A stretch of DNA of 40,645 bases, taken from positions 1 through 40,645 of the forward strand of contig JAUNSV010000013.1 in NCBI GenBank assembly GCA_030539055.1, read 5' to 3'. Positions within the stretch are counted from its first letter, which is position 1, and every line of letters starts with the position of its first letter. Positions 1 through 40,645 of this stretch are shown in pieces. Origin of the DNA: Eubacteriales bacterium. Its GTDB lineage: Bacteria > Bacillota > Clostridia > Lachnospirales > Lachnospiraceae. The notes below the pieces were generated by a model, which saw nothing but the letters and a program-made list of their open reading frames with translations, did not search any database and was not told where the DNA came from. The position numbers were made by a program, and so were the translations under genes.

Positions 1-1
1 A

Positions 2-1510
2 ATCAAATCATTTGATTATAACTTCTTACTAGAGGGCGATAATTTACACTCTCTCTATTTATTAGAAAAAACTCACAAAGGTAAAATTGATGTTATTTAC
101 ATAGATCCTCCTTACAATACTGGGAATAAGGATTTTGTTTACGATGATAAATTTGTTGATAGTGAAGATGGGTATAGACATAGTAAATGGTTGTCATTTA
201 TGCAAAAAAGACTAATTATAGCAAAAGGATTATTATCAGATAATGGTGCAATATTTATCAGTATTGATGATAATGAATGTGTTAATCTTGAGTTATTGTG
301 TAATCTGATTTTTGGTGAAGTCAATAAAATTGCTAATTTACCAAGAACTATAAAAAGAGGTGGTAAATCTACAGATAAGATTGCAAAAAACCATGACAAT
401 TTATTAATATATTCAAAAAATGCTTTATCAACTAAATTTAATAAAATAATAATTGAAGATGACCAAACAAAAAACTTAAAAGATGAGTATTATTCTGAGC
501 GTGGAAGCTATCGGCTTAATCAATGTTTAGATTATGATTCATTACAATATAATGAATCAATGGATTATGAAATAGAAATAGATGGAGAAAAATTTTATGC
601 GGGTGGTTCATATGAATATTGGTTGGAAAGACATAATGGACATCATAAAAAAATAGATTGGGTTTGGAGATGGTCGAAATCTTTATTTGAATGGGGATAT
701 AAAAATGGGTTTGTAGTGATGAAAAAAGGTAAGAGAAAAAGGATATATACGAAGACATATTCTGATTGCAAAATAGACAAAGATAGTAATGGTAATTATT
801 GTATTGTTAAAAGTATGAATTCAAAAGTATATGACAGTTTATTTTATACTGACAATATATTTTCAAATGATAATGGAAAAAAAGAATTTGATAAATTAAA
901 TATTAAAACAAAATTTGATTATCCTAAACCAACTGCTTTGATACGCGAATGTATAAAAATGATTGCTAATGAAAATTATTCCACCATTCTCGACTTTTTC
1001 GCTGGCTCTGGCACAACAGCACAAGCTGTACTAGAACTTAACAAGGAAGATGGTGGAAATCGTAAGTTTATTTTATGCACTAACAATGAGAATAATATTT
1101 GTGAGGAAGTTACTTATCAAAGAATAAAAACAGTTATCACGGGTACAAGAGAAGATGGAAGCGAATATTCCAATGGAATCCCAGCAAATTTAAAATACTA
1201 TAAAACAGACTTTATTGAAAAATCAATTGATAACTTAGATGATGAATTAAACAAACACACAAAGGAACTCGTGCAACTTGAAAATTATGTTGATATAGAT
1301 GACAAAAATGTTTTGCTTGCATTTGATAATAAAGGATTAACTACACTCCTAAAAGATGCAGATATAAAAAAAATTCAAAAAGTATACATCTCAAGATTTG
1401 TAATTCTAAATAGCGAACAAAAGAAACTATTAAAGAATAAAAAAATTGAAGTCATACCAGATTATTATTTTAGGAAAGAATTAAAAGAGAAAGGATTAAA
1501 CTGGAGATGA
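2..1510 (+). CDS. mod: Type III restriction-modification system, Mod subunit (adenine-N6 DNA methyltransferase), 5' end outside window
   Basis: This subunit methylates adenine in the recognition site and supplies sequence specificity to the type III complex. The reading frame is open from base 2, so the true start lies upstream and the N-terminus is missing. Motif IV (DPPYNTG) is at bases 104-124 and the SAM-binding motif I (FAGSGTTAQAV) at about 998-1030. Motif IV before motif I is the beta-class order usual for type III Mod proteins. The roughly 290 residues between them would hold the target-recognition domain, the most variable part of the family. The stop overlaps the start of res by four bases (ATGA), so the two are translationally coupled. 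Subunit identity is secure; the recognition site cannot be read from sequence. Confidence 0.93.
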   Translation: MKSFDYNFLLEGDNLHSLYLLEKTHKGKIDVIYIDPPYNTGNKDFVYDDKFVDSEDGYRHSKWLSFMQKRLIIAKGLLSDNGAIFISIDDNECVNLELLCNLIFGEVNKIANLPRTIKRGGKSTDKIAKNHDNLLIYSKNALSTKFNKIIIEDDQTKNLKDEYYSERGSYRLNQCLDYDSLQYNESMDYEIEIDGEKFYAGGSYEYWLERHNGHHKKIDWVWRWSKSLFEWGYKNGFVVMKKGKRKRIYTKTYSDCKIDKDSNGNYCIVKSMNSKVYDSLFYTDNIFSNDNGKKEFDKLNIKTKFDYPKPTALIRECIKMIANENYSTILDFFAGSGTTAQAVLELNKEDGGNRKFILCTNNENNICEEVTYQRIKTVITGTREDGSEYSNGIPANLKYYKTDFIEKSIDNLDDELNKHTKELVQLENYVDIDDKNVLLAFDNKGLTTLLKDADIKKIQKVYISRFVILNSEQKKLLKNKKIEVIPDYYFRKELKEKGLNWR

Positions 1511-3723
1511 TAAATTTAAAAGAATTTCAAGATAACACAGTGCAAGAATTAAAAAAGCTATTACTAACAAGCAAAAAAAATATAATTGTATTAAAAGCAC
1601 CAACTGGTAGTGGAAAGACATTTATGCTTCTTACTCTCATTAATGATATGATTGATGAGTTTGAAGAAGACCTTTCTTATGTGTGGCTTACACCAGGGGC
1701 TGGTGATTTGGAAGAACAAAGCTATGATGCAATGAAAAATATACTACCAAATTTAAATGCTTATTTACTTAGTGATGCACTCTCACAAGGTTTTGAGAAA
1801 GGTTCTGTTTACTTCTTTAACTGGGAAATGGTTACGGGAAAAACAAATAATGCAATAAAAGAAGATGTTGAATGGTCTAATCTTTATGATGAAATAAACA
1901 AGTTTCACAGAAGAAATGGTCGCTTTATTTTAATTATTGATGAAGAACATAGAAATGATACAAAAAAGGCAGAGTACTTAATTAATAAATTTAAACCAGA
2001 GTATACTATAAGAGCAAGTGCTACAGCAACTAATTTAAAAGACTGTGAGTATATTGAAGTTAATGAACAAGATGCTATAGAATCGGGTCTTTTAACAAAA
2101 AAATTATACATAAACTATGATGTTCCAGACAATGAAAAAATTGAAACTGAAATTGATTTTTTATTAGAAAAAGCTGATAATAAGAAAAAACAATGTATTG
2201 AAGCTTATAAAGAACTAGACCTTAATATCAATCCACTTGTTGTTATTCAATTTCCAAATAACCAAAGTGATTATATTGATAGTGTAAAAGAAAAGTTATC
2301 AGAAATGGGTTATTCTATTGAAAATAAGACAGTTGCTATTTGGATGAGCGATTCTCACATAAATATAGAAAACATTAAAGATTTAAATAGCGAAGTATCA
2401 TTTGTATTTACAAAACAAGCTATATCAACAGGATGGAATTGCCCTAGAGCAAAAATTCTCGTTAAATTGAGAGAAAATTCAAGTGAAAGTTTTGAGATAC
2501 AAACTGTTGGAAGAATAAGAAGAACTGCAGAGGGTAAACATTATAACAATGAAATATTAGATAATTCATACATTTATACAACCGATCAAAAATATGTAGA
2601 TGAAGTTAAAAATAATATATCAATTGCTATTCAAAAAAAGAATGTTTCATTAAAAAAAGGCTTTAAGAATATAACTCTAAAAAAACAAACAGCTAGTCAC
2701 GAGTTTGTTGGTGAAGAAAACATTTGTAAATTAATAAAAAATTTTTATTTTAAAAAGTATGGATTAACAAATAATTATAAAGAAAATCAAGAAAAGCTAA
2801 CAAACAACGGATATAATTTCTCAAATGAGGTTGAATGGAGAACATTTAAGGGAGCTGTAAATGAAACTGAAACGCTAGTTGCTAATGATAATACTGGTAC
2901 ATTAAAACTAAGAATGGTTGCAAATACAACAGATAATGGATTCCAGATGACAGATAGTGTTAGAAAATTAAAACCTATAACAACACTAAGTGAACAAGAA
3001 ATAAGAGCTGTAATAAGTAATTTGTTTCATAAAAAGGGTCAAAACGAATATAAAGTTTTAGAACTAGAAAATAATAGTATGCTATATGCATTCGTAATAA
3101 ATAATATTGAAAAAATCAAAAATGACATCGAAGAATTAAGAGGATATTCTATGCAACAAATAAATTTGTATAGTTTTATAGAAAATCCTAAAATTTCCGA
3201 TTGGAGTATACTTGAAAATGAAAGTCTACCATTTGACTCAAATGAAGAAAATATAGAACCACTCACAAAGAATGTTTATAATGAATATGACAAAAGTTTT
3301 ATCACATTAAATGCTGGTGTTAGGTCACTTTGTGAAGTGGAATTTGAAGAATATATTGAAAAATGCAATGATTTTAAATGGATTTATAAGAATGGTGATG
3401 GTGGTAAAGAGTATTTTTCAATTGTATATAAAGATGGATTAGAAAATGAAAGAGAGTTTTACCCAGACTATATTTTGGTAATGAATGATGATTCAATTTG
3501 CATTGTTGAAACCAAGGGTGGTGAAATTGCTGGTGAGAATAAAAATATAGATAAAACTGCAAAAATTAAATTTGAAAGTTTGAAACATTATGGTGAAAAA
3601 TATAATATTAAGTGGGCATTTGTTAGATATTATGGAAATGAACTTAAATATTGTAATACTACCTGGTCAGAAGAAATGGGTAAAAACACCGAGTGGAAAA
3701 ATATAAACGAATTTAAAATGTAG
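1507..3723 (+). CDS. res: Type III restriction enzyme, Res subunit (helicase-nuclease)
   Basis: This is the ATP-dependent translocase and endonuclease partner of Mod. Walker A (APTGSGKT) lies near residue 35 and a DEAD-like box (IDEEH) near residue 145. A helicase motif VI region (QTVGRIRR) follows in the second RecA domain. Near residues 653-670 there is PDY followed by VETKGG, the PD-x(n)-ExK nuclease signature. At 738 residues it is somewhat shorter than many Res proteins but contains every expected motif, so it looks intact. Start ATG 1507 overlaps the mod stop and is preceded by GGAG. No gene follows on this strand; the next two genes converge on it. Confidence 0.93.
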   Translation: MINLKEFQDNTVQELKKLLLTSKKNIIVLKAPTGSGKTFMLLTLINDMIDEFEEDLSYVWLTPGAGDLEEQSYDAMKNILPNLNAYLLSDALSQGFEKGSVYFFNWEMVTGKTNNAIKEDVEWSNLYDEINKFHRRNGRFILIIDEEHRNDTKKAEYLINKFKPEYTIRASATATNLKDCEYIEVNEQDAIESGLLTKKLYINYDVPDNEKIETEIDFLLEKADNKKKQCIEAYKELDLNINPLVVIQFPNNQSDYIDSVKEKLSEMGYSIENKTVAIWMSDSHINIENIKDLNSEVSFVFTKQAISTGWNCPRAKILVKLRENSSESFEIQTVGRIRRTAEGKHYNNEILDNSYIYTTDQKYVDEVKNNISIAIQKKNVSLKKGFKNITLKKQTASHEFVGEENICKLIKNFYFKKYGLTNNYKENQEKLTNNGYNFSNEVEWRTFKGAVNETETLVANDNTGTLKLRMVANTTDNGFQMTDSVRKLKPITTLSEQEIRAVISNLFHKKGQNEYKVLELENNSMLYAFVINNIEKIKNDIEELRGYSMQQINLYSFIENPKISDWSILENESLPFDSNEENIEPLTKNVYNEYDKSFITLNAGVRSLCEVEFEEYIEKCNDFKWIYKNGDGGKEYFSIVYKDGLENEREFYPDYILVMNDDSICIVETKGGEIAGENKNIDKTAKIKFESLKHYGEKYNIKWAFVRYYGNELKYCNTTWSEEMGKNTEWKNINEFKM

Positions 3724-3824
3724 GTAAAAAAATAAAGACTTAATCATTTATTCTAGCTATAATTTTTTTTACAAGAAAAAAGAGACTTTTGTTAAATCCC
3801 TTTTTATATGTTACCAAAATTTTG

Positions 3825-4181
3825 TTAGTAATGAATTATTATGTAATAGATAAAATTGACTATTGATATTAATATAATCAAAAAAGTAATACAATTCTTT
3901 ATTTTTTTATTATTAAATAAATATAAATTTATCCCTAAAAATAAAGCTATTAATATTGGTATTGCCATAACATTATAATTTCTATATGCAATAATATCTC
4001 TTCTCAATATAGCCTTTAATGCATGTGTCATATCGCAGGTTGGGCATTCAATATTCAATAAAGTTTTAACTGGACATCCAATATTAAATAGATTAAGTAT
4101 AAATTGAAAAAACAAAATAACTAATGTTAATTTTATGCAATTAATAAAAAATAATAATTTGTTATGTACCTTCAGCAACAT
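3825..4181 (-). CDS. DUF2752-like small membrane protein
   Basis: A membrane protein of about 118 residues with three hydrophobic segments. It carries the family signature of a Cys-Pro pair followed about 14 residues later by ECPTCDMTHAL, close to the C-P-x-C-G-x-T-R-A motif of DUF2752. The function of DUF2752 is not known to me. I chose ATG 4181, which has AGGGG just upstream; a TTG at 4193 would add four residues. The gene overlaps the end of the TM2 gene by 20 bases and is probably translated with it. DUF2752 and TM2 genes are often neighbours in bacteria, which supports both calls. The second Cys-motif position reads D rather than the usual G. Confidence 0.7.
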   Translation of the reverse strand: MLLKVHNKLLFFINCIKLTLVILFFQFILNLFNIGCPVKTLLNIECPTCDMTHALKAILRRDIIAYRNYNVMAIPILIALFLGINLYLFNNKKIKNCITFLIILISIVNFIYYIIIHY

Positions 4182-4524
4182 TAGCCCCTGCAATCATCAT
4201 ATTTAACTTATTCAAGTTAAATTCTTTAGTTTTTTTACCAATAGAAAATAAGTCTATTAACCATAATATTCCACATACTCCTCCTGTTAATAGCTTTAAA
4301 ACTCCCATACCAGTTTCACCCAACATAAATCTATCTACTCCTAAACCTCCTACAAAAATAGAAATAATTGTCATTGTTGTAGGGTCTTTATAATCTAAAG
4401 TCGTAAATGATAAAAACTTATCTTCTGACAATGATTCAAGTTGTTTTTGAAGATAAAGAGTTTGACCTTCTGGGAAATATTTAGCATTACTTTGAAGCCA
4501 TATTTGAACAGTTTCTTTTGACAT
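4162..4524 (-). CDS. TM2 domain membrane protein
   Basis: A 120-residue protein. The N-terminal half is soluble and charged (residues 1-45). The C-terminal half is a TM2 domain: two transmembrane helices joined by a short turn, with the motif GGLGVDRFMLGETGMGVLK near residues 58-76 and a following GGVCGILWLIDL helix. TM2 proteins are widespread and poorly understood; the domain resembles part of some receptor-like proteins. Start ATG 4524 has GGAGAC upstream. The gene overlaps the downstream DUF2752-like gene. A TTTCAT-N17-TATTAT promoter lies just upstream on the same strand. Confidence 0.85.
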   Translation of the reverse strand: MSKETVQIWLQSNAKYFPEGQTLYLQKQLESLSEDKFLSFTTLDYKDPTTMTIISIFVGGLGVDRFMLGETGMGVLKLLTGGVCGILWLIDLFSIGKKTKEFNLNKLNMMIAGANVAEGT

Positions 4525-4555
4525 AATGTCTCCTTTTTCTTAAACTTTTTAAGAT

Positions 4556-4584
4556 ATAATACCATATTTCAGATTAAAATGAAA
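4556..4584 (-). promoter_or_regulatory. Predicted promoter of the TM2/DUF2752 pair
   Basis: Reading the minus strand, TTTCAT is followed after 17 bases by TATTAT, placed about 30 bases before the TM2 start codon. The -10 is good and the -35 is weak. The divergent PIN gene 110 bases away has an almost identical arrangement. Confidence 0.55.
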
Positions 4585-4641
4585 CTAAATAATAAAATTT
4601 ATTGTTAAAATCCAATTAATATTTTTTTTGATAGATTTTAC

Positions 4642-4670
4642 TTTCAATTATTAGCAAAATGTGGTATTAT
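4642..4670 (+). promoter_or_regulatory. Predicted promoter of the PIN toxin gene
   Basis: TTTCAA, 17-base spacer, TATTAT, followed 25 bases later by the GTG start of the PIN gene. The bases around the -10 (TGGTATTATAT) match those of the divergent TM2 promoter. Confidence 0.5.
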
Positions 4671-4694
4671 ATTAAATATAGAGGTAGAATGTAA

Positions 4695-5174
4695 GTGAAT
4701 GAAAGATTAAAAGTATATCTTGATACATCGGTTATTAGTTATTTGAAACAAGATGATGCACCTGAGAAAACTAAGATAACTAATGATTTGTGGGAAAAGT
4801 TCAAGACTGGTATATTTGATATTTATTTTTCACAAGTCACTATTACTGAGATGAATGAGTGTCCAATAGATAAGTTAAATGTATTGAAAAACAAACTTGA
4901 AGAAATACAATATACAAAATTGATTCTAAATGTTGAGTGCTTTAATCTTGCAAAAGAAATAATAACTATAGGTATATTAACAGAAAAAAGTCTTGATGAT
5001 AGTTATCATATAGCAACAGCTGTAGTAAATGAATGCGATGTGATTGTATCTTGGAATTTTAAACATCTTGTAAATGTTAAAACTATTGATGGTGTTCGAG
5101 CAATTACACTACTTAAAAGATATAAAAATATTAATATTGTAGATCCTTTAACATTACTTGAAATGGAGGTATAG
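4695..5174 (+). CDS. PIN-domain protein, probable VapC-like toxin
   Basis: A 159-residue PIN-fold protein, a family of Mg-dependent ribonucleases used as toxins. It opens with VYLDTSVISYL, carrying the first catalytic Asp (residue 9). A conserved Glu is in TITEMNE, and the later acidic cluster appears as KSLDDSYHIATAV and CDVIVSWNFKHL, so all expected acidic positions are present and the domain looks complete. The start is GTG 4695, with GAGGT eight bases upstream; the ATG at 4689 runs straight into a stop. Two bases after its stop a 51-residue gene begins, as expected for a toxin followed by its antitoxin. The target RNA is unknown. Confidence 0.82.
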   Translation: MNERLKVYLDTSVISYLKQDDAPEKTKITNDLWEKFKTGIFDIYFSQVTITEMNECPIDKLNVLKNKLEEIQYTKLILNVECFNLAKEIITIGILTEKSLDDSYHIATAVVNECDVIVSWNFKHLVNVKTIDGVRAITLLKRYKNINIVDPLTLLEMEV

Positions 5175-5176
5175 GT

Positions 5177-5332
5177 ATGAATATAAGAAATAATTTTTCA
5201 GTAGATGATATTCATGCAATACGAGAAGAACAAACAAAAAAATTCAAAAGTATGACCAATGAAGAATTAAAAAAATATTTTGAAATGGAAGAACAAAAGT
5301 TTTACAATAGAACAGCGGTGAATAAAAATTAA
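5177..5332 (+). CDS. Small charged protein, probable antitoxin partner of the PIN protein
   Basis: A 51-residue protein starting at ATG 5177, two bases after the PIN stop, with GGAGGT about seven bases upstream (5165-5170). It is strongly charged, with a repeated Glu/Lys helix pattern (EEQTKKFK, NEELKKYFEMEEQ), and shows no DNA-binding domain that I can see. Position and size suggest it neutralises the upstream PIN nuclease. I do not recognise the family beyond a resemblance to short proteins found after such PIN genes. The infC promoter begins two bases after its stop codon. Confidence 0.65.
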   Translation: MNIRNNFSVDDIHAIREEQTKKFKSMTNEELKKYFEMEEQKFYNRTAVNKN

Positions 5333-5334
5333 AC

Positions 5335-5363
5335 TTGACATAAGTTCTTTAATGTAGTATATT
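5335..5363 (+). promoter_or_regulatory. Promoter of infC-rpmI-rplT
   Basis: TTGACA (5335-5340), 17-base spacer, TATATT (5358-5363). This is a near-consensus sigma-A promoter, predicting a start near 5370 and a leader of about 107 bases before the infC start codon. The -35 is two bases past the stop of the preceding small gene. Confidence 0.85.
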
Positions 5364-5369
5364 AATGCA

Positions 5370-5460
5370 ATCAAAGTAGATTTTCATCTCACCTTTGCCA
5401 ATTGACAAAGGCACTAAATTATTTTTAGTTGGGTGGAAATTAGTCCATCCATTTTTTTTG
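5370..5460 (+). promoter_or_regulatory. Attenuator leader of the IF3-L35-L20 operon (L20-type leader)
   Basis: The leader folds into three consecutive hairpins: CCTTTG/CAAAGG (5392-5411), ACTAAA/TTTAGT (5413-5429) and a seven-pair stem GGGTGGA/TCCATCC (5431-5450) followed by eight T. The last is a Rho-independent terminator only 26 bases before the infC start. TCACC at 5389-5393 can pair with GGTGG in the terminator arm, giving a possible antiterminator or pseudoknot. In Firmicutes this operon is autoregulated by ribosomal protein L20 through a leader of this kind; I infer the same here from position, not from an alignment. Confidence 0.75.
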
Positions 5461-5476
5461 AAAGGAAGTGAATCTT

Positions 5477-5986
5477 ATAGCAGATCAACAATTAATTAAT
5501 GAAAAAATTCGTTTTCCAGAAGTGAGAGTGGTAGCATCCGATGGAGAACAATTGGGGATTATGTCATCAAAGGAAGCACAAGATTTAGCTTATGAAAAAG
5601 ATCTTGACTTAGTCCTTATATCACCAAATGCTACACCACCCGTAGTAAAAATAATAGACTATGGAAAATACAAATATGAGCAAATAAGAAGAGATAAAGA
5701 AGCAAAAAAGAATCAATCAAAAGTTGATATAAAAGAAATACGAATGACACCTAATATAGATACTAATGATATGAATACAAAAATTGCTCAAGCAAGAAAA
5801 TTCCTAGAGAAAGGTAATAAATTAAAAATTTCATTACGCTTTAGAGGAAGAGAATTATCTCGTATGAATCAATCTATACCTATGTTGAAAGAAATGGCTG
5901 AGAAATTATCCGATATAGCAATAGTGGAAAAAGAACCAAAGATTGAGGGAAGAATGTTACAAATAGTACTTGCTGCAAAGAAATAA
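5477..5986 (+). CDS. infC: Translation initiation factor IF-3, likely AUA start
   Basis: IF-3 binds the 30S subunit and checks the start codon and initiator tRNA. The product (169 residues from ATA 5477) has the typical N-terminal domain ([20 protein letters not shown]) and the C-terminal domain ([22 protein letters not shown]). No ATG is suitably placed. A GTG at 5468 is in frame but lies one base after the AAGGA. ATA at 5477 is instead five bases after AAGGAAGTGA, an almost complete match to the 16S tail, and ATA begins the conserved part of the protein. E. coli infC uses AUU as part of IF-3 autoregulation, so a rare start codon is expected in this gene. Confidence 0.93.
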
Positions 5987-6008
5987 TCAAACAATAAAGG
6001 AGATAACA

Positions 6009-6212
6009 ATGGCAAATCAAAAATTAAAAACAAATCAAGCAGCCGCAAAAAGAATCAAAAAAACTGGAACTGGTAAGCTTGTTCGTATGAAAGCAAACAA
6101 AACTCATATATTAAATAAGAAAACAACAAAAAGAAAGAGAACACTTAGAAAAGACACTGTATTAGATAAAACAAATGTAAAGGCAATGAAAAAAATTCTG
6201 CCTTATGCTTAA
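6009..6212 (+). CDS. rpmI: 50S ribosomal protein L35
   Basis: A 67-residue basic protein with the L35 signature: [18 protein letters not shown] followed by [17 protein letters not shown]. Size and motif are standard. The start is ATG 6009 with AAAGGAGA upstream; an in-frame upstream ATG at 5970 lies inside infC and is ignored. It sits 22 bases after infC and 29 before rplT in the usual order. Confidence 0.97.
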
Positions 6213-6241
6213 GATAAAATTATATTGAAGGAGAAAATAAA

Positions 6242-6595
6242 ATGGCAAGAGTAAAAGGCGGAGTAAACGCAAAAAATAGACACAATAAAGTATTAAAATT
6301 AGCCAAAGGATATAGAGGCGCAAGATCAAAACAATACAGAGTAGCAAAGCAATCTGTTATGAGAGCTTTAACAGAATCATTCAAAGGCAGAAAAGAAAGA
6401 AAAAGACAAATGAGACAATTGTGGATTGCACGAATCAATGCAGCTTGCAGAATGAATGATATTTCTTATTCAAAATTCATGTTTGGCTTAAAAAAAGCAA
6501 ATATAAATATGAACAGAAAAGTATTATCTGAGGTAGCAATAGAAGATCCAAAGGGGTTCACGGCTCTTACAGAAAAATCAAAAGAGATGTTATAA
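6242..6595 (+). CDS. rplT: 50S ribosomal protein L20
   Basis: A 117-residue 23S rRNA-binding protein, early in 50S assembly and, in Firmicutes, the repressor of this operon through its leader. The N-terminus MARVKGGVNAKNRHNKVLK and the RKERKRQMRQLWIARINAA stretch are diagnostic, and the length is standard. The start has GGAGA upstream. A strong terminator follows immediately after the stop. Confidence 0.98.
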   Translation: MARVKGGVNAKNRHNKVLKLAKGYRGARSKQYRVAKQSVMRALTESFKGRKERKRQMRQLWIARINAACRMNDISYSKFMFGLKKANINMNRKVLSEVAIEDPKGFTALTEKSKEML

Positions 6596-6601
6596 TTTTA
6601 T

Positions 6602-6626
6602 CCCTTGCAAAAAGCAAGGGTTTTTT
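6602..6626 (+). terminator. Rho-independent terminator after rplT
   Basis: Perfect seven-pair stem CCCTTGC/GCAAGGG with an AAAAA loop and six T (6602-6626). It lies between rplT and pheS, only 14 bases before the pheS start codon, so pheST expression must come from read-through or a nearby promoter I cannot define. Confidence 0.9.
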
Positions 6627-6639
6627 ATAGGAGAGAAAT

Positions 6640-7659
6640 ATGCAAGAAAAAATAGAAGAGTTAAAAAGAAAAGCCAAACAAACTATAGATGAAGCAAAAG
6701 ATAGTAAGACTCTTGAAGACTTAAGGATTTTTTTGCTTGGTAAAAAAGGCAAGATTACATCACTTATGCAAGAATTGAAAGATATACCAAAAGAAGAAAA
6801 ACCAGCATTTGGCAAATTGATAAATGAAGCAAGAGATTATATAGAAAATTCTATTAATGATTCTTTATTAAAATTTAAAGAAGACTTATACAAAAAGCAA
6901 CAAATCTTAGAAGCTATTGATATAGGGCTTCCAGGTAAAAAACCAAATTTTGGTCATTTGCACCCTTGCACAAAAGCATATTTGGAAGTAGAAGAAATAT
7001 TTCATAAAATGGGATACAAAGTAGTAGAGGGGCCAGAGATTGAATATGATGAATATAATTTTGAAAAATTAAATATTCCAAAAGCCCATCCAGCTCGTGA
7101 TGAACAAGATACATTTTATATTAACGATAAAATTCTTTTGAGAACTCAAACAAGCCCCGTGCAAGCAAGAGTTATGGAAAAAGGAGAAATACCAATAAGA
7201 ATAATATCTACAGGGAGAGTATACAGATCTGATTCTGTGGATGCAACTCATTCTCCTACCTTTAATCAAATCGAGGGTTTGGTTATAGATGAAAATATTA
7301 CTTTTTCAGATTTAAAAGGCACCTTGTCTGAATTAGCAAAAGCTCTTTTTGGAAGTGATACAAAAACTCGATTTAGACCTCATCATTTTCCATTTACAGA
7401 ACCAAGTGCCGAGATGGATGTATCTTGTTTTAAATGCCATGGAAAAGGATGCAAATTTTGTAAAAAAGAGGGCTGGATAGAAATACTAGGTTGTGGAATG
7501 GTGCATCCTCATGTTTTAGAAATGTGTGGACTAGATAAAAATAAATATAAAGGTTTTGCTTTTGGAATGGGAGTAGAACGAATAGCACTTTTAAAATATG
7601 AAATTGATGATATGAGATTGTTGTATGAAAATGATATAAGATTTTTGAAACAATTTTGA
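6640..7659 (+). CDS. pheS: Phenylalanine-tRNA ligase alpha subunit
   Basis: Catalytic subunit of the alpha2-beta2 PheRS, 339 residues (standard). The N-terminal coiled coil (residues 1-85) binds tRNA. Class II motif 2 is seen in GRVYRSDSVDATHSPTFNQ and motif 3 in GFAFGMGVERIALL. The Cys-rich loop CFKCHGKGCKFCKKEGW before GMVHPHVLEMCG is typical of bacterial PheS. The start ATG 6640 has AGGAGAG upstream. pheT follows nine bases after the stop. Confidence 0.97.
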   Translation: MQEKIEELKRKAKQTIDEAKDSKTLEDLRIFLLGKKGKITSLMQELKDIPKEEKPAFGKLINEARDYIENSINDSLLKFKEDLYKKQQILEAIDIGLPGKKPNFGHLHPCTKAYLEVEEIFHKMGYKVVEGPEIEYDEYNFEKLNIPKAHPARDEQDTFYINDKILLRTQTSPVQARVMEKGEIPIRIISTGRVYRSDSVDATHSPTFNQIEGLVIDENITFSDLKGTLSELAKALFGSDTKTRFRPHHFPFTEPSAEMDVSCFKCHGKGCKFCKKEGWIEILGCGMVHPHVLEMCGLDKNKYKGFAFGMGVERIALLKYEIDDMRLLYENDIRFLKQF

Positions 7660-7668
7660 GAGGAATGT

Positions 7669-10167
7669 ATGAAAACATCTATTAAATTTTTAAAAAGATT
7701 TGTACCAAAATTGGAAGTAAATAATGAAGCAGAAGATAGAGATTTTGCAGAGAGAATTACTTTAAGTGGTACAAAAGTAGAAACATATAAAAGATTAAAT
7801 ACGAATATTGAAAAAGTAGTTGCTTGCCGTTTGATTAAAGTTGAAAAGCACAAAGATGCAGATAAACTTTTTGTTTGTATGTGTGATATAGGCACAAATG
7901 GAAATATACAAATAGTAACAGGAGCAGATAATATATACGAGGGTATGATGTGCCCTTGTGTATTAGCTGGTGGAAAGGTACCAGCTTCTGCACACGATGA
8001 TAAAATCCCAGAGAATGGTTATACTATAAAAAAAGGGACACTTCGTGGCATAGAATCTAATGGTATGCTTTGCTCTATTCAAGAATTAGGAGTAGAAAAA
8101 GACTTATTCCAAGACTTAGTAGATGGAATATTTGATTTAAAAGAATTCAATTGTTCACCAGGAGATGATATTAGCAAAGTGATGGGTTTAGATAATACTT
8201 TTTATGATTTTGAAATCACTTCAAATAGAGTAGATTGTTATTCTACACTAGGTATAGCAAGAGAAACATCAGCTACATTTGGTTTAGATTTTATAAAAGC
8301 AAAAACAATTGTAAAATCAAATACAAGTGAAAAAAATTATATTGATATAGAAATTAAAGATAAAAACAAATGCTCTATATATGCTTCAAGACTAGTAAAA
8401 AATATTAAAATAGAAAAATCACCAATGTGGATGCAAGAATTACTACGCTCTGTCGGCATTAGACCAATCAATAACATAGTTGATATAACAAACTATGTAA
8501 TGATGGAGTATGGTTATCCAATGCATGCTTATAATTATGATTCAATTAAAGATAAAAAAATTATTATTAAGTGTGCTCAAAAAAATGAAAAATTCACAAC
8601 ACTTGATGATAAAGAGTATCAATTAGATGAAGACACTTTGTGTATTTGTGATAATAATGGCATAATAGGTCTTGCTGGAATTATGGGTGGCGAGAACTCG
8701 ATGATAACAAATGATACAAAAAATTTACTTCTTGAGTGTGCAAATTTTGATGGTACTAATATTAGGCTTACATCCAAAAAAATTGGTATTAGAACAGAAG
8801 CATCAAATCTTTTTGAAAAAGGATTAGATAAATATTTATCGCTTGAGGCAATAGATAGAGCTTGCGAATTGATTGAAGAATTAAATGCAGGAGAAGTGTG
8901 CAAGGAAAAAATAGTAGCATATATAGATGATAAAGGTAATAATCAATTAATAGATGAAAGCATAAATAAATTAAATGCACCAATAAATCAAATTACAGTA
9001 TCAGCAAAAAAAATAAATTCAATACTAGGCACTAGTATTGAAAAAGAAAAAATGAAAGATATTTTAGATAAAATAGAACTATTCACCAAAATAGATGATG
9101 ATAATTTGATAATAGATGTGCCATCTTGGAGAAAAGACATACATATAGATGCAGACATTGCAGAGGAAGTAATACGCTTTGTAGGATATGATAAAATAGA
9201 AGAAACTTACCCAAATACAAATATATCTCCAGAACTAAAATCAAAAAAAGAAAAAACACTCGATAAAGCATATGATATAGCTTTGCATTCTGGCTTTAGT
9301 GAAGCAAAAAATTACAGTTTTGAGTCTAAAAAAGTATATGATAAATTGTGTTTTGAAGAAGATGCCATAGAAAGAGATACAATAAAAATTTTGAATCCAC
9401 TAGGCGAAGATTTTTCTCAAATGCGTACACAATTAATCAATGGAATGATGCTATCATTATCATTTAATTACAGAAATAAAAATAAAGATGTAAAATTATT
9501 TGAAATAGCAAAAAAATATGTAAAAACAAATCCAAATGAAGATATTATTTCTACACTACCTATAGAAACAAATATTTTGTCACTTGGTGCTTATGGCAAT
9601 ATAGACTTTTTGATAATGAAAGGCATAATAGAAGAATTATTAATAAGCTTAGGTATAAAAAGAAAAGCAAAATATATTATTTGTGATCACACAAAAAGAC
9701 CTTATTATCATCAAGGAAGATGTGCCGATGTGTTTATAGGAAAAGAATTAGTTGCGCACTTTGGAGAAATTAATAAAAACGTTTCTGATAATTATGATAT
9801 TGATAGAAGAGTTTATATTTCACAAATTAATATAGATATTTTAGAAAAATTATCTAATTTTGATTGCTATTATAAACCAATACCAAAATATCCAGAAATT
9901 AGCAGAGATCTTTCACTAATTGTACCATTTGATAAAAAAGTAGAATTGATAGAGAGCATAATAGAAAAAAATGGTAGTAAATTATTGGAAAGTTTTAAAT
10001 TATTTGACATATATGAGGGCACACAATTAAAAGAGGGTTTCAAATCTATAAGTTATTCGTTATCATTTAGGTCAAATGACCATACTCTTGTAGATGAAGA
10101 AGTAGATACAATTATTCAAAAAATAATAGGAGATCTATCACAAAATGGCATTGAGCTTCGTAAATAA
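7669..10167 (+). CDS. pheT: Phenylalanine-tRNA ligase beta subunit
   Basis: The 832-residue beta subunit, near the usual length of about 800. From the N-terminus it shows the EMAP-II-like tRNA-binding region (VEKHKDADKLFVCMCDIG, RGIESNGMLCSIQELG), the B3/B4 editing domain (RPINNIVDITNYVMMEYG, HAYNYD), the B5 region, the catalytic-like core and a C-terminal anticodon-binding FDX-ACB domain (KPIPKYPEISRDLSLIV). It deacylates mischarged Tyr-tRNA(Phe) as well as holding tRNA. RBS GAGGAATGT precedes ATG. Its 3' end overlaps the next gene by 23 bases. Confidence 0.97.
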   Translation: MKTSIKFLKRFVPKLEVNNEAEDRDFAERITLSGTKVETYKRLNTNIEKVVACRLIKVEKHKDADKLFVCMCDIGTNGNIQIVTGADNIYEGMMCPCVLAGGKVPASAHDDKIPENGYTIKKGTLRGIESNGMLCSIQELGVEKDLFQDLVDGIFDLKEFNCSPGDDISKVMGLDNTFYDFEITSNRVDCYSTLGIARETSATFGLDFIKAKTIVKSNTSEKNYIDIEIKDKNKCSIYASRLVKNIKIEKSPMWMQELLRSVGIRPINNIVDITNYVMMEYGYPMHAYNYDSIKDKKIIIKCAQKNEKFTTLDDKEYQLDEDTLCICDNNGIIGLAGIMGGENSMITNDTKNLLLECANFDGTNIRLTSKKIGIRTEASNLFEKGLDKYLSLEAIDRACELIEELNAGEVCKEKIVAYIDDKGNNQLIDESINKLNAPINQITVSAKKINSILGTSIEKEKMKDILDKIELFTKIDDDNLIIDVPSWRKDIHIDADIAEEVIRFVGYDKIEETYPNTNISPELKSKKEKTLDKAYDIALHSGFSEAKNYSFESKKVYDKLCFEEDAIERDTIKILNPLGEDFSQMRTQLINGMMLSLSFNYRNKNKDVKLFEIAKKYVKTNPNEDIISTLPIETNILSLGAYGNIDFLIMKGIIEELLISLGIKRKAKYIICDHTKRPYYHQGRCADVFIGKELVAHFGEINKNVSDNYDIDRRVYISQINIDILEKLSNFDCYYKPIPKYPEISRDLSLIVPFDKKVELIESIIEKNGSKLLESFKLFDIYEGTQLKEGFKSISYSLSFRSNDHTLVDEEVDTIIQKIIGDLSQNGIELRK

Positions 10168-10984
10168 AAAGTGGATAAATATATTTTTGTGTGTAATATT
10201 AATTTTTATTTTTAATGCGTATACTTTTTCTTCTCAAATAATAAATAATATAAAAGTAGTTCCAAAAATAGAAAGTAAAGAAATACAAATTAAAACAAAA
10301 ACTTATTTTGAATCATCAAAAATATATTTACTTCATTCAACAACAAATGCTCAATGTTTATCAATGATAATTAATGATAAAAATAATAATGTAATTATTT
10401 TTGATGGAGGCTGGGAAGAGGATATAAACCATTTATCGGAAGTTATTAATTCACTTGGTGGCGTTGTAAGAGCTTGGTATATTACTCATAAGGATTCTGA
10501 TCATTATGGAGCATTAAAAGCATATAAAAAATTAACTACAAAACCATTTAAAGTAGAAAATATTTATGAAGACCCACGAATGCCATTATTTGATTCTTTT
10601 TCTGATACAAGTATAGCATTATTGAATAATCCATATATTGCGAGTGAAGATGTAGTAAATAATTCTTGTTCTGTATATAAAGTAATATTAGAGGGGAAAT
10701 CAATACTTATTCCAGGCGACTTAGGAATTATGGGTGCACAAAATTTATTAAAGAATGTAGACCCTTTATTATTGAAAAGTGATTTTTTACAAATGCCACA
10801 TCATGGAGCACATTATACTATGCATGAGTTTTATAGTATAGTAAGCCCCAAGGTATGCCTTTGGCCAACCTACAACAACTCGTATTATTCAAATGAAAAT
10901 GTTATGAGAACAAAACAATATATGAATCAAATTGGAGTAGAAGATAATTTTCATATAGATATTGAAGACATAATCATACAATAA
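10145..10984 (+). CDS. Secreted metallo-beta-lactamase-fold hydrolase (ComEC C-domain-like)
   Basis: A 279-residue protein starting inside pheT. An N-terminal hydrophobic stretch (residues 10-27, IFLCVILIFIFNAYTF) looks like a signal peptide or membrane anchor. The MBL fold follows: FDGGWEEDI, the metal motif THKDSDHYGALKAY near residue 114, SILIPGDLG near 190 and PHHGAHYT near 219. The THxDxDH form is that of ComEC-like and related extracytoplasmic hydrolases, not of lactamases. Substrate unknown. The start is uncertain: ATG 10145 has TAGGAGAT ten bases upstream, and TTG 10151 is also possible. Overlap with pheT suggests coupling. It converges on rpsT. Confidence 0.75.
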   Translation: MALSFVNKKWINIFLCVILIFIFNAYTFSSQIINNIKVVPKIESKEIQIKTKTYFESSKIYLLHSTTNAQCLSMIINDKNNNVIIFDGGWEEDINHLSEVINSLGGVVRAWYITHKDSDHYGALKAYKKLTTKPFKVENIYEDPRMPLFDSFSDTSIALLNNPYIASEDVVNNSCSVYKVILEGKSILIPGDLGIMGAQNLLKNVDPLLLKSDFLQMPHHGAHYTMHEFYSIVSPKVCLWPTYNNSYYSNENVMRTKQYMNQIGVEDNFHIDIEDIIIQ

Positions 10985-11005
10985 AAAACCGACCCAATAG
11001 GCCGG
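10983..11005 (-). terminator. Rho-independent terminator of rpsT
   Basis: On the minus strand CCGGCC-TATTG-GGTCGG (one G.U pair) is followed by six T. It begins nine bases after the rpsT stop. Its T-tract overlaps the stop of the converging hydrolase gene. The plus strand lacks a T-tract, so it works in one direction only. Confidence 0.85.
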
Positions 11006-11013
11006 AAAAAAAT

Positions 11014-11277
11014 TTATTTTAATGTAGATACAGCTTTTGTAATTCTTGATACTTTTCTGCTTGCATTATTTTTATGAATGACACCTTTTGATTTAGCCAT
11101 ATTTATTTGTTTTGTAGCTTCTTTAAGAATTGCTTCAGCTTCTGTTTTATTTCCATCATTCACTAATTTTTCTACTTTTTTAATAAAAGTTTTTACTTTA
11201 GTATTAATCGCTTTATTTCTATCTGTTTTAGTTTTTGTAACACTAATACGCTTTTTAGCAGATTTAATATTAGCCAT
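11014..11277 (-). CDS. rpsT: 30S ribosomal protein S20
   Basis: An 87-residue basic, helical 16S-binding protein of standard length. It starts MANIKSAKKRISVTKTK and ends with HKNNASRKVSRITKAVSTL, the conserved S20 ends. ATG 11277 is preceded by AAAGGAGC. It is monocistronic, with a perfect promoter and its own terminator. Confidence 0.98.
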   Translation of the reverse strand: MANIKSAKKRISVTKTKTDRNKAINTKVKTFIKKVEKLVNDGNKTEAEAILKEATKQINMAKSKGVIHKNNASRKVSRITKAVSTLK

Positions 11278-11316
11278 TTTATGCTCCTTTCAGCAATATT
11301 TATAAACAATTGTTTT

Positions 11317-11345
11317 ATTATAATAATTTATTAAAAGAATGTCAA
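11317..11345 (-). promoter_or_regulatory. Promoter of rpsT
   Basis: Reading the minus strand: TTGACA, 17-base spacer, TATAAT, both hexamers exact consensus. Predicted start near 11310, about 33 bases before the rpsT ATG. Confidence 0.9.
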
Positions 11346-11375
11346 GTAAATTTATAAAAATAAGGAAAAAATAAA

Positions 11376-11915
11376 TTGATAAATTTTATTAGTGGTGGGT
11401 GTAAAAACGGAAAGTCAACATTTGCAGAAGACCTTGCATATAAAATATCCAATAACAAAAAAATATATTATATAGCTACTATGATTCCATATGATAAAGA
11501 GGATTTTTTTCGTATAAAAAAGCATAAAGAGAATAGACAAAATAAAAATTTTATAACTATAGAAGAGCCATTCTTTTTGTCAAATATATTAAAAAAAGAA
11601 ATAGACTTAAATGCAACATTTTTGATAGATAGTATAACAGCATTAGTATTAAACCATTATTTAAAAAAGAAAAATGAAGATAGTTTAAACAAAATAAAAA
11701 TTATTTTAAAAAAAGACCTAGAGTATTTTTCAAAAAATGTTAGAAATACAATTTATGTATCAGATTACATATACAGTGATGCTATACAATACGATAATTT
11801 TACAGAAAAGTATAAAAAGCTTTTATCATCTATAGATAAGTATATTGTAAAAAAAGCTAATAATGTGTATGAAGCATCATTTGGAATAGTAAAACAAATA
11901 AAAAAGAGTGACTAA
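11376..11915 (+). CDS. cobU: CobU-like adenosylcobinamide kinase/guanylyltransferase, orphan and divergent
   Basis: A 179-residue nucleotide-binding protein, the usual CobU length. CobU phosphorylates adenosylcobinamide and adds GMP in late cobalamin assembly. The N-terminus INFISGGCKNGKSTFAEDL matches the CobU P-loop GGxxSGKS, and YIATMIPYDKEDFFRIKKH fits the region with the GMP-accepting His. ATFLIDSITALVLNHYL fits the Walker B strand. The later segment that is usually SNEVGxGIVP reads VSDYIYSDAIQYDN here, a clear departure. The start is TTG 11376 with AAGGA 10 bases upstream. No other cobalamin gene is near. The family is likely; the exact activity is uncertain. Confidence 0.65.
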   Translation: MINFISGGCKNGKSTFAEDLAYKISNNKKIYYIATMIPYDKEDFFRIKKHKENRQNKNFITIEEPFFLSNILKKEIDLNATFLIDSITALVLNHYLKKKNEDSLNKIKIILKKDLEYFSKNVRNTIYVSDYIYSDAIQYDNFTEKYKKLLSSIDKYIVKKANNVYEASFGIVKQIKKSD

Positions 11916-11931
11916 TTAGCCACTCTTTTTT
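11901..11931. terminator. Bidirectional terminator between cobU-like gene and 5'-nucleotidase
   Basis: AAAAAGAGTG and CACTCTTTTTT flank a self-complementary CTAATTAG core. A-tract on one side and T-tract on the other let it stop both converging genes. It overlaps the stop codon of the CobU-like gene. Confidence 0.85.
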
Positions 11932-11936
11932 AATAT

Positions 11937-13694
11937 TTATTTTATTGTAATTCTTCCCTCACCATCAAGCTTAGAATAGTTTGTTGTTCCCTCTGCTTTC
12001 AAATAATCTACAAATACATCTACATCTGGTAGTACAGAATCTTTTAATACATTTGATCCTTTAAACATAGAGTATCCATCACCACCATTTTTTAGCATAT
12101 AATTGTGAGATGCAACTTTATACATTTTTGTAAGATCTAAGTCTTCGCCATTTACTTTAATATCACTTGCTCTGTATTCACCACTTACAGATAAGAAATT
12201 TCCTTTTTCATCTAATACTACAGATGATGGAATTTGAGAATTGATAGTATAAGTGATACCAGATATTTGCAAGAAACCACCACTTTCTTCTGGATATTTT
12301 GAGCAAGATAGTTCCAAAGCATCTTTTATTACTTGACCATTTACTTCTACTAAGCAACCCATATTATTGAATGGAAATACAGTAAGTGCTGTTTCGTATG
12401 TTATATCACCAGCTGGTATTTCTGCTCTTATACCACCACCATTTACCAATCCTATATCGCCACCTAGTACTACTCTATAAGCATCTGAAGCTAAGTCACC
12501 TAGGTTTGTTTCACCATTACGAACCTTTCTATTGCCATCTTTATCTTTTGTTGTAAGAAGAAAACCACTTTTTCCTATAACTGCTTGAAGAGACTCTTTA
12601 AATTTATCCATAATAGAAACTATAAAATCATTTGTACTCTTATCATAAGCATTGCCATTTTTATTAAAGCCATCAGGCATTGATTCATCCTCTTTTAATG
12701 TTTTTGGGTCTGGTGCTGTAGTGCCGTCTTTCATATTTACTTTATTTATTAATTTAGTTGATAATGTGCCATCCTTTGTAATAGTAAGTTCTCCAATATT
12801 TGCTAATTTAGTACCAGTTTGAGTGAGTATTACATCTTTTCCATCTTTATCTTTTATAATTGTACCTGGTACTACTTCATGTGAGTGCCCATCTATGAAA
12901 GCATCAATACCAGATAGTTTTGATATAAGAGTATTTGATGACCACCTAGCTGTAGAACCCTCGTTACCCATATGCCCTACTAAAATAACAAAATCAGCTT
13001 CTTTTCTTGCATCATTAATAGCATTTTGGATTGAATTATATAATGCATTGCCATTTTCATCTTCACAAAATCCATAAATATAATTTCCTTTATCATCTTG
13101 AAAATAAGTAGGAGTAGATTTTGTGAGTGATTCTGGTGTAGTAGCACCAACTAAAGCAACTTTAAAATTGCCAAAAGAAAAAACCTTATAAGGGTCAAAT
13201 AAAGGTTTGTTTGTTCTTGTATCCATAATATTAGCACTGTATACATGACAATTGAGTTCTGATGCTCTTTCTATTAAATTATTCATACCATAATCAAATT
13301 CGTGGTTGCCACAAGTAGCAAAATCAAAACCTACTTTGTTCATAATTTTTACAATATCTTCACCACTAGAAAGTGTGCCTATAGGTGCTCCTTGCAAAAA
13401 ATCTCCAGCATCAATTAAAATAGTATAAGGCGTTTTTGATAAAGATTGATTTTTGTATTCTGCTAAAGATGCATACCCAATATTGTCATCTACACCACAA
13501 TGAATATCATTTGTGTACAAAATAGCAATATCATTGTCATTTGTTTTTACTATTGCTTCAGTTGTTTCACTAACAGCTTCAGTAGTTTTACTAGTTTCTA
13601 TAACTTTATTTTGTGAACAAGACATAATTACAAAAGACAAAATAATAGTTAAAGAAATTGATAAAATACTTTTTAGTAATTTAAATTTCTTCAT
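11937..13694 (-). CDS. Lipoprotein 5'-nucleotidase / 2',3'-cyclic phosphodiesterase family
   Basis: A 585-residue surface enzyme that dephosphorylates nucleotides outside the cell. A lipobox (FVIMSC, lipid-modified Cys26) follows the signal peptide, then a Thr/Glu-rich linker to about residue 50. The calcineurin-like domain has all metal motifs: YTNDIHCG, DAGDFLQG, CGNHEFDYG, VGHMGNEG and GHSHEV. The C-terminal substrate-binding domain shows NLGDLASDAYR, GLVNGGGIRAEI and the aromatic region near KNGGDGYSMF. It could supply nucleosides and bases to the purine operon 6 kb away, an inference only. ATG 13694 has GGAGCG upstream. Divergent from topA. Confidence 0.9.
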   Translation of the reverse strand: MKKFKLLKSILSISLTIILSFVIMSCSQNKVIETSKTTEAVSETTEAIVKTNDNDIAILYTNDIHCGVDDNIGYASLAEYKNQSLSKTPYTILIDAGDFLQGAPIGTLSSGEDIVKIMNKVGFDFATCGNHEFDYGMNNLIERASELNCHVYSANIMDTRTNKPLFDPYKVFSFGNFKVALVGATTPESLTKSTPTYFQDDKGNYIYGFCEDENGNALYNSIQNAINDARKEADFVILVGHMGNEGSTARWSSNTLISKLSGIDAFIDGHSHEVVPGTIIKDKDGKDVILTQTGTKLANIGELTITKDGTLSTKLINKVNMKDGTTAPDPKTLKEDESMPDGFNKNGNAYDKSTNDFIVSIMDKFKESLQAVIGKSGFLLTTKDKDGNRKVRNGETNLGDLASDAYRVVLGGDIGLVNGGGIRAEIPAGDITYETALTVFPFNNMGCLVEVNGQVIKDALELSCSKYPEESGGFLQISGITYTINSQIPSSVVLDEKGNFLSVSGEYRASDIKVNGEDLDLTKMYKVASHNYMLKNGGDGYSMFKGSNVLKDSVLPDVDVFVDYLKAEGTTNYSKLDGEGRITIK

Positions 13695-13723
13695 AACACG
13701 CTCCTTTTTTTATTTTTTTCTTA

Positions 13724-13752
13724 ATGTTATCACAAAATAATCAAAAAGTAAA
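13724..13752 (-). promoter_or_regulatory. Predicted promoter of the 5'-nucleotidase gene
   Basis: Minus strand TTTACT, 17-base spacer, TAACAT. The -35 lies one base from the -35 of the divergent topA promoter. Confidence 0.5.
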
Positions 13753-13753
13753 G

Positions 13754-13782
13754 TTGACAAACAATTAGATTTGTTGTAAAGT
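13754..13782 (+). promoter_or_regulatory. Promoter of topA
   Basis: TTGACA (13754-13759), 17-base spacer, TAAAGT (13777-13782). Predicted start near 13789, 30 bases before the topA ATG. Confidence 0.75.
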
Positions 13783-13818
13783 AAAATGTTTTTGTAAAAG
13801 GATTAGAAAGGAATAAAA

Positions 13819-15801
13819 ATGTCAAATGCTTTGGTAATTGTGGAATCACCCGCAAAAGTAAAAACTATTTCAAAATTTTTAGGAAAAAAATATATAATAG
13901 ATGCTTCCTTGGGACATATAGTAGATTTACCAAAATCAAAAATGGGTATAGATTTAAATGAAGATTTCAATATCCATTATATTACAATACGAGGAAAGGG
14001 TGAATTATTAAAAAAATTAAAAAAAGAAGCAAGTAAATCTGATGAAATATATCTTGCAACAGACCCCGATAGAGAGGGCGAAACTATTTCTTGGCATTTA
14101 AAAAATGTACTTAAAGAAAAAGACAATTCTAAAAAAGTATACCGTATTTCTTTTAATGAAATCACAGAGAAAGCAGTAAAAGAAGCAATTAAAAATCCAA
14201 GAGATATAGATATGAATTTAGTGGATGCTCAACAAGCAAGAAGATCAATGGATAGAATAGTAGGATATTCTATAAGCCCTATTCTTTGGGCAAAAATCAA
14301 AAGAGGATTATCGGCAGGTAGAGTTCAATCTGTAGCATTGAAGATGATATGCGACCGAGAAAAAGAAATAAATGAATTTGTACAACAAGAGTATTGGACA
14401 TTGAATGCTTTATTAAATAAAAATAGCGAAGTAGTAGATACATCTTTCTATGGAAGTAAAAACAATAAAATAGCTTTAAATAGTGAAGAAGATGTAGAAA
14501 AAATAATAAAAGAAATAGAAAAAGAGGAATTTATAGTTAAGGAAGTAAATTTTTCTACAAGACAAAGAAAGGCTCCACTCCCTTTTATTACATCATCTTT
14601 GCAACAGGAAGCTGGTTCAAAATTTTCATTCCCAGCAGCAAAAACTATGCGTATTGCTCAAAAATTGTATGAGGGAGTTGATATTAAAGGGAAAGGACAT
14701 ATTTCTCTAATAACATATTTGAGAACAGATTCAACAAGAATTTCTGATTATGCTATAGAAATGAGCTCTAATTTTATTAAAGAGAACTATGGCGAAAAAT
14801 ATTTATCAAATAATATTAATCAAGCTAAAAATAAAAATTCTAAAGTTCAAGATGCACATGAAGCTATTAGACCTACATATATAGATATTTTACCATCTAA
14901 AATAAAAGACTCGCTTCAAAGAGATGAATACAGATTATATGACTTAATATGGAGAAGATTTATTGCCTCTCGTATGACAAATGCTGAGTACTCTACTTCA
15001 TCATATAAATATGAAGCTGGTGAATATATTTTTTCTTCTAATCATTCAAAATTGGACTTTGAGGGCTTCTTATTAATTTATGATAATGACTTAGTATCAA
15101 AAGAAAAAAAAGTTAAATTTCCTAATTTTGAAAAAGGAGATGTATTAAAATTAAATAAATTTGAAAAAACACAGCACTTTACAGATTTCCCACCACATTT
15201 CACAGAGAGTTCCCTCGTAAAAGCTCTTGAAGAGAATGGTATAGGAAGACCCTCTACTTATGCACCTACTATTCAAACAATAATTAAAAGAAGATATATT
15301 ACAAAAGAAAAAAAGAATATTTTTGTAACAGAGCTTGGACAAGCAGTAAATAGTTTTATGGAAAAATCTTTTGATAGTATTATTGATGAGCAATTTACAA
15401 AAAAGCTTGAAGAGGAGCTTGATCAGGTAGAAGAGGGAACTAAAAATTGGAAAGATGTATTAAGAGAATTTTATCCAAAATTCAAATTATCACTAGATAA
15501 AGCTGTTATAGAAGCAGAAAAAATAGAAATAAAAGATGAAGAGACTGATATTAAATGTGAGAAATGTGGAAGAAATATGGTTATAAAATATGGACCTTTT
15601 GGAAAATTCTTAGCTTGCCCTGGTTTTCCAGATTGTAAAAATACTAAAGTTTATTTAGAAAAAACAGGTTTAAAATGCCCAAATTGTAATAGCGAGATAA
15701 TTAAACTAAGAACAAAAAAAGGGCGTATTTTTTATGGATGTGAAAATAAAGATTGTAATTTTATGACTTGGAAATTGCCTAAGGAAGAAAACCCAAAATA
15801 G
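13819..15801 (+). CDS. topA: DNA topoisomerase I
   Basis: Type IA topoisomerase that relaxes negative supercoils, 660 residues. The TOPRIM domain opens with ALVIVESPAKVKTI and contains ATDPDREGE. The catalytic Tyr is residue 300 in TYLRTDSTRIS. GLSAGRVQSVAL and GRPSTYAPTI are the usual core motifs. Two C-terminal zinc ribbons follow: CEKCGRNMVIKYGPFGKF then C-P-G-F-P-D-C near residue 575-600, and CPNCNSEI with CENKDC near the end. At 660 residues it is a little shorter than many Firmicute TopA proteins, having two rather than three or more zinc ribbons. ATG 13819 follows AGAAAGGAA. Confidence 0.97.
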   Translation: MSNALVIVESPAKVKTISKFLGKKYIIDASLGHIVDLPKSKMGIDLNEDFNIHYITIRGKGELLKKLKKEASKSDEIYLATDPDREGETISWHLKNVLKEKDNSKKVYRISFNEITEKAVKEAIKNPRDIDMNLVDAQQARRSMDRIVGYSISPILWAKIKRGLSAGRVQSVALKMICDREKEINEFVQQEYWTLNALLNKNSEVVDTSFYGSKNNKIALNSEEDVEKIIKEIEKEEFIVKEVNFSTRQRKAPLPFITSSLQQEAGSKFSFPAAKTMRIAQKLYEGVDIKGKGHISLITYLRTDSTRISDYAIEMSSNFIKENYGEKYLSNNINQAKNKNSKVQDAHEAIRPTYIDILPSKIKDSLQRDEYRLYDLIWRRFIASRMTNAEYSTSSYKYEAGEYIFSSNHSKLDFEGFLLIYDNDLVSKEKKVKFPNFEKGDVLKLNKFEKTQHFTDFPPHFTESSLVKALEENGIGRPSTYAPTIQTIIKRRYITKEKKNIFVTELGQAVNSFMEKSFDSIIDEQFTKKLEEELDQVEEGTKNWKDVLREFYPKFKLSLDKAVIEAEKIEIKDEETDIKCEKCGRNMVIKYGPFGKFLACPGFPDCKNTKVYLEKTGLKCPNCNSEIIKLRTKKGRIFYGCENKDCNFMTWKLPKEENPK

Positions 15802-15857
15802 TAGAAAAATAATAAAGCATATTAATATTAATATTAGTATATATAAAGGAGATTTGA

Positions 15858-16310
15858 ATGGATAACGAATGCGAAATTTTTGACAAAGTATTTTATCAAA
15901 CATTAGAAAAAGGAATTGGTTCTTTACCAGAAAATTTACGAAGTGATTTGTATCGCTCTTGTGCAGAAAATTGTGTGAAGAAGTATGTTCTTCCAGAGCA
16001 AAAGAGGCAATTTGATGAATGTAATGGGGATCTTGATTTACAATATCAAAAGTATGGAAAATCCGAATACTTCTTTGCAGATATTATCGAAAAGGGACAC
16101 ATTTATGAAATTGGATACCCAACATCTAAATGCCTTTGCCCAATGGTGCGTTCAGGTATGGCATCTTCTTCTATACATTGCGAATGCTCTAGACAGAGTA
16201 TGCTATATGTATTAAAAACACTTATGCCAGAAAAAGAAATTGATGTTCAATTGATGCACTCAGTTTTGACTGGAAGTAATGAATGCCGTTTTCATGTTGT
16301 TGTGAAATAG
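15858..16310 (+). CDS. Cysteine-rich protein of unknown function
   Basis: A 150-residue soluble protein with nine cysteines and no signal peptide. Clear groups are SCAENC (residues 35-40), KCLCP and IHCECS (about 93-115) and a terminal NECRFHVVVK. The last resembles the C-x-F-x(hydrophobic) end of 4-vinyl-reductase-like and ATC-hydrolase-like ligand-binding folds, and the protein may belong to the DUF6144 group, but I cannot confirm this. The Cys pairs could bind a metal or iron-sulfur cluster. ATG 15858 has AAAGGAGA upstream. It has its own terminator, so it is separate from the symporter downstream and may be cotranscribed with topA. Confidence 0.7.
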   Translation: MDNECEIFDKVFYQTLEKGIGSLPENLRSDLYRSCAENCVKKYVLPEQKRQFDECNGDLDLQYQKYGKSEYFFADIIEKGHIYEIGYPTSKCLCPMVRSGMASSSIHCECSRQSMLYVLKTLMPEKEIDVQLMHSVLTGSNECRFHVVVK

Positions 16311-16343
16311 TGGAAAAACAAAGCATGTTTACTTTACAAATTC

Positions 16344-16377
16344 AGCATAGTCGTGAATAATGGCTGTGCTTTTTTTA
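16344..16377 (+). terminator. Rho-independent terminator after the cysteine-rich gene
   Basis: Seven-pair stem AGCATAG/CTGTGCT (one G.U pair), 13-base loop, then seven T. Confidence 0.8.
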
Positions 16378-16499
16378 TTCTAAAAAAAGAGAATAGATAA
16401 ATATAATGCTAGAGCTTTGAATATTTGCTAAACTCTTTTATCCATAAAATATGAAGATGAATTTAGTGCATAGTAGAAAAATTTATAATTTCATCTATA

Positions 16500-16528
16500 T
16501 TTACAAATCAACATAATTATGTTAATAT
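16500..16528 (+). promoter_or_regulatory. Promoter of the symporter gene, with a palindrome in the spacer
   Basis: TTTACA, 17-base spacer, TAATAT, 28 bases before the start codon. The spacer and first -10 base form a perfect 14-base palindrome AACATAATTATGTT (16510-16523), a plausible repressor operator. Confidence 0.65.
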
Positions 16529-16555
16529 TAATAAAAATAAAATAGCGGAGGAATT

Positions 16556-17758
16556 ATGAATACTCAAAAGAAAAATTCATTAGTAATTGCAATTTTTATT
16601 GCTACAATTCTTGCAGTTTTTGCAGGTTTATTGATGCAAGAAAAAGCACAATTAGCTAATGACTACATTAAACCATTTGGAAATATTTTTTTGAATTTAA
16701 TTAAAACAATAGTAGTGCCTTTAGTAATTTTTTCTATTACTCAAGGTGTTATTTCTATGCAAGATATAAAAAAAGTAGGATTAGTAGGAATAAAAACAAT
16801 CATTTTTTATTTGATTACTACACTATGTGCTATTACAATTGCTTTAATAGTAGCAAATGTATTTGATCCTGCTGGTGGATTTCAATTTAATAATACAGCT
16901 CTTGAATACAAAGTGAACGAAAGCCCATCTTTTATGACTACTATAGTAAATATTTTTCCAGATAATATTATAAAGCCTTTACAAAATGCAAGTATGTTGC
17001 AAGTAATTGTAATATCTTTATTTTTAGGTTTTGGTATTATTGTATCTGGTGAAAAGGGAAGAGTAATTGCTAATTTTGTAAATTCTGCATCAGAAGTTTG
17101 TATTACAATTATGGGATTCATAATTAAACTTTCTCCAATAGGAGTTTTTTGTTTGTTATGCCCTGTTGTAGCTTCAAATGGTCCTGCAATATTAAGACCA
17201 TTATTAAGAGTAATTTTAGTTGCATATTTGGCATATATTATTCATACTGGAGTAGTATATTCAATTATTGTATCATTATTTGCAAAAATAAATCCTTTTA
17301 CATTTTTTTCTAAAATGGCACCAGCAATGGTTTTAGCATTTGCATCTGCTTCATCGGTAGGTACTCTCCCTCTCAATATGCAATGTGTAGAAAAACTAGG
17401 TGGTAAAAGAGAGATTGCTTCATTTACATTACCTTTAGGTGCCACAATCAATATGGATGGAACAGCAATTTACCAAGGTGTGTGTGCTATATTTATTGCA
17501 CATTGTTTTGGAATACAATTAGATATTTCACAACAACTCACAATTATTCTCACAGCTACACTTGCATCAATTGGTACAGCTGGAGTGCCAGGTTCTGGTA
17601 TGATTATGCTTGCTATGGTTTTGCAATCAGTTGGCTTACCAGTAGAGGGTATTGCTTTAGTAGCAGGAATAGATAGAATATTTGATATGGGCAGAACTAC
17701 ACTAAATATTACAGGTGATGCAGCTTGTACTTTAGCTATTTCAAAAAATACAAAATAA
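16556..17758 (+). CDS. Dicarboxylate/amino acid:cation symporter (DAACS family)
   Basis: A 400-residue membrane transporter with about eight hydrophobic helices and two hairpin loops. The DAACS fingerprints are all present: a serine-rich hairpin ASASSVGTLPLN, NMDGTAIYQG in helix 7, GTAGVPGSGMIM in the second hairpin and DRIFDMGRTTLNITGD in helix 8, where the Asp and Arg contact acidic substrates. Members import glutamate, aspartate, C4-dicarboxylates or serine with Na+ or H+. The Arg of GRTTLN favours an acidic substrate, though the exact one cannot be read. GGAGGAATT precedes ATG 16556. moaC starts 53 bases downstream with no terminator between, so cotranscription is possible. Confidence 0.9.
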   Translation: MNTQKKNSLVIAIFIATILAVFAGLLMQEKAQLANDYIKPFGNIFLNLIKTIVVPLVIFSITQGVISMQDIKKVGLVGIKTIIFYLITTLCAITIALIVANVFDPAGGFQFNNTALEYKVNESPSFMTTIVNIFPDNIIKPLQNASMLQVIVISLFLGFGIIVSGEKGRVIANFVNSASEVCITIMGFIIKLSPIGVFCLLCPVVASNGPAILRPLLRVILVAYLAYIIHTGVVYSIIVSLFAKINPFTFFSKMAPAMVLAFASASSVGTLPLNMQCVEKLGGKREIASFTLPLGATINMDGTAIYQGVCAIFIAHCFGIQLDISQQLTIILTATLASIGTAGVPGSGMIMLAMVLQSVGLPVEGIALVAGIDRIFDMGRTTLNITGDAACTLAISKNTK

Positions 17759-17811
17759 TTTTTAAAAATAAATAACAAAATATTTTCTTTTAAAATAAAA
17801 AAGAGGAAAAC

Positions 17812-18300
17812 ATGGATAAGTTTACTCATTTAGATGAGCATGGCAATGCTATAATGGTAGATGTATCAAATAAAAATATTACAAATAGAGAAGCTATAGC
17901 AATAGGTTATATTAAAGTAAATAGTGAAATAATTAAACAAATAAAAGATGGTAATAATAAAAAAGGTGATGTACTAGCTGCCTCACGCATTGCAGGTATT
18001 ATGGCTACCAAAAAAAATTATGAACTAATTCCTCTTTGCCACCCTTTATTGATTACAAAAGCAACAATAGATTTTGAAATAAAAGAAGATAAAAATGAAA
18101 TTCATTCAAAATGCACTGTAGTATGTGATGGAAAAACAGGTGTAGAAATGGAAGCTTTAATGGGAGTATCGGTTAGTTTGCTTACAATATATGATATGTG
18201 CAAAGCAATAGATAAAACAATGACTATAAATGACATTATGCTTTATAAAAAAAGTGGTGGTGCCTCTGGAGTTTTTATAAATGAAAGTGCTAAAGAATGA
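17812..18300 (+). CDS. moaC: Cyclic pyranopterin monophosphate synthase MoaC
   Basis: Together with MoaA it converts GTP to cyclic pyranopterin monophosphate, the first step of molybdenum cofactor synthesis. At 162 residues it has the standard length. Family motifs are [15 protein letters not shown] at the start, [18 protein letters not shown], the active-site [31 protein letters not shown] and [17 protein letters not shown] precedes ATG 17812. The stop overlaps the moaA start by four bases (ATGA). Moco is required by both molybdenum hydroxylases encoded just downstream. Confidence 0.97.
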
Positions 18301-19346
18301 TAGATGAATATAATAGACAAATAGATTATTTAAGGCTATCTGTTACAGATAGGTGCAATTTTAGATGTATATATTGTATGCCTGAAACGGGAGTGGAATT
18401 TATAGAGCATAATAAAATATTAACTTATGATGAAATAATTATTTTATGTAAAATTTTTAAATCAATTGGTATTAATAAAATTAGACTTACTGGTGGCGAG
18501 CCATTAGTAAGAAAGGATATTCAAGAATTAATTTATGCACTAAAAAATGAAGTAGGTATGGAAGATATACCACTTACTACAAATGCATTTTTTTTGAAAG
18601 AACAAATGCAAGATTTATATAATGCTGGTGCAAGAAAGTTTAATATTTCTTTAGATGCAATAAACAAAAGCACATTACAAAAAATTACTAGAATACAAAA
18701 CATCGATAATATTTTTGATGGAATTGATGAAGCAATAAAGTACAGAGAAAAGTATAAGGATGTAACAATAAAAATAAACACAGTACCAATAAAAGAGAAT
18801 AAAGAAGAAATTATTCCACTTGTAAGATATGCTATAAATAAACAAATACCTATTCGCTTTATTGAGCTTATGCCTATAGGATATGGAAAAAATCATGAAA
18901 CTCTTTTAGAAAGTGAGATAGTACAAATAATAAATACAGAATTATCAAATGAGTTTGGTAATCTTATATTAGATAATGATATAAACCTTAAAGAAAAATG
19001 CAGATATTATAAATTCGATAATAATTCTAATACAAGCAAAAATCCTAATGCAAGCTATAACCCTAAAATAGGTTTTATTTCTTCAATATCACATAAATTT
19101 TGTAAATATTGCAACAGAATAAGATTAACATCTACAGGATTTTTAAAAACATGCTTGCAATTTGATTATGGAGTAGACTTAAAAAAATTACTTAATGAGG
19201 GAAAGAGTGAAGAAGAAATAAAAAAAGAAATTATAAAAGCAATTTCTAATAAACCATTGTCGCATCATTTTGGAGAAAATAATGATTCAAATTTTACAAA
19301 AGAATTTATAGATGAAAAAAAATCAATGAGTCAAATTGGTGGATAA
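18297..19346 (+). CDS. moaA: GTP 3',8-cyclase MoaA (radical SAM)
   Basis: Radical SAM enzyme that makes 3',8-cyclo-7,8-dihydro-GTP, the substrate of MoaC. The first [4Fe-4S] motif is [12 protein letters not shown] near residue 20, the second is in [21 protein letters not shown] near residue 265, and the protein ends in the conserved GG tail. Length 349 is slightly above typical because of an Asn/Lys-rich insert near residues 235-255. It is coupled to moaC. A terminator 20 bases after its stop separates it from the purine operon. The later Moco genes (moaD, moaE, moeA, mogA) are not in the window. Confidence 0.97.
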
Positions 19347-19366
19347 AAGTTTTTTATGAAAATGAT

Positions 19367-19419
19367 AAAAATTGTGAAAAAATAATTATTTATATTAATT
19401 GCACAATTTTTTGTTTTTA
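19367..19419 (+). terminator. Rho-independent terminator after moaA
   Basis: Nine-pair perfect stem AAAATTGTG/CACAATTTT with a 25-base AT-rich loop, followed by TTTGTTTTTATT. The loop is long, so strength is uncertain, but position fits the end of the moaCA transcript. Confidence 0.65.
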
Positions 19420-19498
19420 TTCGAGTAAAAAAATACAAATTTTTGTGTAATTTGTACCGTTATTTAAAAAGTAGAATAACCAATGTATATTATAATTC

Positions 19499-19527
19499 TT
19501 GACTTATATGCATATTTTATGTAAAAT
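19499..19527 (+). promoter_or_regulatory. Promoter of the purine-degradation operon
   Basis: TTGACT (19499-19504), 17-base spacer, TAAAAT (19522-19527). Predicted start near 19534, about 90 bases before ridA. No comparably good promoter was found between later genes of the operon, so this one probably drives ridA through xdhD. Confidence 0.75.
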
Positions 19528-19545
19528 AAAAACAAATAAAGTTTG

Positions 19546-19592
19546 GAGCTTTAGCAAAAGCCAATTCCTAAAGGGATTTGCTTTTGCTTTTT
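19546..19592 (+). promoter_or_regulatory. Terminator-like leader hairpin with an overlapping alternative fold
   Basis: AGCAAAAGC (19553-19561) pairs with GCTTTTGCT (19580-19588), then after one mismatch AATTCC pairs with GGGATT around a TAAA loop. That gives 15 pairs and ends in five T, an intrinsic terminator shape about 31 bases before ridA. The left arm is also shared by a second hairpin, GCTTT(AGCA)AAAGC at 19548-19561, with GGA/TCC possible outside it. The two folds exclude each other, as in an attenuator. The predicted leader is too short for a large riboswitch. Confidence 0.6.
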
Positions 19593-19623
19593 AATTAAAA
19601 AAAAATAAAAAGGAGAAATAAAA

Positions 19624-19992
19624 ATGAAAGTAATTAATACACAAAACGCACCAGCAGCTATAGGGCCATATTCACAAGCTTTTGAAGTAGGTAATTTAAT
19701 TATTACATCTGGTCAAATTCCTGTAGATCCAAAAACACAAGAAGCACCATCTGGCATAGAAGCACAAGCTAATCAATCTTGTTTAAATGTAAAAGCAATT
19801 TTGGAAGCAGCAGGATCAAGTATGGATAAAGTTATTAAAACAACTTGCTTTTTATCTGATATGGAAAATTTTGCAAAATTTAATGAAGTGTATGCAAAAC
19901 ATTTTACATCTAAACCAGCTCGTTCTTGCGTAGCTGTGAAAACAATTCCAAAAGGTTTACTTTGTGAAATAGAAGCTATAGCAGAAAAATAA
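19624..19992 (+). CDS. ridA: RidA family enamine/imine deaminase
   Basis: RidA hydrolyses 2-aminoacrylate and related imines to keto acids plus ammonia. The 122-residue product is standard: NAPAAIGPYSQAFEVGNLI at the start, SGQIPVDP, and the substrate-binding Arg in PARSCVAVKTIPKG, with the conserved ending CEIEAIAEK. AAGGAGAAAT precedes ATG 19624. It is the first gene of the purine operon. The operon also encodes the diaminopropionate lyase YgeX, which releases 2-aminoacrylate, so RidA probably clears that product to pyruvate. guaD begins four bases after its stop. Confidence 0.96.
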   Translation: MKVINTQNAPAAIGPYSQAFEVGNLIITSGQIPVDPKTQEAPSGIEAQANQSCLNVKAILEAAGSSMDKVIKTTCFLSDMENFAKFNEVYAKHFTSKPARSCVAVKTIPKGLLCEIEAIAEK

Positions 19993-19996
19993 TTTG

Positions 19997-21286
19997 ATGA
20001 ATAATTTTATTATAAAATCAAATATTATTTATTCAAAAACAAAAGATGAATTAAATTGTTTTAAAGATTCTTTTGTTGTATGTGAAAATGGGATATCAAA
20101 AGGTGTATTTGAAAAATTCGATTCAATACCTGAAATTTATAAAAATTTTAAAATTTTAGATTATTCTAATTTTTTATTAACACCTGGATTAAATGATATT
20201 CATATTCATGCCTGTCAATACGCTTTTATTGGTTTACATATGGATTTGGAATTATTGGATTGGTTGCAAAATTATACTTTTCCAGAGGAAGCAAAATACG
20301 AAGATACAAATTATGCAAAAAAAGCATATAGTATTTTTATATCTCAAATAAAAAAATCTTCTACAACAAGATTTGTATCCTTTGCTACAATGCACTTGGA
20401 AGCAAGTCTTATTTTGTGTGATTTGATTGAAGAGAGTAAATTAAAAGCATATATTGGTAAAGTAAATATGAATAGAAATGCACCAGCTAATTTATGCGAA
20501 GAATCAACTAAAAAATCCATAGAAGATACAAAAGAGTTTATAAAAAAAGTAGAAGAAAGAAAATATAAAAATGTTAATGCGATAATAACTCCTCGATTCA
20601 TTCCATCTTGTACTTCTGATTTATTAAAAGCTTTAGGAGAAATATCAAAAGAGTATCACTTAGCTATTCAATCTCATCTTGTAGAAAATCCAGAAGAAGT
20701 ATCTTGGGTAAAAGAATTAGAACCAAAATCAAGATCATATGCTGATGCATACCATATGTACAATTTGTTTGGCGAAAATGAGAGAACTATAATGGCTCAT
20801 TGTGTGTTCCCTACAGAATTAGATGAAGAATTACTACAAAATGGCAATGTGTGGGTAGCTCATGCTCCATCTTCTAATTCAAATATAAGATCTGGGATAG
20901 CACCTATTAGACGCTTTTTAAATAAAAATATCAAAGTAGGATTAGCAACAGATGTAGCAGGTGGCTCAACGCTTGATATGTGGGATGTAATTAGAGAAAG
21001 TATTCAAGTAAGCAAATTAAGATTTAGATATGTAGATGATACGCTAAAACCACTTAGTGCAAATGAAAGTTTTTATTTGGCAACAAAAGGTGGAGGCTCA
21101 TTTTTTGGAAAAGTAGGTTCATTTGATGAGGGATATGAATTTGATGCTTTGATATTAGATGATTTTCATACACCAAGTATACATCAAGATGAATTAACAT
21201 TAGATCAAAGATTAGAAAGATATATATATATTTCTTCACCAGAAAATCTAGTACATAAATTTGTAAATGGAGAAATGATTTTTTAA
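19997..21286 (+). CDS. guaD: Guanine deaminase
   Basis: Zinc amidohydrolase converting guanine to xanthine and ammonia, the entry of guanine into the operon's pathway. The 429-residue protein has NDIHIHACQYAF (metal HxH), the family-specific LLDWLQNYTFPEEAKY, IQSHLVEN, MAHCVFP and VGLATDVAGGSTLDMWD (metal Asp). The LDWLQ..TFP segment separates guanine deaminases from other amidohydrolases such as SsnA. ATG 19997 lies four bases after the ridA stop without a clear Shine-Dalgarno site, so coupling to ridA is likely; TTG 19994 is also in frame. Confidence 0.93.
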   Translation: MNNFIIKSNIIYSKTKDELNCFKDSFVVCENGISKGVFEKFDSIPEIYKNFKILDYSNFLLTPGLNDIHIHACQYAFIGLHMDLELLDWLQNYTFPEEAKYEDTNYAKKAYSIFISQIKKSSTTRFVSFATMHLEASLILCDLIEESKLKAYIGKVNMNRNAPANLCEESTKKSIEDTKEFIKKVEERKYKNVNAIITPRFIPSCTSDLLKALGEISKEYHLAIQSHLVENPEEVSWVKELEPKSRSYADAYHMYNLFGENERTIMAHCVFPTELDEELLQNGNVWVAHAPSSNSNIRSGIAPIRRFLNKNIKVGLATDVAGGSTLDMWDVIRESIQVSKLRFRYVDDTLKPLSANESFYLATKGGGSFFGKVGSFDEGYEFDALILDDFHTPSIHQDELTLDQRLERYIYISSPENLVHKFVNGEMIF

Positions 21287-21299
21287 AAAAGGAGGAAAT

Positions 21300-23714
21300 A
21301 TGATAAAAAAGAAAAGTCCTAAAACAGCAAAAAAAGCTACTTTCAAACCAGTAAAAAAGAAAGTATCTGATTTATTTATTCCAATAAAAGACAGAACTAC
21401 AGTAGGAAAGCCAGAAATAAGAGTTGATGCTAGAGCAAAAGTAACTGGTGATGCAAAATATACCAATGATCTTTGCCCTAGAGATGCTTATTGTGCTAAA
21501 GTGCTTTTTTCTACAATTGCAAATGGCGAAGTAATAAAAATGGATATTGAAGAAGCTTTAAAAGTAGAAGATGTGGTTGCAATTTATACTTGCTTTGATG
21601 TACCAGACCACGAATGGCCATCTGCTGGGCATCCATTCTCACTAGACCCAAGCCACAAAGACCCATCAGATAGAAAAATTTTAAATAAGAGAGTAAGAAT
21701 ATATGGCGATGATATTGCTGTAGTAGTAGCAAAAAATGAAGTGGCATGTGATAGAGCATTAAGATTAATAAAAGTAGAATACAATGAATTTACAGCTCTT
21801 ACAAATCCACATCAAGCTATGGAAAAAGATGCAACAGTTCTTCATCCCAATATTGCAAAAACAAATGCTTTTGCACATACAACATTTAAGAAAAAACCTG
21901 ATTTTGATTATGAAAAAGAAAAACAAATTGCTATCAAAAAATACAGTGAAGAAAATTTAGTAGAAGTAGTAAAACAATATAAAACACCACACATTTCGCA
22001 TTGTCATATTGAGCTTGCAAACTCTTATGCTTATATAGCAGCAGATGGAAAAATCACAGTAGTGTCTTCTACTCAAATACCTCACATTTGTAGAAGAATA
22101 GTAGCAGATGCACTTCAAATTGGGGTAGGAAAAGTAAGAATTATTAAACCATATCTTGGAGGTGGTTTTGGCAATAAACAAGATGTATTGTATGAACCGC
22201 TTGTAGCTTGGCTCACAACAAAATTGAATGGTCATTGTGTATACTTAGAATTACCTAGAGAAAATAATATTTCTGGTACAAGAACAAGACATGCGATGGA
22301 GGGTAATTTTAAATCACTTGCTACAAAAGATGGTACACTTCTTGCAAGAGATGTACAAATTTTTTCTGATAATGGAGGATATGCAGGGCATGGTCATTCT
22401 ATTGCAGCAAAATGTTCTGGTATAGTCAATAATTTATATAGAGATAGACAGGGTTCACAAGTAGATACTTATTCTGTATATACAAATACAGCAACTGCAG
22501 CAGCTATGAGAGCATATGGAATTCCTCAGGCTTGCTGGTTTGCAGAGAGTAATGTAGATGATATTTGCCACAAAGCAAATTTAGATCCATTAAAATTTAG
22601 ATATGATAATTGTGCTGACGATACTTTACTTTCAGGTGGAGTTGGTTTTTATACTTATGGTTTAAAAGAATGTATGAAAACAGGAGCAAAAGCTATAGGC
22701 TGGGGCAAAAAAAGAAAAGAGTATGCTAATCAAAGTGGTAATATTAGACATGGCATCGGTATGGGAATTTTCATTTATCAAACTGCAGTTTGGCCTATAT
22801 CTATGGAGCAAGATGGTGCTATGCTCATACTTAATCAAGATGGATCAGCAAATTTACTTTTGGGAGCTACAGAAATAGGGCAAGGGGGAGATACTGTTTT
22901 TACTCAAATGGCAGCAGATGCATGTGGATTCACATTTGATCAAATTCATATAGTATCAACTCAAGATACAGATTATTCTCCTTTTGGTACTGGTGCATAT
23001 GGTTCAAGACAAACTTATGTAGCAGGAAGAGCAGCAAAAAGAGCTGGAATAGAATTTAAGAGAGTAATACTTGAATATGCTTGTAAGCTTTTAAAAAGAA
23101 AATCTATTTCTGGTTTAGATATTGTAAAAAATAAAATAATAGATAAAAAAACAAAAAAGAAATTGATGAGTGTTGCAGATGTTGCTATACAATCATATTA
23201 CAACAAAGGTGATGCTGGAGCTTTAGCTGTAAGAGTACAAGAGGAAACAGAATCAAATTCATATGCATCTGGAGCAGTATTTGTAGATGTAACAGTTGAT
23301 ATGGCATTTGGAAAAATAAAAGTAGATAAATTAGTTGCTTGCCATGACTCTGGTATTCTTATTAATCCAGCATTAGCAAAAGCACAAGTACAAGGTGGAA
23401 TATCAATGTCGCTAGGATTTGGATTATCAGAAGAAATTTTATATGATGAAAAAACAGCAAAACCATTAAATAATAATTTACTTGATTATAAAATCCCAAC
23501 AGCAATGGATTCTATAGATTCAGAAATACATTTCATTCAATTAGAAGACCCTAGTGCACCTTATGGCAATAAAGCCTTGGGTGAACCTCCAGCAATTTTG
23601 CCATCAGTAGCTATAAGGAATGCAATTTTAAATGCAACAGGAGTAGCATTTGATCAAGCTCCGATGACACCACAAAGACTAGTCGAGGGCTTTAAGGCCT
23701 CTGGATTAATATAA
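21300..23714 (+). CDS. xdhA: Xanthine dehydrogenase, molybdenum-binding subunit
   Basis: Large catalytic subunit of a three-subunit xanthine dehydrogenase, 804 residues. After a Lys-rich N-terminal extension (about 25 residues) comes the a/b hammerhead domain (GKPEIRVDARAKVTGDAKYTND). Molybdopterin-contacting motifs follow: GGGFGNKQD, AAMRAYGIPQ, GATEIGQGGDTV, GTGAYGSRQT and, near the end, KALGEPPAI with the base-catalyst Glu. The usual RGFG loop reads RAYG here, as in some E. coli XdhA-like enzymes. RBS AAAGGAGG precedes ATG 21300, 13 bases after guaD. xdhB and xdhC follow at once. Oxidation of hypoxanthine or xanthine, or the reverse on urate, are the likely reactions. Confidence 0.93.
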   Translation: MIKKKSPKTAKKATFKPVKKKVSDLFIPIKDRTTVGKPEIRVDARAKVTGDAKYTNDLCPRDAYCAKVLFSTIANGEVIKMDIEEALKVEDVVAIYTCFDVPDHEWPSAGHPFSLDPSHKDPSDRKILNKRVRIYGDDIAVVVAKNEVACDRALRLIKVEYNEFTALTNPHQAMEKDATVLHPNIAKTNAFAHTTFKKKPDFDYEKEKQIAIKKYSEENLVEVVKQYKTPHISHCHIELANSYAYIAADGKITVVSSTQIPHICRRIVADALQIGVGKVRIIKPYLGGGFGNKQDVLYEPLVAWLTTKLNGHCVYLELPRENNISGTRTRHAMEGNFKSLATKDGTLLARDVQIFSDNGGYAGHGHSIAAKCSGIVNNLYRDRQGSQVDTYSVYTNTATAAAMRAYGIPQACWFAESNVDDICHKANLDPLKFRYDNCADDTLLSGGVGFYTYGLKECMKTGAKAIGWGKKRKEYANQSGNIRHGIGMGIFIYQTAVWPISMEQDGAMLILNQDGSANLLLGATEIGQGGDTVFTQMAADACGFTFDQIHIVSTQDTDYSPFGTGAYGSRQTYVAGRAAKRAGIEFKRVILEYACKLLKRKSISGLDIVKNKIIDKKTKKKLMSVADVAIQSYYNKGDAGALAVRVQEETESNSYASGAVFVDVTVDMAFGKIKVDKLVACHDSGILINPALAKAQVQGGISMSLGFGLSEEILYDEKTAKPLNNNLLDYKIPTAMDSIDSEIHFIQLEDPSAPYGNKALGEPPAILPSVAIRNAILNATGVAFDQAPMTPQRLVEGFKASGLI

Positions 23715-23728
23715 GGGGAGGTGAGAAT

Positions 23729-24640
23729 ATGTATGATATAAAATCATTTTATGAAGCAAAAAATGTAGAAGATGCAGTAGAAGCTCTACAAAAAGATGAA
23801 AATGCGATTATTATTTCTGGTGGCACAGATGTTTTAGTTAAAGTGCGGGAGGGAAAGGACGCAGGAAAATCATTAGTTTCTATTCACGAAATAGAAGATT
23901 TAAAAGGTGTAGAAATAGATAATGATGGAACAATTTTTATAAAATCAGCAACTGTTTTTTATGATATTACAAATAATGATATAATAAAAAAGCATATTGA
24001 TTTTTTGGGTGATGCTTGTGATGAAGTAGGTGGTCCTCAAATTAGGAATATGGGAACAATAGGTGGAAATATTTGTAATGGAGCAACAAGTGCAGACTCA
24101 GCTTCTTCTATGCAAGTGTTGAATGCTAAAGCAATTCTTAAAGGGCCAAATGGAACAAGAGAAGTAAATGTAGTAAAAGATTTTTATATAGGCCCAGGTA
24201 GAACAGTTAAAGATAGATCAGAAGTTTGTTTGGGATTCAAAATAGAAAAGAAAGAGTATGAAGGTTTCAAAGGTTCTTATTTAAAATATGGTAAAAGAAA
24301 ATCAATGGAAATAGCAACACTAGGCTGTGCTGTAATGCTAAAATTAGAAGATGATAATAAAACAATATCAGATTTCAAAATAGCATATGCAGTAGCAGCT
24401 CCTACTCCAATTAGATGTCCACAGACAGAACAATTTGCCAAAGGTCAAGATGTAACAAATGAAATTTTTTTGAAAGAGCTAGCTAACAAAGCTTTTTCGG
24501 AATGTAACCCTCGTTCAAGTTGGAGAGCTTCAAAAGAATTTAGAGAGCAAATTATTAAAGAGCTTGCAAAAAGAGCCACAACAAAAGCGTATGAAAAATG
24601 CGTAGGAAAATATAAAAAGGAGGTGTCTGTTACATGTTAA
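23729..24640 (+). CDS. xdhB: Xanthine dehydrogenase, FAD-binding subunit
   Basis: The 303-residue FAD subunit, passing electrons from the iron-sulfur subunit to NAD or another carrier. The FAD-binding PCMH fold shows ISGGTDVLVKVREGK, then GDACDEVGGPQIRNMGTIGG followed by NICNGATSADSASSM, the usual pyrophosphate-contacting loop. The C-terminal CO-dehydrogenase-flavoprotein domain has YAVAAPTPIRCPQTE. GGGGAGGTGAG precedes ATG 23729, the strongest ribosome site in the operon. It overlaps xdhC by seven bases. It is the only separate molybdenum-hydroxylase FAD subunit in the window. Confidence 0.95.
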   Translation: MYDIKSFYEAKNVEDAVEALQKDENAIIISGGTDVLVKVREGKDAGKSLVSIHEIEDLKGVEIDNDGTIFIKSATVFYDITNNDIIKKHIDFLGDACDEVGGPQIRNMGTIGGNICNGATSADSASSMQVLNAKAILKGPNGTREVNVVKDFYIGPGRTVKDRSEVCLGFKIEKKEYEGFKGSYLKYGKRKSMEIATLGCAVMLKLEDDNKTISDFKIAYAVAAPTPIRCPQTEQFAKGQDVTNEIFLKELANKAFSECNPRSSWRASKEFREQIIKELAKRATTKAYEKCVGKYKKEVSVTC

Positions 24641-25119
24641 ATATTATAAATTTTACATTGAATGGAGAAAATGTTGAAGTAGCAATTGATGAAAAAGAGA
24701 CACTTCTTGATGTACTTAGAAATAAATGCAATATGACTTCTGTAAAAAAAGGATGTGAAGTAGGTGAGTGTGGTGCTTGCACAGTTCTAATTAATGGAAG
24801 AGCAGTTGATACTTGTTTATACTTAGCTATGTGGGCAAAAGATAAATCAATACTCACAGTAGAGGGTTTAATGAACAAAAAAACAGGGGAGTTATCTAAA
24901 ATACAACAAGCATTTATTACAGAGACAGCAGTTCAATGTGGCTTTTGTATTCCAGGTATAATTATGACAGCTGTAGAAGTATTGGAGTATGGAAGACCAT
25001 TCACAAGAGATGAATTAAGAAAATTAATTTCTGGTCACTTATGCAGATGCACTGGTTATGAAAATATCTTAAATGCAATAGAAAAAGTAATGATAGAAAA
25101 GTACGGGCTAAAAAAATAA
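24634..25119 (+). CDS. xdhC: Xanthine dehydrogenase, [2Fe-2S] subunit
   Basis: The 161-residue iron-sulfur subunit linking the molybdenum site to FAD. The plant-ferredoxin-type cluster is bound by CEVGECGACTVLING with a fourth Cys in VDTCLYL. The second, helical cluster domain has CGFCIPGIIM and CRCTGYENI. All eight Cys are present. Its start lies within the end of xdhB, after AAGGAGGTG. This completes a normal A-B-C enzyme of the E. coli XdhABC layout. Confidence 0.97.
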   Translation: MLNIINFTLNGENVEVAIDEKETLLDVLRNKCNMTSVKKGCEVGECGACTVLINGRAVDTCLYLAMWAKDKSILTVEGLMNKKTGELSKIQQAFITETAVQCGFCIPGIIMTAVEVLEYGRPFTRDELRKLISGHLCRCTGYENILNAIEKVMIEKYGLKK

Positions 25120-25153
25120 TTAATACTAAAATAATAATAAAGGAGCGTTAAAG

Positions 25154-26368
25154 ATGTTTGCAAAAAATGATTTTAAGTACAAAATGAATACTATGCCACA
25201 ATCAGATGATAAGAATTTAAGTCTTATGTCTGAAACGGAAATCAAAAAGGCAAGAAAATTTCATGAAAGCTTTCCTCAATATGAAGTAACACCTTTAGTT
25301 GATTTGAAAGAAATGGCTAAATATTTGGGATTAAAAAAAGTAAGTGTAAAAGATGAATCATACCGTTTTGGATTAAATGCTTTTAAAGTTCTTGGTGGTT
25401 CTTTTGCAATGGCAAAGTATATTGCATCAAAATTAAATAGGGATGTAAGCGAATGTGATTATAATTATCTTACATCAGACAATTTAAAAAAAGAATTTGG
25501 TCAAACTACATTTTTTTCTGCAACCGATGGTAATCATGGAAGAGGAGTAGCTTGGAGTGCAAATAAGCTTGGACAAAAAGCAGTAATACTTATGCCAAAA
25601 GGATCTACAAAAACTCGTTTTGATAATATACAAAAAGAGGGTGCTAAAGTAACTATTGAAGAAGTAAATTATGATGAATGTGTTCGTATGGCAGCTGCAC
25701 AATGTAAAACATTAACAGATAAAGGCGAAAGTGCTGTAGTAGTTCAAGATACAGCCTGGGAGGGTTACACAGAAATTCCTACCTATATAATGCAGGGATA
25801 TGGTACAATGTCTTCAGAAGCTGTTGAACAACTTGGAGAAAGACCAACACATATTTTTGTGCAAGCTGGAGTAGGTTCTCTTGCTGGAGCAGTAGTAGGT
25901 TATTTTTCAAATAAGTATAAAGATAATCCACCAAAAATGATAGTAGTAGAGACTTCATGTGCAGATTGCTTGTATAAAGGAGCTCTTGCTAATGATGGAA
26001 ATCCACGAATAGTAGATGGAGAAATGAATTCAATTATGGCAGGCCTATGCTGTGGTGAACCAAGTACTATTTCTTGGGACATATTAAGAAATCATGTAAG
26101 TGCTTTTATATCTGCAGAGGATATAGTAGCTGCAAGAGGAATGAGAATGCTAGGATCCCCTCTAAAAGGCGATAAACCAATAGTATCTGGCGAATCTGGT
26201 GCAGTACCATTTGGTGCATTAGCAACAATAATGCTTAGTGATGATTTTAAAGAATTGAGAGAAGAATTAGATTTAAATAGTAATTCAAATGTATTATTAT
26301 TTTCTACAGAGGGAGATACAGACCCTATAAGATGGAAAAATATTATTTGGGAAGCAAAAGAAAGATAA
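25154..26368 (+). CDS. ygeX: Diaminopropionate ammonia-lyase
   Basis: PLP enzyme that splits 2,3-diaminopropionate into 2-aminoacrylate (then pyruvate) and ammonia. The 404-residue protein matches E. coli YgeX in size. The PLP Lys is residue 78 in GLNAFKVLGGSFA. The Asn/Gly loop TDGNHGRGVAW and the phosphate-holding glycine loop VQAGVGSLAGAVVG are clear, and SGESGAVPFGAL near the end is typical. AAAGGAGCG precedes ATG 25154. It lies among ygeY, ygeW, ssnA, ygfK and xdhD, the set shown in gut bacteria to be needed for anaerobic urate use. There it would make pyruvate-level carbon from a ring-opening product. Confidence 0.96.
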   Translation: MFAKNDFKYKMNTMPQSDDKNLSLMSETEIKKARKFHESFPQYEVTPLVDLKEMAKYLGLKKVSVKDESYRFGLNAFKVLGGSFAMAKYIASKLNRDVSECDYNYLTSDNLKKEFGQTTFFSATDGNHGRGVAWSANKLGQKAVILMPKGSTKTRFDNIQKEGAKVTIEEVNYDECVRMAAAQCKTLTDKGESAVVVQDTAWEGYTEIPTYIMQGYGTMSSEAVEQLGERPTHIFVQAGVGSLAGAVVGYFSNKYKDNPPKMIVVETSCADCLYKGALANDGNPRIVDGEMNSIMAGLCCGEPSTISWDILRNHVSAFISAEDIVAARGMRMLGSPLKGDKPIVSGESGAVPFGALATIMLSDDFKELREELDLNSNSNVLLFSTEGDTDPIRWKNIIWEAKER

Positions 26369-26399
26369 TTAAAATAAAAAAATATAAGGAGAAAAATTT

Positions 26400-27719
26400 A
26401 TGGATTTTAAAAAGATTCAAGAAGCATCACAAAAGTATTCAAAAGATATGAATGCTTTTTTAAGAGCAATCGTATTAAACAAAGGTGAGTCATGTGGAGA
26501 AAAAGCACACATAGCTACTATTGAAAAGGAAATGAAGAAATTAAAATTTGACAAAGTTCAAATTGACAAAATGGGAAATGTAATTGGTTATATGGGTAAT
26601 GGACCTAAAATTATTGCTTTTGATGCACATATTGATACAGTAGGAATAGGAAATATTGCAAATTGGAAATTTGATCCATATAAAGGATATGAAAATGCAA
26701 CAGAAATTGGTGGAAGAGGTACATCTGATCAATTAGGTGGTATTGTATCTGCAACTTATGGTGCAAGAATAATGAAAGATTTAGACCTAATACCAAAAGG
26801 ATATAAAATAATGGTTGTTGGATCTGTACAAGAGGAAGATTGTGATGGATTATGTTGGCAATATATAATTAAAGAAGATAAGATTCGCCCAGAGTTTGTA
26901 GTTTCTACAGAGCCTACAGATGGTGGAATATATAGAGGACAGCGTGGTAGAATGGAAATAAGAATAGATGTAAAAGGTATTTCTTGCCACGGTTCAGCGC
27001 CAGAGAGAGGGGATAATGCTATATACAAAATGGCAGATATTCTTCAAGATGTAAGAAGTTTAAATTCAAATCCAAAAACAGATAAAAAAATACCAGGGCT
27101 TGCAAAAATGCTTGATCCAAAATTCAATAAAGATTATAAAGAAGCAAAATTCCTTGGAAGAGGTACAGTAACTTGTTCAGAAATATTTTTCACATCTCCA
27201 TCAAGATGTGCTGTAGCAGATTCTTGTAGCGTATCACTCGATAGAAGAATGACATTTGGAGAAACTTGGCAATCTTGTATTAAAGAAATAGAAAATTTAC
27301 CAGCAGTAAAAAAATATAAAAAAGATGTAAAAGTTTCTATGTATAAATATGATAGACCATCTTACAAAAACTTGGTTTATCCTATAGAATGCTACTTCCC
27401 AACTTGGGCTATACCAAGAGATCATAAAGTAACTAAAGCACTTGAAAAAGCATATGTTTCTTTGTTTGGTAAAAAAAGAATTGGGCTAGATCCAAAAATG
27501 ACTCCAAAACAAAAAGAGAGAAGAAAAGCAACATTAGTAGATAAATGGACATTTTCTACAAATGGTGTTACTATCATGGGAAGAAATAAAATTCCTTGTA
27601 TAGGATTTGGACCTGGAGCAGAATCAGAAGCACATGCACCTAATGAACATACATGGAAAAAAGATTTGGTAACTTGTGCAGCAACTTATGCAGCACTACC
27701 ACTATGTTACGCACAATAA
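26400..27719 (+). CDS. ygeY: YgeY family M20 metallohydrolase
   Basis: A 439-residue peptidase M20 family amidohydrolase, similar to ArgE/DapE. Metal ligands appear in FDAHIDTVG (His77, Asp79), the catalytic pair in VQEEDCDGL (near residue 145), STEPTDGG, a dimerisation-domain His in [14 protein letters not shown] and the final metal His in AHAPNEHTW. It is part of the conserved ygeW-ygeX-ygeY group and probably hydrolyses an amide or ureido bond of a purine-ring fragment upstream of YgeX; the precise substrate is inferred, not seen. RBS AAGGAGAAA precedes ATG 26400, 31 bases after ygeX. Confidence 0.93.
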
Positions 27720-27741
27720 AAATAATAAGGAGAAAAAAACA

Positions 27742-28941
27742 ATGGCAACAGATTTCAACAAAGCAATAGAAGCGTTAAAGAAATTAAATTTTAAAAATAT
27801 GTATAGGAAAGATTTCTTTCTTACTTGGGACCACACTATTGAAGAATTAAAATCCGTTTGGAATGTAGCAGATGCATTAAGAGCACTTCGTGAACAAAAT
27901 ATTTCTACAAAAGTATTTGATTCTGGTTTAGGAATTTCTATTTTTAGAGATAATTCTACAAGAACAAGATTTTCTTTTGCATCAGCTTGTAATTTACTTG
28001 GGTTAGAAGTACAAGACTTGGATGAGAAGAAATCTCAAATAGCACATGGAGAAACTTTAAGAGAGACAGCAAATATGGTTTCTTTTATGGCAGATGTTAT
28101 TGGTATTAGAGATGATATGTATATAGGAAAGGGGCACACTTACCAAAAAGATTTTTGTGATTCTGTTGAATATGGTTATGAGCATGGCATACTAGAGCAA
28201 AGACCTTATTTAGTAAATTTACAATGTGATATAGATCACCCAACACAAGTTATGGCAGATGCTGCACACTGTATAAGAGAGTTTGGTGGAGTAGAAAATT
28301 TAAAAGGAAAGAAAATTGCTATGACTTGGGCTTACTCTCCATCTTACGGAAAACCACTTTCTGTACCTCAAGGTGTTGTAGGATTATTCTCAAGACTAGG
28401 AATGGAAGTATCACTTGCTTATCCAGAGGGCTACGAAATAATGGATGATGTTGTAGAAGTAGCAAAAAAACAAACAAGTGAATCAGGTGGCAAATTTAGT
28501 ATATCACACGATATGAAAGAAGCATTTAAAGATGCAGATATAATTTATCCAAAATCTTGGGCACCTTTCAAAGCTATGGAAAAAAGAACAGACCTTTACT
28601 CAAAAGGCGATCAAGAGGGAATTGATAAATTAGAAAAAGAATTGCTATCACAAAACGCTAATCATAAGGACTGGGCATGTACAGAAGATATGATGAAACT
28701 TACAAAAGGTGGAAAAGGATTATATTTACATTGCTTACCAGCAGATATAACAGGCCTTTCTTGTAAAGAGGGCGAAGTAGATAAATCAGTATTTGATAGA
28801 TACTTAGATCCACTTTATAAACAAGCTTCTTTCAAACCATATGTTATAGCAGCTATGATTATGCTTGCACAATTTGAGAATCCAGTTAAGATATTAGAGG
28901 ATTTAAAAAGTAAAAAGAGTGATAGAGTTTTTGAAAGATAA
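27742..28941 (+). CDS. ygeW: YgeW family carbamoyltransferase
   Basis: A 399-residue knotted-fold carbamoyltransferase related to ornithine/aspartate transcarbamylases. The carbamoyl-phosphate loop is FRDNSTRTRFSFASA; other family signatures are DEKKSQIAHGE, ADAAHCIREFG, MTWAYSPSYGKPLSVPQG and LHCLPADI. In a catabolic setting it likely runs as a phosphorolytic carbamoyl transfer that yields carbamoyl phosphate and hence ATP from a ureido intermediate; that direction is inferred. I chose ATG 27742 behind AAGGAGAAAA; an in-frame upstream start at 27676 lies inside ygeY and has no ribosome site. Confidence 0.94.
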   Translation: MATDFNKAIEALKKLNFKNMYRKDFFLTWDHTIEELKSVWNVADALRALREQNISTKVFDSGLGISIFRDNSTRTRFSFASACNLLGLEVQDLDEKKSQIAHGETLRETANMVSFMADVIGIRDDMYIGKGHTYQKDFCDSVEYGYEHGILEQRPYLVNLQCDIDHPTQVMADAAHCIREFGGVENLKGKKIAMTWAYSPSYGKPLSVPQGVVGLFSRLGMEVSLAYPEGYEIMDDVVEVAKKQTSESGGKFSISHDMKEAFKDADIIYPKSWAPFKAMEKRTDLYSKGDQEGIDKLEKELLSQNANHKDWACTEDMMKLTKGGKGLYLHCLPADITGLSCKEGEVDKSVFDRYLDPLYKQASFKPYVIAAMIMLAQFENPVKILEDLKSKKSDRVFER

Positions 28942-29002
28942 TTTTTAAATAATACTACTTTAAGATAAAGAAAATCAATTTGATTAAAAGGAGAAAAACT
29001 TC

Positions 29003-30334
29003 ATGATTATTGTATACAATGGTAGAATGATAACTAGAGATGAAAAAAATCCTTTTATTGAAGACGGTGCAGTTTTAATTGATGGTAAAATAATTAAGGA
29101 AGTAGGTAAAACTACCCAATTAAAGAAAAAATATCCAAAGTCAGAATTAATAGATGCAAAAGGCGGGCTTATTATGCCTGCCTTTATTAATATGCATGAA
29201 CATATTTATTCTGCAATGGCTAGAGGATTATCAATAAAAGGATATAAAGGAAATACATTTTTAGAAATATTAGATGGTCAATGGTGGAAAATAGACAGAA
29301 ACCTAAACAATAATTTGACATACTATAGTGCATTAGAAACATATATTGAATGTATAAAAAATGGAGTAACAACAATTTTTGATCATCATGCATCCTTTGG
29401 AGAAATAACTAATTCACTAGATTTTATAGAGAAAGCAAATAATGAACTAGGTCTTAGATCTTGCTTGTGTTATGAAACATCCGATAGAGATGGTCAAAAA
29501 AAATCAGATAGTGCTATAAAAGAAAATATAAGATTTATTAAAAAATGTGAAAAAGATAAAAGTGATATGATAAAAGCTATGTTTGGAATGCATGCACAAT
29601 TTACTTTATCAGATAAAACATTAGAAAAAAGTATGAAAGATATTCCAAAAGGAGTAGGTGTACATATTCATGTAGCAGAGGGTATTGAAGATTTACACGC
29701 TTGCCTTAAAGATCATCACAAAAGAATAGTGGATAGACTATATGATTTTGGAATACTTGGCGAAAAGACTATGCTTGCACATGCTATATATGTAAATGAA
29801 CATGAATTAGATTTAATCAAACATTCAAACACTATGGTAGTGCATAATCCAGAGTCAAATATGGGCAATGCCTGTGGTTGCCCTCCAACCTTAAGACAAT
29901 TTCAAAAAGGAATTTTAGTAGGGCTTGGTTCAGATGGTTACACACATGATATGATGGAATCATACAAAGTAGCAAAACTACTTCATCAACATTCAAATTG
30001 TGATGCAACATGCGCTTGGGGTGAGATACCAGCTATGCTATTTGAAAACAATGCAAAAATGGCAAATAGATATTTTAAAACACCACTTGGTAAAATTAAA
30101 AAAGGATATTCTGGAGATGTAATAGTAGTGAATTATATTCCACCAACACCAATGAATAAAGATAATATCAGTGGTCATTTACTTTTTGGTATAAATGGTG
30201 CTATGGTAAATACTACTATTTGTGCTGGAAAAGTGCTAATGAAAGATAGAAAGTTACAAAATATAGATGAAGAGAAAACACTAGCAAAAATAAGAGAAGC
30301 AAGTAAAGTACTATGGAAAAAAATAAATGGATAA
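29003..30334 (+). CDS. ssnA: SsnA family aminohydrolase
   Basis: A 443-residue amidohydrolase-superfamily enzyme of the SsnA type, a marker gene of the selenium/molybdenum hydroxylase cluster. Metal ligands are in FINMHEHIYSAMARG (HxH), the His of VHIHVAEG, the His of MLAHAIYV and the Asp of VGLGSDGYTHDM. SsnA proteins are required with YgfK and XdhD for anaerobic purine use and probably hydrolyse a purine or ring-opened intermediate. It is distinct from GuaD in the same operon, lacking the LDWLQ..TFP segment. AAAGGAG lies upstream of ATG 29003. ygfK follows 12 bases later. Confidence 0.93.
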   Translation: MIIVYNGRMITRDEKNPFIEDGAVLIDGKIIKEVGKTTQLKKKYPKSELIDAKGGLIMPAFINMHEHIYSAMARGLSIKGYKGNTFLEILDGQWWKIDRNLNNNLTYYSALETYIECIKNGVTTIFDHHASFGEITNSLDFIEKANNELGLRSCLCYETSDRDGQKKSDSAIKENIRFIKKCEKDKSDMIKAMFGMHAQFTLSDKTLEKSMKDIPKGVGVHIHVAEGIEDLHACLKDHHKRIVDRLYDFGILGEKTMLAHAIYVNEHELDLIKHSNTMVVHNPESNMGNACGCPPTLRQFQKGILVGLGSDGYTHDMMESYKVAKLLHQHSNCDATCAWGEIPAMLFENNAKMANRYFKTPLGKIKKGYSGDVIVVNYIPPTPMNKDNISGHLLFGINGAMVNTTICAGKVLMKDRKLQNIDEEKTLAKIREASKVLWKKING

Positions 30335-30346
30335 AAAGGAGATTAT

Positions 30347-33300
30347 ATGCGTGATATTATGACACCAATTCCATTTGATAGTTTAATGAAATGGATATTA
30401 GATGAAAATAAAAAGCACAATAAAGTATTTGGATTGCATACTTTGTATCATGCAAATTCAAAAAAAACATATTCTATTTTTGGTAAAAAAATAGAAACAT
30501 TGATTGGACCAGCAGCAGGACCACACACACAATTAGCACAAAATATAATTGCTTCGTATTTAGAGGGAGCAAGATTTATTGAATTAAAAACTGTACAAAA
30601 ATTAGATGGGCTAGATTTACCAGTTTCTAAACCTTGTATCAAAGCAGATGATGAGGGATACAATTGTGAGTGGTCTACGGAATTGTTTATACCACAAGCT
30701 TTTGATGAATATGTAAAAGCATATTTTGCTATTAAAATATTATCTAAGGAGTGGGGCTTAGGAGATATGGATGCATTTTTATTCTCTATGTCTGTAGGTT
30801 ACGATTTAGATGGTATAAAAACAAAAAAAATAAACGATTTCATAGAGGGCTTAAAGGATGCTACAAATACACCACAATTTATTGAATGCAAAGAGTGGTT
30901 AGAGAAAAATATTAAATTATTTAAAAAGTTCAAGAAAGCAGATATTTCAAAAATTTCTGGAAAAATATGTAACCAAGTAACACTATCAACACTTCATGGT
31001 TGCCCACCAAAAGAGATAGAAAGAATTGCTACTTATTTAATCACAGAGAAGAAGCTTCACACTCTAATAAAATGTAATCCTACACTTTTAGGTTATGATT
31101 ATGCAAGAAAAATGCTAGATGATCTAGGTTATGATTATATAAAATTTGGAGAGTTTCATTTTAATGATGATCTTCAATACAAAGATGCACTTCCTATGCT
31201 AAGCAGATTAAAAAAGATTGCAGAAGAAAAAAAATTAAAATTTGGAGTAAAAATTACAAACACATTTCCTGTAGATGTAAAAGAGGACGAACTTCCAAGT
31301 GAAGAAATGTATATGTCTGGAAGAGCTTTATTTCCTTTATCATTGTCTGTAGCTATGAAATTAGCTAATGATTTTGATGGAGAGCTTATGATTTCTTACT
31401 CTGGTGGATGTGATGCTAATAATGTAAATAAATTACTTGAAGCAGGTATTTTTCCTATAACAGTAGCTACAACTCTTTTAAAACCAGGTGGATATGGAAG
31501 ATTCATTCAACTTGCAGAAAGTTCTACTAATGTAAAAGTAAAAGGAAATGATAAAGTAAATGCACAATTAATAAGTTCAATGGTTAATTCATTGAAGAAA
31601 GATACAAATCTTATAAAAAAAGAAAGACCAGATAAAAATAGAACAATAGGAAGAGAAAAGAAAGTACCTCTTATAGATTGTTTTATTGCACCTTGTATGG
31701 AAACTTGCCCTATTCATCAAGATATTACTACATATGGTGCTTTGGTAGGAGAGGGAAAATATGAAGAAGCACTTAAAGTAATCCTTGAAAAAAATCCACT
31801 TCCTTTTATTACAGGTACAATATGTAATCATAAATGTATGCAATCATGTACAAGAAATTATTATGAAGAATCAATTCAAATAAGACACAATAAACTGCTT
31901 GCTGCAATAATAGGTTATGATAAAGTAATAAAAGAAATAAAAATACCAAAAGCAAATGGCAAAAAGGTAGTAGTTGTAGGTGCAGGCCCAGCTGGAATAT
32001 CTGTAGCTACATTTCTTGCAAAAAGAGGATACAGAGTTAAAGTATTTGATAAAGATTCAAAAATTGGTGGAATAGTAAGAAATGTAATTCCATCGTTCAG
32101 AATAAAAGAAGAGTATATCGAAAAAGATGTATCATTTGCAAAAGCACTAGGAGTAGAATTTGTTTTAGGTAGAAAAGTGTTAGATATAAAACAATTGATT
32201 AAAGAAGAAAAAGCAAATTATGGAGTTCTTGCAATAGGTGCAAACAAAAATACAAAATTACCTCTTGAATCTGGCAATGCTATAAAGGCACACTCTTTCT
32301 TAAGAGATTATAATTTATCTGGTGGTAATATTCAAATAGGCGAGAATGTAATAGTAGTTGGTGGTGGCAATACAGCAATGGATGCAGCAAGAGCAGCTAA
32401 AAGAACAAAAGGCGTAAAAAATGTTTATCTATTATATAGAAGAAGCAAAATGTTTATGCCAGCAGATGAAGAAGAGTTGAGAGAAGCAATGGATGATGGA
32501 GTTATTTTTAAAGAATTGTTGCTACCTGTATCATTAAAATCTGGAATAGCAATTTGTAAAAAAATGATCCTAGGAGAAAAAGATGAAAGTGGAAGAAGAA
32601 AAGTAACAGAGAGTGATACAATAGAAGAGATTAAATGTGATACTATTATTGCTGCAATAGGAGAAACAGTAGATAGCGATGTATATTCTAATATGGGTAT
32701 ATTAGTAGATGAAAAAGGAAAAGCAATAGTAGATCAAAATAATCAAACAAGTATAAAAAATGTTTATGTAGCAGGAGATTGCAACAAAGGAGCAAGTGTA
32801 GTAGTAAATGCTATTAAAGATGCTATGATAGTTGCGGAAGGTATATCTGGGAAAAAATTATTCAAAAACTTGCCATCTCAAATGAAAGAAGAAGAGCATT
32901 ATAGTAGAAAAATTAAAATCACTAATTGTGAAATTTGTTTACTGAATAAAAATGAAAAAGATAAAATATTAGAGCCAGATAAAAAGAGATGCTTGTGCTG
33001 TGATACTATATGTGAAAATTGTGTAGAAGTTTGCCCAAACAGAGCAAATGTTTCTATAGAAGTAGACCCAAAATACCAAAAGTTATTTAATTCAAAATAT
33101 CAAATAATACATATAGATTATATGTGCAATGAATGTGGTAATTGTAAAACATTTTGCCCATACAACTCAGCACCTTATAAAGAAAAATTTACATTATTTT
33201 TGAATAAACAAGATTTATACGCAAGTGAGAATCAAGGATTTTGCCCTATAAGTAAAGATAGTTTTCTTGTAAAATTAGATAATACATTTTATACATACAA

Positions 33301-33391
33301 AATAGGTGATACAAAAGTAAAATTTGATAAAAGAATAGGAATAATAATAGATACAATTATTAAAAAATATTCATATTTGATATGGAAGTAA
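30347..33391 (+). CDS. ygfK: YgfK family iron-sulfur flavoprotein oxidoreductase
   Basis: A 1014-residue multi-domain electron-transfer protein, the right size for YgfK. The N-terminal half resembles dihydropyrimidine/dihydroorotate dehydrogenase barrels (GPAAGPHTQLAQN, STLHGCPPKEIERIA). A GltD-like part follows with Cys motifs CMETCPIHQDI and CNHKCMQSC, an FAD site VVVVGAGPAGIS near residue 545, and an NAD(P) site VIVVGGGNTAMDAARA near residue 667. The end carries two ferredoxin-like [4Fe-4S] motifs (CENCVEVCP and CNECGNCKTFCP). It is annotated in databases as putative selenate reductase subunit, but genetics in gut anaerobes ties it to urate/purine use. It probably exchanges electrons with the purine ring or with XdhD. 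Spacing 12 bases after ssnA. Confidence 0.94.
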   Translation: MRDIMTPIPFDSLMKWILDENKKHNKVFGLHTLYHANSKKTYSIFGKKIETLIGPAAGPHTQLAQNIIASYLEGARFIELKTVQKLDGLDLPVSKPCIKADDEGYNCEWSTELFIPQAFDEYVKAYFAIKILSKEWGLGDMDAFLFSMSVGYDLDGIKTKKINDFIEGLKDATNTPQFIECKEWLEKNIKLFKKFKKADISKISGKICNQVTLSTLHGCPPKEIERIATYLITEKKLHTLIKCNPTLLGYDYARKMLDDLGYDYIKFGEFHFNDDLQYKDALPMLSRLKKIAEEKKLKFGVKITNTFPVDVKEDELPSEEMYMSGRALFPLSLSVAMKLANDFDGELMISYSGGCDANNVNKLLEAGIFPITVATTLLKPGGYGRFIQLAESSTNVKVKGNDKVNAQLISSMVNSLKKDTNLIKKERPDKNRTIGREKKVPLIDCFIAPCMETCPIHQDITTYGALVGEGKYEEALKVILEKNPLPFITGTICNHKCMQSCTRNYYEESIQIRHNKLLAAIIGYDKVIKEIKIPKANGKKVVVVGAGPAGISVATFLAKRGYRVKVFDKDSKIGGIVRNVIPSFRIKEEYIEKDVSFAKALGVEFVLGRKVLDIKQLIKEEKANYGVLAIGANKNTKLPLESGNAIKAHSFLRDYNLSGGNIQIGENVIVVGGGNTAMDAARAAKRTKGVKNVYLLYRRSKMFMPADEEELREAMDDGVIFKELLLPVSLKSGIAICKKMILGEKDESGRRKVTESDTIEEIKCDTIIAAIGETVDSDVYSNMGILVDEKGKAIVDQNNQTSIKNVYVAGDCNKGASVVVNAIKDAMIVAEGISGKKLFKNLPSQMKEEEHYSRKIKITNCEICLLNKNEKDKILEPDKKRCLCCDTICENCVEVCPNRANVSIEVDPKYQKLFNSKYQIIHIDYMCNECGNCKTFCPYNSAPYKEKFTLFLNKQDLYASENQGFCPISKDSFLVKLDNTFYTYKIGDTKVKFDKRIGIIIDTIIKKYSYLIWK

Positions 33392-33409
33392 AATAAATTT
33401 TATTCAATT

Positions 33410-33441
33410 CTATACTGCTTAATATTTTTTAAGCAGTATAG
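33410..33441. repeat. Perfect 13-pair inverted repeat between ygfK and xdhD
   Basis: CTATACTGCTTAA and TTAAGCAGTATAG flank a six-base TATTTT loop. No T-tract follows on either strand, so it is not a typical terminator. In the operon mRNA it would form a stable stem between two coding regions, suggesting a processing or stability element. Confidence 0.8.
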
Positions 33442-33473
33442 GAAAAGAATAAAAAAACAAATGAGGAATGAAA

Positions 33474-36116
33474 ATGGATCTTATACAAAATGGAGAAAAA
33501 GCTTTATTAAATATAAATGGAAAAGAAGTAGAAGCACCTAGTAAAAAGAAGTTGATTAACTTTTTAAGAGAAGACTTAAAAATTACTTCTGTAAAAGATG
33601 GTTGTAGTGAGGGAGCTTGTGGTACCTGCTCTGTAATAGTTGATGGAAAAGTTCAAAAAACTTGTGTATTATCTTGTGAAAAATTTGTATCAAAAAAGAT
33701 ATTAACAATAGAGGGCTTTAGTGAAAAAGAGAAAAAAATATACGCTTATGCTTTTGGAAAATGTAGCGCTGTGCAATGTGGTTTTTGTATACCAGGAATG
33801 GTTATATGTGCTAAGTCATTGATTGATATTAATAATAATCCTACAAAATTAGATGCTATTAATGCTATAAGAAATAATTATTGTAGATGTACAGGATATA
33901 AAAAAATTATAGATGCAATACTCTTAAGTGCGAAAATAATAAGAATGAATTTAAATATAGATGAATTGGAAAAAGAAGAAAAAGATACTACTGAAAATGG
34001 TTTAGGAGATGATGTAATAAGAATAGATGCAAGAGAAAAAGCTCTTGGTAAGGGAATATATTGTGATGATATATACTTAGAGGGTATGCTTTGTGCTTCA
34101 GCACTTAGATCAAAATATCCTAGAGCAAGAGTGATTAAAATAGATACAGAAGAAGCATTGAATAGTGAGGGAGTAAAAGCAATTTATACTTGGAAAGATG
34201 TGCCAGGTGAGAATAAAGTAGGTCATTTAAAACACGACTGGAATACATTTATTAAAGAGGGAGAAATAACACATTATATTGCAGATGTAATATGCTTAGT
34301 TGTAGCAGATACTTGGGAGCATGTAAAAGAAGCAAAAGAAAAAATAGTTGTAGAGTATGAAGAATTGAAAGGAATATTTTCTATTGAAGATGCATTGAAA
34401 GAGGGTGCAGAAAAAGTACATTTTAATGAAGAATCAAATGTTTTAGTAGAAAAACATTTAATAAGAGGAAATGCCGATGAAGTAATAAAAAATAGTAAAT
34501 ATAAAATTACAAAGCATTATTCACTCCCAGCTGGAGAGCACGCTTTTCTTGAACCAGAATGCAGTGTAGCACTTCCACTTGGTGATGGTGTATTCATATA
34601 TTCTACAGACCAATCACCATATGATATAAGAAGAGAAACTTCTATTATGCTTGGTCTTCCAGAAGAAAAAGTAGTAGTAGAGAATGCATATGTTGGTGGT
34701 GGATTTGGTGGAAAGGAAGATGTATCTGTTCAACACTTAGCAGCACTCGCAGCATACAAATTAAAACTACCAGTAAAATGCAAATTAACAAGACAAGAAT
34801 CATTAAATTTTCATCCCAAAAAGCATCCAATGGAAATAGATATGACTACTGCTTGTGATGAAAAAGGTCATTTGACAGCAATGAAAGCTGTAGTGTATGC
34901 TGATACTGGAGCTTATGCTTCACTGGGTGGACCAGTACTAGAGAGAGCTTGCACACATGCAGCAGGGCCATATAATTATCAAATAGTAGATATTTTAGGA
35001 AAAGCAATATATACAAATAATCCACCAAGTGGTGCATTTAGAGGTTTTGGAGTTACTCAAACTTGCTTTGCAACAGAAATGAATATAAATGAATTAGCTA
35101 AAATGGTAGGAATTGATCCATTTGAATTTAGATATATTAATGCTATAAGGAAAGGAGAAGTTCTCCCAAATGGTCAAATTGCAGATGATTCTACAGGTCT
35201 TGTAGAAACACTCGATAGCATAAAAGAAGAGTATTATAAAAATAAATATGTAGGCATAGCTTGTGCAATGAAAAATGCAGGAGTAGGAGTTGGTATTAAA
35301 GATGTAGGGCGTGTAAAATTAATTATAGAAAAAGGTAAAGTAAATATTTATACTTCAGCTTCATGTATAGGTCAAGGCTCAGGTACTGTAATGACACAAT
35401 TTGTATGTAACGAATTAGGATTAAAATTGGAAGATGTAATATGGCATAATCCAAACACAAACACCTGCCCCGACTCTGGAACTACCTCAGGCTCAAGACA
35501 AACACTTATTACAGGAGAAGCTTGTAGGAGAGCTTGTGAATTGTTAAAAGAAGATTTAAAACTAGATATTAATGATAATAACAAAAAAGAAGTATATGAA
35601 AAATTGAAAGACAAATTGAATAGTGTAGGAAGAAAAGAATATTATGCTGAATACGATGATCCAACAGACAAACTAGGATCAGACAAACAAAATCCAAAAT
35701 CTCATATAGCTTATGGATATGCAACTCAAGTTTGTATATTGAATGAAGATGGTTCTATAAAAAAAATATTAGCATCACATGAAGTAGGAAAATGTGTAAA
35801 TGTAAAATCCACAGAGGGGCAAATAGAGGGTGGAGTAGTAATGTCTTTAGGTTATGCTCTAACAGAAGATTTAAAAATAAAAGATGGTGTACCTCAATGT
35901 AAATATGGCACTCTTGGATTGTTTAGAGCAGATAAAGTGCCAGAGATAGAAGCTATAATAGTAGAAAAAAAAGGAATAGAATCTGCACATGGTGCCATAG
36001 GTATAGGAGAAATAACATCAATCCCTACAGCTCCAGCTGTAGCAAGTGCTTATGAAAAATTCTTAAACAAAACTATTACATCGCTACCAATACAAGGAAC
36101 TATATACAAAAAATAA
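33474..36116 (+). CDS. xdhD: Selenium-dependent-type molybdenum hydroxylase, fused [2Fe-2S] and molybdenum domains (XdhD-like)
   Basis: An 880-residue fusion. Residues 1-160 carry both [2Fe-2S] domains (CSEGACGTCSVIVDGK, then CGFCIPGMVIC and CRCTGYKKI). The rest is the molybdenum domain: GKGIYCDDI, GGGFGGKEDVSVQH, GAFRGFGVTQ, CIGQGSGTVMTQF and GIGEITSIPTAPA with the catalytic Glu. The order and the GIGEI ending match the XdhD group, predicted or shown to carry a labile selenium ligand. I chose the second ATG (33474), six bases after GAGGA; the first (33468) directly abuts that site. No FAD subunit (YgfM type) is beside it, unlike E. coli, so electrons may pass to YgfK. It likely oxidises or reduces a purine carbon. 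Confidence 0.9.
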   Translation: MDLIQNGEKALLNINGKEVEAPSKKKLINFLREDLKITSVKDGCSEGACGTCSVIVDGKVQKTCVLSCEKFVSKKILTIEGFSEKEKKIYAYAFGKCSAVQCGFCIPGMVICAKSLIDINNNPTKLDAINAIRNNYCRCTGYKKIIDAILLSAKIIRMNLNIDELEKEEKDTTENGLGDDVIRIDAREKALGKGIYCDDIYLEGMLCASALRSKYPRARVIKIDTEEALNSEGVKAIYTWKDVPGENKVGHLKHDWNTFIKEGEITHYIADVICLVVADTWEHVKEAKEKIVVEYEELKGIFSIEDALKEGAEKVHFNEESNVLVEKHLIRGNADEVIKNSKYKITKHYSLPAGEHAFLEPECSVALPLGDGVFIYSTDQSPYDIRRETSIMLGLPEEKVVVENAYVGGGFGGKEDVSVQHLAALAAYKLKLPVKCKLTRQESLNFHPKKHPMEIDMTTACDEKGHLTAMKAVVYADTGAYASLGGPVLERACTHAAGPYNYQIVDILGKAIYTNNPPSGAFRGFGVTQTCFATEMNINELAKMVGIDPFEFRYINAIRKGEVLPNGQIADDSTGLVETLDSIKEEYYKNKYVGIACAMKNAGVGVGIKDVGRVKLIIEKGKVNIYTSASCIGQGSGTVMTQFVCNELGLKLEDVIWHNPNTNTCPDSGTTSGSRQTLITGEACRRACELLKEDLKLDINDNNKKEVYEKLKDKLNSVGRKEYYAEYDDPTDKLGSDKQNPKSHIAYGYATQVCILNEDGSIKKILASHEVGKCVNVKSTEGQIEGGVVMSLGYALTEDLKIKDGVPQCKYGTLGLFRADKVPEIEAIIVEKKGIESAHGAIGIGEITSIPTAPAVASAYEKFLNKTITSLPIQGTIYKK

Positions 36117-36130
36117 GATGAGTTAAAAAT

Positions 36131-36697
36131 ATGACTATAATAGAATTAATTATATTAGCTATAGGATTATCAATGGACGCCTTTGCAATATCGATTTGCA
36201 AAGGTCTTTCATTGAATCAAAAAAAATATTCAATAAAGTATTCGTTATTATGTGGCTTATGGTTTGGAATATTTCAAGCTTTAATGCCTTTTATTGGTTT
36301 TTTTCTTGGTGCAAGCTTCAACACATATATAAATATATTTGATCATTGGGTTGCTTTTTTATTGTTGTTTTTTATTGGTATGAAAATGATAAAAGACGCA
36401 CTTTCAAAAGAGGAAGAAAGAGTGGATTCATCTTTTTCATTTTATAATATGTTTATACTTGCTATAGCAACATCTATAGATGCTTTAGCTATAGGAATAT
36501 CATTAGCAATATTACCAGAAATAAATATTTATATAGCAATTTCTATTATTGGAGTAGTTACTTTTTTATTTTCTTTTTTTGGAGTTTTCGTAGGACATAA
36601 ATTTGGATTAAAATATAATAGTATAGCACAAATACTAGGTGGCATAATACTTATAGTTATAGGAATAAAAGTATTGATTGAGCATTTATTTTTTTAA
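36131..36697 (+). CDS. mntP: MntP/YtaF-type manganese efflux pump
   Basis: A 188-residue membrane protein with six hydrophobic helices in two repeats. Each repeat carries the family Asp motif: GLSMDAFAISICKG in helix 1 and ATSIDALAIGIS in helix 4. MntP exports Mn2+. It starts 14 bases after xdhD with only a weak ribosome site (GATGAG), so it could be translated from the purine-operon transcript. Its role there is unclear. Families of this fold have sometimes been mis-assigned, so the substrate is not certain. Confidence 0.88.
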   Translation: MTIIELIILAIGLSMDAFAISICKGLSLNQKKYSIKYSLLCGLWFGIFQALMPFIGFFLGASFNTYINIFDHWVAFLLLFFIGMKMIKDALSKEEERVDSSFSFYNMFILAIATSIDALAIGISLAILPEINIYIAISIIGVVTFLFSFFGVFVGHKFGLKYNSIAQILGGIILIVIGIKVLIEHLFF

Positions 36698-36724
36698 TAT
36701 TTTCATATAGTAAAGGAGGAAAAT

Positions 36725-37138
36725 ATGTGGATTGTATTTGCTTTTTTATCAGCAATTTTTGCATCACTTACTTCTATATTAGCTAAAGTAGGTATCAAGG
36801 GAATAGACTCAACACTAGCAACAGCAATAAGAACAATAGTAGTTTTAATATTAGCATGGGCAATGGTTTTTATTACAAATGCAAATGTGGGTATAAAAGA
36901 TATTTCGATTAGAAATTGGATTTTTTTAATATTATCTGGTGTAGCAACTGGCTTGTCATGGATATTTTATTATAAAGCATTGCAAATGGGCGATGTTTCT
37001 AAAGTAGTACCAATAGATAAAATGAGTGTAGTTTTTACACTCATTTTTGCATTTATTTTCTTTCATGAAAGTTTTAGTTTAAAATCTTTTGTAGGGATAT
37101 TATTATTAAGTGCTGGAACAATTGTTATGGTGTTATGA
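36725..37138 (+). CDS. Small EamA/DMT-family transporter
   Basis: A 137-residue, half-size drug/metabolite-superfamily protein with about five hydrophobic helices. It opens WIVFAFLSAIFASLTSILAKVG and contains the EamA signature GLSWIFYYKALQMGDVSKVVPIDK. Single-EamA proteins of this length are complete and act as dimers. Substrate unknown; its place after the purine operon makes a role in moving purines or products possible but unproven. AAAGGAGG precedes ATG 36725, 27 bases after mntP. Confidence 0.85.
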   Translation: MWIVFAFLSAIFASLTSILAKVGIKGIDSTLATAIRTIVVLILAWAMVFITNANVGIKDISIRNWIFLILSGVATGLSWIFYYKALQMGDVSKVVPIDKMSVVFTLIFAFIFFHESFSLKSFVGILLLSAGTIVMVL

Positions 37139-37215
37139 TGGGTTTTATGATAAAAAAATATAGTTTTTTTTTAATTACGTGATTAATTTTTTTAGAGAAT
37201 TCTATTATTTTTTAC

Positions 37216-37267
37216 GATAGCAAAAGTTAAAATGTTTTATATTATTTAGTCGGAATTTTTTGCTATC
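37216..37267. repeat. Inverted repeat GATAGCAAAA / TTTTGCTATC
   Basis: Two perfect 10-base arms (37216-37225 and 37258-37267) separated by 32 AT-rich bases, downstream of the EamA gene. The right arm follows a short T run. It could be a loose terminator or the ends of a small element. Confidence 0.55.
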
Positions 37268-37336
37268 TTTATTAAGTGAATGGCGAGTAATGCGCGTATA
37301 CATATTTGATATATATTGAATACTTTTAAAGTCAAG

Positions 37337-37381
37337 AAAAAAACCAAGACCAGTAATAATCGTCTTTTTTCTGGTTTTTTG
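37337..37381 (+). terminator. Possible terminator of the mntP-EamA transcript
   Basis: AAAAAACCA pairs with TGGTTTTTT around an inner AGAC/GTCT, with a bulge of Ts. The stem is imperfect but ends in a T-tract. A-tract on the left also allows action on the minus strand, for the secreted-protein gene. Confidence 0.5.
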
Positions 37382-37521
37382 TATTATTTACCAAGTACAT
37401 GCGCGTGCTCATAATTGTTACTTTAGGCCATCGGTCGAGGCGTATTATGAGATTGTTGTAGAGCCCGCAACACTTCCCCCCTGTTTCATTATTTAAATTA
37501 TATATTTAATTACAAGTTTTT

Positions 37522-38142
37522 TTATGTAGCGAATATCAGAGCTCTTCCGAAGTATCGGGTTCCTACGTTGGATGGAGCTATAGTGAGTTCTCCTCCGGGA
37601 TTTATTAAGCACGTAAATGGGAATGGGTAGACAATTGTTGAGGTAGCAGTCACACCGGCCTGGCCAGCATCGTAGTATATATCGTAGGCTGGGTCGCTAC
37701 ACCTCAAGAATCCAAAGATTTCTGCCGCATTTCCTGCTGTGGTTGAAAAATATCCTTGAATGTGGGCAATAACCTGATATGTGTTATTGTTCGTCCAAAG
37801 GCGACCAGGGGTAGTGGTTGTGGCGGTGGCAGACATATTTGAAACAAAGGCAAATGTGTGTTTTTGTTTGATTGTGTATTTGCCATTTTGCTGGTTTAAT
37901 ATAAGATCTATGCTGTCTGAGCCCTCATAAGGAAGTGTATTTGTTGCAAAATAATTAGTGATTTTATGTTCTATTTCACTATCTATTGTACTTATTCTAG
38001 AATTAATATTAGATATTGTTGTATTAAATTCTGAGCGGGTCACGTAATTCGATGTGTCATTTACGCCGATTGAGAAAGTAGTAACAGACATGCAGTATAT
38101 AATACTAAGAAATACAAATATATTAAATTTTTTATTTTTCAT
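37522..38142 (-). CDS. Secreted protein with coiled coil and beta-rich C-terminal domain, unknown function
   Basis: A 206-residue protein I do not recognise. The N-terminus (KNKKFNIFVFLSIIYCMSVTTFS) is a signal peptide or anchor. Residues 28-65 form a short coiled coil (NISNINSRISTIDSEIEH heptads). The remainder is rich in Thr, Ala, Gly and aromatic residues and looks all-beta (AHIQGYFSTTAGNAAEIFG, GGELTIAPSNVGTRYFG), like the globular heads of trimeric fibre or C1q-like proteins. There is no Shine-Dalgarno site before ATG 38142, unlike its neighbours. The 3' two-thirds uses GC-richer codons than the rest of the window. Both suggest horizontal origin, possibly phage-related. Confidence 0.65.
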   Translation of the reverse strand: MKNKKFNIFVFLSIIYCMSVTTFSIGVNDTSNYVTRSEFNTTISNINSRISTIDSEIEHKITNYFATNTLPYEGSDSIDLILNQQNGKYTIKQKHTFAFVSNMSATATTTTPGRLWTNNNTYQVIAHIQGYFSTTAGNAAEIFGFLRCSDPAYDIYYDAGQAGVTATSTIVYPFPFTCLINPGGELTIAPSNVGTRYFGRALIFAT

Positions 38143-38222
38143 TCAATATTTATATAGACAAACCAAAATGTAATTAAATGTATAGTATATTTTTATATAA
38201 AAAAGCAACCATTTAACAAAGT

Positions 38223-38281
38223 CCCGCCCATCCCCAGTTTATGAAATGCAAATTATGAGAATTAGGGGTTAGGGGCTGGGG
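38223..38281. repeat. C-tract/G-tract cluster with self-pairing CCCCAG/CTGGGG
   Basis: CCCGCCCATCCCCAG (38223-38237) and, 27 bases later, three runs of four G (GGGGTTAGGGGCTGGGG, 38265-38281). CCCCAG and CTGGGG form a six-pair stem closing the unit. Such runs are very rare in the rest of this AT-rich window. Confidence 0.65.
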
Positions 38282-38445
38282 TGAAATTTTATAAACAAAA
38301 TGATTCAACAGACATTTTAGCATTAATAAAAATGCTAGCGAAGTAATTTACATCGAATCGAAAAGTAAGAAAAAATCTTTATTAATACAATTTTTTATTA
38401 TAAATAATAATTTTGTAATTATAAAATTAAATAGCTTTTAAAATG

Positions 38446-38474
38446 TTGACATAATAAAAAAGTTAAAGTATAAT
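38446..38474 (+). promoter_or_regulatory. Perfect consensus promoter of the RelB/DinJ-type antitoxin gene
   Basis: TTGACA (38446-38451), exactly 17 bases, TATAAT (38469-38474). Predicted start near 38481, 28 bases before the antitoxin ATG. Confidence 0.9.
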
Positions 38475-38508
38475 AATACAAATGTATTACATTTTAAGGA
38501 GGTCAAAA

Positions 38509-38781
38509 ATGGCTAGTGAAACAGTTTTACAAGTAAGAATGGATAAAGAAACTAAAGATGAAGTAGAAAGTTTATATAGAGCTATGGGGATAACATTTGC
38601 ATCTGCTGTTAGATTGTTTGCTAAACAAAGCATAATAGAACAAGGTTTACCTTTTCTAGTTTCACAAAAACCTGTCAATGCTGCTGGTATGTTAAATAAG
38701 TATGCAAAAAAATCAAAAAGAAAATTAGAGGAAAGTGCGTATGAAAAAGGCGTTATTGAAAAATACAAAAAGAATAATTGA
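38509..38781 (+). CDS. RelB/DinJ family antitoxin
   Basis: A 90-residue antitoxin. The N-terminal ribbon-helix-helix reads TVLQVRMDKETKDEVESLYRAMGITFASAVRLFAKQS, typical of the RelB/DinJ family; this domain binds the operator of its own operon. The basic C-terminus would wrap the toxin. ATG 38509 follows a full AAGGAGGT; an in-frame start at 38482 would begin almost at the predicted transcript start and is rejected. It overlaps the following PIN gene by about 40 bases in another frame. The partner is broken, so this antitoxin may be an orphan. RelB/DinJ partners are more often YafQ/RelE-like, so a PIN partner is a mixed pairing. Confidence 0.88.
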   Translation: MASETVLQVRMDKETKDEVESLYRAMGITFASAVRLFAKQSIIEQGLPFLVSQKPVNAAGMLNKYAKKSKRKLEESAYEKGVIEKYKKNN

Positions 38782-38962
38782 TGCTAATATTATTTTAAGA
38801 TATATTTTAAAAGATGATGAAAACGATTTTGAAATTGCCAAAAAAGAAATATTAAAAGGTGCTACAACAAGTATAGCTATAATTGCTGAGGTTGTTTATG
38901 TTCTTAAAGGTGTTTATAATATACCACAACAATACAAGGCCCTAGTTTTTTGGGATACCTAA
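38741..38962 (+). pseudogene. Truncated PIN-domain toxin, cut off in mid-domain
   Basis: This holds the first 65 or so residues of a PIN toxin: RIIDANIILRYILKDD with the first catalytic Asp, then FEIAKKEI, TTSIAIIAEVVYVLKGVYNIP with the conserved Glu. Similar toxins run to about 130 residues, with a second acidic cluster. Here homology stops near QQYKA (about base 38935), and after the short tail LVFWDT a TAA ends the frame at 38962. The lost part includes essential acidic residues, so it should be inactive. ATG 38741 has GAGGAAAG upstream. The sequence after the break belongs to another gene, so this is a recombination joint, not a point mutation. Confidence 0.8.
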
Positions 38963-39063
38963 CAACGGGCCAAACTATAACTGTCTATATGGATGCCACA
39001 GGCAACCCGACTACACTCCCAGCAAACACTTGTATGCTATCAATTATATTAATTGATCCATAA
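38935..39063 (+). pseudogene. 3' fragment of a secreted/fibre-like protein gene
   Basis: In the frame one base off the PIN gene, about 43 codons run to TAA 39063. They read QGPSFLGYLTTGQTITVYMD, then ATGNPTTLPANTCMLSIILI and DP. The pattern of alternating beta-strand residues ending in a hydrophobic strand resembles the C-terminal end of a globular fibre or C1q/TNF-like head, and loosely the end of the secreted protein at 37522. GC content rises sharply at about 38937. There is no start codon or ribosome site for it. It is the tail of a gene whose front has been replaced by the toxin operon. Confidence 0.65.
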
Positions 39064-39103
39064 AAAAAATTCGCTCAAACGGCCACCATTTATACTTGAT
39101 ACT

Positions 39104-39143
39104 ACATAAGTACCTAAAAACTTAGGTACCACCAAACTTATGT
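39104..39143. repeat. Nested inverted repeat next to the truncated genes
   Basis: Outer arms ACATAAG/CTTATGT (39104-39110, 39137-39143) enclose a perfect eight-pair hairpin GTACCTAA-AAAC-TTAGGTAC (39110-39129). No T-tract on either side. It lies 41 bases after the gene fragment's stop and 40 before the acetyltransferase stop. Confidence 0.75.
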
Positions 39144-39182
39144 GATATTTCAACACATATTTTGTTTTGTTGTCGAAAACTG

Positions 39183-39731
39183 TTACTTACAATAATCTAC
39201 TTTTAATAACCCATATAAATAATAATCGCAATATATATTGACCATTTTTCCAGATCGAATGCATCCCTCTCTAACGAAACCTGCTTTTTCTAATGTTTTA
39301 TATGATGGATGATTTTCAATATGCACATCTGTCCATATCTTTTGGAGTTCTGTTTTAGTAAAGCAAAATTGAATTACTTTTTCTAACGCTTCGAGTGCTA
39401 GTCCCTTACCTTGATACTCTGGTGATAATCGAAATGCAGCCTTAGCCATTCGATCATTTTGTATGAGATATATCCAAATTTCGCCTATTGCTTTTTTATT
39501 AGAGCGATTAATAATTCCCCAATGAAAACTTTTTGTTGGTTTTTCCTTTCTTTCGAACAAAAGCATTGGGTTCTTATCATTCTTTCCTGGGTTCATTCCC
39601 CAGTATTTATAAATAGTTTTATCTGACATCCACTCACAAAGTGCTGGTACATCTTCTTTAGTGAGTGTTCTTAAAATTAATCTATTTGTTTCAAGCGTAG
39701 GTTTATTATTAATATAATCTTTTAAACTCAT
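39183..39731 (-). CDS. GNAT family N-acetyltransferase (RimJ/RimL-like)
   Basis: A 182-residue acetyltransferase using acetyl-CoA. It begins with a RimJ/RimL-type LETNRLILRTLTKEDVPAL. The acetyl-CoA loop is FRLSPEYQGKGLALEAL (with Q-G-K-G), then IWTDVHIENHPSYKTLEKAGFVREG, the conserved late motif. These proteins acetylate protein N-termini, antibiotics or small amines; the substrate is unknown. GAGGTGAAAT precedes ATG 39731. It follows trmO by eight bases, so they form an operon. Confidence 0.9.
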   Translation of the reverse strand: MSLKDYINNKPTLETNRLILRTLTKEDVPALCEWMSDKTIYKYWGMNPGKNDKNPMLLFERKEKPTKSFHWGIINRSNKKAIGEIWIYLIQNDRMAKAAFRLSPEYQGKGLALEALEKVIQFCFTKTELQKIWTDVHIENHPSYKTLEKAGFVREGCIRSGKMVNIYCDYYLYGLLKVDYCK

Positions 39732-39739
39732 ATTTCACC

Positions 39740-40216
39740 TCAAAAATTAAATTCTGCTTCCCAATCAAACTCTCCTGATTTTTCAATACATTTTGGCCAA
39801 TGTGCACACCAATTTGGAACAATTGGTTTTTCAACACGGTCAAGACTTGGCGTGTATGGTTTAATATCCAAAACGGGTGTTCCATCAAATGCATCTGTAT
39901 ATGCAAGACCTATAATTCCATTTTCTTTATCAATATATGTTACATAACTTAAAGATAATGCAATTGGGTTAGGCCTTTCTGGGGAGCGTGTCGCAAAAAC
40001 ACCAAGAGTTTCTGGACCTTTAACATATGGTTTATTTACAATCAATTTGCTTCTTGCCTCTGAATTGTCGCATTTATCAAACCACCACAAAATTTGAATA
40101 TACCCAAATCCATCAAGACCCTCTATTGCTGGAGCATATTCATTTTTCAATTTAATGTAAAACCCTTTTTCATTCGAACAAATTTCTCCTATTGAAGTAA
40201 GTGTAAAATTATTCAT
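39740..40216 (-). CDS. trmO: tRNA (N6-threonylcarbamoyladenosine-37-N6)-methyltransferase TrmO
   Basis: SAM-dependent enzyme (TsaA/VirR-like beta-barrel fold) methylating t6A37 in tRNA. The 158-residue protein has the family motifs LTSIGEICS at the start, GVFATRSPERPNPIALS and FDGTPVLDIKPYTPSLDRV. E. coli TrmO is longer because of a C-terminal domain; short versions of this size are common in Firmicutes. AAGGAGTT precedes ATG 40216. Promoter and a palindrome lie just upstream. Functional pairing with the acetyltransferase is unknown. Confidence 0.9.
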   Translation of the reverse strand: MNNFTLTSIGEICSNEKGFYIKLKNEYAPAIEGLDGFGYIQILWWFDKCDNSEARSKLIVNKPYVKGPETLGVFATRSPERPNPIALSLSYVTYIDKENGIIGLAYTDAFDGTPVLDIKPYTPSLDRVEKPIVPNWCAHWPKCIEKSGEFDWEAEFNF

Positions 40217-40239
40217 AATTTTAACTCCTTTTTATTTTA

Positions 40240-40253
40240 TTGAGATATCTCAA
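40240..40253. promoter_or_regulatory. Palindromic operator candidate at the trmO start point
   Basis: Perfect 14-base palindrome TTGAGATATCTCAA. It covers the predicted +1 to +13 of the trmO-GNAT transcript, a position where a bound repressor would block RNA polymerase. Confidence 0.6.
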
Positions 40254-40258
40254 AAATA

Positions 40259-40286
40259 ATTATACACAAAGTATTTTATACTTCAA
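40259..40286 (-). promoter_or_regulatory. Promoter of the trmO-GNAT operon
   Basis: Minus strand TTGAAG, 16-base spacer, TATAAT; predicted start near 40252, about 36 bases before the trmO ATG. Confidence 0.7.
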
Positions 40287-40645
40287 GCCTTTTTTTGATT
40301 TATATAAAAAAGATTTTTTAACAAAATGTTTTTTGCTATCAATCACCATTATGACCTTTTTATATTTTTAATAAAAAAAACTTATAATGAAAAACTTCAT
40401 ATGTAAATATGGAGTTTTTTTAAATGTTTATTGTTATATTAATGCTAAAATGAGAATGTAATTTTATGCTAATAAATTAATGTAAGTAAACATATAATAT
40501 GAAATTAAAGATTCATTATTATTTATTTTATTATTGTGATATAATCATAATATATTTTTAAATACATAGCCAAATATACTAAAATAAATCAAATTAATAT
40601 GTATAAAAATGCCCTAAAATTGATTAATTGTTAATATTATACATA
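40287..40645. other. AT-rich intergenic end of the window
   Basis: Apart from the hairpin at 40390-40421, nothing is seen: no frame longer than a few dozen codons with a ribosome site, no RNA gene, and only AT-rich runs. Confidence 0.6.
40390..40421. terminator. Bidirectional terminator-like hairpin
   Basis: AAAAACTTCATAT and ATATGGAGTTTTT pair over 13 positions (one G.U) around a GTAA loop, with seven T on the plus strand and five on the minus. It may end a gene lying beyond the right edge on the minus strand. Confidence 0.75.

Follow-up and report, generated by a model that had tools for sequence, protein, structure and literature searches.

Eleven co-directional genes in the window (the whole analysed 40,645-nt stretch of a contig from a gut-type Eubacteriales bacterium) very probably encode most of the known reductive pathway of purine breakdown, or purine fermentation, together with a feed from guanine and xanthine through GuaD and XdhABC, a RidA protein that would clear 2-aminoacrylate, and a route from xanthine that would be redox-neutral. 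The pathway itself is already known. Its chemistry has been published for enzymes of E. coli, C. difficile and C. sporogenes; our own data are gene identities and genome content, from which activities are predicted.

All eleven ORFs lie on the + strand between 19624 and 36116 (Table 1), separated in gene order by 1, 13, 14, -7, 34, 31, 22, 61, 12 and 76 nt, and a GGAG-type ribosome site precedes 8 of the 11 starts (the xdhC start falls outside that listing). In profile searches 10 of the 11 products clear their curated family cut-offs, ygeX, ygeY, ygeW, ssnA and ygfK all among them. The exception is GuaD, for which guanine deaminase is still the best family match; its counterpart in the congener G040 likewise falls below the cut-off (337.7 bits), and alignment with E. 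coli GuaD shows retention of the histidines that are presumably the metal ligands. A sequence-only reading of this DNA had described eleven co-directional genes with short gaps, ridA at their head and a gene set for anaerobic purine and urate use fed from guanine and xanthine, all of which is confirmed by the ORF listing and the family matches. By family name, no member of the xanthinase pathway of purinolytic clostridia occurs among the eleven.

Table 1. Features of the gene row, its surroundings and two pathway genes elsewhere in the genome (contig C69).
Feature	Position	Strand	Basis or remark
moaC-moaA, molybdenum cofactor synthesis	17812..19346	+	profile matches; directly upstream of row
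promoter-like site TTGACT-17-TAAAAT	19499..19527	+	10/12 matches
hairpin + T run	about 19553..19595	+	moaA terminator or leader attenuator
ridA, enamine/imine deaminase	19624..19992	+	TIGR00004 164 bits, cut-off 106
guaD, guanine deaminase	19994..21286	+	TIGR02967 349.8 bits, below 375.4 cut-off
xdhA, Mo subunit, xanthine dehydrogenase	21300..23714	+	NF043082 1024.5 bits, cut-off 780
xdhB, FAD subunit	23729..24640	+	NF043083 402.5 bits, cut-off 310
xdhC, 2Fe-2S subunit	24634..25119	+	NF043084 236.8 bits, cut-off 217
ygeX, 2,3-diaminopropionate ammonia-lyase	25154..26368	+	TIGR03528 603.3 bits, cut-off 532
ygeY, M20-family ureido hydrolase	26400..27719	+	TIGR03526 635.9 bits, cut-off 321.5
ygeW, knotted carbamoyltransferase	27742..28941	+	TIGR03316 747 bits, cut-off 500
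ssnA, aminohydrolase	29003..30334	+	NF005540 664.6 bits, cut-off 444
ygfK, likely yanthine reductase	30347..33391	+	TIGR03315 1286 bits, cut-off 835
xdhAC, fused Fe-S/Mo hydroxylase, likely urate reductase	33468..36116	+	TIGR03311 1186 bits, cut-off 830
mntP-like Mn efflux pump	36131..36697	+	PF02659 175 bits; 14 nt after xdhAC; possible operon tail
EamA-domain membrane protein	36725..37138	+	PF00892; 27-nt gap; possible operon tail
HyuA hydantoinase	C69:74893-76260		478 bits, cut-off 393
ArcC carbamate kinase	C69:77351-78280		371 bits, cut-off 358

The row is probably one operon, as the gaps suggest. No + strand terminator site was listed within the eleven genes, which is weak evidence since the same scan missed a leader hairpin seen by folding. 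Division into two or more transcripts, one with ridA-guaD-xdhABC and another from ygeX onward, is the less likely reading, although it gains from the congeners G040, G300, G301, G302 and G303, in which ygeX-ygeY-ygeW precede xdhABC and the blocks have therefore been rearranged, and from promoter-like sites inside the row. Such sites, the one at 19499..19527 included, are, however, of a kind not above chance in the region (96 found against 107.9 expected), and the xdhC-ygeX junction consists of 34 nt with no listed terminator-like hairpin. The single operon remains our preferred reading, and one promoter for it is plausible. Its 3′ end need not be 36116, as the mntP-like and EamA-like genes could form a tail. 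At the other end, a 277-nt gap with the hairpin parts moaA from ridA, and moaC-moaA are likely a separate unit.

Folding of 19530-19625 gave -19.7 kcal/mol (z -2.37). The hairpin stands between the promoter-like site and ridA, a position 3′ of that site which leaves room for attenuation of the row. A purine riboswitch was considered and rejected, as no Rfam family was found in the leader at gathering score and a lax search returned chance-level matches only. The hairpin is not a conserved element either: 15 upstream stretches from congeners carry different hairpins or none, and its sequence did not recur in the DNA searched.

The reductive urate route, published in 2025, runs from urate through yanthine, dihydroyanthine, ureidomethylhydantoin, diureidopropionate and diaminopropionate to pyruvate (PMC12507026, accessible part; PMC12990295). 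The order of steps, which the sequence-only reading had called incompletely described, is settled in these sources except for which ureido group leaves first. Mapped onto the row, GuaD would convert guanine to xanthine, XdhABC would oxidise xanthine to urate and XdhAC would reduce urate to 2,8-dioxopurine (yanthine), after which YgfK and SsnA would reduce and then open the pyrimidine ring. The hydantoin ring would be opened by HyuA, encoded on another contig. YgeW would then release one ureido group by phosphorolysis as carbamoyl phosphate, a source of ATP via a carbamate kinase whose gene is also outside the row, and YgeY would take off the second. Diaminopropionate would pass by way of 2-aminoacrylate to pyruvate and ammonia through YgeX, any free 2-aminoacrylate being hydrolysed by RidA, which would spare PLP enzymes from poisoning. 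PFOR and acetate kinase, both encoded in the genome, would take pyruvate on to acetate with the gain of a second ATP.

Electron counting gives 8 for guanine, xanthine and acetate, 6 for urate and 2 for formate. Guanine or xanthine to acetate is thus exactly balanced, and urate falls short by two electrons. XdhABC would release two electrons per xanthine and XdhAC would take two up, so that the pair would act as a net xanthine-to-yanthine isomerisation; the YgfK reduction would be offset by pyruvate oxidation. Conversion of guanine or xanthine to acetate, 3 CO2 and ammonia would then be redox-neutral, and urate alone would need an outside donor. From this balance we infer that, with GuaD and XdhABC joined to the reductive route, no outside donor such as formate would be needed.

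RidA is assigned by its TIGR00004 match and, in the alignment, by the conserved arginine of the PARSC motif, which we take to be catalytic. It is the sole TIGR00004 match in its genome and may therefore have a housekeeping role, its place in the operon being incidental. Of 47 same-family genomes having YgeW, 17 have ridA no more than 20 kb from ygeW, against 0.69 expected; these genomes are related, which makes the tail probability too small, and one (G292) counts through an incomplete gene at the end of a contig. Across 47 fetched family loci, nine hold ridA, eight of them on the ygeW strand. Diaminopropionate ammonia-lyase has been shown to produce 2-aminoacrylate (PMC9239102 and PMC9127364, accessible parts), and we propose that RidA clears the 2-aminoacrylate generated by YgeX. 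RidA is not mentioned in the accessible parts of PMC12507026, PMC2276186 and PMC11448449, and by these and a limited literature search it appears to be an under-described part of the pathway. The fuller proposal is more tentative, and we put it at slightly below even chances: RidA as an undescribed extra partner in this family, selected by the 2-aminoacrylate flood from YgeX, with guanine and xanthine as self-balanced fermentation substrates (2 ATP, acetate, no outside donor) and XdhABC plus XdhAC acting as a net xanthine-to-yanthine isomerase.

RidA might instead be clustered on account of carbamoyl phosphate, limiting carbamoylation damage from YgeW/ArcC flux. In the accessible part of PMC4433059, RidA genes are reported to cluster with carbamoyl-phosphate genes and carbamoyl phosphate overproduction to harm S. 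enterica lacking ridA, and in 6 of the 9 ridA-holding family loci the gene has ygeW on one side and the carbamate kinase gene on the other. The same source, however, gives no hydrolysis of carbamoyl phosphate by S. enterica RidA in the authors' pilot test and a biochemical basis that was undefined, and in our row, as in G040 and G306, ridA adjoins guaD, away from arcC. We regard this explanation as rather unlikely and retain 2-aminoacrylate as the probable substrate.

The last gene had been read as an XdhD-type enzyme, an assignment that has to be corrected: its product is of the XdhAC type, scoring 1186 bits with TIGR03311 against 167 bits with TIGR03313 (cut-off 1102). E. coli XdhD, for which yanthine formation was shown, scores 2123 bits with TIGR03313 and is 23% identical to XdhAC. 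The row thus holds no XdhD-type urate-reducing enzyme with YgfM, and the fused XdhAC has no FAD gene adjoining it and no FAD partner of its own. By analogy with C. sporogenes XdhAC, connected through a review, it is likely the urate reductase; its distance from E. coli XdhD, its lack of the XdhD insertion that bears Glu606 and its missing FAD partner speak against this. Glu606 of E. coli XdhD is uninformative as a marker of urate reductases here, since in the alignment it lies in an insertion absent from both Mo enzymes of the row. A reading in which XdhAC and XdhABC each convert xanthine to urate and back, with the row used for nitrogen scavenging only when urate is supplied and with guaD and ridA as passengers, is improbable: TIGR03311 is named selenium-dependent xanthine dehydrogenase and guaD appears separable (opposite ygeW in 8 of 9 guaD-holding loci among the 47 fetched), but two Mo enzymes only 28% identical in one row suggest two reactions, xdhAC adjoins ygfK as would fit a yanthine-forming enzyme, and an xdhA-type paralogue occurs in each of the 9 genomes of the genus, our own included, that have a full XdhAC.

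The membership of the row, earlier considered unusual, has ample precedent. E. coli K-12 likewise carries ygeX, ygeY, ygeW, ssnA, ygfK, xdhABC and guaD on one strand within 27 kb (ygeW-ygeX-ygeY-hyuA-yqeA ... ygfK-ssnA-ygfM-xdhD, with xdhABC and guaD nearby), and in a 2008 table most of these genes already appear as clusters in both E. coli and E. faecalis (PMC2276186, accessible part). The E. coli stretch differs in lacking ridA, in having XdhD and YgfM instead of XdhAC, in keeping hyuA and yqeA, and in being interrupted by the opposite-strand regulator and accessory genes ygeV, yqeB and yqeC. All six core genes are on one strand, as here, in Veillonella (L006, L010, L016) and Lachnospiraceae (L061/L168, L142), with the difference that those runs include a carbamate kinase gene and that Veillonella adds a UacT-like permease. 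The usual family layout is divergent, ssnA or ygfK being opposite ygeW in 32 of 47 fetched loci.

Within the genus, the fetched stretches of G040, G300, G301, G302 and G303 show this set on a single strand, ordered ygeX-ygeY-ygeW-xdhABC-ssnA-ygfK-xdhAC with other ORFs in the gaps, whereas our row begins with ridA-guaD-xdhABC. G040 has a larger cluster, still on one strand, ending in hyuA-permease-ade-ridA-guaD, of which hyuA, the permease and ade are elsewhere in our genome; G308, G309 and G310 show further arrangements. G305 (95% complete) holds ygeX-ygeY-ygeW-xdhABC-ssnA, with XdhAC absent from the genome (paralogues only) and ygfK from the fetched 20 kb, and part of the set can therefore exist without the remainder.

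The row is incomplete by itself: HyuA, carbamate kinase, purine permeases, adenine deaminase, SelD and YqeB have their genes in other parts of the 1.5-Mb genome. The idea that the steps from guanine to an amino-acid-like fragment are joined thus stands for most of the genes and fails for HyuA and carbamate kinase. With HyuA encoded on contig C69, a new chemistry at the hydantoin step was rejected. Adenine deaminase (592 bits, cut-off 472) is on contig C81 next to a PF00860 permease. The genome has selD, yqeB (TIGR03309) and yqeC, the system of selenium-dependent Mo hydroxylases, and the YqeC protein carries a MocA-like half; SelD, YqeB and YqeC may serve a selenium form of the Mo enzymes.

Gut bacteria with the pathway consume urate, and engineered E. 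coli Nissle carrying it reduced serum urate in mice (PMC12507026, accessible part). If RidA does protect the final step, engineered strains with too little of it could suffer self-poisoning when flux is high; if guanine and xanthine use is self-balanced and urate is donor-dependent, the choice of purine would be set by diet and by neighbouring organisms.

Some gene details can be added. The ATG at 19997 is a more likely guaD start than the listed TTG, and the ygeW ORF opens with GTG at 27676, with family match and ribosome site both pointing to the ATG at 27742. Insertions in YgeY relative to E. coli were rejected as a peculiarity, being common to the four aligned congeners, one of the insertions in a shorter form.

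By its gene content, the eleven-gene row of the window would be a clear example of the reductive urate-degradation cluster, a known type, fed by guanine and with a gene order of its own. The sequence-only reading had described this row, and ORFs and family matches bear it out, with co-directional genes separated by intergenic gaps of −7 to 76 nt (Table). No plus strand terminator-like site was listed inside the eleven genes by a scan that also missed the leader hairpin. That hairpin could either terminate the moaA unit or serve as an attenuator in the leader, and no counterpart was seen in the leaders examined from congeners (genomes of the same genus). A moaA gene near ygeW is also found in five other fetched loci (L147, L170, L174, L064 and L068, some of which may be the same record), on the opposite strand there.

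Table. Row, flanks and related genes elsewhere in the genome (C numbers, other contigs of the same genome; L097, part of C69)
Feature	Position	Strand	Remark
ridA, guaD, xdhA, xdhB, xdhC, ygeX, ygeY, ygeW, ssnA, ygfK, xdhAC	19624-36116	+	ORFs and family matches
mntP-like gene	14 nt past xdhAC		next gene downstream
EamA-domain gene	27 nt beyond mntP-like gene		
moaC-moaA	17812-19346		upstream of row; 277-nt gap, then ridA
promoter-like site	19499-19527		in 277-nt gap before ridA; match frequency at chance level
strong hairpin with T run	about 19553-19595		downstream of promoter-like site, just upstream of ridA; folding
HyuA	C69, 74.9 kb		profile match
carbamate kinase	C69, 77.4 kb		profile match
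HipA_C-domain ORF, 301 aa	C69 (L097:16242-17147)		between carbamate kinase and hydantoinase genes
adenine deaminase and PF00860 permease	C81		adjacent genes
PbuX-like permease	C51		score under PbuX family cut-off
SelD	C49		
YqeB	C77		
YqeC with MocA-like half	C69		
PFOR	C70		
acetate kinase	C66		

The order of steps, which had been called incompletely described, belongs to a pathway already published, and the genome (1.51 Mb, 99% complete, the window being its contig C40) carries genes for every enzyme named for it on two contigs, HyuA and carbamate kinase being located on C69 and XdhAC replacing XdhD-YgfM. Feeder, maturation and energy genes are spread over other contigs.

The last gene had been taken for an XdhD-type enzyme; its scores (1186 bits against TIGR03311, 167 against TIGR03313) make it XdhAC-type, the reverse of E. 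coli XdhD (2123 bits against TIGR03313, 300 against TIGR03311), with which it aligns at 23% identity. The alignment shows CSEGACGTC, CGFC and CRC, cysteine motifs that we read as belonging to two 2Fe-2S clusters, in the window protein and other residues at these places in E. coli XdhD. The window xdhAC has no FAD gene of its own, a likeness to both the C. sporogenes XdhAC variant and the FAD-less enzyme of C. difficile (PMC12990295; excerpts of PMC12507026).

Among 300 family genomes, YgeW scored above cut-off in 47, at 48 places. The window aside, 47 places remain, each fetched with a length of up to 20 kb and some ending at contig ends; all six core genes are visible in eight of them, on one strand in two (L142, L168), and ssnA or ygfK lies opposite to ygeW in 32; guaD is visible in nine (on the ygeW strand in one) and ridA also in nine (on the ygeW strand in eight). 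Within the best 80 of 525 named loci, likewise limited in length, six hold all six core genes, four of these on one strand (three being Veillonella), ridA occurs in four and guaD was seen in none. The two sets overlap, given that one record probably underlies both L061 and L168. E. coli K-12 carries the same set on one strand, with XdhD instead of XdhAC and without ridA. From these family loci, named loci and E. coli, the full co-directional set is uncommon yet not unique and the gene membership, previously thought unusual, is ordinary.

Several arrangements exist within the genus, the window's being one, as congener orders differ. Full XdhAC is present in 9 of 13 genus genomes, the window's among them; in G310 it is split in two at contig ends, G306 retains a scrap, and G305 and G307 have paralogues only. 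One strand of G040 reads ygeX-ygeY-ygeW-xdhA-xdhB-xdhC-ssnA-ygfK-xdhAC-hyuA-permease-ade-ridA-guaD, an order matched by G300, G301, G302 and G303 as far as their stretches extend and compatible with the two pieces of G304, where a UacT-like gene separates ygeX from ygeY. G306 shows hyuA-permease-(ORF)-ridA-guaD. A single genus plan is contradicted by G308 and G309 (xdhABC and permease on a different contig from ssnA-ygfK-xdhAC), G310 (xdhAC-hyuA-ygeX-ygeY-ygeW) and G305 (ygeX-ygeY-ygeW-xdhABC-ssnA, ygfK and XdhAC being absent from the 20 kb fetched). Congener gaps hold extra ORFs, one with a MOSC domain; compared with them, the window is the most compact arrangement seen in the genus, its hyuA, permease and ade lying outside the row.

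RidA, an enamine/imine deaminase, would be an under-described partner of the cluster. It scored above cut-off 57 times in 45 of the 47 YgeW-bearing genomes, and the match in the row is the only one of its genome. It lies within 20 kb of ygeW in 17 of 47 genomes (0.69 expected), within 5 kb in nine (0.19) and within 1 kb in six (0.06), the expectations being derived from rounded genome sizes and the tail probability ignoring kinship. The 17 include G040, G292 (counted with an incomplete gene where its contig ends) and the window's genome, whose removal leaves 16 of 46. In Salmonella, release of 2-aminoacrylate has been demonstrated for three enzymes, diaminopropionate ammonia-lyase among them (excerpts of PMC9239102 and PMC9127364), which gives RidA a direct reason to lie beside YgeX. 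The rival explanation ties RidA in such clusters to carbamoyl phosphate instead of 2-aminoacrylate, a link found in an excerpt of PMC4433059. No mention of RidA was found in the reductive urate pathway literature within a search scope that the main 2023 and 2025 papers fall outside.

Counting available electrons per molecule gives 8 for guanine, xanthine and yanthine (2,8-dioxopurine), 6 for urate, 10 for dihydroyanthine through pyruvate, 8 for acetate and 2 for formate. The count thus balances for xanthine, with acetate, 3 CO2 and 4 ammonia as products, and leaves urate to acetate two electrons short, equal to one formate; this balance, arithmetic rather than data, agrees with formate use as co-substrate in urate breakdown, reported for Enterococcus and E. 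coli in excerpts of PMC12507026.

A second run of apparently catabolic genes (C69:93.4-105.1 kb; L098:13359-19247 and L102:1007-9073) comprises PucR, AllH, a CoA-ligase-type protein (FdrA/AllF-like), AllG, a PF04199 cyclase, a second XdhB-XdhC-XdhA set and an NCS2 carrier closest to uracil permease. Such a content suggests oxidative ring cleavage along a route that would end in carbamoyl phosphate, and our guess at its substrate path is uracil, barbiturate, ureidomalonate, malonamate. Judged by title and abstract, none of the six papers listed by a literature search deals with a set of this kind. Five congeners (G040, G300, G301, G302, G304) have XdhA paralogues comparable in size and score. 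Also on C69 (L097:3196-8142), adjoining urocanase, amidohydrolase and formate-tetrahydrofolate ligase genes likely serve breakdown of histidine, a further nitrogen-ring food.

Elsewhere in the window, the ORFs at 15858-16310 (150 aa) and 37522-38142 (206 aa) had no Pfam or NCBIfam match. One ORF resembles a RelB antitoxin (38482-38781), another weakly matches a PIN domain (4695-5174), and a pair of ORFs with a 4-nt overlap (191-3723), one for a DNA methylase (PF01555) and the other for a ResIII/DEAD helicase, resembles a type III restriction system.
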